Part shown: piece by piece, positions 1-64,000 of the stretch
Layout: each line of letters begins with the position of its first letter
Position numbering within the stretch: position 1 is the first letter of the stretch
Source of the DNA: Bacteroidaceae bacterium
Lineage (GTDB): Bacteria > Bacteroidota > Bacteroidia > Bacteroidales > Bacteroidaceae
NCBI GenBank assembly: GCA_016280855.1
Contig: JAEEHP010000073.1
Location: 1 to 64,000 of the forward strand
Direction: 5' to 3'
Length of the DNA: 64,000 nucleotides
Notes under the pieces: generated by a model
Database searches by the model: none
Told to the model about the DNA's origin: nothing
What the model saw: only the letters and a program-made list of their open reading frames with translations
Made by a program: the position numbers and the translations under genes

Positions 1-18
1 AAAACCGTAGATTAGAAA

Positions 19-2730
19 ATGGCAAAAAACATGATGACAGCCAACGAAATCCGCGAGTCCTACAAGAAATATTTCGAGAAGAACGGACACGCCATCGTAG
101 CATCGGCCCCTATGGTCGTCAAAGACGATCCCACGCTGATGTTCACCAACGCAGGTATGAACCAGTGGAAAGACATTATACTTGGCACACGCGACCCCGA
201 GCCGCGCCGCCGCGCCGACTCCCAGAAATGTCTGCGCGTGAGCGGTAAGCACAACGACCTCGAGGAAGTGGGTCACGACACCTACCACCACACCATGTTC
301 GAGATGCTCGGCAACTGGTCGTTCGGCGACTACTTCAAAGAGGGCGCCATCGACATGGCATGGGAATACCTCGTCGATGTGCTCGGGCTGAATCCTGCCG
401 ACCTCTATGTGACCGTCTTCGAAGGCTCACCCGAAGAGAATATCCCACGCGACGACGAAGCAGCCAGCTACTGGGCTAAGCACGTGCCCGCCGATCATAT
501 CATCGACGGCAACAAGCACGACAACTTCTGGGAGATGGGCGACACAGGACCGTGCGGCCCCTGCTCCGAGATTCACCTCGACAGCCGCACGCCCGAAGAG
601 AAAGCCAAGGTGCCCGGACGCGAACTCGTCAACAAGGACGACCCGCAGGTCATCGAGATCTGGAACATCGTCTTCATGCAGTTCGAGCGTAAGGCCGACG
701 GCAAGCTCGTGCCACTCGGCATGAATGTCATCGACACGGGAATGGGCTTCGAACGACTCGTACGCGCCCTGCAGGGCAAGCACTCCAACTACGACACCGA
801 CGTCTTCCAGCCCACCATTCGTGCCATCGAGCAGCTTTCGGGCAAGAAGTACGGCGTCTCTGAGGACGTGGACATCGCCATGCGCGTCATCGCCGACCAC
901 ATCCGCGCCGTGGCTTTCTCCATCGCCGACGGTCAGCTGCCGGGCAACGCCAAGGCCGGCTACGTCATCCGTCGTATCCTGCGCCGTGCCGTGCGCTACG
1001 CCTATACGTTCCTCGGCCAGAAGCGCCCGTTCATGCACCTGCTGCTGCCGACCCTCATCGAGCAGATGGGCGAGGCTTATCCGGAGCTCGTGGCACAGCG
1101 CGAACTCATCGACAAGGTGATGAAGGAGGAGGAAGAGAGCTTCCTGCGTACCCTCGAAACAGGCATCAAGCTCCTCGACCGCGTCATGGCTGACACGAAA
1201 GCCGCCGGCAAGAGCGAGATCAGCGGCACCGAAGCCTTCACCCTCTTCGACACCTACGGCTTCCCACTAGACCTCACCGAACTGATCTGCCGCGAAAATG
1301 GCCTCACCGTGGACGAGGCCGGCTTCAACGTGGAGATGCAGAAACAAAAGGAACGCGCGCGTAACGCCGCAGCCGTAGAGACGGACGACTGGCAGAGTGT
1401 GGCCCCCCTTTCGTCCCCCGAGGGGGACACGGATGTGAAGTCCTCAAGTAGCAATAGTACAGAAGCCCCCTCGGGGGCAGTAGGGGGGGCCAACTCCCAA
1501 TTTGTCGGCTGGGACTACACCGAATACACCTGTCGCATCCTGCGTTACCGCCGTGTCGTGCAGAAGAAGCAGACTTACTATCAGCTCGTCCTCGACCGCA
1601 CACCGTTCTATGCCGAGATGGGCGGACAGGTCGGAGACCAGGGCGTCCTCGTCAGCGAGTTCGAGACCATCGACATCATCGACACGAAGAGCGAGAACGG
1701 CCTCACCGTGCATATCGCCAAGCGCCTGCCCGAGCACCCCGAAGCACAGTTCATGGCATGCGTCGATACCGACAAGCGTCACGCCAGCGAGGCGAACCAC
1801 AGCGCCACTCACCTCCTCGACCAGGCCCTGCGCGAAGTGCTGGGCACGCACGTCGAACAAAAGGGATCCCTCGTCTCGCCCGAAGGCCTGCGCTTCGACT
1901 TCAGCCATTTCCAGAAGGTGACGGCTGAGCAGCTGCGGCAGGTGGAACGCATCGTCAACGCACGCATCCGCGAGAACATCCCCCTTCAGGACCACCGCGA
2001 CGTGCCCATCGAGAAGGCCAAGGAACTCGGCGCCATCGCCCTCTTCGGCGAGAAATACGGCGACCGCGTACGCGTCGTGCAGTTCGGACAGAGCGTAGAG
2101 TTCTGCGGCGGCTGCCACGTCAAGGCTACGGGACAGATCGGAATGTTCAAGATTGTAGGCGAAAGCAGCGTGGCGGCAGGCATACGACGCATCGAGGCCA
2201 TCACGGGAGCAAAAGTCGAAGAAGCCCTCTACCAGTTGCAGGATAGCATGGAAGCCCTGCGCCAGATGTTCAACGGCATACCCGACGTGAAAGGCGCCAT
2301 CGAGCGTCTGCTCAGCGAGAACGCCGACATGAAGAAGCAGGCCGAGGCCTTCGTCCACGAAAAGGCGCTGGCTTACAAGGCTGAGCTGATACGTACGGCC
2401 AAGGAGCAGAACGGCGTGTGCATCCTCGCGGGCAAAACGATCCTGCCCGCCGAGGCCGTGAAAGACATCGCCTTCCAGCTGCGTGCCGAGGTGGAAAACG
2501 CACTCGTCTGCATCGGTTCCGTCAACGACGGCAAGCCCCTGCTCACCTGCGCCGCCAGCGACGCACTCGTCAAGGAACAGGGCGTCAACGTCGGACAGTC
2601 CATCCGCGAGGCGGCCAAACTCATGCAGGGCGGCGGCGGCGGACAGCCTCACTTCGCCACGGCAGGCGGTAAGAACCCCGACGGCCTCAGCGCTGCCATC
2701 GACAAGTTCATCGAGTTGGCGTTAGCTTAA
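19..2730 (+). CDS. alaS: Alanyl-tRNA synthetase with an in-frame repeat insertion
   Basis: Class II alanyl-tRNA synthetase, which charges tRNA-Ala in the cytoplasm and edits mischarged Ser/Gly. The N-terminal catalytic domain is clear ([31 protein letters not shown]). The editing-domain zinc motifs are present as HSATH (H594/H598) and CGGCH (C696/H700). The C-terminal DHHA1-type domain ends with [14 protein letters not shown]. At 903 aa it is about 30 aa longer than the roughly 870 aa expected for Bacteroidales. The excess is residues about 461-492, a Ser/Gly/Pro-rich stretch encoded by a palindromic repeat, between the aminoacylation and editing regions; the frame is kept. ATG at 19 is used, although MM at codons 5-6 is an alternative start. 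A terminator-like hairpin follows. Confidence 0.97.
1401..1491. repeat. Palindromic element inserted in frame in alaS
   Basis: About 91 bp bounded by inverted arms. The left arm starts GGCCCCCCTTTCGTCCCCCG and the right arm ends CAGTAGGGGGGGCC. Each arm itself folds (GTCCCCC-GA-GGGGGAC and GCCCCC-TC-GGGGGC), so the element is a palindrome of palindromes, like REP/BIME or MITE-type DNA. It is read as a Ser/Gly/Pro-rich peptide that has no counterpart in typical AlaRS. Confidence 0.8.
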
Positions 2731-2765
2731 GGCGATAACGTCAATCGTTCCATCCAATATCTTCT

Positions 2766-2792
2766 AAAGCTCTCCTAAGGGGGAGCTTTTGT
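2766..2792 (+). terminator. Probable intrinsic terminator after alaS
   Basis: Hairpin AAAGCTCTCC / GGGGAGCTTTT with a short TAAG loop and one G-T wobble, followed by a T-rich run. It lies about 35 bp after the alaS stop. Confidence 0.7.
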
Positions 2793-2886
2793 TATTAAAT
2801 GTAAACACGAAAGCATTGGTCGTTAACGCTTGTTAAAATATACCTACTTAAGGGGGATAAAGTGTGTAACGAATTTAAAAAAATGA

Positions 2887-2894
2887 TACCTTTG
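2887..2894 (+). promoter_or_regulatory. Bacteroidales -7 element (TACCTTTG)
   Basis: Exact TAnnTTTG match 75 bp upstream of the 1179-aa gene, in an AT-rich stretch. No convincing -33 TTTG is visible, so only the -7 box is claimed. It implies a 5' UTR of about 65-70 nt. Confidence 0.55.
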
Positions 2895-2968
2895 AAGCCA
2901 GAATTATTCAAATCCGTGACTTATCTAACAACTTTTTTTAACCTAACCCTTTAATCAACTTAATTATT

Positions 2969-5900
2969 ATGAGAAAATTTACCCGATTCATGCTTGCCGC
3001 GTTGCTATGCATCGTTGGCAAGGGAGTAGCGCAAGCAGAGGTCATCACCGACCCCTCGCAGCTCTCCAATGACAAGGTGTACACCGTTCGCACTCCGCGC
3101 GGTACGATGACCTTGAATTATGATGAGAACAAGCTCGTTTCATCGCACGCCAGCAGTGGTCAGAACGTGAATGAGGATGTCTCCGAAAACGAAAAAGCAT
3201 CCCATTTCGCCATTCTGAAGTTCGGCGAATTCTACTACATCTACAGCCCGATGCTGGAACAGTTCGCTGAGCTGACCGGTCAGGATATGATTTTCCAAGC
3301 CCGTAGGGGAACAGGCCTGTCATTCACCAACGACGGCACATGCAATGACCTTCCCGACGGCTACGAAGGCTCCAAGCTGCGTCTCACCCTGGCAGAAGAA
3401 AACTACTTCCTCAACAACAACAACAGCGGTGGCATTGTGCTTAACGGATGGAACACGGCAGACTTAGGTAACATACTCGCCATCGAGGAAGTCGAAGGTG
3501 AGACCTTCGATTTCTCTAAGGCCGAGGAGATCTTCGGCATTGAGAAGCCTGAGTACGAATGGTGGGCTCTCGTCAAGGATATGCACAAGACATTCTACCT
3601 CTCTACCCCACGTGTAGGTAATTTCTGCTCCGACAGCGAACATACAAAACTCTCCAGCGTCATGGAAACTCCTGATGCCAGCGATGAGGATCAGCAGTTC
3701 TCTTTCTGGGTGGACGAGGAAGGTAAGGTTTATCTCTACAATGTAGGTGCGAATAAGTTCCTCAAGAAGGATGGTAATTTCACAAGTTCACCTTCCGAGA
3801 TGGCTGAAATCGGTTACGAAGAAGAATCGAATCCGGATTATCCTATTGTATTCTATATTAAGGAAACAGGTTCACGCTTTAACTCCCAAGCTGCAGGATG
3901 GGTCAAGTTCACGGACACTTCCTGGCGTACCCATGATGAGGGTAACATCATCGGCATCGAGGAAGTACCCGGCGTAGATTCTTACGACCAGATGACGGCC
4001 TTCTTCACGGCACAGCGTTTTAATACCACCTATCATCTGATGTTTAACGATGAAGAAATTGGTACCTGCACACGCGAAATGCCCTTCGGTGCCGAAGCTC
4101 AGCTGCCAGACGATTGGCGTTTAAGCTCCTGCTGGTATGATTACGAGCCGGAAACCATCACCTCTGACGGAGATGTCACCGTTAATGTCTATTGGAATGG
4201 TCCCGCGAATTTGTTCTCCACTAGCTTGGAGGATGCCAATTGGTTCAATCTACTGTTTGACCGAACAAAACATGGCGGCGGCAGCAGATGGTATGCTTGG
4301 AATGAAGAGGGCAGAGAAATCTATTATCCCGAACAGGATGCCGACGAGGCTAAGCGCGCTGCTGCTCAATGCCAGTGGGCTTTCATCGGAAGCCCCTATG
4401 CCGTGAAGGTTTACAATAAGGCTGTAGGCGATGGTCAGACGTTGGGTGCTGCTCATGTCAATGTCGGTGGCAACGACAGATTGGCCGTTGTTCTTCTTGA
4501 AGGTGAGAACTTCTGGCAAATCAAGGACTATCATGTTGATACTGAAGAGTTCTCGCTGGGCGCTGAAATCGATGGAACGTTCTATCGCATGAACCAGTTC
4601 GGCGGTGAATCTGCTAGTTCATTCTTCGGCTTGTGGGGCGGCTACGACGATGGTTCTAAGCTTTCCGTGGAAGAAGCTCCCAACATCGAAGTTACCGACG
4701 TCTATTTCGACATCTACTTCGACGGCGAACTCGTAACGACCGAGAAGGTCATTGGTCAGGAATTGGGCAATTATATTCCCGAGCTTCCCGCCTCGCTGAA
4801 TATCGGTGACCTCGTCGAGTTTGAGTACGACGAAGACGAGACCGTCAACGAAGAGGATCAGCACGTCCGCGTTGATGCCACATGGCTTGGTAACTTCGAG
4901 ATCTCCAAGGACTTCGGCAGCGCTCACTGGTACGACATGTCCGTGCGCAACACGTGGTATGTGACGAGCGACAATGTTGACGACGACGGCGCGCTGAAGA
5001 CCGTTAATGCCAACGCTATCGGTTTGGCCGAAGATTCCTATCAGTGGGCATTCGTCGGCAATCCCTGGCACGTCAAGATCTACAACAAGGCCAAGGGTGG
5101 CAGCGTTGCCTTCTCCTGGACCGCAACCGGCAACCAGTCTATTCCTGAATTCGTAGATGACAGCGAGGCTAAGACTTGGACGCTGAGAAAGAGCGTCATC
5201 AACAATGACGAAGACGGCATTTACGACGATGCCTTCATGATCACCGTGCCCGGCACCAACGATCAGCTCAACCAGTACGGCGGTGCCGGTGGCTCCCTGA
5301 AGCACTGGAATTCCACGACGATTGCTGACACCGGTTCTGCATTCAAGGTGTTCGATGTTCCTACTGACTTCGCTCAATTCGTTGCTGCCGAAATCACCCC
5401 GATTATGGAGAGCGAGAGCAAGTGGTTCAACTTCAACGAAGCTGCCGTCAGCAGAATTGGCTACCAGCCCGAATACAAGGAATCCTGCCCCTTCGACGCC
5501 TACAAGAGCATGAAGCTGGCTATCGAGGAAGCTAAGAATGACGCTTCCAACTTCAACTTCCCGCCCTCTGGATGGTATCGCCTGAAGAACAAATGGTATG
5601 GCGACTTCTTCGGACTCACCTCCGACCAGACCATGGCCAATCCCGACGGAACCGCAGCTTCGACGGTTGTCAGACTGAACAAAGTCGGCGATTTCGAGTA
5701 CACGATCCAGGCTCAGAACGCTTACTTCCAGCAGCTGACACAAAGTGAATCTATGACCACGTCTGAGACTGACCCCGTAACGTGGAAGGCATTCATTGTC
5801 ACTCCGGGCTTCGCATCATTCTGCAGCAAGCCTGAATATGAAGAGATCACCGCTGAAGAAGACGAGACATTAGCCAAAGAGTTCACCTATTCATTCCTGC

Positions 5901-6508
5901 ATCGCCGTGCAGAGGGTGACTATGTAGGTTGGTCAAAGGATGCCGATGCATCGATGTTCCAGGTGATCGAAGCCAAGACCATCACGGTTGAAGTTGGTCC
6001 CGAAGGCGTTGGCTCGCTGTACGTTCCGTTCGCCGTCACGGCTCCCGAAGGCGTCGTTCCGTTCTCCGGTAAGATCAATGGTGAAGAAGTCCAGATGACG
6101 CCCATCAAGGGTAACATTCCCGCTTCGACGCCGTTCGTGATCCTGGCTGACGAAGGCACCTACGACTTCCCCATCGTTGCTGATGGAGCAGAAGTAGCTA
6201 CCGTGGCCGAAAACGACCTCAAGGGTACCTATATTAACTACTTGACCAGTGGTGCTCTCGTTCCGCTGGAGTCCGGCACTGACAAGGCATTCGGTATTCC
6301 CGAGATGGATATGCCCGCCAACTCTGCTTACATCCGTCCTGAGGACACCAGCATCGATGAGTTCATCATGGTATTCGGCGACTTCACAGCCATCAAGGGC
6401 GTCGAAGACAAGCAGGAAAGCACCATGTTTGACCTGAGCGGTCGTCGCGTCAACAAGGCCAACAAGGGTGTTTACATCATCGACGGCAAGAAGATGCTGG
6501 TGAAGTAA
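2969..6508 (+). CDS. Large secreted protein of unknown function with sorting tail
   Basis: An 1179-aa protein with a signal peptide (MRKFTRFMLAALLCIVGKGVAQA). Family not recognised. The body is acidic and aromatic, with at least two diverged copies of a unit marked by a QWAFxGxPxxVKxYNKA motif (about aa 466 and 693), suggesting tandem beta-rich domains. Around aa 1005-1140 it has a module (SLYVPFAVTAPEG... IPASTPFVI... NDLKGT) that recurs in the 341-aa protein at 42573. The C-terminus FDLSGRRVN...YIIDGKKMLVK is a short type IX-secretion-like tail, so surface or secreted location is inferred. It appears monocistronic, with its own promoter box and a terminator. Confidence 0.85.
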   Translation: MRKFTRFMLAALLCIVGKGVAQAEVITDPSQLSNDKVYTVRTPRGTMTLNYDENKLVSSHASSGQNVNEDVSENEKASHFAILKFGEFYYIYSPMLEQFAELTGQDMIFQARRGTGLSFTNDGTCNDLPDGYEGSKLRLTLAEENYFLNNNNSGGIVLNGWNTADLGNILAIEEVEGETFDFSKAEEIFGIEKPEYEWWALVKDMHKTFYLSTPRVGNFCSDSEHTKLSSVMETPDASDEDQQFSFWVDEEGKVYLYNVGANKFLKKDGNFTSSPSEMAEIGYEEESNPDYPIVFYIKETGSRFNSQAAGWVKFTDTSWRTHDEGNIIGIEEVPGVDSYDQMTAFFTAQRFNTTYHLMFNDEEIGTCTREMPFGAEAQLPDDWRLSSCWYDYEPETITSDGDVTVNVYWNGPANLFSTSLEDANWFNLLFDRTKHGGGSRWYAWNEEGREIYYPEQDADEAKRAAAQCQWAFIGSPYAVKVYNKAVGDGQTLGAAHVNVGGNDRLAVVLLEGENFWQIKDYHVDTEEFSLGAEIDGTFYRMNQFGGESASSFFGLWGGYDDGSKLSVEEAPNIEVTDVYFDIYFDGELVTTEKVIGQELGNYIPELPASLNIGDLVEFEYDEDETVNEEDQHVRVDATWLGNFEISKDFGSAHWYDMSVRNTWYVTSDNVDDDGALKTVNANAIGLAEDSYQWAFVGNPWHVKIYNKAKGGSVAFSWTATGNQSIPEFVDDSEAKTWTLRKSVINNDEDGIYDDAFMITVPGTNDQLNQYGGAGGSLKHWNSTTIADTGSAFKVFDVPTDFAQFVAAEITPIMESESKWFNFNEAAVSRIGYQPEYKESCPFDAYKSMKLAIEEAKNDASNFNFPPSGWYRLKNKWYGDFFGLTSDQTMANPDGTAASTVVRLNKVGDFEYTIQAQNAYFQQLTQSESMTTSETDPVTWKAFIVTPGFASFCSKPEYEEITAEEDETLAKEFTYSFLHRRAEGDYVGWSKDADASMFQVIEAKTITVEVGPEGVGSLYVPFAVTAPEGVVPFSGKINGEEVQMTPIKGNIPASTPFVILADEGTYDFPIVADGAEVATVAENDLKGTYINYLTSGALVPLESGTDKAFGIPEMDMPANSAYIRPEDTSIDEFIMVFGDFTAIKGVEDKQESTMFDLSGRRVNKANKGVYIIDGKKMLVK

Positions 6509-6546
6509 TCACACACCTCACGAATCCTTTGTGATTCAACATATCT

Positions 6547-6578
6547 GCCGCGTCCCTCCACCGAGGGGCGCGGTTTTG
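6547..6578 (+). terminator. Intrinsic terminator
   Basis: GC-rich hairpin CCGCGTCCCTC / GAGGGGCGCGG with a short loop followed by TTTTGTT, just after the 1179-aa gene. Confidence 0.8.
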
Positions 6579-6621
6579 TTATCTCTTTATCCCACTTTGA
6601 GCACTTTTAACGAAAAATCTT

Positions 6622-6651
6622 TTGCCATGTGAGAAATAACCCCTATATTTG
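6622..6651 (+). promoter_or_regulatory. Promoter: -33 TTG and -7 TATATTTG
   Basis: TATATTTG at 6644-6651 fits the Bacteroidales TAnnTTTG box. TTTG at 6621-6624 sits about 19 bp upstream, the spacing expected for the -33 element. The metallopeptidase gene starts 45 bp downstream. Confidence 0.75.
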
Positions 6652-6695
6652 CACCGCAATCGAACGAATATTAACTAACAAAAAAATCATCTAAT

Positions 6696-9600
6696 ATGAA
6701 ACGATTCCTTTCCTTCCTTTTAGCTTTCCTCGGCATCGTGGGAAGCATCACCATGAGCGCTGCTGACGTTCCAACCGGTTTGGTGCGTGTGAAGAGCGCT
6801 CGCACATCATGGTATTTGGCCTCGTCCGCTGCCGGAACTCCGAAGACGGCAGCCAAGGCGCTGACCAAGATCGACCAGGTGTGGATTCTCTTTGCCGACG
6901 GCGCCGGCTACACCCTGCGCAGCGCCAATACGGGCGAATACCTGCAAGCTACCATGACCAGCACCGCAGCTGGCAAGGCCACGCTCTATATCCGCACCAG
7001 CCCCAACGCCACCGACTCGAAAGTCCTGTTCAACATCTCGGCCAAGAGCGATTGCAGCGGCGACTTCCTTAACACCAACGACAGCCACAATCTGTTCAAG
7101 TATTCCTTCGATGCCGGCTGCGACTGGTATCTCGAGACGGTGGAAAATTTCACCATGGACGAGGTTCGCGAACGCATCCTCAGCCAGAATCCCTATGCCA
7201 AAGAGCTGGAGGACGGTGCCTACTACCGCATCATCAGTACCTACGGGCTCATCGTGACCGGCGGCAGCGATCTCACAGCAAAGAACATCGATGCTGACAA
7301 CTACTACCAGTACTGGCAGCTCAAGAAGAGCAATTCGGGTTGGACAATCATGGACCTCGTGTCGCAGAAATACATTCAGCGTCAGACCACGATGAGCGCC
7401 TTCTTCCGCGAGGGAACCACGAAAGTCATCTTCGACATCAAACCTGTAAACGACGAATGGGACTACCGCTGGACCATCTCCGCCCCCGGCGACAACAGAG
7501 GCTTGCACGACGCATCCACCCAAGGGCATAACGTCGTGCTGTGGTACACCGACGCCACCGCCAGCGAATGGCACTTCGAGAAGGTGGAGCTGTCGCAAGA
7601 GGAGATCGAGGCAGCACGAGGCGGACAGGCGGCCTTCGACGACCTCGTCAAGGACAGAACGAAGCTGCAGTCGGCCCTCAACAACCTCTTCGAGGACAAA
7701 GCATGCACCACGCTGAAGCCTGAGATACAGGCACTCAGCGACGAGGAGCTGGAAGCCAATGAGAGTTTCTCGACCCTGAACAATGACATGCAGGCGATGG
7801 TGCTGAAGGTGAAGAACGACACGTGGAAGCAATACACGCTCAACGGTTCGGACTACACCGCCGGCTACGAGAAGTTCTTCCGCGTGGCTGACTACCACAT
7901 CTACAGCAACTGCGACCAAATGGGCAACGGCAGCAACTTCACCATGTCGAATGCCTTCGGCCGTCTCTCTGGTCCTACGGGTATCGTGGCCGATGCCGGC
8001 GACATCATCTACGTTTATGTCAACGGCAGCAACAAGAGCGGTACAACCCTTCAGCTCGAAGCGGTCGGCACCGACGGCGTGGCCGGCAACCACTCTTCCG
8101 GCGAGGTCACGACGCTGAAGTCCGGCCTCAACCTGTTCCGCTTCACCGAGCAGAAGATGATCTACATCCTCTATCAGCTCACCGACACCAAGAAGTACCT
8201 GGCCAACTACCCCGACATGACCATCCACATCGAGGGCGGAAAGCTCAATGGCTATTGGGACGCTACGCGCGGCATGACCAATCAGGACTGGAAGCTGCTG
8301 CAGCAGGATCTCCTGAAAGCAAGTCCCTTCCTGAACCTCAAGACCGAGCGCCTCGTGTTCCAGATGGACGCCAACCTCGTGAAACAGGCCGAGCCCAACG
8401 AGATGGAAGGCCTGATGCACGTGTGGAATACCATCTGCGCCAACGAAGACCGCTACATGGGCGTTGAAGATTTCGAAGGACGTTACAACAATATCTGGAA
8501 CGTCTTCAGCGGAGCCAGCTCCTACATGCACTCCTCAACCCGTGGCACATGGTACACCGAGAGCACCATACCCGAAATCATGAACTACCAGAAAATGACC
8601 ACGGGCGGAGGTGCCTTGTGGGGACCGAGCCACGAGATCGGGCACAACCACCAGGGCAGCATCAATGTCATCGGCACCACGGAAAGCTCGAACAACCTGT
8701 TCTCGAACATCAACACCTTCGAGTCCGGTATCTTGAACTCACGCCGCTACTATCCTCACCAGAACTTCGAATACATCGCCAACAACACACCTTGGCTGGA
8801 GCGTAATATCTGGATGACGACCGGTATGTTCTTCCAGCTCTACCTCTACTTCCACGTTCAGCACCACGACGACAACTTCCTGCCCAACTTGTTCCGCAAG
8901 ATGCGCGAAAAGCCCATCAACAAGTGGAGCGGTCCGGGCAACGGCGGTCCGACATCATACGGCAAGGACGACTATCTGCACCTGGCCAAGATGATCTGCG
9001 ACGTAGCACAGGCTGACTTGAGCGAGTACTTCGAGGCTTACGGTATGTTTATTCCCGTCAAGATGTGCGAGGTTGGCGACTACAGCACCTATTTCGTCAC
9101 GACCACACAGGCTGACATCGACGCCGCCAAGGCTTATATGCAGCAGTACGAGAAGAAGCTCGGCAACATCATGTTCATCGACGACCGCGTGCTCAAGAAG
9201 GAGGCCGACCCCAACAATATTTTCACTTGCACACCGGCCAACGACGGCTACAAGCGCGCCAACAGCGAGTACCCCTACCTCATGACTTCACCTACCGCGA
9301 CAGCATACGTCGGCGGCGACTATGAAGCATTCACAGCCGATGCCGAACCCGTCCTCGACGACTGGTACAAAGTACAGAACAAGACCATCACGTTCCAAGG
9401 CACAAAGAAATATGCCGGACATAAGTTCTACGACCCGGACGGCAACCTCATCTGGGCTACCAACAAGTACAGGGATACACTGCCTAAAGTGGTCACGGAT
9501 CTCGGCATCGAAAATGTCAAGGTCGTTACCGCCAACTATGACATGACAGACACGCCCTGCACCAGCACCAAGCCCGATGATGCCATCGACGCTCTCAAGG

Positions 9601-9710
9601 CAGGTGACAAAGTCAGCAGCAGCGAAGCCTTTGACCTCACCGGCCGTCGCGTCAACCACGTGAACCGCGGCTTGTATATCATCAACGGCAAGAAAGTGAT
9701 GGTAAAGTAA
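6696..9710 (+). CDS. M60-like (enhancin-type) secreted metallopeptidase
   Basis: A 1004-aa exported zinc peptidase of the M60/enhancin-like group; family members cut mucins and other O-glycoproteins. Signal peptide MKRFLSFLLAFLGIVGSITMSA. Residues about 25-300 hold two ricin-like carbohydrate-binding segments (SARTSWYLAS, ANTGEYLQA; later RGLHDASTQGHNVVLW). The catalytic motif SHEIGHNHQG has HExxH at H646-H650, with a downstream Glu in GTTESSNN, matching the M60 gluzincin pattern. The C-terminus FDLTGRRVN...YIINGKKVMVK is a sorting-type tail. It has its own promoter and no co-oriented partner before the repeats at 9711. Mucin as substrate is inferred from the family. Confidence 0.88.
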   Translation: MKRFLSFLLAFLGIVGSITMSAADVPTGLVRVKSARTSWYLASSAAGTPKTAAKALTKIDQVWILFADGAGYTLRSANTGEYLQATMTSTAAGKATLYIRTSPNATDSKVLFNISAKSDCSGDFLNTNDSHNLFKYSFDAGCDWYLETVENFTMDEVRERILSQNPYAKELEDGAYYRIISTYGLIVTGGSDLTAKNIDADNYYQYWQLKKSNSGWTIMDLVSQKYIQRQTTMSAFFREGTTKVIFDIKPVNDEWDYRWTISAPGDNRGLHDASTQGHNVVLWYTDATASEWHFEKVELSQEEIEAARGGQAAFDDLVKDRTKLQSALNNLFEDKACTTLKPEIQALSDEELEANESFSTLNNDMQAMVLKVKNDTWKQYTLNGSDYTAGYEKFFRVADYHIYSNCDQMGNGSNFTMSNAFGRLSGPTGIVADAGDIIYVYVNGSNKSGTTLQLEAVGTDGVAGNHSSGEVTTLKSGLNLFRFTEQKMIYILYQLTDTKKYLANYPDMTIHIEGGKLNGYWDATRGMTNQDWKLLQQDLLKASPFLNLKTERLVFQMDANLVKQAEPNEMEGLMHVWNTICANEDRYMGVEDFEGRYNNIWNVFSGASSYMHSSTRGTWYTESTIPEIMNYQKMTTGGGALWGPSHEIGHNHQGSINVIGTTESSNNLFSNINTFESGILNSRRYYPHQNFEYIANNTPWLERNIWMTTGMFFQLYLYFHVQHHDDNFLPNLFRKMREKPINKWSGPGNGGPTSYGKDDYLHLAKMICDVAQADLSEYFEAYGMFIPVKMCEVGDYSTYFVTTTQADIDAAKAYMQQYEKKLGNIMFIDDRVLKKEADPNNIFTCTPANDGYKRANSEYPYLMTSPTATAYVGGDYEAFTADAEPVLDDWYKVQNKTITFQGTKKYAGHKFYDPDGNLIWATNKYRDTLPKVVTDLGIENVKVVTANYDMTDTPCTSTKPDDAIDALKAGDKVSSSEAFDLTGRRVNHVNRGLYIINGKKVMVK

Positions 9711-9760
9711 AAAGGAGCAGACCCACCCCCCGCCCTCCCTGTGAGGGAGGGAGTAGTTAC
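9711..9760 (-). repeat. Hairpin/G4 repeat, copy A (inverted orientation)
   Basis: Minus-strand copy of the recurrent element GTAACnACTCCCTCCCTnACA-GGGAGGG-CGGGGGGTGGGTCT, directly after the metallopeptidase stop. With copies B and C on the plus strand it forms a long inverted repeat around the start of the next gene. It may also act as a transcriptional end structure. Confidence 0.85.
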
Positions 9761-9797
9761 CAATCAAGAATAGACCTCTTTAAGATTCAATCATATC

Positions 9798-11441
9798 GTG
9801 AATAAAAAGAAAACTGTTTCACCGAAAGTAACCACTCCCTCCCTACAAGGGAGGGCGGGGGGTGGGTCTGCTTCTTCTCTCGCTATAGGGAGGGCGGGGG
9901 GTGGGTCTTTTTTTCCCTTCATTCTTTTTTTTGTTTTGGCCTGGCTCTGGGCCTCGTGGTGGATGGGCAGCACTTTCCGCATCTCCTACGAGTATTCTTT
10001 TGTAGCCGCCGATAAGACCTTGATGCACTGGCTGTGGCAGCAGTCGTTCGGCGCGCTGTGGATTGTGGGCCGCATTTTGTTGACGCTCTACCGCTGGCCT
10101 CTTCTTGGCGGTCTCGTCGTCGCCTTGCTGCTGACGTCCAGCGCATGGCTCACAGGCTACTGCCTGCGTCTGCGTTCCACTTCCCGTTGGCGTTTCGTCA
10201 GCTATATTCCGGCTCTGCTCTGGATGTGCTGGGTGAGTTGGCAAGGTCTTAACCTTTACTACCAATTCGAACCGGGCCGTGCTCACGGCGTGCTGTTCCT
10301 CGGCGTCTTGATTCTCGCCATCGATGCTTTCATCATCTGGACGTTCAAAGGAAGAAAATCAAAGATGAGAGATGAGAGATTAGAGACGAGAGAGGCTCGC
10401 CCGCATATATCTCTAATCTTTAATCTCCTATCTATCATCTTACTTTTCATTATTCCCTCCCTCATCACGCATTTCCGCTACCCCTACCTTCGTCCGCTCA
10501 CCCAGATGCAGGAACAGATGCTCGTCGAGGATTGGGACGGCATGGCCGCCACGGCACGTGCCAACGCCAAGTTGAGCTATCGTCCGCTGGCCGCTTACTA
10601 TGCCATTTCCCTTGTACAAAATGGTCATCTGGCGGATGCCATGTTTGACATTCGAATGGATTTCGACTCGTTGTACGTCCGCAGCTGGACGGGAAACGGT
10701 GATATCGGGACCAATTATTATCTCGTGGACTGCGACTATCATGCCGGCCTCTTCCGTGCTGCCACACACAAAGCCATGGAACAGCTGACGATGCAGGGGC
10801 CTTCGCTCTATATGCTCAAGCACCTGGCGCGTCTTGCCCTGCTCGACCACGACTGGAATCTCGCGCGCAAGTACCTATTTATTATTAAGCAGGCTCCCTT
10901 CGAAGGCGAATTCATCCGTCGCTACGAAGCGATGCTCGACAAACCGGAGGCGGTGGCTGCCGACCCGATCTTTGCCAAGCTGCGCAAGACGGAACCTGTT
11001 ATGGACAGCTTCGAAGGCATGTACGAAGACCCCACGTTCCTGGGATATACCTGCACGCTGACAGCAGGACGTTCCAAGGAGGCGCTGACGCAGAGCCTCA
11101 TGGCGTGCCTCTACAGCAAACGAATGCCTGACTTCCTGCTTCGTTGCGAGCCCTTGGTCGGCACAACACCTCCCCGTTCCATTGCCGAGGGTCTCATCAC
11201 TCAGAGCTTCAAGAATCCCGAAGTCCTTCAGGCCTTCCCGCAGCTGCAGATGAATGCCAAGATGTACCAATCGTTCCTCCGCACCGTGCAGCCTTACATG
11301 AAGGATCGTCCACGCGGCGGCATCGAACTCTTCGACCAATACAAAGGCTACTACCCCTACTACTACTTCTTCGGCAACCTCAAAGCCACGCGCAAGAGAG
11401 AGGACAAGAAGGAGGAAACGCATAAGGCAGGAGTGAATTAA
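9798..11441 (+). CDS. Multi-pass membrane protein, DUF6057-like, repeat-invaded N-terminus
   Basis: A 547-aa protein starting at GTG. Residues about 10-38 are encoded by two copies of the hairpin/G4 repeat (KVTTPSLQGRAGGGS, then a second RAGGGS). Hydrophobic segments follow (FFPFILFFVLAWLWASWW, two more, then an Ile/Leu-rich helix near aa 215-235), and then a soluble C-terminal part with helical TPR-like character (LAKHLARLALLDHDWNLARKYLFIIKQ type). The loop before the last helix (KMRDERLETREARPHIS) is encoded by a purine-rich inverted repeat. Resemblance to Bacteroidales DUF6057 proteins is from memory; function unknown. It is 58 bp upstream of the PD40 lipoprotein gene, so probably co-transcribed. 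Confidence 0.75.
   Translation: MNKKKTVSPKVTTPSLQGRAGGGSASSLAIGRAGGGSFFPFILFFVLAWLWASWWMGSTFRISYEYSFVAADKTLMHWLWQQSFGALWIVGRILLTLYRWPLLGGLVVALLLTSSAWLTGYCLRLRSTSRWRFVSYIPALLWMCWVSWQGLNLYYQFEPGRAHGVLFLGVLILAIDAFIIWTFKGRKSKMRDERLETREARPHISLIFNLLSIILLFIIPSLITHFRYPYLRPLTQMQEQMLVEDWDGMAATARANAKLSYRPLAAYYAISLVQNGHLADAMFDIRMDFDSLYVRSWTGNGDIGTNYYLVDCDYHAGLFRAATHKAMEQLTMQGPSLYMLKHLARLALLDHDWNLARKYLFIIKQAPFEGEFIRRYEAMLDKPEAVAADPIFAKLRKTEPVMDSFEGMYEDPTFLGYTCTLTAGRSKEALTQSLMACLYSKRMPDFLLRCEPLVGTTPPRSIAEGLITQSFKNPEVLQAFPQLQMNAKMYQSFLRTVQPYMKDRPRGGIELFDQYKGYYPYYYFFGNLKATRKREDKKEETHKAGVN
9828..9870 (+). repeat. Hairpin/G4 repeat, copy B, in frame
   Basis: Plus-strand copy coding KVTTPSLQGRAGGGS. The G-rich half GGGAGGGCGGGGGGTGGG (9849-9866) fits the four-run G-quadruplex rule; the C-rich half can pair with its first two G runs. 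Confidence 0.9.
9881..9910 (+). repeat. Hairpin/G4 repeat, copy C (half element), in frame
   Basis: Only the G-rich half is present (ATAGGGAGGGCGGGGGGTGG), 11 bp after copy B. It adds a second RAGGGS just before the first transmembrane helix. Confidence 0.85.
10362..10441. repeat. Purine-rich inverted repeat inside the membrane protein gene
   Basis: The left arm AAGATGAGAGATGAGAGATT is mirrored by a right arm ending CTATCTATCATCTT. It encodes a charged loop followed by a hydrophobic stretch. Related GAGATTAAAGATGAGAG-type tracts occur at 12725 and 17860. Confidence 0.6.
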
Positions 11442-11444
11442 AAA

Positions 11445-11484
11445 GGGGGACCCACCCCGCCCTCCCTGGGAGGGAGCAGATACC
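11445..11484 (-). repeat. Hairpin/G4 repeat, copy D (inverted orientation)
   Basis: Reverse-oriented copy with a shortened loop (CTCCCTCCCAGGGAGGG) between the DUF6057-like gene and the lipoprotein gene. It pairs as an inverted partner to copy E 65 bp further on. Confidence 0.85.
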
Positions 11485-11499
11485 AAAAACATTGGATTC

Positions 11500-13191
11500 A
11501 TGACTTATTATAGAAAAGCCCAGGCTTGGCTCCACTCATTCGCAAAGGTGACCACTCCCTCCCTTACAGGGAGGGCGGGGGGTGGGTCTCTTCTTTTACT
11601 GTTGCTGTTAGCAGCTTGCACCTCCCGTCCCACCTCCGTGCCCACGTCTTTCACCGAGGTGACGGATAGCGTGGCCATCTATCCCGACTACCGCGATGTG
11701 ACGGTGCCGCCGAATATCGCACCGCTGAACTTTATGCTCACAGATGCCGGCGCAAAGGAATATGTGGCGAAGATCGGGGACCTCGTCTGCGGAGCCGTCA
11801 AGGACGGCAAGTTCGACATCGACAGCGTGGCATGGCGACAGCTGTTGACCGGTAGCAAAGGCAAAGATGTCACCGTCGATCTCTATGCCCATCGCGAAAA
11901 CGGCTGGGTTCATTTCCCCGCCTACACCTTCCATGTCGCCGAGGAGGACATCGACGGCTTCCTCTCCTACCGTCTCATCGAACCCGGCTACGAGCTGTAC
12001 AGACAGATCGGACTCTACCAGCGCAATCTCGCCACCTTCGACGAGGCCATCATCTACGAGAACAACCGTTCCTTCGACACCGACGACAACCATTGCGTCA
12101 ACTGCCATAACTACCAAGCCTACGACACCGACCGCATGCTCTTCCACGTCCGCGCCGCTCACGGCGGCACCGTCATGGTTCATGGCAGCGAAGCCCATAA
12201 GATCGCCATCAAGCACGACAGCATCCTTGGTGCCGGCGTCTATCCCTCGTGGCACCCCACTCTACCCTTGGTAGCTTTCTCCACCAACAAGACAGGTCAG
12301 GTGTTCCACATGCTTCACAAGGAGAAGATCGAAGTGCTGGACGAAGCCTCCGACCTGCTGCTCTACGATGCCGAGAAAAACGCCGTGCACAACGTGATCC
12401 GCACGACAGACCATCTCGAAACCTTCCCCTGCTGGTCACCCGACGGCCGACGCCTCTACTACTGCTCGGCCCCCATGCCCGAATCCTTGAGGGAGAACTA
12501 CGTATCTGAGCTGATGGCCATGAAATACGACAGCCTCATCTACGATATCTATTCCATGCCCTTCGACCCCGACACCCGCACCTTCGGCACGCCGCGGCTT
12601 GAGGTGGACTGTGCGAGCATGGGCAAGAGTGCCAGCGTACCGCGTGTCAGCCCCGACGGCCAGTACCTGCTCTTCACCCTCGGCGACTACGGACAGTTCC
12701 ATATCTGGCACAAGAGTGCAGATTTGTGGGTAAAGAGATTAGAGAGTAAAGATGAGAGAGAAGAGATGAAAGATAACCAAGCGCAGCCAACTTTCAACTC
12801 TCCGCTCGACCTTGGTCGCTCCACACTTGGAGAACTTTCAACTTTCAACTTTCAACTTTCAACTTTCAACTCCCCAATCTACCCCCTCGTTGCCGCCAAC
12901 GCCGACGACGAGCCCGACAGCTACCACTCGTGGTCCTCGAACGGGCGATGGATTGTCTTTGCGAGCCGCCGCGACGACGGCAATTTCTCACGCGCTTACA
13001 TCGCCTATTTCGACCGCAACGGACAGGCACACAAAGCCTTCCTTTTGCCGCAACGCGATCCCGAGCATAACCTGCTCTTGCTCAAGAGCTACAACGTGCC
13101 CGAACTGACACGTTCAGCCGTCAAGGTGTCGAGAGCGACGCTCGATCATGTCGTCCTGCACACCGAAGCGGAAGTTGCGACTTACGAGTAA
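11500..13191 (+). CDS. Lipoprotein with PD40/TolB-like repeats and CxxCH motif
   Basis: A 563-aa protein. The lipoprotein signal is unusual: the N-region MTYYRKAQAWLHSFA is followed by the repeat-encoded KVTTPSLTGRAGGGS, then LLLLLLLAACTS with lipobox LAAC. CVNCH at residues 199-203 is a c-type-haem-like CxxCH motif in an NHCVNCHNYQAYD context. Downstream PD40/WD-like strands (YPSWHPTLPLVAFSTN, PCWSPDGRRLYY, PRVSPDGQYLLF, SWSSNGRWIVFASRR) suggest a beta-propeller. One propeller segment (about aa 410-460) is expanded by purine-rich and heptanucleotide repeats. It is probably an operon with the upstream membrane protein. Role unknown; haem binding is inferred only from the motif. Confidence 0.78.
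   Translation: MTYYRKAQAWLHSFAKVTTPSLTGRAGGGSLLLLLLLAACTSRPTSVPTSFTEVTDSVAIYPDYRDVTVPPNIAPLNFMLTDAGAKEYVAKIGDLVCGAVKDGKFDIDSVAWRQLLTGSKGKDVTVDLYAHRENGWVHFPAYTFHVAEEDIDGFLSYRLIEPGYELYRQIGLYQRNLATFDEAIIYENNRSFDTDDNHCVNCHNYQAYDTDRMLFHVRAAHGGTVMVHGSEAHKIAIKHDSILGAGVYPSWHPTLPLVAFSTNKTGQVFHMLHKEKIEVLDEASDLLLYDAEKNAVHNVIRTTDHLETFPCWSPDGRRLYYCSAPMPESLRENYVSELMAMKYDSLIYDIYSMPFDPDTRTFGTPRLEVDCASMGKSASVPRVSPDGQYLLFTLGDYGQFHIWHKSADLWVKRLESKDEREEMKDNQAQPTFNSPLDLGRSTLGELSTFNFQLSTFNSPIYPLVAANADDEPDSYHSWSSNGRWIVFASRRDDGNFSRAYIAYFDRNGQAHKAFLLPQRDPEHNLLLLKSYNVPELTRSAVKVSRATLDHVVLHTEAEVATYE
11548..11590 (+). repeat. Hairpin/G4 repeat, copy E, in a lipoprotein signal peptide
   Basis: Near-identical to copy B and read in the same frame (KVTTPSLTGRAGGGS). 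It lies immediately upstream of the hydrophobic core of the signal peptide. Confidence 0.9.
12725..12879 (+). repeat. Composite low-complexity insert: purine tract plus (CTTTCAA)n heptamers
   Basis: A purine-rich tract (AAAGAGATTAGAGAGTAAAG) is followed by about five tandem copies of the 7-mer AACTTTC near 12836-12872. It is translated as [20 protein letters not shown] inside a propeller domain. The same heptamer (as GTTGAAA on the other strand) recurs at 44985 and 48489. Confidence 0.8.
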
Positions 13192-13213
13192 GCTTGTAGC
13201 CACATTTTCCTTG

Positions 13214-13233
13214 CACTTTTTTATTAAAAAGTG
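13214..13233 (+). terminator. Weak terminator-like hairpin
   Basis: CACTTTTT / AAAAAGTG stem with an AT loop after the PD40 lipoprotein gene. AT-rich, and no strong downstream U tract. Confidence 0.35.
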
Positions 13234-13296
13234 GGAAAAAGAGACGTTCAACAATAAAAAAAGTTGATTTCTTTCTTATCATTTGAGAATAAGTGT

Positions 13297-13304
13297 TATA
13301 TTTG
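13297..13304 (+). promoter_or_regulatory. -7 element TATATTTG upstream of the GH127 gene
   Basis: Exact TAnnTTTG match in an AT-rich region, 38 bp before the GH127 start. A properly spaced -33 box is not obvious. Confidence 0.6.
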
Positions 13305-13341
13305 CACCCAAATAATGAACTAAACTATCACTTTTTCTCTT

Positions 13342-15765
13342 ATGCGTCATCTTTTTCTTGCCGTATTGTTTGCCGTTGCTTCCCTTCCCGCAACGGCCAG
13401 AACCGATAAGCAACCGTCGTCGGGTTATCCCATCACACCCGTCCCCTTCACCAGCGTCAAGGTGACCGACTCCTTCTGGGGGCAGCGCCTGAAAGCCAGC
13501 CGAGAGGTGACCATTCCCCTGGCCTTCTCGAAGTGCGAGGAGACGGGACGTTACAAGAACTTCGAGAACGCCGCCGCACACATGAAGGATCCTTCGCAGG
13601 TCTTCAAGGTCAGCGGCTACAGCTTCGACGACACCGACCCCTACAAGACCATCGAGGGAGCCAGCTATCTCCTTCAGACCTATCCCGACAAGGGACTGGA
13701 GCAGTACCTCGACTCCGTCATCGCCATCATCGCCACGGCACAGGAGCCCGACGGCTACCTTTACACCTCACGCACCCAGAACCCGCAGCACCCCCACGAA
13801 TGGGCAGGCGACCGCCGGTGGGTGAAGGAGGAGGACCTGAGCCATGAGCTCTACAACCTCGGACACATGGTCGAAGGTGCCATCGCACACTACCAGGCCA
13901 CCGGCAAGCGCAACTTCCTCGACATCGCCATTCGCTATGCCGACTGCGTCGTTCGCGAAGTAGGTCCCAATCCGGGTCAGGCTTGCGTCGTCCCCGGTCA
14001 CCAGATTGCTGAGATGGCGCTGGCTAAGCTGTACCTCGTCACCGGCGACAAACGCTATCTCGACGAGGCGAAGTTCCTGCTCGACTACCGCGGCAAGACC
14101 ACCATCAAGAACGACTATTCGCAGTCCCATCAGCCTGTCGTAGAGCAGGATGAAGCTGTCGGACACGCCGTCCGCGCCGCTTATATGTATGCCGGCATGG
14201 CTGACGTGGCAGCCCTCACTGGCGACGCATCGTATATCAAAGCCATCGACGCCATTTGGGACAACATCGTCACGAAGAAGCTCTACATCACCGGTGGCAT
14301 CGGCGCCACAGCCAGCGGCGAAGCCTTCGGCAAGAACTACGAGCTGCCCAATATGAGTGCCTATTGCGAGACGTGTGCCGCCATCGGCAACGTCTATGTC
14401 AACCACCGCCTCTTCCTGCTCCACGGCGAGTCGAAGTACTACGATGTACTCGAACGCACGCTCTACAACGGCCTCATCAGCGGTGTCTCGTTGGACGGCG
14501 GCGGCTTCTTCTACCCCAATCCCCTCGCCTCCATTGGTCAGCACCAACGTCAGCCTTGGTTCGGCTGCGCCTGCTGTCCGTCGAACATCTGCCGTTTCAT
14601 TCCTTCGCTGCCGGGTTACGTCTATGCCGTGAAGGACAACAACGTGTATGTGAACCTCTTCCTCTCCAACAGCAGCGAGCTGAAGGTTGGCGGCAAGGCC
14701 GTAGCGCTGTCGCAGAAGACCGAATATCCCTGGAATGGCGACATCCTGTTGAATGTCGATAAGAACGCCGCCGGCATGTTCGCCCTGAAGATCCGCATCC
14801 CCGGTTGGGTGCAAGGCACCGTAGTACCCTCCGACCTTTATGAATACACGGACAACCGCCGCCTCGGATACACCGTCAGCGTCAATGGTGTCAAGATCGA
14901 TGCCACACCGGCCACCGACGGCTATTGCACCATCCTGCGCAAGTGGAAGAAAGGCGACCGCGTGCTGGTTCATTTCGACATGGAGCCACGCACCGTCCGT
15001 GCCAACGCGCGTGTCAACGCCGACCGCGGCATGATCTCCATCGAACGCGGCCCCATCGTCTATTGCGCTGAACATCCCGACAACAGCTTCGACATCTCCG
15101 GTGTCCTCGTCAACCAGGAGCCGCGCTTCCAGCTCGACGATGCTCAGATTGCCGGCACGCCCATCAAGACCATCACCACCGACGCACAGCTGCTGAACTT
15201 CGACAAGAGCGGTCGCCTCACGACCGACGACGTTCACCTCACGCTGATACCTTATTATGCTTGGTGCCATCGCGGCTCCGGTAAGATGCAAGTGTGGTTG
15301 GCTCAGGATCTGTTGGCTACGACGCCATCGCTGCCGCCCACTCTGGCTTCACAGAGCAAGGTGGAATCCTCCTCGCGCGTTCCTTCCATCGCCAGCATCA
15401 ACGACCGCCTCGTGCCAAAGAGCGGCGACGACCGTAGCGTGCCTTACACCCATTGGTGGCCGAAGAACGGCACCACGGAGTGGCTCTCCTACACCTTCCC
15501 GCAGGCGGCTACCGTCAGCTCCTCTACCGTCTATTGGTACGACGACCAGCCGTGGCAGGGATGTAAGGTTCCCGACAGTTGGCGCATCCTCTACCTCGAT
15601 GCACAGGGACAATGGCAACCTGTGGCTCACCCCGACAAATACCCCACCACGAAAGGCGCGGCATGCACCGTCAACTTCGACCCCGTCACGACTACGGCCG
15701 TGCGTCTCGAAGTGAAGCTCGCGGCCGACAAGTCGGCGGGCGTGTTCGAGTGGAGCGTGAAGTGA
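13342..15765 (+). CDS. GH127 family beta-L-arabinofuranosidase
   Basis: An 807-aa exported hydrolase (signal MRHLFLAVLFAVASLPATA) of the GH127/DUF1680 group, which release beta-linked L-arabinofuranose from plant glycans or glycoproteins. The zinc/cysteine centre is visible: E343 and C345 in YCETCAAIG, then C411-C412 in FGCACCPSN, matching the Glu-x-Cys ... Cys-Cys arrangement of the family, where a cysteine is the nucleophile. An N-terminal (alpha/alpha)6 body is followed by beta domains. The last 140 residues (THWWPKNGTTEWLSYTFPQ... GVFEWSVK) look like a discoidin/F5-8C-type module. It has no sorting tail. It heads an apparent operon with the 131-aa and DUF6055-like genes (26-bp gap, then overlap). 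Confidence 0.9.
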   Translation: MRHLFLAVLFAVASLPATARTDKQPSSGYPITPVPFTSVKVTDSFWGQRLKASREVTIPLAFSKCEETGRYKNFENAAAHMKDPSQVFKVSGYSFDDTDPYKTIEGASYLLQTYPDKGLEQYLDSVIAIIATAQEPDGYLYTSRTQNPQHPHEWAGDRRWVKEEDLSHELYNLGHMVEGAIAHYQATGKRNFLDIAIRYADCVVREVGPNPGQACVVPGHQIAEMALAKLYLVTGDKRYLDEAKFLLDYRGKTTIKNDYSQSHQPVVEQDEAVGHAVRAAYMYAGMADVAALTGDASYIKAIDAIWDNIVTKKLYITGGIGATASGEAFGKNYELPNMSAYCETCAAIGNVYVNHRLFLLHGESKYYDVLERTLYNGLISGVSLDGGGFFYPNPLASIGQHQRQPWFGCACCPSNICRFIPSLPGYVYAVKDNNVYVNLFLSNSSELKVGGKAVALSQKTEYPWNGDILLNVDKNAAGMFALKIRIPGWVQGTVVPSDLYEYTDNRRLGYTVSVNGVKIDATPATDGYCTILRKWKKGDRVLVHFDMEPRTVRANARVNADRGMISIERGPIVYCAEHPDNSFDISGVLVNQEPRFQLDDAQIAGTPIKTITTDAQLLNFDKSGRLTTDDVHLTLIPYYAWCHRGSGKMQVWLAQDLLATTPSLPPTLASQSKVESSSRVPSIASINDRLVPKSGDDRSVPYTHWWPKNGTTEWLSYTFPQAATVSSSTVYWYDDQPWQGCKVPDSWRILYLDAQGQWQPVAHPDKYPTTKGAACTVNFDPVTTTAVRLEVKLAADKSAGVFEWSVK

Positions 15766-15791
15766 AGTTGATTGAATAATAATAATATATA

Positions 15792-16187
15792 ATGAAAAGA
15801 ATATTGTCTTTGATCGTTCTTGCGGCGATGACGATAGCGTCTTTGCAGGCAGCACAGCGCGAGCTGGTCATCAAGCTCAAGGACGGCACCATGAAAGCCT
15901 ACCCGCTGACGAGCGACTTCAAGAAGATTGTCACCATGAAGTCCACAGCCGAGGCCATCACCCTCAACGGCGATGAATACGCCATCGCTGAAATCGCCGA
16001 GCTACGCATCTTCGAGGACGTGCCCGAAGGGGCTGAAGTCGTCGATGCCATCAACGACCTTCCGTCACCAACCGTTGCCGCGTCGGAGCTCCTTATCGGC
16101 TACGATCTCAACGGCCGCCAGGTCCTCACCTCGAAGATGAAGCGCGGACTCTACATTATTAACCGTCAAAAAGTTCTTGTCCGATGA
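15792..16187 (+). CDS. Small secreted protein with sorting-type tail
   Basis: 131 aa: signal peptide MKRILSLIVLAAMTIASLQA, a beta-rich stretch (LVIKLKDGTMKAYPL... IAEIAELRIFED) and a C-terminal tail YDLNGRQV...GLYIINRQKVLVR. It has little room for a catalytic domain. The stop codon overlaps the next start in an ATGA tetranucleotide, implying translational coupling with the DUF6055-like protein, which itself has no tail. Function unknown; a partner or docking protein for its neighbour is conjecture. Confidence 0.75.
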   Translation: MKRILSLIVLAAMTIASLQAAQRELVIKLKDGTMKAYPLTSDFKKIVTMKSTAEAITLNGDEYAIAEIAELRIFEDVPEGAEVVDAINDLPSPTVAASELLIGYDLNGRQVLTSKMKRGLYIINRQKVLVR

Positions 16188-17857
16188 AACGCATCGTCTG
16201 TTCCCTCCTCCTCATGATGGGTCTGGCCACGACGATGCCGGCCCAAGTCCTGTGGATCGAGTCCGCCGACCACTACTCGAAGCCCAAGAGCCTCGACCTC
16301 TCGGCCGTCGATTCCGTCATCTTCCGTTATGCTCAGGTCCGCACCTATAAGAACGGTGCCATGACCAACCACAAGTTCAGCGACTTCCTCGGCTACACCG
16401 GCGACGGCAAGAGCGTGGCGATGAGCTTCAAAGAGCCCGACCAGCGCCTCATCTGGAAGCCTTCGACGTCCGACAACAACTACAACAACGACTACACCAA
16501 TCCCGAATCGCAATGGAGCTTCAAGCGCTCCAAGGAGAGCGAGCACTGGATCGTCTATTGGGACAAACGCTTCGGCGACGATCCCAACGCCTCCACCGTG
16601 CCGTCGAACCTGCGCGTCAACGTCGATGACCTGCTCATGAAAGCCGAGCAGTTCTACGCCACCAACGTCGATAAGCTCAAGATGGCCGACCTCGGCGAGA
16701 ACAAGTCGCGACTGGACGAATACAAGATGATCATCCATCTCCTCTACGACGACGGCTGGACGGCTGTCGGCTCCGGCTACGATGATATGGTCGGTGCGCT
16801 GTGGGTGACTCCCTCGACATGCCACCCCGTCGGCTCGACCATCGCCCACGAGACCGGCCATTGCTTCCAATACCAGGTCGCCTGCGACTACCGCAAGAGC
16901 GGCGTCTCAAACTACACCCAGCGCGGCTGGCGCTACGGCTTCGGTTCCAATGGCTCCGGCGGCAACGCCTTCTGGGAACAGTGCGCCCAGTGGCAGGCCA
17001 TGCAGGACTACCCCTCCGAGGCCTTCGGCTACCATTGCGCCGTATGGCTGATGAACTACCATCGCCACGTCTGCCACGAATGGATGCGCTATGCCTCCTA
17101 CTGGTGGCCCTATCAGCTCGTCGAGAAGCACGGCTATGAGGCTTACGGACAGCTGTGGCGCGGAAGCCGTTATCCCGAGGATCCACTCGAGACCTACACA
17201 CGACTCTTCTGCGACGGCAACTGGGACACCTTCTGGGACGAATACTTTGACTACGCCACCAAGCTGCAGAACTATCAGTTCGAAGCCGTTCACCAGTACC
17301 TCAGCGCCAATTACAGTGCGCGTCAGTACTCCACGAAGCTCTTCCGCAACGACGACGACACCTATCAGGTGGCCTACGCCAGCTGCCCCGAGACCTCTGG
17401 CGTCAACTTCATCCGTCTGACGGGCTTCACCCAGGGCAGCGAGATCAAGGTGCATTTCACCGGCATGAACCCCGGCGATGCCCTCCACGCTTCCGACCCC
17501 GGTAAGTCGTGGAACGCCGACCCCGCCGAAGGTGCCAATGCCAACAAGTTCACCAAGGTGACCAAGTACAACACGGCAGGCAAAGCCGCCGACCGAGGCT
17601 GGCATTACGCTTTCGTGGCCGTCACCGGCTCTGGTGTCAACAGCACGACCACCGTGTCCGAAGTGTGCAAGGATGCCGAAGGCACCATCACCTTCACCGT
17701 GCCGCAAGGTACCATCGTACTCTCGCTCTGCGTCGTAGCCACGCCGAAGAACTACACCCGCCACGCTTGGGACGAGACCGACATCAACGATGCACAATGG
17801 CCCTACCGCGTCAGCTTCGAAGGCTGCAAGCCGACGACAGCACAGGTGGGAAGTTGA
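16184..17857 (+). CDS. DUF6055-like secreted protein with HETGH zinc-peptidase motif
   Basis: 557 aa with signal peptide MKRIVCSLLLMMGLATTMPA. The N-terminal segment (LWIESADHYSKPKSLDLSAVDSVIF) is typical of exported Prevotella proteins. The central region contains STIAHETGHCFQYQV, with H222-E-x-x-H226, a gluzincin-like HExxH. Downstream aromatic-rich residues (WEQCAQWQAMQDYP) supply candidate third ligands. The C-terminal about 200 aa look beta-rich. The assignment to DUF6055 is from recall of the family; peptidase activity is inferred from the motif. It is coupled to the 131-aa gene by an overlap and follows the GH127 gene, suggesting joint attack on an arabinosylated glycoprotein. Confidence 0.7.
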   Translation: MKRIVCSLLLMMGLATTMPAQVLWIESADHYSKPKSLDLSAVDSVIFRYAQVRTYKNGAMTNHKFSDFLGYTGDGKSVAMSFKEPDQRLIWKPSTSDNNYNNDYTNPESQWSFKRSKESEHWIVYWDKRFGDDPNASTVPSNLRVNVDDLLMKAEQFYATNVDKLKMADLGENKSRLDEYKMIIHLLYDDGWTAVGSGYDDMVGALWVTPSTCHPVGSTIAHETGHCFQYQVACDYRKSGVSNYTQRGWRYGFGSNGSGGNAFWEQCAQWQAMQDYPSEAFGYHCAVWLMNYHRHVCHEWMRYASYWWPYQLVEKHGYEAYGQLWRGSRYPEDPLETYTRLFCDGNWDTFWDEYFDYATKLQNYQFEAVHQYLSANYSARQYSTKLFRNDDDTYQVAYASCPETSGVNFIRLTGFTQGSEIKVHFTGMNPGDALHASDPGKSWNADPAEGANANKFTKVTKYNTAGKAADRGWHYAFVAVTGSGVNSTTTVSEVCKDAEGTITFTVPQGTIVLSLCVVATPKNYTRHAWDETDINDAQWPYRVSFEGCKPTTAQVGS

Positions 17858-17968
17858 AAGAGTGAAAAGTGATAGAGTTAGAAGTGAAAAATAAAAGTAT
17901 CTTTTAGAGATTAAAGATGAGAGATTAAAGATAAATATAACCTATTATTAACCAACACTTAAACGCTT
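17858..17968 (+). repeat. Intergenic purine-rich repeat tract
   Basis: Holds GAGATTAAAGATGAGAGATT-type repeats related to those inside the 9798 and 11500 genes. A near-match -7 box (TATCTTTT, 17898-17905) is inside the tract. No gene seen. Confidence 0.55.
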
Positions 17969-20470
17969 ATGAAAAAGTATCTTACTCATCTGTTGGCGCT
18001 CGTTGCATGTTTCCTGTGCAGCATGACCGCCAATGCGCAGTTCAGCGCAACGATTGAGATGTACCCGGCTACAGGCTACGACAGAGACGGGCACGACTTC
18101 AGCCTGGCCGAAGTGGCTACGGCACTCGGCACCGACGCCGCCACGCTCGTTGCCGACCTCGACGCCTGGATGGCTGAAGAGGCTCCCACGGAGTTCTGGT
18201 TCCAGACCTCTGAGTTTGTACCCACAGCACTCAGCGACTACACGGCCAACGACCGTGGCTTCTGGATGAAGCTCGACGGAACCGTCGTTGCTTATGGACA
18301 GAAGGAAACCGACGACGGTCCCGAACTGCAGGCCATGTACAGCCTGTTCACTTGGGATGCCGAAGCAGGTACCTTCACCGTGTCACTCGGACAGATGCCT
18401 AACAAGCTTGCCGCCGGCGACGAAGGGCACGTCATCCTCGTCATCGCCAAGGGCGACAAGAAGGCTACCTTCGACATGACGCTCAAGATCATCGAGAAGG
18501 AAACGCCCGACCTCCCCACGGCCGTCACCGACCTCAACGCCCTCAATATCGTAGGCACGAAGAACATCGAGTGGGCACAGTACCCCAACATGTCGATGGA
18601 TCAGATCGTTGACCTCACCGGCGTCGCTGAAGCCCTCGGCACCACCGACGAGATCATCGCCGAGAACCTCTCCTCGTTCCTCTTCATGACGACCCTCGAG
18701 CTGAAGGGTGAAGACGAAGCCAGCCAAAAGCCCTACAAGACCGCTACCCTCAGCAACGAAGGCACCGCCGGAGGCTTCGGCTTCTGGATGGCTCACGTTT
18801 GGGACGACGAGATCGAAGCGTTCTCCGATGAGTGTGTTCGCTGCGTATGGGGTGAACACGCCGCCTTCCGCATCATGTACAGCGAACAGTACAATTACGA
18901 TGCCACCACGAAGGAACTCGCCAGCGTCACCGGTTGGGAGAGCTATTCGCAGGAACTCGGCACCAAGTACAACTTCGACCTCTACATCGTCTATGGCGAC
19001 AAGGCCTATAAGCTCCACCACGTCGTCACCCTCTCCGAGAAACCCGAGGAGGATCCCAACAAGTGGGTCAAGGTGAGCGAGGAAGAGCAGACCGTCACCA
19101 TGATGCAAGGCGACAACATGACGCAGCTCAACCTCGACCTCGATGCCATCGCTGCAGCCCTCGACTGCGAGGCTTCTGCCCTCAAGGTCTATGGTCCGTC
19201 CGATGCTCAAGGTAATATCGATGACCGCCACACGGCCAACAATGGCGGCTTCTGGTTCAGCGGCAACGGCGTCATATGCGTTTGGGGTCAGTCCGACAAC
19301 GACGGCAGTCCCTATACCTTCTACATCGAGCCCGTCGAGAACCAAGTCTTCAGCTCATGGAACGTAGGACAGAACTCCGGCGCCACCGTAGGCGGCACCA
19401 CCTACACAACCACCCTCTTCTTCTTCAATGGCAACAAGAGCGATGCCAACAACCGCTACTATGCCGTCAAGGTCAACATCGTCATCGAGCAGAAGCCCGA
19501 TGTGGACGTTGAGTTCACCAGCGTGGCCGAGAAGACCTTCGCCTACCGCGTTGAACCGCTGAACTCCTACGGCGGCGACATCATGCCGGGCGTGGACCTC
19601 GACGAGGTTGAAGCGCTCATCGGCACCCGTTCACCCTCACTCTTCGGCTGGGAGAAGACCGCAGATGGCACCAAGTACTCCGATGCCTACAGCTGCGACC
19701 CGAAGCCCGGATTCTGGCTCGATCCCGACGGATATGTCTATCATTGGGATAATGCAGCCAACTCCCCCTTCGCCTACAGCTATCTCGCCGACGGCACCTT
19801 CCAGCTCTTCCAGTTCCCCAATGCCAACGCTCAAGGCACCGTACGTAAGACCACCTGCTTCCTCGTCAACCTCACCGACGGTCGCATGATCACCATCCAC
19901 ATGTCCATCGCGTTCGGCGATGTCATCAACTACGAGGAAGTGGGCTCCAAGGAGGTCACCCTCATCGCCGATCCCGACACACAGCATGAGGTCACGCTCG
20001 TGGACTTCTCCGACGCTATCACAGCCCTCGGCCTAACCGACGTAGCCTCCATGCTCAGCGGTCAGTGCGTCGCCGCCCTCACCAGCGACGGCACTTGGAG
20101 CGACCCGCAGATCCCGTCAGAGGGTATCGCCATCAACGACAAGGGCTTCTTCGACACCGCCGCCACCACCTTCTCCATCTACATGAACGCAGGCGACGAG
20201 AACTTCGTCGAGATGAGCGTGGACAATGAAACCGCCACCGAGATCGCCGACGACTTCAAGCTGCCCGTGACGCTCGCCATTCAGCGCGACATCGAAGGCG
20301 CACTCAAGCAGTACACCATCAAGGTGAGCATCGTCAGCCTCGCTTCCGTCACTGGCATCAACGAGGTCAAGAGCACCAACGCCGCCGTCACCTACGACCT
20401 CAGCGGCAGACGCTCCGACGCCACACGCCGCGGCGTATATATCCGCAACGGCAAGAAGATCGTCAAGTAA
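17969..20470 (+). CDS. Secreted DUF4859-like repeat protein with sorting tail
   Basis: 833 aa, signal peptide MKKYLTHLLALVACFLCSMTANA. The body is about five tandem copies of a 140-160 aa unit, each with a strand, an L/I-x-x-V/I-A-x-A-L-G-T helix and a GFW(F/M)xxxGxVxxWGQ segment (about aa 20, 195, 370, 515 and 670). This matches Bacteroidales DUF4859-type modules that accompany surface glycan proteins. The C-terminus YDLSGRRSDATRRGVYIRNGKKIVK is a sorting-type tail. Binding function is presumed, not shown. A strong terminator follows; upstream lies a repeat-rich 110-bp gap. Confidence 0.8.
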   Translation: MKKYLTHLLALVACFLCSMTANAQFSATIEMYPATGYDRDGHDFSLAEVATALGTDAATLVADLDAWMAEEAPTEFWFQTSEFVPTALSDYTANDRGFWMKLDGTVVAYGQKETDDGPELQAMYSLFTWDAEAGTFTVSLGQMPNKLAAGDEGHVILVIAKGDKKATFDMTLKIIEKETPDLPTAVTDLNALNIVGTKNIEWAQYPNMSMDQIVDLTGVAEALGTTDEIIAENLSSFLFMTTLELKGEDEASQKPYKTATLSNEGTAGGFGFWMAHVWDDEIEAFSDECVRCVWGEHAAFRIMYSEQYNYDATTKELASVTGWESYSQELGTKYNFDLYIVYGDKAYKLHHVVTLSEKPEEDPNKWVKVSEEEQTVTMMQGDNMTQLNLDLDAIAAALDCEASALKVYGPSDAQGNIDDRHTANNGGFWFSGNGVICVWGQSDNDGSPYTFYIEPVENQVFSSWNVGQNSGATVGGTTYTTTLFFFNGNKSDANNRYYAVKVNIVIEQKPDVDVEFTSVAEKTFAYRVEPLNSYGGDIMPGVDLDEVEALIGTRSPSLFGWEKTADGTKYSDAYSCDPKPGFWLDPDGYVYHWDNAANSPFAYSYLADGTFQLFQFPNANAQGTVRKTTCFLVNLTDGRMITIHMSIAFGDVINYEEVGSKEVTLIADPDTQHEVTLVDFSDAITALGLTDVASMLSGQCVAALTSDGTWSDPQIPSEGIAINDKGFFDTAATTFSIYMNAGDENFVEMSVDNETATEIADDFKLPVTLAIQRDIEGALKQYTIKVSIVSLASVTGINEVKSTNAAVTYDLSGRRSDATRRGVYIRNGKKIVK

Positions 20471-20501
20471 TCCCCCTTGGCTTAAAAACCATAAACACCC
20501 A

Positions 20502-20535
20502 AAGAGGCTGTGTCGCACCAACGACACAGCCTCTT
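20502..20535 (+). terminator. Strong intrinsic terminator
   Basis: Perfect 14-bp stem AAGAGGCTGTGTCG / CGACACAGCCTCTT with loop CACCAA, 31 bp after the DUF4859-like gene. Confidence 0.85.
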
Positions 20536-20585
20536 GTCTATAGAACAACTAATCGTGATAGTCTATAGAACAGCTAATTGTGATT
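20536..20585 (+). repeat. 25-bp tandem direct repeat
   Basis: Two adjacent 25-bp copies beginning GTCTATAGAACA, differing at about three positions, placed immediately after the terminator. Either a regulatory array or a scar of slippage or insertion. Confidence 0.75.
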
Positions 20586-21105
20586 GACGAGGAGGCCCTT
20601 CCTCCAACTCTCTTCGCCCTGTTGTATCATTATATGCAGCAGGGCGAATCGTTCGTTACGTTTAGTCGTTTAGCCTCAACAGGCTGTTCATCTTGGCCAT
20701 TATTGCTAAGAATGTTCATTGCTTAATCATGATGCAGCAATTGCTGCATCATCATCAAGCAATTGCTGCATCATCATCAAGCAATCAAAAAAGCTAGGAA
20801 TTTTGGGCTGAAGATTTGTGTCTGTCGGGCAGAATGATTATTCTTGCGGAGCGAAACGATTAATCCTAAATCGGTCCATAGGCAGACGTATTATATTGAA
20901 GGTTCTATTGACGTCGTATTCATGTCAACTGAGCACTCAATGATGAAGCGTTTCCTGCCGTAGGCAGCAAGGCATTTCGACGATGAAAACGATGACGAAG
21001 GGATTTTTTATAGGAGAGAGGGTGGTTTGAAATGTGTGGAGATAAAAAAAATGAGCTTGAGGAACGTTTTTTTTGATATTTATCCAATAATTACTAAAAA
21101 ATATA
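20586..21105. other. Long non-coding region with hairpins
   Basis: No convincing gene on either strand. It contains a 9-bp stem TTCGCCCTG / CAGGGCGAA (20613-20648), the palindrome and 22-bp repeats at 20731-20784, and otherwise lower-GC sequence than the flanking genes. The 89-aa minus-strand ORF here has no recognisable features. A small RNA or a long leader cannot be excluded. Confidence 0.5.
20731..20784. repeat. Perfect 20-bp palindrome followed by 22-bp tandem repeats
   Basis: GATGCAGCAATTGCTGCATC is a perfect palindrome (20731-20750). A 22-bp unit starting GCAATTGCTGCATC is repeated head-to-tail (20737-20758, 20759-20780) with a partial third copy. Confidence 0.85.
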
Positions 21106-21113
21106 TATCTTTG
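21106..21113 (+). promoter_or_regulatory. -7 element TATCTTTG for the sensor/regulator gene
   Basis: Exact TAnnTTTG match followed by GCACACGA. Transcription would start near 21119-21121, right at the tandem repeats of the 5' UTR. Confidence 0.65.
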
Positions 21114-21120
21114 CACACGA

Positions 21121-21188
21121 AGATATTCAGATTTGCTTGCGAAGAGATATAGATTTGTTCTCAAAAAGATGAGGATTTGCTCGCGAAC
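21121..21188 (+). repeat. Three imperfect tandem repeats (22-24 bp) in the 5' UTR
   Basis: Units of 22-24 bp, each with the shape AGATnn..GATTTGyTnnCnAA (21121-21144, 21145-21166, 21167-21188), lying between the predicted transcription start and the regulator ATG at 21221. Confidence 0.65.
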
Positions 21189-21220
21189 ACATCGCGAAGT
21201 CATCAAAAAGAAATGCCATT

Positions 21221-23068
21221 ATGCGTTCATCCGCTCTTTTGTCCTATCCTATAGCGATAGTCATTGCCATGTTCGTCGTTGCTGGCTGTCAGACGAATGG
21301 CAGGCCGAATCATCAAGCGTCCGGTGCCGACACAATCTACACCGAGGCGGCAGCTATGAGCATCCATCGCACCGAGCCCGAACGGGCGTTGGTGATGATC
21401 GACTCAGCGCTGATCGTCGGTAACATCACTTGGCAACGCGCAGAATACCTGAAGGCGGTGACGCAATACGGCGGGCTGCACAACCTGCCGCTGTCGCGAC
21501 AGACGTGTCTGGACATGATCAAACGCGACGAGGAGTTACGCAAGAGCGACAAGGATGCGCGCACCGACTCCGTGACGTTGGAACGCACATACCTCCTGCT
21601 GACAAGCATCGAATACACGGCCGCCAACCACCCCGCCATCATCCGCTACGCGACCGAAGCCTCGCGCCTCGCCCATGCGCTGGACATGCCCGACGAGGTG
21701 GGCAAGATGGAAGCTTTCATCGCTCGTGCCATGGCCCAGACGGGGCGTACGGACGAAGGCATTGAACGTCTGCGCAAGACACTCGCCGACCTTCGCGAGC
21801 TGAACACCTTCGGCGGTGTCGTTTCTTACCACGACGCTTCGAAGAAACTGCTGCACATCCTCATCGACCACGGCCGTTTCAGCGAGATGGAACAGGTGTG
21901 CCACGACGTGCTCGATCGCCTCGGCGAGCTTGAGGCGCACCCCGACCGCTTCGGCGACATGGTTGAAGGCTTTAATCCCGCCGAGTACATCGACTTCGCC
22001 CGCGGGCAGATGTTAGCGTTCCTCACCACGGCCTATGCGCGTCAGGTGACCGAGCACAAGGACGACCCCACTCTCCGTGCTAAGTATCTGCGTCAGGCCC
22101 TCGACACAGAGGAGCAGGTGTTTACTACGTCATGGAGCCGTGGCATCGACTGCGACAAGATGCTCTCGGCAGCGTACCACCACCTGGGTCAGTTTGACCG
22201 CTTCGAGCAGGCTATGCAGCGCTTCGAGAACACGTACCCCGACACCATCAACCCCAACTATCTCATCTGCCTCGAGCAGCGCAGCGAAGCCTGCAAGATG
22301 CAGGGTCGTCTGGCGGAATCGCTGAGCTACCGCGAGCGCGCCTCCGTTGTCCGCGACAGTCTGGACCAACGCAATCAGCGCGACCAGCTCGCCGAACTGG
22401 CCACGGTGTATCACTTGCAGGAGGAGCGTCTGGCTCGACAGCAGGCCGAATCCGATGCGCGCATCTTCCGCCTGCTGACGGCGGCCATCGCCTGCGGCCT
22501 CGTCGCCGCCATCGCCTTTGCCATTTACTTCTTCTACAAGCGCCGCGAAATTATAAAGAAGAATCGCGTGCTCGCGCGCGAGATTACGAAGGGATTAGAC
22601 AACACCCCGCTTCCCCACCCCATCGAGGCCGTGGTGCCCCGTGATGTTGCTGTTTCCCCGTCTATGCATGATCCCACTCCCTCCTCAGCTGTGGGGACAG
22701 GTGACACGCCCGCAGCGTCAGCCTACAGTACCCTCTATCAACAGCTGCGCAACACCATTCTTCGCGAGCAGCTGTATCTCGACCCCCGTCTTGACCGTCA
22801 GACGTTAGTGGACCGTTTCGGCGTGTCGAAGGATCGCATCGGTGCGGCGTTTGCCAAAGGCAGTCCTTACAAGTCACTCATCGACTTCCTCACCGATTGC
22901 CGCCTGCCTTACGCTGCCAAGCTTCTGGCTTCACGTCCCGACCTCTCCATCGCTGACGTCGCTCGCATGAGCGGTTTCCCCAGCGCCGACACATTCGGAA
23001 GAAATTTCAAGCAAAAATATGCGCTCACCCCATCGCAATTCCGCGAATCAGGCGAAAGCGTCCGTTAA
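21221..23068 (+). CDS. Membrane-anchored TPR-type sensor with AraC-family DNA-binding domain
   Basis: A 615-aa one-component regulator. The N-terminus MRSSALLSYPIAIVIAMFVVAGCQTN has a signal/lipobox (VAGC). Residues about 40-410 are helical with TPR-like repeats (LRQALDTEEQVF, LGQFDRFEQAMQRFENTYP). One transmembrane helix lies near aa 416-440 (TAAIACGLVAAIAFAIYFFYKRR), followed by a linker. The AraC-type double helix-turn-helix is at about aa 534-612 (LDRQTLVDRFGVSKDRIGAAF, LSIADVARMSGFPSADTFGRNFK). Topology is periplasmic sensing and cytoplasmic DNA binding. Genes of this design in Bacteroidales sit next to the surface loci they control, so it probably regulates the giant-protein operon 90 bp downstream. 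Confidence 0.85.
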   Translation: MRSSALLSYPIAIVIAMFVVAGCQTNGRPNHQASGADTIYTEAAAMSIHRTEPERALVMIDSALIVGNITWQRAEYLKAVTQYGGLHNLPLSRQTCLDMIKRDEELRKSDKDARTDSVTLERTYLLLTSIEYTAANHPAIIRYATEASRLAHALDMPDEVGKMEAFIARAMAQTGRTDEGIERLRKTLADLRELNTFGGVVSYHDASKKLLHILIDHGRFSEMEQVCHDVLDRLGELEAHPDRFGDMVEGFNPAEYIDFARGQMLAFLTTAYARQVTEHKDDPTLRAKYLRQALDTEEQVFTTSWSRGIDCDKMLSAAYHHLGQFDRFEQAMQRFENTYPDTINPNYLICLEQRSEACKMQGRLAESLSYRERASVVRDSLDQRNQRDQLAELATVYHLQEERLARQQAESDARIFRLLTAAIACGLVAAIAFAIYFFYKRREIIKKNRVLAREITKGLDNTPLPHPIEAVVPRDVAVSPSMHDPTPSSAVGTGDTPAASAYSTLYQQLRNTILREQLYLDPRLDRQTLVDRFGVSKDRIGAAFAKGSPYKSLIDFLTDCRLPYAAKLLASRPDLSIADVARMSGFPSADTFGRNFKQKYALTPSQFRESGESVR

Positions 23069-23103
23069 TTCGTCTGAGATCATACGCGAAATCGTCCGCG
23101 CTC

Positions 23104-23134
23104 TTGCACGGACGGGTGTAAGACGCTATCTTTG
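23104..23134 (+). promoter_or_regulatory. Promoter upstream of the giant-protein operon
   Basis: TTG at 23104-23106 and TATCTTTG at 23127-23134 with 20-bp spacing, a good Bacteroidales -33/-7 pair. It precedes the 64-aa small membrane gene and then the giant genes. Short inverted TCCGCG/CGGACG-like segments nearby might bind the upstream regulator. Confidence 0.7.
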
Positions 23135-23157
23135 CAGCGTCTCCATTCTCCGAGCGT

Positions 23158-23352
23158 ATGACCGAAGCATCCTCCTTCTACATTCTCATCCTCATCATTG
23201 CGGCACTCGTCGTCATCGTCGCAGCGCTCTTAGGGTGTGTCCTTTACAACCAGCACGAACTGCGCCGGAAGAACGAGGTCATCATCCGTGAGATCCGCGA
23301 GAACGTCCAGCTGCGCGACGAGCTGCGCCACCATCTTCAGCAAACCTCATAA
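23158..23352 (+). CDS. Small single-helix membrane protein with coiled-coil tail
   Basis: 64 aa: an N-terminal transmembrane helix (FYILILIIAALVVIVAALLGCVLY) followed by a charged coiled coil (HELRRKNEVIIREIRENVQLRDELRHHL). The layout echoes the membrane/juxtamembrane part of the neighbouring sensor (YKRREIIKKNRVLAREI). It has a good promoter 24 bp upstream. The last codons and the TAA stop lie in the first units of the AACCTCAT repeat. A real gene is likely because of promoter and composition; function unknown, and association with the sensor is speculation. Confidence 0.6.
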   Translation: MTEASSFYILILIIAALVVIVAALLGCVLYNQHELRRKNEVIIREIRENVQLRDELRHHLQQTS

Positions 23353-23398
23353 CCTCATAACCTCAAAACCTCATAACCTCATAACCTCAAAACCTCAA
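23343..23398 (+). repeat. (AACCTCAT/A)7 octanucleotide tandem repeat
   Basis: Seven consecutive 8-bp units (AACCTCAT or AACCTCAA). The array covers the stop codon of the 64-aa gene and ends 44 bp upstream of the first giant gene. No CRISPR-like spacers. Confidence 0.9.
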
Positions 23399-23442
23399 AA
23401 CTATATTCAACCCTTTTCCTTTAACCTAAATTTTTTCGCGTT

Positions 23443-26400
23443 ATGAAAACAAAACATCAACATTTCTCGCCTCCTGCCAATGCAGGATTTGAGCGATGGT
23501 TGCGCCATGGCAGGCATCCGATGCCCCGGCGCACGTCAAATGTGTGGACCAGACTGGTTCTGGTATTTCTCATGCTCTTCTCGGCCTTGCCTGTGTTGCG
23601 GGCTCAATACATCACGGACCTCAAAGTTATGGGCAGTAGCTCTGAATCAGGTATAACTAGCCTGAAAGATGCGGCCAAGAATCAGAAATGGACCGTCGTT
23701 GAGAAGGACCTGAATGACAATGCTGGCGGCTGGTATATTTACCTGGCTTATAAGACGACTGATAATGCAAATCCGGAGACAGAGTACATCACGGACATCG
23801 TCGCCAGGACAACTAATGTGAACAGCTTCACGTTGAACGGCAGATCATATTATAAGGTGACTGCTGAAGGAAGTAATTTCAACGGTGACCTGAACAAAGA
23901 AGCCGGCGGCGCTTATATCTACCTTTATTACACGAAAGGGCGCGCAAACTTGGCTGGCCATTATGATTCGAAGCGTGTACTCGAGAAGATTGAATCATCT
24001 AACAACGACGGCAGCCAATCGAGTGGTACATCGAACTACGGCCCCGTGTGTTGGTATGATGCCTACAGCAACGCCCCGTGCGATGTCAACAAGGGTTGCG
24101 GCAAAGGTTCCGACTACATCTACCTCAGAATGTATTTTAAGGAGCAGACGTTGTCCATCAAGAAAGATCCGAAGGCTATAAGCGGCCTCGTATATAATGG
24201 AAGCGCACAGAAGTTGGTAACTGCCCCTGCTAGTGGCAACTACGGAACAATGTATTACAAGGTGGGTAACGGTAGTTATAAAACAGCGTTACCGGAGGCT
24301 ACTGATGTACAGAAAGAGTACACGGTGACATATTACCTCAAAGCCGGTTCTTATGCCAATAATAGTCCCGCAAAATCGTTGAAAGTGAGAATTGCTCCGC
24401 CTACAGTGAAATCTGCGGGCCTCGACGGTGACTTTGACCAGGAGAAGAGGCAGGTGGTATTGACCTGGAGCGCAGCTGACGGTTTGTATTACTACAAGAA
24501 TTACAGATGGTATGTCTATCGCGGCAACACGAAGCTAGGCGAAGTGCATCCGGACTCTACACGCACGTGGATCGACACACAATATACGGTGGATAATCCT
24601 AAAGAGACGTATCACGTGTATTATGTGTCCAAGGACTGGGAACAAGAAGAGCTTAAAGATGACTGTAAGGCTTCTGTGGATGTGAGTACAGTGCGTACGG
24701 TGCCTGTGAATAACCTAAAAGCTGTAACTGATGATACCAAACTGACGCTGACGTGGTCATCAGATGGTTACCCAGCTGGTTGGGGCCACAAGTTCAAGAT
24801 CTATGTGGACAAGGAGACAGAGCCAATCATAACCATCACTCCTACGGGTTCTGATCATACATCGTTCACATGGGAGCACCGCTACACGGATGCACATGCC
24901 GACCGTAAGAACGGCACTACGGGGTCAGGCAAAAGCACCGTCTATTGGACCGAGGAGCAGGGCTTAGGTGCCTGCAGCCCCCACAGCTATCGTGTAGAGG
25001 GCGTCATCGAGAACAAGACGTTGAATTCGGCTTCTCAGGAAAACAAGGCCATCGGTGCAGCCACAAGTTTCTATTCCTTCGAAGCCTCGAAGGGCGCTTA
25101 TGCTGGTTCGGTGAAACTCTCGTGGCACATCGACAATCAAGGTTCAACTGCGTCTAAAACATACATTATTGCTCGCCGTACGACAGGGAAAGAGAGTGAG
25201 GCGTGGACAACGCTGGATCGCATCAACAGCACCGACGAGTACCTGCTTTATACCGACGAGACCGCTTTGCCAGGCATTTATTACGACTATAAAGTGACAG
25301 CTGTTGACAAATGTGGCAACGGAGAGCAAATTTATACGACCGCAACAGACATCGGTTTCTCACAGGCCACCGGCACAGTGAGCGGACGTGTAACATATGG
25401 CGCTTCCGGCAGCGCTGTAGATAGTGTTGACGTGATTATGACCAAAGCCAGTGTGTCGGGCGATGATGCGAAACAATATCAATCGTTGCGCATTAATGGT
25501 TCCAACGCTGTCGCTGTATGGAAGTATCCCAATGCCAACTACCCCAAGGAGATGTTCCAGACCGCGGACTTCTCCATGCAGATGTGGATCAACCTCGATG
25601 AGTTTCCCGAGGCATGGCTGATACGCTTGAGGGGAACTAACGTCGGAGCCATAGGTATATCGAAAAACAGCTACCCAATGTTCTGCTGTGGAACAAGTCC
25701 TCAATATAATTTTACGACACTTAGCTTGAAGAAGGGCGAGTATAATCACTTGACCATGACCCGAAAGGGGAATGTGGTGACCTTCTACCTCGTGGAACCC
25801 AATCCCGACGGACGTCCCATTGTACATAAGGAAACAAAGACCATCCACGCCATTTCGGATCTAACGGTCAACCCCGTGTTCCAGATGGGTTACTTCAATG
25901 GCTATATCGATGAGTTCCGCATTTGGACGAAGTGCCTGAGCGAGGAAGAGATCGTGGGTAACTTCGACCGCATGCTTGTGGGCAACGAGAAGGATTTGTT
26001 GTGCTATTGGACTTTCGACGAGGGCTTGAATAACAAGTTCTTCGACTACTCGCGCGAGGGTACGGTGTATAACGGTCACCACGGCACAGCGACAAACACA
26101 AAATCATCAGAGACGGTTCCCTCCGCCCTGGGTTTGAAAGCGACGACGGATACCGACGGTAACTACATCATAGCGGGCGTCCCATTCAGCGGCGAGGGTA
26201 CAAACTACAACATCCAGCCGATGAAGAACGCCCACGACTTCTCACCTCAAAAGCAAAGCCGTTACATCAGCGCCTCTTCGCTCGTTCAGAACAGCGTAGA
26301 TTTCACCGACGTGAGTTCGTTCGAAGTGTCGGGTCAGGTGCTGTATGAGGGCACGACGATACCTGTTGACAGTGTGATGATCTATGTGGACGGTCGCGCC

Positions 26401-29400
26401 GTCTCCCGCAACGGCGAGGCTGTGATGACTGATGAACAAGGTAAGTTCATCGTCGATGTGCCCATTGGCAATCACTATCTCACAGCCGTCAGGGACGGCC
26501 ACACGTTTGTTGAAGATGGTCGCATTCCTGCAGACCCCTCCGGCTTGAACTCTGAAACGATGCCTTTCACGAGCCCTCTGTCGGGTCTGAAGTTCACTGA
26601 CAATACGTTGGTGCCCATTGTGGGGCGCGTGGTCGGCGGTGCCATCGAGGGTGCAAAGCCGTTGGGCTTCGGTCTGAGCGAGAATAATATCGGTAAGGCC
26701 ATCATTACGTTGGAAATACCAGACCTTACTTATATGATTAACGCGCACGAGGAGTTTGCCGATAACGCTCACTTGGTGAGCAATGGTTACTTCCCGACAA
26801 AGACGAACACCCCGCTGCCACATCCTGAAGGTATGCCGAACGCAGGCGATGCTTATCGTACGGGCGGCGATTATGAGAATGATGCGAAGCAGATCGTGAT
26901 CACGACCGACGCTGTGACGGGTGAGTTCGGTGCACTGGTGCCCCCGTTGGACTACAAGGTGGTGTCGGTGCAGATGGTGAATACCACTGGTCAGAGTGCG
27001 TATGTGTTTAAAGCCGATGAGTTGCCGCGCATCAATGCAAGTGATGCCACGAACGTGATGCAGGACAGTACGTTGACAGACAAGGGCGAAAAGATCTTCT
27101 TCGACTATGTGGCCAAGTTCGTCCAGGCGAAGCACACAGAGCCGGTTCTGTCCGTGACGCAGGGCAATCTGCCGGAGGGCGTGTATGGTAAGCCAACAGC
27201 CTCCTATGTGAATCCGCTCACGCAGAAGGAAACGGAGGTGGCTGTTTATACGCTGAACAACAACCAGGTGACGTATAATTTCGGTTATCCCATTTTCGGC
27301 GAGTTAGGCACATACACGTTCAACCTTGAAGGTTATGAGATGTACACCAACTACGATAAAGACGCCACAGATCCCAAGCGCGAATCGAAGGTGCCGCTGA
27401 GAGATGTTGTCGTCACCATCAGCAATGCGTTGAGCTCGTCTCAGGAGGTGCAGGGCGTCGATGACCCAGAACATGCAGGTGAGGTGCTGAATTTGAAGCC
27501 CAACCAGCTACAGCTCGACTCTCTGGGTAAGGCTAAGTATCAGTGGAAGGCTGGTTTCCCCAACATCCAGAGTCCCTATACGCGAACATTAAATATGACA
27601 TACAACAACGGTGCTGGTGAGTACAAATGGAAGGGCACGACAGGCGATGGTATGGCGGGCATCATCTTTGGCGACCTGCCCTCTGGCACGAACTTCACTA
27701 CAGATGGTCCGTCGGACGTGGAGATGGTTCTTCACGACCCGTATGGTGACTCTTCGTTCGCTACCTGGGAGACAGGTAAGGTGACCGTAGAATCTACGGA
27801 TACAGTGGCCACACAGACACAGGACAACAGCTTATTGTCAACCCTTCATCTTGGTCCTGATTTCTCAATGGGTTCTGGCGGCTGGGGTTTCATATTCGAT
27901 ACCGAACTTGATACTACCATCGATCCTGCGCTTGGCTTCGACCGTGTGATGCAACACGACACCATCACTACAAATACCACAACGATCGAGGTTACACGCG
28001 CCATCAGCACAAGTAGCGATCCGGAATTTGTAGGTGCTGATGCAGACCTATATATAGGAAAGAGCAGTAACCTGTTGTTCGGTAAGGCCCGAGGCGTCGG
28101 CCTAAAGGAAAATGACCAGGGCGTACCGGAAGTGGCGGTGAGCGACGTGATCACCATAGGTAAGAAGTTCAAGACGAACTTCGTTTACACACAGTATCAA
28201 ATCGAAAATGTGATCGTTCCCAACCTGAAAACTATTCGAAACGGTTTGCTGGTTTGGGTCGAGGACGTGGATTCGACGCTGAATGATACATCGGAGACCA
28301 TGTACGTAACGGCACTGCATGAGGACGATCCGAACTTCGGTGAGCCCGGAACCTACAGAGCCATTGCTCCGAAAACCGGTGGAAAGATTGGTGTAGATAT
28401 GGTTGGCTTCTACAACGACCAAATCCTGAACTGGTACGCCGCCATCGAGCAGAACGAGAAGTATAAGGTTGATCTGTTCAAGGACTCCAGTGCTGAAAAG
28501 AAAAATTTATCGTTTGGCGGCGGTTCCGAGAACACGGAAACATCAACAACGTCTAAGACCAGGTCAAAGACTACAACCTATACCCACAACTGGACGGTCA
28601 TTGCATCGTTGGATGTAGGCTTCACTTATAATGGAGTAGGCTTTAATCTTGAGACTGCCAACAACACGACGTTTGAAGATGCTGAAAGCGAAACCAACGA
28701 GACCACCACAACTGCGACCTTCAGCTACACGCTGGCAGATAGCGGTGCCGATGACTCGTTCACGATGGATATTTACCCGGCTTCTGGCAACCACGGTCCT
28801 GTATTCCGCACCTTGGGCGGCCAGTCGTCATGCCCCTATGAGGGTCAGGTGTTGACAAAGTACTACAAAGCTGGTAAGGAAGAGCTGTCGGCTGCCACAT
28901 GGCAGATTGAAGATCCCGAGTTGACGTGCGACAATCGTCTGCTGACGGGTATCCCGACGGGCGGCAAGGCTCAGTTCGAGCTGAAGCTGAAGAACAACTC
29001 AATTACGAAGACCGACTGCTACTTCAACCTTGTTCCCGTTGACGGTGCTAATCCTAAGGGTGCATTGCTGAGCCTGCCCACAGGTCCTATCGGCAACGGT
29101 CGTTCAGTATTTGTGCCCGCTGGTGAGGCAGTGACAATGATCCTGACCCTCGAGCAGGGCAACCTCGCCACGACGAAGTACGACGACATCCAGCTGTCGC
29201 TGCAGAGTGCATGTCAGGACGATATCTGCAGCACGATCAGCCTGAGTGCTGAATTCGTGCCTGCCAGCACACCAGTGATCATGGCTATCGACAAGTCCGT
29301 GATGAACATCGGCAACGTCAGCGATGGTCTGAATATCCGTGTGACGGGCTTCAACCGTTACTTCGCCGGCTTGGAGCGTGTTGATCTGCAATACATGGCT

Positions 29401-32400
29401 CCCGGCGACCACTCATGGAGCTTACTCGAAAGTTATATCCCTGGCGACAGCGTGCGCGCAGATGCCAGCCAGAAGCTGCTGCCCGAGAACGGCGTGATCG
29501 AGCTGCCGTTGGATATGACCGCATCGAAGTGGAAAGACGGAACCTATCAGTTCCGCGCCCGTAGCTCAGCTAAGTTTGCCGGCAGTCCTGTGACTTCCGA
29601 GAGCGAGGTGCTGACATTAGTGAAAGACGTACAGCGCCCGCAGCTGTTCGGCGCAGCTAACCCGAACGACGGTATCCTGAATGCCGGCGACGAGATCAGC
29701 CTGACGTTCAACGAAGATATCCAGAAGGCTATGCTGACGGATAACAACATCCAGGTGAGCGGCGTCTTGAACGGTGCCGAGGTGCAACACGACGTAGCCC
29801 TGTCGGCACAGAACACCGAGCGTGCGGCCTACACCGAGGCTAGCTACAACTTGAGCGAGAAAGACTTCTCGGTGGATATGTGGGTACGCGCGTCCTCGAC
29901 CGGCGACATCTTTATTCACGGCACAGGTGACAATAAGTTCAAGATGAGCGTAGATGACACAGACCACATCGTGGCAACCATCGGCGACACAACTGTTGTA
30001 TCCGATGAAGCCATCGATAAGGATGAGTGGACATTCCTGACGTTCTCATACAAATACAAGCAAGGTGACAGCCGTCTGAGCGCTCGCGCCGTGACAGCCA
30101 ACGGCAGGAGGTTCCTTTTCGCCAACAGGAAGGTTAAGGACTACACTGGCACAGGCGCTATTACGCTGGGTCAGAATTTCTCGGGTGCTATCCATGAACT
30201 GGTGCTCTGGGACAAGTCCCGCGACATGAACGAAGCTCAGGCTGAGATGTACTACACGAAGAAGCCTTCGACGCCTCAGCTTATCGGTTACTGGAAGATG
30301 GACGAAGGCAATGGCAGTGAAATACGTGACTACGCTCGCAACCGCCATATGACAGTGCCGGGCAGCACGTGGTACCTGAACAACGACAACAAGGCTGTGA
30401 GCCTCGACGGTACGAAGACCGTGAAGCTCGACATCTCGGCTTGCAGCGTGGCAGACACTGAAGACTACGCTGTGGAGATGTGGTTCAAGGGCGCCAAGGC
30501 CGACCAGGCCGCTGCCAGCACGCTGTTCTCCGCTGCCAACACGTCAGTGAGTATCGGCTTCAATGCCGCCGGCGCCCTGACGATGAATGCTGGTGGAACA
30601 GAGGTTGAGCTGACTGAAAAGGAATACCTCGACAACGCATGGCACCACTTGGCCCTGAACGTGCTTCGCAACGGTAACGCCACGGTTTATGTCGATGGCA
30701 CACCCGTGAAGACCCTGTCGGCAACGACCGTTCCTACCCTCGAAGGTGCTTGGCTGTACCTCGGTTCGAAGGGCGGCAGTGATGCCTTCTTCAAGGGTGC
30801 TGTTGACGAGGTGCGCTTATGGAATGCTTCGATGACCGGTGACCTGCTCACCAGCCAGCGCACGCAACGCCTCAACGGCGACGAGAGCGGTCTGGTAGCT
30901 TACTACTCCTTCGAGGCACTGACGCGCAACCCGAACAACGGTATCATCTCTTCTGTCGGCAATGCAAAAGACTTGTGCACCGGCACGAAGGAAGCGACAA
31001 TGAACACGGGCGAACTGCCGTTCGTCGATGAGGCTCCTGCCTTGAAGGTGAAGCCCGACGCTACGAACGTACAATTCAACTATGTGGCCAACGAGCGCAG
31101 CATCATCATCACGCTGAACGAGACACCTGCCCGCTTAGAGGGCTCTACCCTGCAGTTCACCGTGCGTTCCGTACAGGATATGAACGGCAACGAATCGGCA
31201 GCTGTGAAGTGGACGGCTTACGTTCGCCAGAACAACCTGCTCTGGAAGGGAGATACGGAAGTGAGCGTTGAGCAGCAAGTGGGCGAGAGCACCACGTTCG
31301 ATGTCGCCTTCGTCAACGAGAGCGGCAATTCCGAGAACTGGACGCTGACGAACCTGCCCACATGGCTCACCGCCAGCGCTACCAGCGGCACGCTGAAGGC
31401 TCAGCTGTCGAAGGCCATCACCCTGACAGTCGATCCGAGCACGCCTGTAGGCAAGTATGAGCAAACCATCTACCTGACCGGCAACGACAACATCAGCGAA
31501 CCGCTGACCATCTCGCTGAAGGTGAAGGCCGAGGAGCCCGACTGGGCAGTCAATCCCGCCGACTACGAGCTGTCGATGAACGTCATCGGACAGCTGCAAA
31601 TCTTAGGCGTCCAGAGCCAGAACGAAGACGACATCGTCGCTGCCTTCATCGGTAACGAGTGCCACGGCGTAGCACATCCCGTATATATGCCTCGTTACGA
31701 CGGCTACTTCGTCACCATGGATATCTATGGCGACGGCATAGATGCCAACACTCCGTTGGAGTTCAAGGTCTTCGAGGCTGCTACGGGTAACATCTATCCC
31801 GTTGTGCGTGTCACCGCAGGCACAGAGACCAGTATCAATTTCGTGAGCAACGACTTCAAGGGTACGTATAGAAATCCTGTCATCCTGAACGCCACCGACG
31901 AAATCGAACAGAGCTTCGACCTCGTGAAGGGTTGGAACTGGATGTCGCTCGGCGTACGTCCCGACAACATGGTTACATCTGTCGTCTTTGCCAACGCGGC
32001 AGGACTTGTCAGGGAAGTGAAGAGCCTGTCGGACAATGATGAGTTTGACGGCGCAGTTTGGCTCGATTTGGAGATGAACAACTCCGAGATGTATATGGTT
32101 AAGGCTACCGCCGATTTGGCACTTCCTGTGACAGGTCATATCGTGGATGCTACGCAGACCCCCATCACCCTCGTGAAGGGTTGGAACTGGATCGGTTTCC
32201 ACCGCCTTCAGACGATGAGCTTGGGCGATGCCCTCGCCGACTGGGTAGCAGGAGACGAAGACATCATCAAGGGTCAGAAGGGCGTTGCCTACTACGACGG
32301 CTACGAATGGGTAGGCTCGCTGAAGACACTCGTTCCCGGTCAGGGTTATATGGTGAAGAATATTCACTTGGCCGATGATGCATCGTTAACATTCAACTAT

Positions 32401-32913
32401 CCGACTTCTTCCATGAAGGGTTCCGGTGCCTCACACATCAGGGCATATGAGCCAGAGTTGACTTTCGATGCCATTGATTGCCACAGCTATCCCACGAATA
32501 TGGTTGTCTGCGCACAGGTCGTCAAGGACGGGCTGCCCATCGAGGGCATTGAGGTCGGCATCTTCGCCGACGACGAATGCCGTCAGGCTGACGTGACCGA
32601 CGAACGCGGCATGATCTATGTTACCGTTCCCGGCGATGAGCCCGTGAAGCTCACCTTCCGCGTCGCCGACGGCGTGGACATCTACGACGCCATCGAAAGT
32701 GCGACCTACGAGACTGACGCCGTACTCGGCACGCCAAAGGCTCCGCTCATGATCAACCTCGACAATGCTACAGGCATCAAGAGCATCAGCGATTCGATGA
32801 CAGAATCCATGTATGACGTCGGCGGACGTAAGGTGGCCAACAGCAGAGTGGCTAACCGCACGTTGTCAAGAGGCGTTTACATCGTCAACGGACAGAAAGT
32901 CGTTGTTAAATAA
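23443..32913 (+). CDS. Giant multidomain surface protein 1 (LamG domains, sorting tail)
   Basis: 3156 aa. The signal region is long (hydrophobic WTRLVLVFLMLFSALPVLRAQ, with about 35 polar residues before it; a later start is possible). Order of parts: fibronectin-like strands (aa about 60-670); a LamG-type lectin fold near aa 680-880 (FSMQMWINL, GYIDEFRIWTKCLSEEEI); a carboxypeptidase-regulatory-like fold near 960-1030 (VSGQVLYEGTTIPVDSVMIY); a central conserved region with GGQSSCPYEGQVLTKYY near 1790; two further LamG folds about 2110-2490; a BACON/Ig-like part about 2600-2700; then a terminal module (AAFIGNECHGVA... LEFKVFEAATG), two GWNWxx repeats and tail YDVGGRKV...GVYIVNGQKVVVK. Probably surface exposed. 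Ligand unknown. Tandem paralogue follows. Confidence 0.85.
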   Translation: MKTKHQHFSPPANAGFERWLRHGRHPMPRRTSNVWTRLVLVFLMLFSALPVLRAQYITDLKVMGSSSESGITSLKDAAKNQKWTVVEKDLNDNAGGWYIYLAYKTTDNANPETEYITDIVARTTNVNSFTLNGRSYYKVTAEGSNFNGDLNKEAGGAYIYLYYTKGRANLAGHYDSKRVLEKIESSNNDGSQSSGTSNYGPVCWYDAYSNAPCDVNKGCGKGSDYIYLRMYFKEQTLSIKKDPKAISGLVYNGSAQKLVTAPASGNYGTMYYKVGNGSYKTALPEATDVQKEYTVTYYLKAGSYANNSPAKSLKVRIAPPTVKSAGLDGDFDQEKRQVVLTWSAADGLYYYKNYRWYVYRGNTKLGEVHPDSTRTWIDTQYTVDNPKETYHVYYVSKDWEQEELKDDCKASVDVSTVRTVPVNNLKAVTDDTKLTLTWSSDGYPAGWGHKFKIYVDKETEPIITITPTGSDHTSFTWEHRYTDAHADRKNGTTGSGKSTVYWTEEQGLGACSPHSYRVEGVIENKTLNSASQENKAIGAATSFYSFEASKGAYAGSVKLSWHIDNQGSTASKTYIIARRTTGKESEAWTTLDRINSTDEYLLYTDETALPGIYYDYKVTAVDKCGNGEQIYTTATDIGFSQATGTVSGRVTYGASGSAVDSVDVIMTKASVSGDDAKQYQSLRINGSNAVAVWKYPNANYPKEMFQTADFSMQMWINLDEFPEAWLIRLRGTNVGAIGISKNSYPMFCCGTSPQYNFTTLSLKKGEYNHLTMTRKGNVVTFYLVEPNPDGRPIVHKETKTIHAISDLTVNPVFQMGYFNGYIDEFRIWTKCLSEEEIVGNFDRMLVGNEKDLLCYWTFDEGLNNKFFDYSREGTVYNGHHGTATNTKSSETVPSALGLKATTDTDGNYIIAGVPFSGEGTNYNIQPMKNAHDFSPQKQSRYISASSLVQNSVDFTDVSSFEVSGQVLYEGTTIPVDSVMIYVDGRAVSRNGEAVMTDEQGKFIVDVPIGNHYLTAVRDGHTFVEDGRIPADPSGLNSETMPFTSPLSGLKFTDNTLVPIVGRVVGGAIEGAKPLGFGLSENNIGKAIITLEIPDLTYMINAHEEFADNAHLVSNGYFPTKTNTPLPHPEGMPNAGDAYRTGGDYENDAKQIVITTDAVTGEFGALVPPLDYKVVSVQMVNTTGQSAYVFKADELPRINASDATNVMQDSTLTDKGEKIFFDYVAKFVQAKHTEPVLSVTQGNLPEGVYGKPTASYVNPLTQKETEVAVYTLNNNQVTYNFGYPIFGELGTYTFNLEGYEMYTNYDKDATDPKRESKVPLRDVVVTISNALSSSQEVQGVDDPEHAGEVLNLKPNQLQLDSLGKAKYQWKAGFPNIQSPYTRTLNMTYNNGAGEYKWKGTTGDGMAGIIFGDLPSGTNFTTDGPSDVEMVLHDPYGDSSFATWETGKVTVESTDTVATQTQDNSLLSTLHLGPDFSMGSGGWGFIFDTELDTTIDPALGFDRVMQHDTITTNTTTIEVTRAISTSSDPEFVGADADLYIGKSSNLLFGKARGVGLKENDQGVPEVAVSDVITIGKKFKTNFVYTQYQIENVIVPNLKTIRNGLLVWVEDVDSTLNDTSETMYVTALHEDDPNFGEPGTYRAIAPKTGGKIGVDMVGFYNDQILNWYAAIEQNEKYKVDLFKDSSAEKKNLSFGGGSENTETSTTSKTRSKTTTYTHNWTVIASLDVGFTYNGVGFNLETANNTTFEDAESETNETTTTATFSYTLADSGADDSFTMDIYPASGNHGPVFRTLGGQSSCPYEGQVLTKYYKAGKEELSAATWQIEDPELTCDNRLLTGIPTGGKAQFELKLKNNSITKTDCYFNLVPVDGANPKGALLSLPTGPIGNGRSVFVPAGEAVTMILTLEQGNLATTKYDDIQLSLQSACQDDICSTISLSAEFVPASTPVIMAIDKSVMNIGNVSDGLNIRVTGFNRYFAGLERVDLQYMAPGDHSWSLLESYIPGDSVRADASQKLLPENGVIELPLDMTASKWKDGTYQFRARSSAKFAGSPVTSESEVLTLVKDVQRPQLFGAANPNDGILNAGDEISLTFNEDIQKAMLTDNNIQVSGVLNGAEVQHDVALSAQNTERAAYTEASYNLSEKDFSVDMWVRASSTGDIFIHGTGDNKFKMSVDDTDHIVATIGDTTVVSDEAIDKDEWTFLTFSYKYKQGDSRLSARAVTANGRRFLFANRKVKDYTGTGAITLGQNFSGAIHELVLWDKSRDMNEAQAEMYYTKKPSTPQLIGYWKMDEGNGSEIRDYARNRHMTVPGSTWYLNNDNKAVSLDGTKTVKLDISACSVADTEDYAVEMWFKGAKADQAAASTLFSAANTSVSIGFNAAGALTMNAGGTEVELTEKEYLDNAWHHLALNVLRNGNATVYVDGTPVKTLSATTVPTLEGAWLYLGSKGGSDAFFKGAVDEVRLWNASMTGDLLTSQRTQRLNGDESGLVAYYSFEALTRNPNNGIISSVGNAKDLCTGTKEATMNTGELPFVDEAPALKVKPDATNVQFNYVANERSIIITLNETPARLEGSTLQFTVRSVQDMNGNESAAVKWTAYVRQNNLLWKGDTEVSVEQQVGESTTFDVAFVNESGNSENWTLTNLPTWLTASATSGTLKAQLSKAITLTVDPSTPVGKYEQTIYLTGNDNISEPLTISLKVKAEEPDWAVNPADYELSMNVIGQLQILGVQSQNEDDIVAAFIGNECHGVAHPVYMPRYDGYFVTMDIYGDGIDANTPLEFKVFEAATGNIYPVVRVTAGTETSINFVSNDFKGTYRNPVILNATDEIEQSFDLVKGWNWMSLGVRPDNMVTSVVFANAAGLVREVKSLSDNDEFDGAVWLDLEMNNSEMYMVKATADLALPVTGHIVDATQTPITLVKGWNWIGFHRLQTMSLGDALADWVAGDEDIIKGQKGVAYYDGYEWVGSLKTLVPGQGYMVKNIHLADDASLTFNYPTSSMKGSGASHIRAYEPELTFDAIDCHSYPTNMVVCAQVVKDGLPIEGIEVGIFADDECRQADVTDERGMIYVTVPGDEPVKLTFRVADGVDIYDAIESATYETDAVLGTPKAPLMINLDNATGIKSISDSMTESMYDVGGRKVANSRVANRTLSRGVYIVNGQKVVVK

Positions 32914-32917
32914 AAAA

Positions 32918-32993
32918 GACTCACCCCCAACCCTGCCTCTCCCCCAACCCCTCCCCCGAAAGGGAGGGGAGAAGGGGAGAGAAGAAGGGGGCT
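32918..32993. repeat. GC-rich hairpin element between the giant genes
   Basis: C-rich then G-rich sequence with a clear stem (CCCCTCCC / GGGAGGGG, loop CCGAAA). Related in character to the other palindromic elements. It may dampen read-through or stabilise mRNA between the two giant genes. Confidence 0.7.
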
Positions 32994-33007
32994 AAAAATT
33001 TAATATT

Positions 33008-36000
33008 ATGAAAAGGAAAGACTATTTATCAAAACAATGGTGGCGGGTCACACTACTATTGCTGGCCTGCCTCATCGGAGGCAGCAGCCCGACGTGGGCC
33101 ATCGCATTCGTCAATGAGGGCTACACAGCCATCACCAGTACACCTGCCAATGACAACGGTACTTACAAACAACCGTACTTCGAAATGAAGATGGTGTACT
33201 ACGACAATACGAATGACGCCCTATGTTACTGGCAAAGTGCGCCGGAGATCTATGTGGACGGTGTACTGGTGTGCTATGGCACCGAAATAGGCAATTTCGG
33301 AGCTAACGGTGGAAAAAAAGCATCCGAAGCAGCTAACAGTGGAGTCCTCTGGTGGGGCAATATTCACGACAAGACGGTGGACGGTGTGACCTATCGTGTG
33401 CGCTTCCACAGTCCTTTCGTCTCGCAGACTTGGTCTGGCCACCAGAAATATTCGTGCTATATGCGCGTTTATATCAGCAGTATGGAGTCGAACTCGTATC
33501 ATGAGGTACGCTTCAAGGGTCAATGGATGTATGCAGGGGGTCTCACTAACGTCAACGCTGCTTATGCGTTCAGGGCTCCCACGATGTGGGCCGACAACGT
33601 TGCACTGACAGCAGACATGACCGACTACCAGACACTGTCTCTGAGCGGTAACTTGAACTACAACTACGGTCCAACGTTAGTGGGCTTGAAGCCCGGCGGT
33701 GAAGGTAACGCACCGACGGTGGCGTCGACCTACAGACCGCACCGATATGTGGAGACATCGAATCTCGTTTCAGCGAAGCGATATGAATGGCACACGAGCA
33801 CGTTCAGTGGAGTGTCGTATGCATATACCCGCCAGAACTTGAGCCATAAGAACGGTTCGATAGCTGCAGTGGAATACTCGCTCCCTGTGGAGGACAACGG
33901 TTTCACCACCAATTTCTACAAATGGTACGAAGTGGGCGTCCCTGGATTCGCACTGCCTATAAACCTTGAAGTGAAAAGCAAGGATCCGTGGACAAAGAAG
34001 ATCGAGCTGACATGGGATGTTGACGTCGACTGGATGGTCGTAAACAACAATCGGCGTAGCAAAGAGGGTAAATGGGTGATTTATCGCGACAATAATGAGA
34101 TAGGCTCCAAGGCCTACGACAAGCCCACGATGACTTTCACAGATACGTCTGTGCCCGATTACGAAGTGAACCACACCTACAAGGTTGCTTTCGTGCCCAA
34201 CAATATACCGGCAGGACATAAGAACGACGATCTGGCAACCTCCCTGGGAACCTCGCTCGAACGTAACTGGTCTTTGGAGGCTCTTCCGGCGACGCTTGTT
34301 GATGACGATGCCCATGTGAAAGTGTCGTGGAAACACAGTGGTATAGAAGATGCAACGGGGTCTAACACCTACGCGCTGACGATCCACCGTTCTGATGACG
34401 ACGGTCAGACATTTAGCGGAGCTATTTACTCTTCAACGATCTCAAGCAAAGGTACGCTGGAAGGCTCGTATATTGACAACAGTGATGACCTTCGCTCGAA
34501 CCATACCTACGTTTATCAGATAAGGATCTCCTTGCTTGATAAGGAATACACGGCGGATACGCCACCCATCACGCTCGGAGGCTCACAGCTCAGGGAGTTC
34601 ACTGCATCCCGCGGCACATACAGCAATGTGGTCAAGCTCGCATGGACAGTGAAGCAGGTGGGCGGCGAAGCGACCTCGTTTGTGGTGGCACGCCGTCCGT
34701 TAGGCACTGAAGGTAACGACAAGGGGTGGCAGACTATCCACACGATCTCGGGCACGAACACATCATACAGCTACGAGGACAATACGGCTTTACTGGGCAC
34801 TTACAACGAATACCGGGTGGCCATTGTAGATAAGACTAACTCTTCGAAAATCTTTGGATCAATGACCACGGACGGTTTCGCCTACTCCACCGGTGTCGTC
34901 AGCGGACGCATCAAGTACGGCACCGGCACCGCCGTGGAGGGCGTGAAGGTTAAGCTGAAACAACAGAGCGAGAGCGGCGATTTGCTGACTTCGGGCATGC
35001 GCTCGCTGAAACTTACCGGAAGCCGTGCCGGTTTGATTCTTAAGACCGACCCCGAGACCATCCAACAGCTCTTCGGCGGCGACTTCTCGGTGCAGATGTA
35101 TGTGAATCCGAGTTTGGCCGAGATGGACGGCAGCAAGAGCAGCTACAACCTGCTGCACGCCATCCACATCTTCTACATGTCGCTCGCCAAGAACGGCAAC
35201 GCCTATAAACTCGGAGCATGGGTTGATGGTACTACGGAAACTAGCAACCTCACCATTCCCGCCGACAAGTGGAGCCAAGTGACCTTGGTGCACAACCACG
35301 ACGCGAAGACCACCATGCTCTATGTCGCCGCCGCCGACACGCTGCAGCGCGCGCTCGTCCGCAGCGGCAAGCAAATCAACTGGGCCAAGAACGGGAATAA
35401 CGACCCCATGGCGGTGGACTCCCTCGACATCTTCAGCATAGCCGGATTGGGTCAGAACGGCAACAACAACTTCCGCGGCTACGTCGATGAGTTCCGCTTC
35501 TTCACCAAGGCGCTGAGCGAGAAGGAGATCCTGCGCAACTATAACCACCCGTTGGCGGGCAACGAGGATGGTCTTGCTATCTACTATCCCTTCGACGAGG
35601 GTCTGACGAAGCAGACGATCGCCTACGACTACTCGAAGACAAACGGTGTGGCTAACGGACACCATGCACAAACCTACATTCCAGCCTATTCAGAAGCCGA
35701 GAAGCTCCCGAGCGAAGAGCAGCTGTGCATGATGAACTACACCGACTCTTTGGGCAACTACACCATTCGGGGTATACACTTCGAGGGCGAGGGAACGCCT
35801 TACAGCATCATTCCCGAATACAACATCCACGAGTTCTCGCCGTCGGCACAGTCGCGCTTCATCAGCGCATCGTCGCTGGTACACAGTGGTGTCGATTTTG
35901 AGGATGTCAGCTCGTTCCCCGTGAGCGGACGGGTGTTCTATGCAGGCACAGACTATCCTGTGGAAGGGGTCAACTTCTACGTCGATGGTACTATCTGTGC

Positions 36001-39000
36001 CAAGAACGGCGAGCTGATTGCCACCAACGCCGAAGGCGAGTTCACCATCAGCGTACCCATCGGCAATCACTTCATCGAGGCGAGAAAGAACGGCCACGTG
36101 TTTGTGAACAACGGCCGCTTCCCCGAAGACCCGAACAACACGGGTACGTTGCATAATTTTGACGGCGAACTCTACTTGGAATACCGCGACACGACGTTGG
36201 TGAACTTCACCGGGCGTGTGGTCGGTGGCGATATTGAGGGCGAAAAGCCCATCGGCTTCGCCAGAAGCACGAACAATATCGGCAGAAGCACCTTGGTGCT
36301 GCTACCGCCCAATAGCGACAAGTACCGCCTCAATGTTGTCAGGGAGGATAATGGGGGTAGCTTCAGCTACGTGAGCAATCCGGATACTGTGCCCATTCCT
36401 TCTGCCAGAAACATCATCGAGAGTACCTCGTGGCGCGGCGCGGGTGCAGACAACAGCAACAAGCTGTTCATCCGGACTGATGCCGCAACGGGCGAGTTCT
36501 CCGCTATGGTGCCTCCGCTATCCTACACCATTCAGAGCATAAAAGTTGATGCCACCGGAAAGGATCTCATCGAGAATTCCATCACTCTTGACCTCACTCA
36601 GCCTCTGTTGGAGAACAAGGACTCTCTTGAAAGCGACGACGGCAGCTTCGACTATTACACTTACCACACGATGCTCCGCCAGACCTACCACAGCACACCT
36701 ACCTTCACCGTGAAGCAGGACAAGAGGGACGATGGCGCTTATGGTATCAACGAATACACCATTAATGATATCAACGGCGAGCTGAAGGTGGAGGATATCA
36801 GCACGGGCGGCAATTACAAGTTTGGCTATCCTGTGTTCGTAAGTATGGATTCCTATATCTTCGACCTTGAGGGCTTTGAGAAGTATGAGAACAAGGATTC
36901 AGGCGTGACTGTCGAGTCGAAGGTTCCTCTTGCCGGCACCGTAGTGACCATTGCCAATGCCCTGTCCTCAGAGCAAGCGGTCTATGGTGAAAACAACGAA
37001 GCGGGAGCCGAACCGGGAAGCACCGATGGTGTGAAAGACTTCCAACTGGAGCTGGACGATGAAGGTAAGGCAAAATATGTGTGGAAGGCCGGTCTGCCCA
37101 ACATTTCCGACCCCTACACCCGTACCATCAACATCTATTACACGATAGGCAATGTAGACTACGACTGGACGGGCAATCCTTTGAATGGGATTGTACTGGG
37201 AACCTTGCCAACGGGCAACAACTTCGTCACAGCCGGTACCGACCAGCTCGACATGATTCTCCGTGATCCTCCCGGCTCCAACTCCAGCGCAGAGTGGTCG
37301 AAGGGTAGCGTTTGGTCGAGATCGGAATCGAAAGGCGGAACCTGGTCGAGTGAGACTACAGCTAAGACCACCACGCATTTCGGCACGGATACTCAAGTCG
37401 CAATAGGTGCAATTGCCCTCTACAAAATGGAAGATCTTGAGGTTAAAGCAGACTTGGATGTTGGTGTCAAGGTGACCTGTGAGGGTGAGGATGCAAAAAC
37501 TTGGAGTCGTGAAGTGACGACAACCAAGACGATCAGCACAAGCGATTCACCCGACTATGTGGGTGCTGACGGCGACATCTTCATCGGCTCGTCCACCAAC
37601 CTCATCTTCGGTATGGCACGTGGCCTTGATATCGTTCGCGATGAGAATGATCCCACCAATGCCATTCTCCATCTCGATGACGTCCTCACTGCTGGCCTGC
37701 AGTTTAATACACAATTCAGCTACACGCAGAGTTACATCGTGAACACGCTCATTCCCAATTTCAAAAAGTTGCGCAATGCGATGATTACCCCTGCTGTAAC
37801 GACAGCCGTCTATGACAGCTATGTGAATGACTCGAATCGTCCTGTCTATCTGTCCACACTGACGAGCGAAGACGAACGCTTCGGATCCAGCAATCATGAC
37901 AAAAAAGTTTGGAAAAATTTAGCAACTGCAGCCCCGTCTGAAATGGGTCCATCATATAAGATGATTGTTCCGCAAGGCTCTAACGAAGCCTACCAGGACA
38001 GTGTGGAATGGTACAACAGTCAGATCAAGGCTTGGGAAACCTATTTGGCATTTAACGAAATGCAAAAGCTTCAGGTATACCAATATCGCACTGAAGACAC
38101 CAAGAACTATTCTTTCGATGCCGGTACGACGGTAAACGAATCTGTCGAGACGAATACATCCAACGGTTCACACTATGATGTCACAACCACCGCTGTAGCC
38201 ATTGTCGGAACAAGGTTTGGCACCTCCTTCAATAAGTTAGGCGTAGAGTGGGAGATTGGCACAGAGACCGGCGGCGGCGAACATCATGAAATTGAGGAGT
38301 CAAATTCTGAGACCACTTCGTTCAGCTTTACCTTAGCCGATGACGGAGTGGACGACGCCCTTTCGGTTGATGTCTATGATGGTTGGGGGTTCAGCCCCAT
38401 CTTCCGCACACGAGGTGGTCAGACCAGCGCACCCTACGAGGGCGAGGTGGTCACTAAGTACTACGAACCGGGCAGCATCATCATGGAAGGAACGATGCAG
38501 ATTGAGGTTCCGCATATTGCAGTGGACAATCCCGTCGTAAACAGTGTTCCCTCTGGTTCTGCCGCAGAATATACGCTACAGTTGTCCAACGCTTCTGAGA
38601 TTGGTGCCGACGTCGTTTATAGGCTCTTCGTCCTCGACGAGACGAACCCCAACGGCGCTCAACTCACCATCGACGGCAAGGTGCTTACCGAGTCGGGACG
38701 CCTGATTAAGGTGCCTGCCAACCAGACACTGACGAAGACGCTGCAACTGCGCCAGACCAACACCAGCGTACTTGACTACGAGAAACTGACCCTCGTGTTC
38801 GCTTCCGACTCGGAACCCGACGAGATCTTCAGCGCGGTAGATATCACGGCACACTTCATTCCGTCGTCATCACCCGTAACGCTTGCACTCAGCAATACAA
38901 TAATGAACACGCAGACGGGCGACGATCTGACGCTGACGTTCAAAGACTTCGACCGCAACTACCGAGGTCTGAAAGCCTTCCGCCTGCAGTACAAGAAACA

Positions 39001-42000
39001 GGGTTCTACCGATTGGACGATGTTCCATGAGTATCTGCTTGAGGAGACTCAGAATATGAGTTCGAACAGCGAGTTACTGCCCAAGACGGGCGGCAGCGTG
39101 AGCTACGACCTGCCGATGGCCTCCTTCTCCGACGGCGACTACCTCTTCCGTGTCGTATCTGTGAGCGAATATGGTTCAGGCGAGATCACACGTGAGAGCA
39201 ACGAGGTAGCCCTCGTGAAGGATATGGAGCGCCCGCGCCCGTTAGGTCAACCCGAACCCACTGACGGCATCTTCGACATCGGCGACGAGGTGAGCCTTAA
39301 CTTCAACGAGGCCTTCCTGAAGGGAGAACTGACCAAGATCAAGAACTTCAGCATCACCGGCGTACTCAACGGCGCTGAGCTCGCTCATGAGACAGCACTC
39401 TCTATGCAAGGAACTGATGTTGCAGCACAGACAGAGGCCAGCATCAACCTGAATGAGAAGGACTTCAGTATCGACACATGGGTGAACATCACCGGTGAAG
39501 GCACACTGCTGAGCCATGGACAAGCCGACGACAAACTGACCGTGGGTACCAATGCCGACGGCAAGCTGGTGATTGAGATAGCAGGTCAAACCTATACTTC
39601 AACCAACGCCGTTCCTAAGAACGAATGGGCGTTCCTGACGATGAACGTTACCGCCGCCGGTAAGCTGAATGCCAACGTGGCTACCGCCAACGAGACCATC
39701 ACGCTCTTCAACAGCCAAGATGTGGTTGCTTACAAGGGCAACGGTCCGATTGCTGTCGGTAGCGGCTCCACCGGAGCGATGCACGAGTTGCTGCTCTGGG
39801 ACGAGGCTCACGATATGACCACGGCTCTGCTGAACCGTTCGAAGTCGAAGAGCCCATCGACACGCCACCTCATCGGCTATTGGAAGATGGACGAGGGCGA
39901 AGGCAAGAGCATCCGCGACTACGCCCGCAACCGTCACATGACAATGCCCAACGAGACATGGTACCTGAACAACGAGAATAAGGCTGTTGCCCTTGACGGA
40001 CAGAGCTATCTGAGCATGTTTACCGGCAGTTTGCCTTACACCACTGCCGATGACTACGCCATCGAGTTCTGGATGCGCGGTGACAAGCAGACGGGCGAGG
40101 TTCAGCTGCTGCAGGCCGGTAAGGTTGGCCTGTGGCTCGACAGCGAAGGCGTGCTTCAGCTGACTAGCACTGTTAACGATACTCCCGTGACACTGGCTTC
40201 CACCAGCGGCGATCTGACCGACAACGCATGGCACCATGTGGCACTGAACGTGCTGCGTCAGGGAGCAGCTGCCATCTACGTCGATGGTGAGCGCAAGCTG
40301 ACGACCAGTGCCTCCAACGTGGGCAATATCGCTACTGACCATATCATCGTGGGCGCAAAGCGCACAGCCACTTATCCCAATGGCATCTTGACGTACACCT
40401 ACGACAGCGGCTTCAAGGGCGAAGTGGACGAGATCCGCGTATGGGATGCTACGCTGAATGCCAACTTCCTGAATGCGAACCGCAAGGTACGCCTGACAGG
40501 AATTGAGCCCGGGCTCGTAGCCTACTATCCCTTCGAGACGCAGGGTCTTAATGCGTATAGCGTACTCGTCACTACCGGCACCGACGAGGACTTCACTGGT
40601 ACCGGCATAAATGCAGAACTCATGACCATCGACGATCAAGTCTCAGCAATCAATTATGTTGATGAAGCTCCTGCACTGCGCAAGAAGCCCGTGGAGACCA
40701 ATGTCAGCTTCAACTTCACGGCGAGCAACGAGAAGATCGTCATCGACATCGATGAGGATCCCGCCGCCATTGAGGGTTGCACCTTAAACTTCATCGTACG
40801 CGAAGTGCGCGATGTTAACGGCAACTTCTCCATGCCTACCGTATGGTCGGCCTTTGTCAACCGCAAGCAGCTTGTCTGGAAGGATGACGTTGTCGCCATT
40901 GAGCAGCACGTGAACACGGGTAGTTCTGTGACGGCAACGCTCGTCAACAAGGGTGGCCAGCAGCAGATGTGGACGTTGAGCGGACTGCCTTCGTGGATCA
41001 CCGTTGCCAGTGACTATGGCACGACGAACCCGCTGGCCGAGAGCACCATCACGTTCAATGTCGCTCCCGATGCACCTCTTGGACGACATGAAGTGACCGT
41101 CTATGCTTCGGACAACGACAATATCGACGTGCCGCTGACCATCAATGTTAAGGTGACTGGCGATGTGCCCGATTGGGCAGTGAACCCAGCCGACTACCAG
41201 GAGACGATGAATGTCATCGGAACGCTGAATATCCTCAATGTACGTTCACAGAACGAGGATGATATCATTGGCGTATTCATCAAAGACGAATGTCGCGGTG
41301 TAGCTCATCCGTCCTATGTCAAGCGCTATGATGGCTACTTCGTCACCATGGATATCTACGGCAACAGTGATGAAAGTCAAAATGAAACGCTAGAGTTCAA
41401 GGTCTTTGAAGCCTCCACGGGTGTTATCTATCCCGTTGTCAAGTCTTCGCAGGACGGTAGCGAGTTCGTCTTCAAATTCGTGTCCAACGACTTCCGTGGC
41501 ACATACAAGAACCCCGTTACCCTCAATGCCACGGACGAAATCGAGCAGGATATCGCTCTGGAAAAGGGCTGGAACTGGATTTCGCTGAGCGTGAAGCCCG
41601 ATGACATGGTGACATCAGTCGTGTTCGCCAAGGCAGCAGGACGCGTCAGTGAGGTGAAGTGCCTGTCGGATAATGATCAGTATGACAACGGAACATGGTT
41701 CGACATGGAAATGAACAATTCCGAGATGTACCTGACCAGTGCTACAGAATCCTTCACGCTGAATGTGACCGGTCACCGTGTGAAGCCCGAGAATGAGGTC
41801 ATTCCATTCAATAAAGGCTGGAACTGGATTGCCTACAATGGTCAGCGCGTCATCAGTCTGGCTGATGCCCTCGCAGAGATGGATCCGCAGGACGGTGACA
41901 TCATCAAGGGACAGAAGGGTGTGGCCTACTACGATGAGTACGAATGGATAGGCTCGCTGAAGACGCTCGTTCCTGGAAAGGGCTACAAGACGAATAACAC

Positions 42001-42553
42001 CGGCACGAACAACAAGTCGTTCCACTATCCCGCCTCTGCAGCAAGCAACTCCGGCGCCCGTCTGGCACCGCGTCGCGATGATTCTTCTATTGAGCCTTCC
42101 ATCTTTGTTCCCGTTGACTTCCACGCTTATGCAGAGAATATGACCGTCTGCGTACAGGTCGTCAAGGACAATGAGCCTGTTGAGGGCATTGAGGTCGGTA
42201 TCTTCGCCGGCAACGAGTGCCGCGAGGCCAGTGTGACCGACAATCGTGGTATGATTTACGTCACCGTGCCCGGCAACGAGCCCGTGAAGCTGACCTTCCA
42301 CGTGACCGATGGTGCTGATATCTATGAGGCCAGCGAAAGCGTGACCTACGAGACGGATGCCGTACTCGGTACACCGAAGTCACCGCTCACGGTCAACCTC
42401 GATAACGCTACCGGCATCAAGAGCATCAGCGATCTGACAAGCGAGTCCATGTATGACATCAGCGGACGCAAGGTTGCCGACAGCAGAAAGGAGAACCGTC
42501 AGCTGTCGAGAGGCGTGTACATCGTCAACGGACAAAAAGTTGTCGTAAAGTAA
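33008..42553 (+). CDS. Giant multidomain surface protein 2, paralogue of protein 1
   Basis: 3181 aa with signal MKRKDYLSKQWWRVTLLLLACLIGGSSPTWA. The domain order matches protein 1: LamG near aa 665-880 (FSVQMYVNPSL, GYVDEFRFFTKALSEKEI); a regulatory-like fold near 970-1040 (VSGRVFYAGTDYPVEGVNFY); the central STSDSPDYVGADGDIFIGSSTN region and GGQTSAPYEGEVVTKYY near 1805; LamG pair about 2135-2520 (LIGYWKMDEGEGKSIRDYARN); BACON-like; the FIKDECRGVAHPSYV terminal module; GWNWIS repeats; tail YDISGRKV...GVYIVNGQKVVVK. The C-terminal third is best conserved between the two. Only 94 bp separates it from protein 1 and 19 bp from the next gene. Probably outer-surface; substrate or partner unknown. 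Confidence 0.85.
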   Translation: MKRKDYLSKQWWRVTLLLLACLIGGSSPTWAIAFVNEGYTAITSTPANDNGTYKQPYFEMKMVYYDNTNDALCYWQSAPEIYVDGVLVCYGTEIGNFGANGGKKASEAANSGVLWWGNIHDKTVDGVTYRVRFHSPFVSQTWSGHQKYSCYMRVYISSMESNSYHEVRFKGQWMYAGGLTNVNAAYAFRAPTMWADNVALTADMTDYQTLSLSGNLNYNYGPTLVGLKPGGEGNAPTVASTYRPHRYVETSNLVSAKRYEWHTSTFSGVSYAYTRQNLSHKNGSIAAVEYSLPVEDNGFTTNFYKWYEVGVPGFALPINLEVKSKDPWTKKIELTWDVDVDWMVVNNNRRSKEGKWVIYRDNNEIGSKAYDKPTMTFTDTSVPDYEVNHTYKVAFVPNNIPAGHKNDDLATSLGTSLERNWSLEALPATLVDDDAHVKVSWKHSGIEDATGSNTYALTIHRSDDDGQTFSGAIYSSTISSKGTLEGSYIDNSDDLRSNHTYVYQIRISLLDKEYTADTPPITLGGSQLREFTASRGTYSNVVKLAWTVKQVGGEATSFVVARRPLGTEGNDKGWQTIHTISGTNTSYSYEDNTALLGTYNEYRVAIVDKTNSSKIFGSMTTDGFAYSTGVVSGRIKYGTGTAVEGVKVKLKQQSESGDLLTSGMRSLKLTGSRAGLILKTDPETIQQLFGGDFSVQMYVNPSLAEMDGSKSSYNLLHAIHIFYMSLAKNGNAYKLGAWVDGTTETSNLTIPADKWSQVTLVHNHDAKTTMLYVAAADTLQRALVRSGKQINWAKNGNNDPMAVDSLDIFSIAGLGQNGNNNFRGYVDEFRFFTKALSEKEILRNYNHPLAGNEDGLAIYYPFDEGLTKQTIAYDYSKTNGVANGHHAQTYIPAYSEAEKLPSEEQLCMMNYTDSLGNYTIRGIHFEGEGTPYSIIPEYNIHEFSPSAQSRFISASSLVHSGVDFEDVSSFPVSGRVFYAGTDYPVEGVNFYVDGTICAKNGELIATNAEGEFTISVPIGNHFIEARKNGHVFVNNGRFPEDPNNTGTLHNFDGELYLEYRDTTLVNFTGRVVGGDIEGEKPIGFARSTNNIGRSTLVLLPPNSDKYRLNVVREDNGGSFSYVSNPDTVPIPSARNIIESTSWRGAGADNSNKLFIRTDAATGEFSAMVPPLSYTIQSIKVDATGKDLIENSITLDLTQPLLENKDSLESDDGSFDYYTYHTMLRQTYHSTPTFTVKQDKRDDGAYGINEYTINDINGELKVEDISTGGNYKFGYPVFVSMDSYIFDLEGFEKYENKDSGVTVESKVPLAGTVVTIANALSSEQAVYGENNEAGAEPGSTDGVKDFQLELDDEGKAKYVWKAGLPNISDPYTRTINIYYTIGNVDYDWTGNPLNGIVLGTLPTGNNFVTAGTDQLDMILRDPPGSNSSAEWSKGSVWSRSESKGGTWSSETTAKTTTHFGTDTQVAIGAIALYKMEDLEVKADLDVGVKVTCEGEDAKTWSREVTTTKTISTSDSPDYVGADGDIFIGSSTNLIFGMARGLDIVRDENDPTNAILHLDDVLTAGLQFNTQFSYTQSYIVNTLIPNFKKLRNAMITPAVTTAVYDSYVNDSNRPVYLSTLTSEDERFGSSNHDKKVWKNLATAAPSEMGPSYKMIVPQGSNEAYQDSVEWYNSQIKAWETYLAFNEMQKLQVYQYRTEDTKNYSFDAGTTVNESVETNTSNGSHYDVTTTAVAIVGTRFGTSFNKLGVEWEIGTETGGGEHHEIEESNSETTSFSFTLADDGVDDALSVDVYDGWGFSPIFRTRGGQTSAPYEGEVVTKYYEPGSIIMEGTMQIEVPHIAVDNPVVNSVPSGSAAEYTLQLSNASEIGADVVYRLFVLDETNPNGAQLTIDGKVLTESGRLIKVPANQTLTKTLQLRQTNTSVLDYEKLTLVFASDSEPDEIFSAVDITAHFIPSSSPVTLALSNTIMNTQTGDDLTLTFKDFDRNYRGLKAFRLQYKKQGSTDWTMFHEYLLEETQNMSSNSELLPKTGGSVSYDLPMASFSDGDYLFRVVSVSEYGSGEITRESNEVALVKDMERPRPLGQPEPTDGIFDIGDEVSLNFNEAFLKGELTKIKNFSITGVLNGAELAHETALSMQGTDVAAQTEASINLNEKDFSIDTWVNITGEGTLLSHGQADDKLTVGTNADGKLVIEIAGQTYTSTNAVPKNEWAFLTMNVTAAGKLNANVATANETITLFNSQDVVAYKGNGPIAVGSGSTGAMHELLLWDEAHDMTTALLNRSKSKSPSTRHLIGYWKMDEGEGKSIRDYARNRHMTMPNETWYLNNENKAVALDGQSYLSMFTGSLPYTTADDYAIEFWMRGDKQTGEVQLLQAGKVGLWLDSEGVLQLTSTVNDTPVTLASTSGDLTDNAWHHVALNVLRQGAAAIYVDGERKLTTSASNVGNIATDHIIVGAKRTATYPNGILTYTYDSGFKGEVDEIRVWDATLNANFLNANRKVRLTGIEPGLVAYYPFETQGLNAYSVLVTTGTDEDFTGTGINAELMTIDDQVSAINYVDEAPALRKKPVETNVSFNFTASNEKIVIDIDEDPAAIEGCTLNFIVREVRDVNGNFSMPTVWSAFVNRKQLVWKDDVVAIEQHVNTGSSVTATLVNKGGQQQMWTLSGLPSWITVASDYGTTNPLAESTITFNVAPDAPLGRHEVTVYASDNDNIDVPLTINVKVTGDVPDWAVNPADYQETMNVIGTLNILNVRSQNEDDIIGVFIKDECRGVAHPSYVKRYDGYFVTMDIYGNSDESQNETLEFKVFEASTGVIYPVVKSSQDGSEFVFKFVSNDFRGTYKNPVTLNATDEIEQDIALEKGWNWISLSVKPDDMVTSVVFAKAAGRVSEVKCLSDNDQYDNGTWFDMEMNNSEMYLTSATESFTLNVTGHRVKPENEVIPFNKGWNWIAYNGQRVISLADALAEMDPQDGDIIKGQKGVAYYDEYEWIGSLKTLVPGKGYKTNNTGTNNKSFHYPASAASNSGARLAPRRDDSSIEPSIFVPVDFHAYAENMTVCVQVVKDNEPVEGIEVGIFAGNECREASVTDNRGMIYVTVPGNEPVKLTFHVTDGADIYEASESVTYETDAVLGTPKSPLTVNLDNATGIKSISDLTSESMYDISGRKVADSRKENRQLSRGVYIVNGQKVVVK

Positions 42554-42572
42554 CACTAAAATAAATAGCAAG

Positions 42573-43598
42573 ATGATGAATAATAGATTTTTCTCAGGAA
42601 TCTCATCCCCCCTCCCATTTATTGGGAGGGCTGGGGTGAGCCTCCTTCTTGCACTCTGTTGCAGTGCTGGCCTGTGGGCCCAGACGACTAACGACCCCTT
42701 CCCCACCGTCAACTACAACCGTTACCAGGATAACATGACCTTCTTTGGTCAAGTTCGATTGGACGGAGAAGTTCAGCCAGACGGAGGCATCGTTGCAGTT
42801 TATTGCGGCGATGAGATCCGCGGCAAAGGCGAAATCAAAAAATGGGGTAAACACGAGAAGTGCGCTAAGTTCAATATCAGCGGCGAGACGAAGGGCGATC
42901 CGCTTCACTTCAAGGTCTTCACTGGTGGTCGCGTCATCGAAGTGGATCAGCAAGAGACGTTCACCGCAAACACTAAGTTGGGAAGTGTCTCGGGCTACTA
43001 CTACATCGATCTTCCTGTGCCAGTGGTATCAACGTCAAGCAGCGAGGGCTGGAGCACCACGTGCCTGCCCTTCAACGCCGAGATTCCAGAGGGTGTGACG
43101 GTGTATGCCGCCACTGGCGTCGAAGACAGTCAGCTCAAAGTCGCGAAGTACGAAGGAAAGGTGCTTCCCGCCAACACCCCCGTGCTGGTCGAGAGCGCCG
43201 GAGGCAACAGCTTCGAATGGCTTGCGCGCATCTCCGCAGACGAGAAGCCCGACGTGAACATCTTCAAGGGAACCACCGAGAAGACCAATGTCGAGGCTGG
43301 AACGGTGTACACGCTCGGCCATGAGAGCAGCAGCGGTAAGATCGGCTTCTGGCGCTTCTCCGGGACAGCCGTTCCCGCCAACCGCGCCTACCTCAAGGTA
43401 GATGATGTTGGCGTGAAAGGGTTCACATGGATAGAAGACGACACTGACGGAGTCGGCCTCACCCCCGACCCCTCTCCCATGAGAGAGGGGAGTGCTGGCA
43501 CGGTGTATGACCTGAGCGGTCGCCGTGTAGCAGACAACTTGTCAACTCTCCCTCGCGGCATCTACGTGAAGAATGGACAGAAATTCGTTGTAAAATAA
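42573..43598 (+). CDS. Secreted 341-aa mini-homologue of the giant proteins' terminal module
   Basis: The signal peptide is interrupted by a repeat-derived segment (ISSPLPFIGRAGVS), then LLLALCCSAGLWAQ. Residues about 50-145 (GGIVAVYCGDEIRGKG... LHFKVFTGGRV) match the terminal module of both giant proteins (VAAFIGNECHGVA... LEFKVFEAATG). Residues about 155-290 (TTCLPFNAEIPEGVTVYAAT... LPANTPVLVE... IPANRAYL type) match the pre-tail module of the 1179-aa protein. A second repeat-derived peptide, LTPDPSPMREGS, precedes the sorting tail YDLSGRRV...GIYVKNGQKFVVK. It sits 19 bp after giant 2, so same operon. Function unknown. Confidence 0.8.
   Translation: MMNNRFFSGISSPLPFIGRAGVSLLLALCCSAGLWAQTTNDPFPTVNYNRYQDNMTFFGQVRLDGEVQPDGGIVAVYCGDEIRGKGEIKKWGKHEKCAKFNISGETKGDPLHFKVFTGGRVIEVDQQETFTANTKLGSVSGYYYIDLPVPVVSTSSSEGWSTTCLPFNAEIPEGVTVYAATGVEDSQLKVAKYEGKVLPANTPVLVESAGGNSFEWLARISADEKPDVNIFKGTTEKTNVEAGTVYTLGHESSSGKIGFWRFSGTAVPANRAYLKVDDVGVKGFTWIEDDTDGVGLTPDPSPMREGSAGTVYDLSGRRVADNLSTLPRGIYVKNGQKFVVK
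42608..42646. repeat. Palindromic repeat in the signal-peptide region
   Basis: CCCCTCCCATTTATTGGGAG followed by GGCTGGGGTGAGCC. Hairpin CTCCCA/TGGGAG. Read in frame as the peptide PLPFIGRAGVS ahead of the hydrophobic core. Confidence 0.75.
43459..43497. repeat. Palindromic repeat just before the sorting tail
   Basis: CCTCACCCCCGACCCCTCTC followed by a complementary GAGAGGGG arm. Read as LTPDPSPMREGS, a peptide typical of REP-like elements reported in many bacteria. It separates the body from the C-terminal tail. Confidence 0.8.
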
Positions 43599-43614
43599 CT
43601 AAAGACGAAGCGAT

Positions 43615-43788
43615 ATGAAAAAGATTTATATCCGACCGGCCATACAGATCGTTGGCATCAGTCTCACGTCTGCCCTACTTCTCCCCATCAGCGGCGGAGG
43701 TTCCACCGATGAAAGCCTCGTTTCCCGTCAGATCGACGAGGAGATTTGGAACTCTGAGGATTACTGGGATTCGCCCTTCGAACGGTAG
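43615..43788 (+). CDS. 57-aa conserved-type small peptide
   Basis: Too short for the ORF track. ATG at 43615, stop TAG at 43786-43788. The sequence starts MKKIYIRPAIQIVGI, has a moderately hydrophobic centre and an acidic, tryptophan-rich end (EEIWNSEDYWDSPFER). Such MKKxYxxPxxxxxxL...small peptides with acidic tails are common next to Prevotella surface genes. It starts 16 bp after the 341-aa gene and precedes a terminator, closing the operon. Function unknown. Confidence 0.65.
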   Translation: MKKIYIRPAIQIVGISLTSALLLPISGGGSTDESLVSRQIDEEIWNSEDYWDSPFER

Positions 43789-43815
43789 CATAACCCTAAC
43801 TCATGCTCATCTACA

Positions 43816-43849
43816 AAGAGGATGCACCCTATTGCGGGCGCATCCTCTT
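43816..43849. terminator. Bidirectional terminator between convergent units
   Basis: AAGAGGATGC / GCATCCTCTT 10-bp stem with a 14-nt loop, between the 57-aa gene (plus) and the end of susB (minus). T-rich sequence on the plus side. Confidence 0.8.
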
Positions 43850-43884
43850 GTTGTTCTGTGGCGTTTGTGCTATGCAGGAATTCC

Positions 43885-48485
<4,601 letters not shown>

Positions 48486-48488
48486 GAT

Positions 48489-48575
48489 ATATTAAGTTGA
48501 AAGTTGAAAGTTGAGAGTTGAAAGTTGACAAGTTGACAAGTTGAAAGTTGAAAGTTGACAAGTTGACAAGTGATA
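48489..48575. repeat. GTTGAAA/GTTGACA heptamer satellite between MFS and malQ
   Basis: About eleven degenerate 7-bp units (GTTGAAA, GTTGAGA, GTTGACA). Same satellite as in susB and the PD40 lipoprotein. It fills most of the malQ leader. Confidence 0.85.
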
Positions 48576-48592
48576 TTTTAATTTTTCACTTT

Positions 48593-49900
48593 TCACTCTA
48601 TTCTCTTCCTATCCCGGATAAAGGTGACGCAGAGGGCACCGAGGACGAGAAGCACGCCAGAGACAATCATCATCGACGACTGGTGATGCCCGATCATCGA
48701 TAGAATCGAACCGCCGCAAAGGGCTGCAATGATCTGAGGCAGACAGATGGTGCCATTGAACAGACCGAGGTAGGCACCCATGTGGCCATAGCCCTGCAAG
48801 GCATTGGTGACGAAGGTGAAAGGCATCGCCAGCATTGCGGCCCAAGCGCAGCCGATGAGTAGGAAGGGAATGATCTGAAGGTACTGACCCGGGCAGAATG
48901 GGATCAAGGCAAAGCCCAAACCGCCGAGGAAAAGGCTCAAGGCATACGCCATCTTCGTGTTCTTGAAACGAGGCAGGATGAGTGCCCAGCACACGCTGCC
49001 CATGGCCTGGATGGCATAGAGGATGCCCGTCCAGTTGGCAGCGGTCTGATAATCCTGCGTAGCCGGATCGGTGGTGCCCCAAACGGTCTCGCTGACAGCA
49101 TCGACAACGTAGGACCACATATAGAGGAACGCCGCCCAGCAGAAGAACTGTACGAGACCAACCTTCCAAAACGTCGACGGCGCGTTCTTCAGGAGCGTGA
49201 ACCAATTGGCCGACTCCTCCTTCGTCTCCTCGACCGGATTATACTGGCGATATTCCTGCGGGTTCCACTCCCTGACCTTCAACATCGTGTAGATGACGCA
49301 GACGATGAGGATGGCGGCACCGATGTAGAACGACCAGATAACCGAATCCGGAACGACGCCTTCGGGCGCCACATTCTTCAAGCCAATCCACGTGAAGAAG
49401 AAGGGGAAGACGAAACCTACGACCGAGCCGGCATTGCAGAGGAACGACTGAATGGAGTAGGCCTTGGCCTTTTGCTCCTCGTTGACCATGTCGCCGACGA
49501 GCATCTTAAACGGCTGCATCGCCATGTTCAGCGATGTGTCGAGAAGCATGAGCATGATCAGACCGAAAATCATCACCGCCGATACGGTCATTCCGAGCGA
49601 ACCGGAGTTGGGCAGCAAGCACATCACGGCCACCGCCACTGCGGCTCCTATAAATAAATAAGGTATACGTCGGCCGAAGCGTGTCCATGTGCGGTCGCTC
49701 AAGGTGCCAACGATAGGCTGCACGATGATACCCATCAGCGGCGGCAGGATCCAGAAATAACTGAGGTCGTGCGGATCGGCACCTAAGGTGCGGAAGATGC
49801 GCGAGATGTTCGCACTCTGAAGGGCGTAGGCAATCTGCACGCCAAAGAAACCGAAACTCAAGTTGAATAGTTTCCAATAAGGTAAATGAGGTTTTTGCAT
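48593..49900 (-). CDS. MFS sugar transporter (maltose/glucose, SLC45/GPH-like)
   Basis: 435 aa, about 12 hydrophobic helices, inner membrane. Starts MQKPHLPYWKLFNLSFGFFG. Contains the MFS-type loop GTLSDRTWTRFGRRIPYLF between helices 2 and 3, and a QYNPVEETKEESANW cytoplasmic loop in the middle. Bacteroidales homologues in Sus loci import maltose or glucose from the periplasm; the exact substrate is inferred from context. It follows the lacI-type gene by 32 bp and precedes malQ, so likely one transcript. Confidence 0.88.
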   Translation of the reverse strand: MQKPHLPYWKLFNLSFGFFGVQIAYALQSANISRIFRTLGADPHDLSYFWILPPLMGIIVQPIVGTLSDRTWTRFGRRIPYLFIGAAVAVAVMCLLPNSGSLGMTVSAVMIFGLIMLMLLDTSLNMAMQPFKMLVGDMVNEEQKAKAYSIQSFLCNAGSVVGFVFPFFFTWIGLKNVAPEGVVPDSVIWSFYIGAAILIVCVIYTMLKVREWNPQEYRQYNPVEETKEESANWFTLLKNAPSTFWKVGLVQFFCWAAFLYMWSYVVDAVSETVWGTTDPATQDYQTAANWTGILYAIQAMGSVCWALILPRFKNTKMAYALSLFLGGLGFALIPFCPGQYLQIIPFLLIGCAWAAMLAMPFTFVTNALQGYGHMGAYLGLFNGTICLPQIIAALCGGSILSMIGHHQSSMMIVSGVLLVLGALCVTFIRDRKRIE

Positions 49901-49932
49901 AGGTCGTTAAGTATTTATTTGTTTATTGTTTC

Positions 49933-50973
49933 CTAAGATTTTTCGACTTTCCTCGTGGTCCCCCTGACGATGAGCCGGGTTCGTACGACGCGCTTCTCCA
50001 CTTTGTCGAGCGGTATGACGCCTTCCACGTGGTCCAACAGAATCCTTACTGCCTCCATGCCCACCTGTTTGCCGCGCTGCTCAACGGTAGTCAGCATCGG
50101 GTCGCAAGCCACGGCACGTTCGCCGTTCGTGAATCCGCAGATGCTCAGGTCCTCAGGAACGCGCAGCCCCAGACGCTTGGCGGTGTAGAGTACACCGATG
50201 GCCGTGTCGTCATTCACGGCGAACACCGCATCCGGACGATTAGAACGCTGAAGCAACTCGGGTGTGATCTCCTCGGCAAGCGCACGGTTGTCACATTCAA
50301 ACACCAACGAGTCGTTCACGGTGAGTCCTGCCTTGTGCATCGCATCGCGATAGCCGTTGTAGCGATTCTTGGAGATTTCGAGATGCATATCTGATCCGTA
50401 GAATGCGATGCGTCGGCAACCCGTTTCGATGAGGTAGTTAACAGCTGTCATTGCACCCATATAATCATCCACGACGACGCGGCTCGTGTTCAATCCCGTG
50501 CAGATGCGATCGTAGAACACCAAAGGTACGCCTGCTTCAAGGAGCCGCTGAAAATGCTCGTAGCGCATGGTGTCCTTGGCCTGCGAGACGATGACACCGC
50601 AGACGCGGTGTTTGAACAGCGACTGACAGATCGATTCCTCGCGTTCATAGCGTTCGTCGCTCTGTGCCACGAGGATGCTGTACCCCCTGCTGCTGGCCTC
50701 TTCCTCGATACCTGTGAGGATGGTGGAGAAATAATAATGGGTGAACTGTGGCACAATCACCCCAATGATCTTCGGAGCAGCCACACGGCTCTTGCGCAAC
50801 GACTCAGCCAACACATTCGGCAGGAAATGGCGCTCACGAGCATAGGCTTGAATACGCTCGCGCTGCTCCTGGCTGATGCTGGGGTTGTCCTTCAACGCAC
50901 GCGACACAGTGGCTACCGAAACGCCCAGTTCACGGGCGATATCTTTCATAGTGATAGTAGGCTTTTCACTCAT
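49933..50973 (-). CDS. LacI-family transcriptional regulator of the starch locus
   Basis: 346 aa. N-terminal LacI helix-turn-helix at about aa 8-28 (TMKDIARELGVSVATVSRAL) with hinge PNVLAESLRKSR, then a periplasmic-binding-protein-like sensor (GVIVPQFTHYYFSTILTGIEEEA, VVVDDYMGAMTAVNYLI, DAVFAVNDDTAIGVLY). First gene of the minus arm and divergent from susC. The shared intergenic region holds a perfect LacI-type palindrome, so control of both arms is likely. It takes the place of the SusR regulator of Bacteroides thetaiotaomicron. The effector is probably maltose or a related glucan product, by inference. Confidence 0.92.
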   Translation of the reverse strand: MSEKPTITMKDIARELGVSVATVSRALKDNPSISQEQRERIQAYARERHFLPNVLAESLRKSRVAAPKIIGVIVPQFTHYYFSTILTGIEEEASSRGYSILVAQSDERYEREESICQSLFKHRVCGVIVSQAKDTMRYEHFQRLLEAGVPLVFYDRICTGLNTSRVVVDDYMGAMTAVNYLIETGCRRIAFYGSDMHLEISKNRYNGYRDAMHKAGLTVNDSLVFECDNRALAEEITPELLQRSNRPDAVFAVNDDTAIGVLYTAKRLGLRVPEDLSICGFTNGERAVACDPMLTTVEQRGKQVGMEAVRILLDHVEGVIPLDKVEKRVVRTRLIVRGTTRKVEKS

Positions 50974-50992
50974 AATCGGTAGGTTTTGCTTG

Positions 50993-51000
50993 CAAAATTA
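50993..51000 (-). promoter_or_regulatory. -7 element (TAATTTTG) of the lacI-type gene
   Basis: Minus-strand TAnnTTTG match 20 bp before the regulator start. A TTGACA (51025-51020) upstream could serve as -33, although its spacing of about 22 bp is slightly long. Confidence 0.5.
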
Positions 51001-51011
51001 GCTAAAAGACG

Positions 51012-51025
51012 TTGACAAGTGTCAA
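51012..51025. promoter_or_regulatory. Second inverted repeat TTGACA-AG-TGTCAA
   Basis: 6-bp arms around AG, overlapping the likely -33 region of the regulator promoter. Could be a second operator or autoregulatory site. Confidence 0.4.
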
Positions 51026-51056
51026 TTTGTTAATTCGAAAAATGCAGTAAGTAATA

Positions 51057-51070
51057 TGCAAACGTTTGCA
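51057..51070. promoter_or_regulatory. LacI-type operator TGCAAACGTTTGCA
   Basis: Perfect 14-bp palindrome with the central CG typical of LacI-family operators, lying between the divergent regulator and susC promoters. Confidence 0.8.
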
Positions 51071-51125
51071 CAACCCATTTTGTTGATTTATGTCAATCGT
51101 TATAACATCTAATTGTGCTATAAAC

Positions 51126-51133
51126 TACTTTTG
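51126..51133 (+). promoter_or_regulatory. -7 element TACTTTTG of the susC operon
   Basis: TAnnTTTG match about 56 bp downstream of the palindrome and 100 bp before susC. No clear -33 box, consistent with an activator- or regulator-dependent promoter. Confidence 0.6.
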
Positions 51134-51232
51134 CAACGAAAAATCGAAAGCAAACGGCTACCATTGCTCTGCAATGGCCTCCTGAATGAAGCTTTAATCC
51201 TTAACATAATAATTAACTAAACTCAAACAAGC

Positions 51233-54200
51233 ATGATGAAGCAGGTAAACATCAGGATTCCGCTGCGAGTCCTCGCCCTCGTTTGTGGGCTTTTCATCTC
51301 TCTTGGCGCCTTTGCACAGATTCAGGTCAAAGGTAATGTCAAGGATGATACCGGCGAACCCGTCATGGGTGCTACGATTCGCGTCATCGGACAAGAAGGC
51401 GGCACCACGTCGGACTTCGACGGTAATTTCGCGATCACGGCTCCTCAGGGAAGCCAACTGACCATCTCGTTCATGGGATTTGCCACACAGACCGTGGCTG
51501 CAAGTCCCGTCGTGAACGTGACTCTCGCCGAAGACACCAAAACATTGGAAGATGTCGTGGTCATCGGTTATGGTACTGTTAAGAAGAACGACCTCACAGG
51601 TGCCGTCACGGCCATCAAGCCTGACGAGAAGAACCACGGTCTCATCGTCAGCGCACAGGACATGATCCAAGGTAAGATCGCCGGTGTCAACGTCACCAAC
51701 GGCGGTGGCACACCTGGCGGCGGCGCTGATATCCGCATTCGTGGCGGCTCGTCGCTCCACGCCTCCAACTCGCCGCTCATCGTCATCGACGGTCTGGCCA
51801 TGGACAATATCGGCGTCAAAGGTCTGGCCAATCCCCTCGCGATGGTCAATCCTCAGGACATCGAGAGCTTCACCGTCCTGAAGGACGCCTCGGCAACGGC
51901 TATTTATGGTAGCCGCGGTTCGAACGGTGTTATCATCATCACCACGAAGAAAGGCAACAAGGGTCAGAAGGCTCAGGTCAGCTACAACGGCAACGTCTCC
52001 GTGTCGATGCGTCAGAAATCGCTCAACGTCCTCGGTGCCGATGAATACCGTTCGTTCATCAATTCCTACTACGGCGAAGGTTCAGCTGCTGCCAATCTTT
52101 TAGGCGATGCCAACACCGACTGGCAGGATCAGGTCTATCGCATGGCCATCAGCACCGACCACAATGTTACTGTCGCCGGTGGTCTGAAGCACATGCCTTA
52201 CCGCATCACAGTTGGATTCACCGACCAGAACGGTATCGTCAAGACCTCCAACTTCCAGCGCACCACGGCCAGCGTGTCCTTGAACCCCTCGTTCCTCGAC
52301 GACCACCTGACCTTCAACATCAACGGTAAGTTCATGTATGCCTACAACCAGTATGCCAACACCGACGCCATCAACGACGCAGTCCGCATGGATCCCACTC
52401 AGCCCGTGTATTTCGGCAATTACGCCGACAACTATCACGGCTACTTTGCTTGGCAAGCCGACGGTTCGGCCTACAAGGATCCCACCTACCCCACCATCAT
52501 GAACACCTACGCCGGTTCCAACCCGCTGGCTCGCATCAACGAGAAGTACGACCGTGCCCATTCCTTCGACTATATGGGCAACGTCGAGGTGGACTACAAG
52601 ATCCACGGCTTCGAGGACCTGCGCCTCCACATGAACTTCAGCGGCGACTGGGGTCGCGGCAAGCAGAACACGACCTTCGAACCTTGGGGTCCCTCCAATT
52701 TCTACTATGGCAACGACGGCTATACGAAGGAGTATAAATACAACCTCATATACTCGGCCTACGCTCAGTACTACAAGGACTTCAACGAGAAGCACCACTT
52801 CGACATCATGGGCGGTTACGAATGGAGCCACAACAAGTACAAGGGCCATTCACTCTTCCAAGGTTGGTATCCTCAGACCAGCCAGCTGACAGACGAAGAG
52901 ACCGGTGCACCTCTTGCCGGCACGGCTTATAAGCCCAGCTTCGGTGAGTGGAAGCAGGAAAGCTACCTCGTCAGTTTCTACGGACGTGCCAACTACATCC
53001 TTCTTGATCGTTATATGCTCACCGGCACGGTTCGTTACGACGGTTCCAGCCGCTTCAAGGACCACTGGGCATTGTTCCCCTCCGCGGCCTTTGCATGGCG
53101 CATCAGCGAAGAGCCCTTCCTCCGCAATGCCAAGAACCTCGATGACCTCAAGCTCCGCCTCGGTTGGGGTAAGACCGGTCAGCAGGACGGCATCGGAAAC
53201 TACAACTATTTCGCATCGTACAACGTCAACATCAACAACACCGATGGCCGCTATCCCATCTCGGGCGTGAATCCCAACGGTATCCTCTATCGTCCGAATG
53301 CTTACAACGAAGACCTCAAGTGGGAAACCACCACGACCTACAACGCCGGTCTCGACTTCTCCTTCTTCAAGAATCGCCTCTCCGGTAGCGTAGATGCCTA
53401 CTACCGCAAGACCACCGATCTGATCAACACGGCTTATGTCTCTGCCGGTTCCAACTTCCGCAACCAGGTGCTTTCGAACATCGGTTCGCTCGAGAACAAG
53501 GGTATTGAAGTCATGCTCACTGCCCGTCCCGTCGTCACGAAGGACTGGCTCTGGGAGATCACAGGCAACTTCACCTACAACCGCAACAAGATCACCGAGC
53601 TCACTGGCGAATCATCCATCGTCATGACGGGCGGCATCTCTTCCGGTACGGGTAATCAGGTACAGGCTCATGCTGTCGGTCATCCCTCCAATTCGTTCTA
53701 TGTCTATCAGCAGGTGTACGATCAGAAGGGCATCCCCGTTGAAGGCTGCTTCGTTGACCGCAACGGCGACGGCAAGATCTCCGAAGCCGACCGCTACTTC
53801 TACAAGAGCCCGCACGCTCCCTACCTGGCAGGCCTGAGCACTCGTCTGCAGTACAAGAACTGGGACCTCGGCCTCGGCTTCCGCGCCAGCTTCAACAACT
53901 ACATCTATTGGGACAAGCAGGCAGGCTACGCCAACACCGCCAAGCGCTACGACAGCTCGTTCAACTACCTCCAGACCAGCATCCCGTCGGCCATCGCCAA
54001 CAACTGGTCCACCTATGACTATGTCGTATCGGACTACTTCGTTCACAATGCCACGTTCTTGAAGTGCGACAACATCACGTTGGGTTACTCCTTCGAGACA
54101 CTTGACAACTTCCTCCGCGGACGTGCTTACATCGCTGCCACCAATGTCTTCACCATCACGAAGTACAAAGGTATTGACCCCGAGGTGTTCGGCGGCATCG

Positions 54201-54259
54201 ACAACTCCATCTACCCGCGCCCCTTCACCATTCAGGCAGGCGTTGCTCTCGATTTCTAA
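51233..54259 (+). CDS. susC: SusC-like TonB-dependent outer-membrane importer
   Basis: 1008 aa. Signal peptide ending SLGAFAQ. A CarboxypepD-regulatory-like domain at about aa 30-110 (IQVKGNVKDDTGEPVMGATI), TonB-box-like strand (LEDVVVIGYGTVKK), plug domain about 120-235 (IRGGSSLHASNSPLIVIDGL, DASATAIYGSRGSNGVIII), then a 22-strand beta-barrel ending PRPFTIQAGVALDF. It imports starch oligosaccharides with its SusD lid, using TonB energy. First gene of the plus arm; susD follows after 31 bp. Confidence 0.95.
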   Translation: MMKQVNIRIPLRVLALVCGLFISLGAFAQIQVKGNVKDDTGEPVMGATIRVIGQEGGTTSDFDGNFAITAPQGSQLTISFMGFATQTVAASPVVNVTLAEDTKTLEDVVVIGYGTVKKNDLTGAVTAIKPDEKNHGLIVSAQDMIQGKIAGVNVTNGGGTPGGGADIRIRGGSSLHASNSPLIVIDGLAMDNIGVKGLANPLAMVNPQDIESFTVLKDASATAIYGSRGSNGVIIITTKKGNKGQKAQVSYNGNVSVSMRQKSLNVLGADEYRSFINSYYGEGSAAANLLGDANTDWQDQVYRMAISTDHNVTVAGGLKHMPYRITVGFTDQNGIVKTSNFQRTTASVSLNPSFLDDHLTFNINGKFMYAYNQYANTDAINDAVRMDPTQPVYFGNYADNYHGYFAWQADGSAYKDPTYPTIMNTYAGSNPLARINEKYDRAHSFDYMGNVEVDYKIHGFEDLRLHMNFSGDWGRGKQNTTFEPWGPSNFYYGNDGYTKEYKYNLIYSAYAQYYKDFNEKHHFDIMGGYEWSHNKYKGHSLFQGWYPQTSQLTDEETGAPLAGTAYKPSFGEWKQESYLVSFYGRANYILLDRYMLTGTVRYDGSSRFKDHWALFPSAAFAWRISEEPFLRNAKNLDDLKLRLGWGKTGQQDGIGNYNYFASYNVNINNTDGRYPISGVNPNGILYRPNAYNEDLKWETTTTYNAGLDFSFFKNRLSGSVDAYYRKTTDLINTAYVSAGSNFRNQVLSNIGSLENKGIEVMLTARPVVTKDWLWEITGNFTYNRNKITELTGESSIVMTGGISSGTGNQVQAHAVGHPSNSFYVYQQVYDQKGIPVEGCFVDRNGDGKISEADRYFYKSPHAPYLAGLSTRLQYKNWDLGLGFRASFNNYIYWDKQAGYANTAKRYDSSFNYLQTSIPSAIANNWSTYDYVVSDYFVHNATFLKCDNITLGYSFETLDNFLRGRAYIAATNVFTITKYKGIDPEVFGGIDNSIYPRPFTIQAGVALDF

Positions 54260-54290
54260 TGAAGTGCTAACCGTTTAAAGACTATCATCT

Positions 54291-55901
54291 ATGAACTTCA
54301 ATAATTTCAAATTCATTCTTCCTGTGGCAGCTTTCGCGCTAACCGCAGGTCTGAGCTCGTGCGTCAAAGACTTGGATGTTACGCCTATCGACCCGAGCAC
54401 CACGATGACCGTGGATGAGGCCGGTCTCTACACCAAGTGCTACGCCACCATGGCGCTGGCCGGCAACACCGGTGCCAATGGCGACTGCGACATCGACGGT
54501 CTTGATGGCGGCACGACAGGTTTCGTCCGTCAGATGTGGAACGCCAACGAACTGACCACCGACGAAGCCATCTGCGGATGGGGCGACCCGGGCATACCTC
54601 AGTTCAACTATAACACCTGGGATGCTTCTCACCCCATGCTCCAAGGTTTCTACTATCGTCTTTATGCCGGCATCACCTATTGCAACCATTATCTCGATGT
54701 TTGCGCCGGCGTTGATGCAACCCGCGAAGCTGAAATCCGTTTCCTGCGCGCGTTCTATTATTATTTCTTGATGGACTGCTACGGCAATGTGCCTTTCGCC
54801 ACTGAGCTTTCCGCAGAGAGCCCTGAGCAGATCAAGCGTGCTGACCTCTTCAATTGGATTGAGTCTGAGTTGAAGGACGTTGTAGGCAAGATGCTGGAGC
54901 CCGCTGCACGCACCAGTTCCTACGACGGTTACGGCCGTGCCGACCAGGACGCTGCTAACCTCCTTCTGGCTCGTATGTACCTCAATGCAGAGGTGTACAC
55001 CGGTACAACTCATTGGGACGAAGCCAAGACCTATGCCGAGAAAGTCATCAACGGACCTCACAAACTGTGGACAACCGGCAAGAACGGCTGGAGCGCTTAT
55101 CAGATGCTCTTCATGGGCGATAACGGCGAAAGCGGTGCTTCGCAGGAAGCTATCCTCCCCTTGCTGCAGGACGGCGTGACGACCACCTCATGGGGTACCT
55201 CCCTCTTCCTGATGGCTTCGTGCTGGAAGGATGACATGGACACCAACGGCGATTACGGCACCAAGGAGAACTGGGCTGGCAACCGCGCCCGCAGCCAGTT
55301 CATCGCCAAGTTCTTCCCCGCTGGCAATGCTCCCGAGGCTACGATTGCCGACATGGCAGCTGCTGCCAACGACAACCGCGCACTCTTCTACGGCATCGAT
55401 CGCGAACTGGTCGTGAACAACCCGAGCGAATTCACCTCCGGCTACTCCGTTGGTAAATACCGCAACACGTATTCTTCCGGCGCCGAAGGCCACAACAGCC
55501 AGTTCATCGACACCGACTACTTCATCATGCGTGCTGCCGAGGCTTACCTCATCGCAGCCGAAGCCGATGCTCGTCTCCATGGCGATCAGATCACTGCCAC
55601 AGGTCTGGGCTACATCAATGCCCTCCGTGCCCGTGCCAATGCCCGTCCTGTCTCTCAGGCCGACTGCACCATCGACTTCATCCTCGACGAGCGCAGCCGC
55701 GAGCTCTACTACGAGGGCTTCCGCCGCACCGACCTCATCCGCTACGGATACTTCGGCGGCGAGAAGAGTGCCAACTACCTGTGGGATTGGAAAGGCGGCG
55801 TGAAGAACGGACAAGGCTTCGCTGCCTTCCGCAACCTCTTCGCCATTCCGGCTGAGGACATCAATGCCAATCCTAAGCTCACGCAGAATCCCGGTTATTG
55901 A
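54291..55901 (+). CDS. susD: SusD-like surface starch-binding lipoprotein
   Basis: 536 aa with lipobox LSSC (signal MNFNNFKFILPVAAFALTAG). TPR-like helical SusD fold: RFLRAFYYYFLMDCYGNVPF, AANLLLARMYLNAEVYTG, and the C-terminal RSRELYYEGFRRTDLIRYG typical of the family. It lids SusC and binds starch helices at the cell surface. The substrate is set by the linked GH13/GH97/GH77 genes. Confidence 0.95.
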   Translation: MNFNNFKFILPVAAFALTAGLSSCVKDLDVTPIDPSTTMTVDEAGLYTKCYATMALAGNTGANGDCDIDGLDGGTTGFVRQMWNANELTTDEAICGWGDPGIPQFNYNTWDASHPMLQGFYYRLYAGITYCNHYLDVCAGVDATREAEIRFLRAFYYYFLMDCYGNVPFATELSAESPEQIKRADLFNWIESELKDVVGKMLEPAARTSSYDGYGRADQDAANLLLARMYLNAEVYTGTTHWDEAKTYAEKVINGPHKLWTTGKNGWSAYQMLFMGDNGESGASQEAILPLLQDGVTTTSWGTSLFLMASCWKDDMDTNGDYGTKENWAGNRARSQFIAKFFPAGNAPEATIADMAAAANDNRALFYGIDRELVVNNPSEFTSGYSVGKYRNTYSSGAEGHNSQFIDTDYFIMRAAEAYLIAAEADARLHGDQITATGLGYINALRARANARPVSQADCTIDFILDERSRELYYEGFRRTDLIRYGYFGGEKSANYLWDWKGGVKNGQGFAAFRNLFAIPAEDINANPKLTQNPGY

Positions 55902-55930
55902 TAACGATAACGTTAACCCTAACGATAACG
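55902..55930 (+). repeat. TAACGATAACG direct repeat in the susD-susE gap
   Basis: Two 11-bp copies of TAACGATAACG flanking CGTTAACCC. It makes the ORF tracker extend susE upstream; probably only an untranslated spacer. Confidence 0.6.
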
Positions 55931-55948
55931 AAAAAAACGCAAACAGAT

Positions 55949-57172
55949 ATGAAAAAGATATTTTCATACGCGATGCTGCTGCTTGCCGGCACACTCGCAT
56001 TCACCGCGTGCAGCGACGACAACGAGTCGAATCCTACGCTCGTGCAGCCCACATCGTTCAGCCTCTTCGAGCCTGCGGTAGGTAAAGCCAACGTAGATCT
56101 GCAGAAGTCGCAGAACGTGCAGCTCACGTGGACGATCCCCACTTTCACCGATTTCGGAGCTCCCGTAGTGCCTACGTACATCGTACAGATGTCACCAACC
56201 GGTAAATTCACCAAGGAATTCAACCGCGAAGCTAAGGACAACCAGGGTGCCGATTTCATCACCCTCGAACAGACCTTCAACAGCAGCAATGCCGAAGTCA
56301 CCACCGAAGGCATCAACCAAGCACTTCAGCTCCTCCTCGGATGGCAAGCCGCAGAGGACGTGCCGGCAGCGTTGCCCGTCACTTTCCGTGCCATCGCTTC
56401 CATCCGCGACGCTTCGTTCCGCGACTACTTCCCCATTACGTCGTCCAACACCGTCGTCGTGAACACCATACCTTATTATATATCCAACCTGCCTCCGATT
56501 GTATGGTATATGGTTGGTAACAATATTGGTAGTGCTTCTTGGAGCAATGACGCTGCAGGCGTTGGCGTTGGCCTCATCCCACTGTTGCCTTCTGCCGAAG
56601 AAGAGTACGACAAGGCTACCGGCACCGGCGTCATCTCCTACACGGGATTCATGACTGCCGGCACGCAGTTCAAATTCATTCTGACTCCCGGCAGCTGGGA
56701 CACTCAGCTCAACTACGAGAACGTTAAGGATGCCGACGCAGCCCTCATCTCCGACGAGGATGGCGACAACCACAATATCGGTATCAAGGCCGACGGCTAC
56801 TACACCATCTCCGTCAACACCAAGAGCAAGGAAGTGACCGTCGTGGCTTACGACAAGACCCCCAAGACCTTCACGTCAATGAGCATGCCTGGCAGCTACA
56901 ACGAATGGGGCATGGGCGATCACATGACAGCCTGCGAATCCCTCAACGGTCAGAACCACATGTGGATGGCTCAGTTCAATCCTGCCTCCGATGGCGAGGT
57001 GAAGTTTGCCGCCAACGACGACTGGGCTGACAACTGGGGTGCAGAACTCTTCCCCTATGGCAACGGCACCAATGGCGGATCGAACATCCCATTCACCGCA
57101 GGTTCTTACACGGTATTCCTCAACGACATCACCGGTCAGTACTATTTCATCGCTAACCCAACTGAAGAATAA
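55949..57172 (+). CDS. susE: SusE-like starch-binding outer-membrane lipoprotein
   Basis: 407 aa from ATG 55949; the 17 residues before it in the track (MITITLTLTITKK...) come from the intergenic repeat and lack signal character. Lipobox FTAC in MKKIFSYAMLLLAGTLAFTACSDD. An N-terminal Ig-like SusE domain (LTWTIPTFTDFGAPVVPTY) is followed by two starch-binding modules: about aa 180-290 (YMVGNNIGSASWSNDAAGVG) and 305-400 (SMPGSYNEWGMGDHMTACES). Position between susD and susF and module content support the call. Confidence 0.85.
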   Translation: MKKIFSYAMLLLAGTLAFTACSDDNESNPTLVQPTSFSLFEPAVGKANVDLQKSQNVQLTWTIPTFTDFGAPVVPTYIVQMSPTGKFTKEFNREAKDNQGADFITLEQTFNSSNAEVTTEGINQALQLLLGWQAAEDVPAALPVTFRAIASIRDASFRDYFPITSSNTVVVNTIPYYISNLPPIVWYMVGNNIGSASWSNDAAGVGVGLIPLLPSAEEEYDKATGTGVISYTGFMTAGTQFKFILTPGSWDTQLNYENVKDADAALISDEDGDNHNIGIKADGYYTISVNTKSKEVTVVAYDKTPKTFTSMSMPGSYNEWGMGDHMTACESLNGQNHMWMAQFNPASDGEVKFAANDDWADNWGAELFPYGNGTNGGSNIPFTAGSYTVFLNDITGQYYFIANPTEE

Positions 57173-57177
57173 GCACT

Positions 57178-59100
57178 ATGAAAAAGTTTATGTATATCGC
57201 AGCGGCAGCCCTTCTCGGGCTGACCGCCTGCAACGAAGACTATAAGGATTGGGTGCCGCAACAGCAACCCACCCAGCCTGCTACCGTTACCTTTGGCGAT
57301 GGCAGCGTGACCACCGTCCCCACCATCAACCTCAACAACCTCGAGGAAGGACAGGAGGTGGTCAAGGTGGCTGCTATCACTGCTCCCACGGCTTCTGCCG
57401 AAGGCTATGCACCTTACTATACGCTCAACGTAGGCGATATAACCTATGACATCGATGCCGACGGACAGATGTCTGCTGCACAGCTGCAGGAAATCGTAGC
57501 TACTGCCTATGGTCGCCGTCCCGTGGCTCGCGACATCACAGCCACCATCAGCATGTGGATCAGCAATGGCGCCACTGCCATCAAGACAGCAACGTCTGCT
57601 CCCTTCATCATTAAGGCTATTCCGCAGGCTCCTGTCATCGAAGCTGCCTATTACCTTACCGGTAGCATCAACGGCTGGGACAACACCAACACCGACTACA
57701 AGCTCACCAACGACGGCTCCGACCCCTACGAGAACCCGACCTTCAAGCTGCGCATCCCGGCTCCCGAGGATGGCAGTAACATCGAGTTCAAGATGACCCC
57801 CGAGAGCGGTCTCGGTGGCGACTGGAGCGGCTGTCTCGCAGCAGGTGCCGAAGAGGGCAAGTTCAACTACGACAACAATGGCGGCAACCTCGTCATCACG
57901 GCTGACCCCGATGCCCTCTTCTACGACCTCACCTTCAACATGCTCGACCAGACGTGGAAGGCTACGCCTGTAGGCTTCAACGAGTTCATCTACGAGATCG
58001 GCAACGAAGGCGGTTGGAGCGAGAACCATCCGCTGCACGGCAATGGCCAAGGCCAGTATGAGGCCGTCATCTACCTCGACGGCGAATTCAAGTTCAAGCC
58101 CAACAAGGACAACTGGGAAGGCGACTGGGAGAAAGCCAGTGGCGACGGCACGGGTGGTACGCTCACAGCCGACGGCAGTTCCAACATCGATGGCGTGGCA
58201 GCTGGATTCTACTTCGTACAGGTTGACCTCAAGGAGATGACCTATAAGCTCACCGCCGTCAACGCCATCAGCATCATCGGCTCCGTACGTGGCAACTGGG
58301 ACACCGATGTCGAGATGACCTACAACGAGACGCTCAAGTGCTGGGAAGCCCGCACAAGCCTCAACGCCGGTGAGTTCAAGTTCCGTGCCAACCACGACTG
58401 GGCCATCAACTGGGGCGGCTCCGAAGACAACCTCACACAGGGCGGAGCAAACCTCGTCCTCGCCGAGGCTGGCGACTACATCATCCGTCTCTACCTCTGC
58501 GACGAGACACAAGGCCGCTGCACCGTGAAGAAGGATAGCGGCTATCCCGATTTCGTCTATGAGATTGGCAACGAGAGCGGCTGGAGCGCCAGCCATCCGT
58601 TGCTTGGCAATGGCCAGGGCATCTACTCCGGTATTTACTACCTCAACGGCGAGTTCAAGTTCAAGCCCAACGCCGACAACTGGGACGGCGACTACGAGAA
58701 AGCCAGCGGCGATGACTATGCAGGTGTCCTCACACCCGATGGCAGCGGCAACGTTGGCAACGTAGCAGCTAGTCTCTATCTCATCGAGGTTGACCTCACG
58801 GCCATGACCTACAAGCTGACGCCTCTCACCGTAGGCATCATCGGCAATGGCGGCGACTGGGCCACCGACATCGAAATGACCTACAATGCTGAAGCCGGTT
58901 GCATGGAAGTCACCACCGAGCTTGCCGCAGGCGAGTTCAAGTTCCGTGCCAACCACGACTGGGCCATCAACTGGGGCGGTTCCTTCGACAACCTCACTCA
59001 GGACGGTCCTAACCTCAGCGTCGCCGAGGCAGGCACCTACAAGGTGCAGCTCTTCCTCAGCTACGCCGGCAAGCACTACTGCAAGCTCACTAAGCAATAA
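57178..59100 (+). CDS. susF: SusF-like starch-binding lipoprotein with duplicated modules
   Basis: 640 aa, lipobox LTAC in MKKFMYIAAAALLGLTACNED. N-terminal SusE/F-like domain (aa 30-150), one starch-binding module (about 158-265, YYLTGSINGWDNTNTDYKL), then two tandem copies of a two-module block: aa about 270-458 and 459-640 (EIGNEGGWSENHPLHGNGQG / EIGNESGWSASHPLLGNGQG; GEFKFRANHDWAINWGG in both). That gives five binding modules in all. Five bp from susE. It retains starch at the surface. Confidence 0.87.
   Translation: MKKFMYIAAAALLGLTACNEDYKDWVPQQQPTQPATVTFGDGSVTTVPTINLNNLEEGQEVVKVAAITAPTASAEGYAPYYTLNVGDITYDIDADGQMSAAQLQEIVATAYGRRPVARDITATISMWISNGATAIKTATSAPFIIKAIPQAPVIEAAYYLTGSINGWDNTNTDYKLTNDGSDPYENPTFKLRIPAPEDGSNIEFKMTPESGLGGDWSGCLAAGAEEGKFNYDNNGGNLVITADPDALFYDLTFNMLDQTWKATPVGFNEFIYEIGNEGGWSENHPLHGNGQGQYEAVIYLDGEFKFKPNKDNWEGDWEKASGDGTGGTLTADGSSNIDGVAAGFYFVQVDLKEMTYKLTAVNAISIIGSVRGNWDTDVEMTYNETLKCWEARTSLNAGEFKFRANHDWAINWGGSEDNLTQGGANLVLAEAGDYIIRLYLCDETQGRCTVKKDSGYPDFVYEIGNESGWSASHPLLGNGQGIYSGIYYLNGEFKFKPNADNWDGDYEKASGDDYAGVLTPDGSGNVGNVAASLYLIEVDLTAMTYKLTPLTVGIIGNGGDWATDIEMTYNAEAGCMEVTTELAAGEFKFRANHDWAINWGGSFDNLTQDGPNLSVAEAGTYKVQLFLSYAGKHYCKLTKQ
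57985..59097 (+). repeat. Tandem intragenic duplication in susF
   Basis: Blocks 57985-58551 and 58552-59097 are homologous. DNA is nearly identical for a stretch around GAGTTCAAGTTCCGTGCCAA (near 58372 and 58933), pointing to a fairly recent duplication or gene conversion. Confidence 0.85.
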
Positions 59101-59112
59101 TCTAAAAACACG

Positions 59113-59166
59113 CGCCTATGTGTGTCGGCATCCACACCTATGTGAAAACGCCGACACGCATAGGCG
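59113..59166 (+). promoter_or_regulatory. Stem-loop in the susF-susG gap
   Basis: 17-bp arms CGCCTATGTGTGTCGGC and GCCGACACGCATAGGCG, pairing at 16 of 17 positions plus one G-T wobble, around a 20-nt loop, ending 11 nt before the chosen susG ATG. No U tract, so not a classic terminator; more likely an mRNA-stability or translation-control element. Confidence 0.75.
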
Positions 59167-59177
59167 TAATTATATCT

Positions 59178-60950
59178 ATGAATAGACAAGTCCTGTTTCC
59201 CCTATCCCTGGCGCTTATCCTTTCCTTGATCATCGCTTGTGGCAAGGACGACCCGAAGCCGACGCCCGAACCAGACCCGACGCCAGCGGACACCACCGTG
59301 GTCAAGCCCGATCCCGTTACTCCCAATCCGGTTGCGTCCGTCGCAGGCTGGCCGGCCGAGTATGGCGGCGTCATGCTGCAAGGCTTCTACTGGGACGGCT
59401 TCGGCGATGCCCAGTGGACACGCCTCGAGGCGCAAGCCGACGAACTGGCACCCTACTTCTCCCTCGTATGGATTCCGCAGAGCGGCAACTGCGGCGGCAC
59501 CTCGATGGGCTACGACGACCTCTGGTGGTTCAACAACTACGACAGTTCGTTCGGTACCGAGGCGCAGCTGCGAAGCCTCATCAATACGTTTAAGTCCAAA
59601 GGCATCGGCACGATTGCCGATGTGGTCATCAACCACCGCAAGAACGTCAGCAACTGGGTTGATTTCCCGAAGGAGACGTACAAAGGCGTGACCTACGAGA
59701 TGCTGTCAACCGACATCTGCGCCGATGACGACGGCGGTGCTACGAAGACATGGGCTTCACAGAACGGCTACCAACTCTCGGCAAACAGCGACACGGGCGA
59801 AGGTTGGGGCGGTATGCGCGACATCGACCACATGAGCACCAACGTGCAGATCATCGTCAAGGCTTACCTCGATTTCCTGCTTAACGACCTCGGCTACGTC
59901 GGCTTCCGCTACGATATGGTCAAAGGTTATCATGGCAGATACACCAAGCTCTACAACGAGAGCGCTAAGCCGCAGTTCTCGGTCGGCGAGTGCTGGGACG
60001 GAACAAACACCATCCGCTCGTGGATCGATGCCACCGAAAAGACCAGCGCAGCCTTCGACTTCCAGTTCCGCTATACCGTGCGCAATGCCGTCAATACCGG
60101 CAACTGGGCACGTCTCGGCCAGCGCAACGACAACAACTGGCCCCTCGTCTCCAACAACGTCAACGGCGGCGCCTACCGCCAGTACGCCGTCACCTTCGTT
60201 GAGAACCACGACACGGAGTACCGCTCAGCCACGGCACAGCAGGATCCGATCAAGAAGGACACCCTCGCAGCCAACGCCTACCTGTTGGCCATGCCCGGCA
60301 CGCCCTGCGTATTCCTCAAGCATTGGAAGAGCTACAAGCACGACATCGCCCGCATGATTCAGGCACGGCAGGTGGCTGGTATCCAGAACACCAGCAGCAC
60401 GACCCTGCTTCGCTCCAATGCCGGCTTCTACGCCGCCACCGTCGAAGGCACGAAGGGCAAGCTCGTCGTCTGGCTCGGCGATCAGTCGGAAGCCGCCGCG
60501 GCCATCGAAGGCTGCACCAAGATCCTCGAGGGACAGCACTACAGCTACTGGCTCGACAACAGCCTCCTCAGCGCTTGGCAGGCCATGCCGACGCCCACCT
60601 TTGCCGGAGACAACGTGGAGAAGCACGACATCACGATTCATCTGAAGGATCCAGGATGGCAACAGGTTTATTTCTACGCTTGGGACGGCAACTTATACAT
60701 CGAGGATTCATGGCCCGGTGTCAAAGTAACTGCCACCAAGACCATCAACGGCACGAAGTACTACTACCGCACCTTCAACGTCGCAGCCGAACCCGGCTAC
60801 TCGATGAATGTCATCTTCGACCAAGGCTCTGCCGAGGCACAGACGGTGGACATCACCGGCATCAACTCCGACCGCTACTACGAGATCACCAATCGCGGCG
60901 ACGATGGCAAATTCGGGTTCCGCGACATCACTGCAGCCGTAGCCCCATAG
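59178..60950 (+). CDS. susG: SusG-like GH13 alpha-amylase lipoprotein
   Basis: 590 aa from ATG 59178; the tracked start at 59118 lies in the stem-loop and would place 20 polar residues before the signal. Lipobox IIAC in LALILSLIIACGKDD, then a Pro/Asp/Thr-rich linker. GH13 motifs: DVVINHR, nucleophile D246 in GFRYDMVKGY, acid/base E271 in VGECWDG, and D345 in FVENHDTEYR. The C-terminal about 100 aa (HLKDPGWQQVYFYAWDGNLY... FGFRDIT) look like a CBM26-type starch-binding domain. Surface endo-amylase; last gene of the sus operon. It differs from B. thetaiotaomicron SusG, whose CBM58 lies inside the barrel. Confidence 0.9.
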   Translation: MNRQVLFPLSLALILSLIIACGKDDPKPTPEPDPTPADTTVVKPDPVTPNPVASVAGWPAEYGGVMLQGFYWDGFGDAQWTRLEAQADELAPYFSLVWIPQSGNCGGTSMGYDDLWWFNNYDSSFGTEAQLRSLINTFKSKGIGTIADVVINHRKNVSNWVDFPKETYKGVTYEMLSTDICADDDGGATKTWASQNGYQLSANSDTGEGWGGMRDIDHMSTNVQIIVKAYLDFLLNDLGYVGFRYDMVKGYHGRYTKLYNESAKPQFSVGECWDGTNTIRSWIDATEKTSAAFDFQFRYTVRNAVNTGNWARLGQRNDNNWPLVSNNVNGGAYRQYAVTFVENHDTEYRSATAQQDPIKKDTLAANAYLLAMPGTPCVFLKHWKSYKHDIARMIQARQVAGIQNTSSTTLLRSNAGFYAATVEGTKGKLVVWLGDQSEAAAAIEGCTKILEGQHYSYWLDNSLLSAWQAMPTPTFAGDNVEKHDITIHLKDPGWQQVYFYAWDGNLYIEDSWPGVKVTATKTINGTKYYYRTFNVAAEPGYSMNVIFDQGSAEAQTVDITGINSDRYYEITNRGDDGKFGFRDITAAVAP

Positions 60951-60974
60951 CCGAAATACAACCTTCATCATTAG

Positions 60975-61013
60975 AAAAAAGCCCAAGACTGCATCCGTCT
61001 TGGACTTTTTTTG
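60975..61013 (+). terminator. Intrinsic terminator of the sus operon
   Basis: AAAAAAGCCCAAGAC / GTCTTGGACTTTTTTT hairpin with loop TGCATCC and a T run. Confidence 0.85.
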
Positions 61014-61021
61014 TATCTTTG
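61014..61021 (+). promoter_or_regulatory. -7 element TATCTTTG for the GH53 gene
   Basis: Exact TAnnTTTG match directly abutting the terminator T tract, 31 bp before the GH53 start. A -33 box would fall inside the terminator hairpin. Confidence 0.65.
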
Positions 61022-61052
61022 CCCCCGCAATCAAAAATAATCACACCCTCCA

Positions 61053-62285
61053 ATGAAGTCAACCAAAGTATTCGCCCTACTCTTTTTCCTATATATATCA
61101 TGCAATCAGGCCGTAGCCCAATCCCGCCTCCTCGGCGCCGACCTCTCGATGCTTCCGGCCTACGAACAAGCCGGCGTGCCTTTCAAGGATGCTTCAGGTG
61201 TTACGCAGGCCGACCCGCTCCTCTTCTTCCGCGACGAGGGCGGCATACGTTGTGTCCGCGTGCGCCTCTTCGTGAACCCTACGGGCGAGACCGGTGTCAT
61301 CCAGAGTATCGACTACGTCAAAAGTTTCGGTGCCCGCATCAAGCAAGCAGGCATGAAGCTGATGCTCGACTTCCACTACAGCGACACATGGGCTGACCCA
61401 AATCAGCAAAAGCTGCCCGCTGGCTGGCCCACAGCCGTGGCTGCACTCACGGCGAAGCTTCACGACTACACCGCCGAGAGCCTGGCAGCCCTCAATGCCG
61501 CCGGCGCCACGCCCGACTACATTCAATTGGGCAATGAGATCAGCTACGGGATGTGCGGCCTCAAAGTCTATACCAACAACGCTCAGGGTTGGGACACGTT
61601 CCGCAACTATCTCAATGCCGCCGCCCGTGCCTGCCGCGAGAAGTGCCCGCAGGCCAAACTCATCATCCACACCGAACGCGCCGGACAGTGGTCCGTAGGC
61701 AAGGCCATCTACCAGCGCCTCGCCACCGTCGATTACGACATCATCGGCCTTTCCTATTACCCCATCTGGCACAACAGCCTCAACGTGCTCTCTGCCACGC
61801 TCAACGACTGTGCCACCTCCTTCCCCGATAAAGAAGTCATGATTGTCGAGACGGCCTACAACAACGCCTGGTATCCGTCCGATGCCACCTACAACTTCTC
61901 CTCCACCTATCCCGCCACGCCTGCTGGCCAGCAGAAATTCGTCGAGGCACTCATCGCCGAACTCCTGCGCCACGACAACGTCACAGGGCTCTTCTATTGG
62001 TTCCCCGAAGAGAATCCTTACGAGAACCGTCTCTACGAGCCTTGGGTCAACCGCGGACTCTTCAACAACGGCTATGGCGACGAATGGCCCCGCGGCCACT
62101 GCGCCCTGCCCGCCTTCTACAGTCTCAAGAAATTCACCGCCGGGCAACCCGACGCCATCGACGTCATCGCTAACGACAAATCCGCAAACAAACCATCAGT
62201 TCCTTCCTACAGCCTCAGTGGCCGTCGTATCACCGCCGGCTACCGCGGCATCACCGTCACACAAGGCAAGAAATACATAAAATAA
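61053..62285 (+). CDS. GH53 endo-beta-1,4-galactanase with sorting-type tail
   Basis: 410 aa, signal MKSTKVFALLFFLYISCNQAVAQ. GH53 enzymes cut beta-1,4-galactan/arabinogalactan type I. Motifs: GADLSMLPAYEQAG at the start of the barrel, LDFHYSDTWADPNQQKLPAGW, acid/base E162 in LGNEIS and nucleophile E266 in IVETAYN. The C-terminus SLSGRRITAGYRGITVTQGKKYIK is a variant of the sorting tail. Its own promoter; the next gene starts 6 bp downstream. No SusCD pair beside it. Confidence 0.92.
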   Translation: MKSTKVFALLFFLYISCNQAVAQSRLLGADLSMLPAYEQAGVPFKDASGVTQADPLLFFRDEGGIRCVRVRLFVNPTGETGVIQSIDYVKSFGARIKQAGMKLMLDFHYSDTWADPNQQKLPAGWPTAVAALTAKLHDYTAESLAALNAAGATPDYIQLGNEISYGMCGLKVYTNNAQGWDTFRNYLNAAARACREKCPQAKLIIHTERAGQWSVGKAIYQRLATVDYDIIGLSYYPIWHNSLNVLSATLNDCATSFPDKEVMIVETAYNNAWYPSDATYNFSSTYPATPAGQQKFVEALIAELLRHDNVTGLFYWFPEENPYENRLYEPWVNRGLFNNGYGDEWPRGHCALPAFYSLKKFTAGQPDAIDVIANDKSANKPSVPSYSLSGRRITAGYRGITVTQGKKYIK

Positions 62286-62291
62286 GGCACG

Positions 62292-63539
62292 ATGAATACA
62301 CTATTCGAAGAGGCTCATATCGGGCCACTCACACTCCGCAACCGCTCCATCCGCAGCGCCGCCTTCGAGAGCATGTGCCCCGGACACGTTCCGTCGCAGC
62401 AGCTCTACGACTACCACACCAGCGTCGCCCGTGGAGGCATCGGCATGACTACCATCGCCTACGCCGCCGTCACCGAGAGCGGCCTCAGCTTCGATCGCCA
62501 GCTGGTCATGCGCCCTGAGATCGTCCCCGGCCTGCGCCATCTCACCGACGGCATACACGCCGAAGGTGCTGCCGCAGGCATCCAGCTCGGCCATTGCGGC
62601 AACATGAGCCATCGCGAGATATGCGGTTGCACACCCGTAGGCGCTTCCACGGGCTTTAACCTCTACTCCCCTACCCTCGTCCGCGGCCTGCGCGCCGACG
62701 AACTGCCCGCGTTGGCCAAGTGCTTCAGACGCGCCACACGGCTGGCCATGGAAGCCGGCTTCGACAGTGTGGAGATCCACTGCGGTCACGGCTACCTCAT
62801 CGACCAGTTTCTCAACCCCTTCTTCAACCACCGCCGCGACGAGTACGGCGGCTCATTGGACAACCGTATGCGGTTCATGGAGATGTGCGTCAACGAAGCC
62901 CTCGAAGCGGCACAGGGCAAAATCGCCGTCATCTGTAAGATGAACATGCGCGACGGACTGAAGAACGGCGTCTCGCTCGAAGACCACAGCATCCCCGTAG
63001 CACGTCGCCTACAGCAACTCGGCGTCGATGGGCTGGTGCTCAGCGGAGGACTCGTCAGCGCCACGCCGATGTACGTCATGCGCGGCGAACTGCCCCTCAC
63101 CACCATGACCCATTACATGGACAAGTGGTGGCTCAAATACGGCATACGTGCCGGACAGCCCATCGTCAAGCACGTCATGACCAAGCCCTTCCCCTATCAC
63201 GAAGCCTTCTTCCTCGACGACGCCCTCAAGTTCCGTGCAGCCCTGCCCGACATGACCCTCATCTACGTCGGCGGACTCGTCGCGGGCGACAAAATCAGCG
63301 AAGTGCTCGCCCACGGCTTCGAGGCCGTCCAGATGGCACGATCCGTCCTCCGCGAACCCGACTTCGTCAACAAGCTCAAAGCCGACCCACACTACCGCAG
63401 CCAGTGCCGCCACTCCAACTACTGCATCGGACGTATGTACACCCTCGACATGCGGTGCCATCAGTGCATGAACGGCGAGCCGCTGCCCAACAGCATCATC
63501 AAAGAAATCGAACGAATAGAGCGTGAACAAAATGCATAA
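62292..63539 (+). CDS. Old-yellow-enzyme family NADH:flavin oxidoreductase
   Basis: 415 aa FMN TIM-barrel protein. Typical segments: IGPLTLRNRSIRSAAFES at the N-terminus, GIQLGHCGNMS, FDSVEIHCGHGYLIDQFLNP followed by RRDEYGGSLDNRMRF, and FEAVQMARSVLREPDFV. A cysteine-rich end (CRHSNYCIGRMYTLDMRCHQC) recalls the Fe-S region of the longer 2,4-dienoyl-CoA reductase type, but the C-terminal flavin/NAD domains of that type are absent. Cytoplasmic; reduces an activated alkene or similar, substrate unknown. Sits between GH53 and the SDR, overlapping the latter. Confidence 0.88.
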   Translation: MNTLFEEAHIGPLTLRNRSIRSAAFESMCPGHVPSQQLYDYHTSVARGGIGMTTIAYAAVTESGLSFDRQLVMRPEIVPGLRHLTDGIHAEGAAAGIQLGHCGNMSHREICGCTPVGASTGFNLYSPTLVRGLRADELPALAKCFRRATRLAMEAGFDSVEIHCGHGYLIDQFLNPFFNHRRDEYGGSLDNRMRFMEMCVNEALEAAQGKIAVICKMNMRDGLKNGVSLEDHSIPVARRLQQLGVDGLVLSGGLVSATPMYVMRGELPLTTMTHYMDKWWLKYGIRAGQPIVKHVMTKPFPYHEAFFLDDALKFRAALPDMTLIYVGGLVAGDKISEVLAHGFEAVQMARSVLREPDFVNKLKADPHYRSQCRHSNYCIGRMYTLDMRCHQCMNGEPLPNSIIKEIERIEREQNA

Positions 63540-64000
63540 AAGATTAGCTATCGTCACTGGTGCCGACACCGGCATGGGACTCGAAGAAACACGTGCCGTG
63601 GCCGAAGCCGGCTTCCACGTCATCATGGCTTGCTTCTGCCCCGTCAAAGCCGCCCCCGTCTGCCAACGGCTCATCGCCGAGACCGGCAACCCCGACATCG
63701 AAGTCATCGGCCTCGACCTCGCCAACCTCTCATCCGTACGTGTCTTCGCCGACGAGATCAAAGCGCGCTTTGCCTCCCTCACCCTCCTCATGAACAACGC
63801 CGGCACCATCGAAACCGGATTCCACACCACCGTAGATGGGCTGGAGCGTACCGTCAGCGTCAACTATGTCGGCCCCTACCTCCTCACCCGTCTGCTCCTG
63901 CCCCTCATGAGCCGCGGCTCACGCATCGTGAACATGTCCTCGCTCGTCTTCCCATGGGGCAGTCTCGACTTCCCCGATTTCTTCGAACGAGGGCGCAAAG
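63532..64000 (+). CDS. Short-chain dehydrogenase/reductase, truncated by window end
   Basis: About 156 residues visible, running off the window (absent from the track for lack of a stop). ATG at 63532 overlaps the end of the preceding gene by 8 bp. Rossmann motif IVTGADTGMGLEET (TGxxxGxG), NNAGTIETGF, VSVNYVGPYLLTRLLLPLM and MSSLVFPWG fit the SDR family; the catalytic YxxxK lies beyond the window. Likely NAD(P)-dependent oxidoreductase working with the OYE neighbour. Confidence 0.85.
   Translation, partial: MHKRLAIVTGADTGMGLEETRAVAEAGFHVIMACFCPVKAAPVCQRLIAETGNPDIEVIGLDLANLSSVRVFADEIKARFASLTLLMNNAGTIETGFHTTVDGLERTVSVNYVGPYLLTRLLLPLMSRGSRIVNMSSLVFPWGSLDFPDFFERGRK

Follow-up and report, generated by a model that had tools for sequence, protein, structure and literature searches.

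A predicted membrane one-component switch, with an AraC-type sensor and a small transmembrane coil, before genes for giant LamG proteins in a Bacteroidaceae genome

Results

Genes at the locus

The window (the whole stretch of DNA analysed here, 64,000 nucleotides) is contig C111 of a draft Bacteroidaceae genome of 3.4 Mb that is 85% complete; MAGs assigned to Prevotella/Bacteroidaceae, most of them of ruminant origin, are its closest named relatives. Six forward-strand genes encode proteins of 615, 64, 3156, 3181, 341, and 57 amino acids: a sensor, a coil, two giants, a mini-module protein, and a short peptide. A preliminary description had placed these ORFs correctly and had also correctly measured the gaps of 94, 19, and 16 bp (giant 1–giant 2, giant 2–mini, and mini–peptide, respectively). 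The gaps between sensor and coil and between coil and giant 1 are 89 and 90 bp.

The sensor (21221–23068) has a lipobox-like N-terminus, a TPR-like periplasmic part, one transmembrane helix at about residues 415–435, and a cytoplasmic AraC-type helix-turn-helix domain. Its earlier assignment as a membrane AraC sensor is supported by this N-terminus and by a match to the Pfam profile HTH_18 (E = 2.2e-13). This genome carries the locus twice, and the sensor of the second copy (P0011, contig C141) matched TPR_12/TPR_10 and HTH_18, the latter with E = 1.5e-14. Pfam matches in these two proteins were confined to HTH and TPR domains, with no HisKA, HATPase, or receiver domain, and a hybrid two-component system was rejected because the sensor has neither kinase nor receiver. 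The coil (23158–23352) is a single-pass transmembrane protein with a charged coil.

Giant 1 (23443–32913) contains three LamG domains, a carboxypeptidase-regulatory-like region, a central region with VGADADLYIG and GGQSSCPYEG motifs, GWNW repeats, and a sorting-type tail. Giant 2 (33008–42553) has the same layout, and the two proteins align over almost their whole lengths (residues 312–3156 and 319–3181) at 40% identity. The shared architecture that had been described for them, including GGQ(S/T)S(C/A)PYEG in both, was thus borne out, with three Pfam LamG matches in each (E = 9e-42 and 5e-28; PF13385, 143 and 99 bits against a gathering cut-off of 27.6). By contrast, Pfam lent no support at E ≤ 0.05 to the BACON-like fold suggested earlier. 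The proposed sorting tails are clear in relatives (PF18962, E = 9.1e-10 in L113) and fall below the cut-off at this locus (TIGR04183, E = 0.021 for P0004) and in the second copy (E = 8.6e-4). The type IX secretion protein SprA/Sov scored far above the cut-off on three contigs of this genome and in 0 of 14 control genomes. Distant relatives of the giants, ~1,700–3,900 residues long, occur across Bacteroidota, and by sequence the giants fit into a family of LamG proteins of this size range, with type IX secretion tails, that spans the phylum. They are new members of a widespread, known protein type. The LamG domains suggest that the giants bind sugars or proteins; glycans, mucin, or another cell are the most likely targets, and a role in adhesion or glycan binding is proposed on this basis. 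We found no positive evidence for the self/non-self recognition that had also been raised.

The mini-module protein (42573–43598) has a module and tail in common with the giants. Its counterpart in the second copy (L021, 13475–14089) carries a type I dockerin at its C-terminus (E = 4e-15), a domain that the window protein lacks. The 57-residue peptide (43615–43788) is of an MKKxYIxPA type that also closes other giant operons (L021, 1120–1293; L026, 17715–17954), with several weak relatives elsewhere in the same genome. Downstream of the last gene, a 10-bp GC-rich hairpin (43816–43849, forward strand), which a terminator scan did not call, may mark the end of the transcript.

Upstream on the same strand (6696–20470) are genes for an M60 (enhancin/mucinase-like) peptidase, DUF6057, a GH127 β-L-arabinofuranosidase, DUF6055, and DUF4859, separated from the sensor by a hairpin near 20503–20536. 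Downstream (43885–54259) lie starch-type genes: GH97, GH77, and an MFS transporter on the reverse strand and a TonB receptor on the forward strand.

A predicted promoter with operator-like repeats upstream of the coil gene

A promoter is predicted on the forward strand at 23104–23134, with TTG as the -33 element (23104–23106), a 20-bp spacer, and TATCTTTG as the -7 element (23127–23134). This arrangement fits the Bacteroides sigma-ABfr consensus of TAnnTTTG at -7 and TTTG at -33 (PMC7366714). Another TATCTTTG element, upstream of the sensor gene (21106–21113, forward strand), has no TTG at the usual spacing; we predict that the sensor is transcribed from this promoter of its own. The preliminary description had proposed a single transcript from one good promoter. 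Two promoter-like sites were found instead, the better of them 3′ of the sensor, and inspection of the later intergenic gaps of the locus revealed no TAnnTTTG. A transcript of ~20 kb starting upstream of the sensor is less likely for these reasons. We predict two transcription units, one for the sensor alone and one of ~20.7 kb, driven by the promoter between sensor and coil, for the coil, giant 1, giant 2, the mini-module protein, and the 57-residue peptide.

Just upstream of this promoter, overlapping the sensor stop codon, lie two operator-like direct repeats with a period of 22 bp, AGCGTCCGTTAATTCGTC and ATCATACGCGAAATCGTC (23057–23096, forward strand). Taken alone these repeats are weak (12 of 18 positions match; shuffle p = 0.053), and their register is that of the strong repeats in related loci. 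Ten of the 16 coil loci, the window included, have a TTG element followed after 20 or 21 bp by TAnnTTTG upstream of the coil. At the other nine of these ten, direct repeats of 22 or 23 bp sit directly upstream of the TTG and match at 13–18 of 18 positions (shuffle p ≤ 0.003), with 18 in C141, 17 in L030, L031, C27, and G590, and 16 in G624a; the period is 22 bp except in one locus, where it is 23. At G624b, repeats and promoter of this kind lie farther from the coil. In four of the 16 loci there is no TAnnTTTG within 300 nt, and in another two the TTG spacing is absent. Searched across this genome, the full operator-promoter pattern occurred at only two sites, one upstream of the C27 coil and one upstream of the C141 coil; the reversed control gave none. 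The tandem repeats look like an AraC-type operator in class II layout.

The letters of the repeats vary with the recognition helix of the adjacent sensor. Where the second helix of the sensor is SAD (window, C141, L030, and G501), the repeats are CGTnAATTCGTCT-like; where it is SLN (L028 and L031), they are TCACYAATTCGTCT. This match is suggestive rather than proof, because the loci are few and the sensors share ancestry.

The coil resembles part of the sensor

The coil is the first gene 3′ of the predicted operator, and its product resembles the transmembrane and juxtamembrane segment of the sensor. When a coil profile was used to search 14,463 ORFs, coils ranked first and sensors made up most of the remainder. 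Scores of at least 6 bits were reached by 30 of 42 sensors, a pool that is partly redundant, versus 4 of 637 other transmembrane ORFs of at least 200 residues (Fisher p = 3e-38). The alignment with sensors covers the transmembrane helix and the KNxxLxREI segment that follows it; matches to single sensors in locus-by-locus searches were weak (E = 6.6e-8 to 5e-3). The similarity is short and shared transmembrane composition could explain part of it, yet other transmembrane ORFs do not show it. Moreover, a small transmembrane-coil ORF comes next after the sensor in 11 of 30 cases, compared to 8 of 724 control ORFs. The simplest reading of this resemblance, which suggests feedback, is that the coil acts as a free-standing piece of the sensor: it would pair with the full-length protein and tune its activity in one direction or the other.

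An alternative, which we consider unlikely, is that the coil is a small membrane protein in its own right, such as a secretion helper, whose likeness to the sensor arose by convergence alone. Its sequence is short, L026 has no coil, and giants in other genera lack one too. Among related loci, however, the coil goes with the sensor and not with a particular cargo, and a search of the full set of ORFs with its profile recovers sensors. At the position in L026 where a coil would be expected, between sensor and giant, there is an isolated AraC DNA-binding domain (6507–6848), by sequence another piece of a sensor.

Recurrence of the locus and of the sensor-coil pair

Neighbourhood comparison bore on the idea that the genes form a co-occurring set. 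The set does recur, in the second copy in the same genome and in several MAGs, but elsewhere its two halves come apart. On contig C141, a sensor (596 residues), a coil, a giant (3170 residues), and a mini-module protein follow one another in the same order as in the window. Another mini-module protein and a 57-residue-type peptide lie 5′ of this sensor, apparently the end of a further operon. The sensor-coil-giant order is also found in L028, L030, and L031, with several ruminant Prevotella MAGs among the carriers, and G501 has a single sensor ahead of three giants and two coil genes. The giant of L030 (7034–16329) is split into two overlapping frames, reflecting a frameshift or an assembly error in the MAG.

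Other genera have giants that are 50–55% identical without sensor or coil, and most relatives lack the sensor. Conversely, sensor-coil pairs precede lipoprotein or surface-protein operons unrelated to the giants in C27, G403, G474, G590, and G624. The C27 example (L111, 2415–5987) includes a lipoprotein in which a Peripla_BP domain is fused to a C13 (legumain-like) peptidase, and in G624 (L177, 6810–10309) two tandem sensors are followed by one coil gene and a lipoprotein operon. No relative was found in viral contigs. With giants and sensor-coil pairs occurring apart in other genomes, we rejected the six genes as one obligate system or apparatus. Because it stands upstream of such varied operons, the sensor-coil pair is, judged from these neighbourhoods, a portable regulatory cassette, and the giants are one of its cargoes.

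This distribution also bears on two other explanations. First, the locus might be an unusual PUL-like site of surface glycan capture, in which the giants bind glycans and the sensor detects breakdown products. The LamG fold and the flanking carbohydrate genes (GH127 and M60 upstream; GH97, GH77, and the TonB receptor downstream) agree with this idea, but those neighbours look like separate units, the operon contains no enzyme, and the same cassette stands before the C13-peptidase lipoprotein operon. In addition, no SusC/SusD pair was found among the six genes, in agreement with the earlier judgement that this is not a standard PUL, and a PUL was rejected for that reason. We regard glycan capture of this type as improbable, somewhat more so than an independent coil. 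Second, an ordinary surface-gene cluster could lie beside an unrelated regulator by chance, as the lack of a nearby sensor for most giants in other genera might suggest. The repetition of the linkage in several loci, two of them in one genome, together with a common operator-promoter, makes such a coincidence very improbable.

The central region of the giants

The central region, ~1000 residues, had no convincing match in Pfam or among PDB sequences, where a search with its alignment gave nothing below E = 0.36. Structure prediction, which had been proposed as a check, was too weak to place the fold. AlphaFold2 models built from shallow alignments (13 sequences from the window and related loci) had pLDDT values of 55 and 46, below usable confidence; for the unclassified core of the giant 2 region (37040–38599, forward strand), pLDDT was 46.5 and pTM 0.51. 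Fold searches with these models returned generic Ig-like or no significant matches, with none below E = 0.001 for the second. In L113–L119 and others, a VGxxGDVFIGxxxN motif is kept in this region phylum-wide, more widely than GGQTSCPYEG.

A pore-forming (MACPF-like) or contact-dependent effector domain in this region, with the operon acting against other cells, was also considered. The hints came from the pore-former-like strand order of a low-confidence model, in which two long-strand pairs are accompanied by variable loops rich in Ser/Thr and intervening helices, and from MACPF pores in a weak fold list. However, PF01823 was unmatched at E ≤ 10 in all 13 members, the second fold search gave no hit below E = 0.001, and both models were below usable confidence. 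A pore-forming core is not supported, and we consider this alternative the least credible of those raised here.

Discussion

A model for regulation of the operon

The locus is probably a dedicated membrane one-component switch for an operon of surface proteins that serve in adhesion or glycan binding. Starting from what can be read in the sequence (gene order, the conserved promoter and repeats, the coil-sensor resemblance, recurrence, and type IX secretion in the genome), we infer the following steps. The sensor would be made from its own promoter, with its TPR domain watching the periplasm and its AraC-type DNA-binding domain in the cytoplasm. Once activated, a sensor dimer would bind the tandem 22-bp half-sites immediately next to the -33 element of the coil promoter, and this binding would turn on the coil, both giants, the mini-module protein, and the 57-residue peptide. 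The giants and mini-module protein would leave the cell through the type IX secretion system and be displayed on the surface, where the LamG domains would most likely contact glycans, mucin, or another cell. As the first product of the operon, the coil would most likely pair with the sensor through the shared transmembrane and juxtamembrane helix and damp or tune it.

A more specific version of this model is held more tentatively, and we think it somewhat less likely than not. Here, the two genes would serve Bacteroidota as a portable switch. The membrane AraC sensor would turn on an operon, and the gene at its head would encode a detached copy of the sensor's transmembrane-juxtamembrane helix; by pairing with the sensor, this helix would shut down or set output, giving each surface operon its own feedback loop and a matched operator.

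The wiring suggested here (a sensor, an adjacent matched operator, a sensor-derived mini-protein, and surface cargo) is a testable rule for how gut and rumen Bacteroidota choose among large surface proteins. Because the operator can be read from sequence, regulons and sensor specificity could be predicted. The analysis also delineates a family of giant surface proteins, spread across Bacteroidota, with a conserved central region that has no assigned fold.

Comparison with known systems

In the open-licence literature, we found nothing on point about TPR-AraC membrane sensors or LamG/type IX giants in Prevotella, and the combination of a regulator with a mini-copy of itself seems not to have been described previously. 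Several known systems share parts of it.

AraC/XylS-family activators include AraC, which acts at araI1-I2, and XylS, which acts at Pm. The sensor resembles them in its C-terminal HTH_18 domain and in tandem half-sites of ~21–22 bp placed directly upstream of the promoter's upstream element, a class II layout. Such tandem operators abut the target promoter in relatives (13–18 of 18 matches, period 22–23 bp), whereas the window version is weak (12 of 18). Unlike these activators, the sensor appears to be held in the inner membrane with a TPR domain on the periplasmic side, and its first target gene would encode a small transmembrane companion.

With the hybrid two-component systems of Bacteroides PULs, which are carbohydrate sensors (PMC3404733), the sensor has in common a membrane-spanning chain that joins sensing and regulation, the phylum, and local control of surface genes, but it has no histidine kinase or receiver domain.

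The giants are like other LamG cargo of the type IX system with Por secretion tails in having a signal peptide, LamG and Big_5/Ig-like modules, and, in relatives, a C-terminal sorting tail. They differ in their unusual size and in a central region of ~1000 residues that matches no Pfam family, PDB sequence, or fold.

Finally, the TTG-20-TAnnTTTG sequence before the coil gene is like sigma-ABfr promoters (PMC7366714), but with tandem 22-bp repeats upstream that vary between paralogous loci. In sum, the sensor-coil-operator cassette would be a new form of one-component regulation, and the interest of the locus lies there rather than in the giants as a new apparatus.
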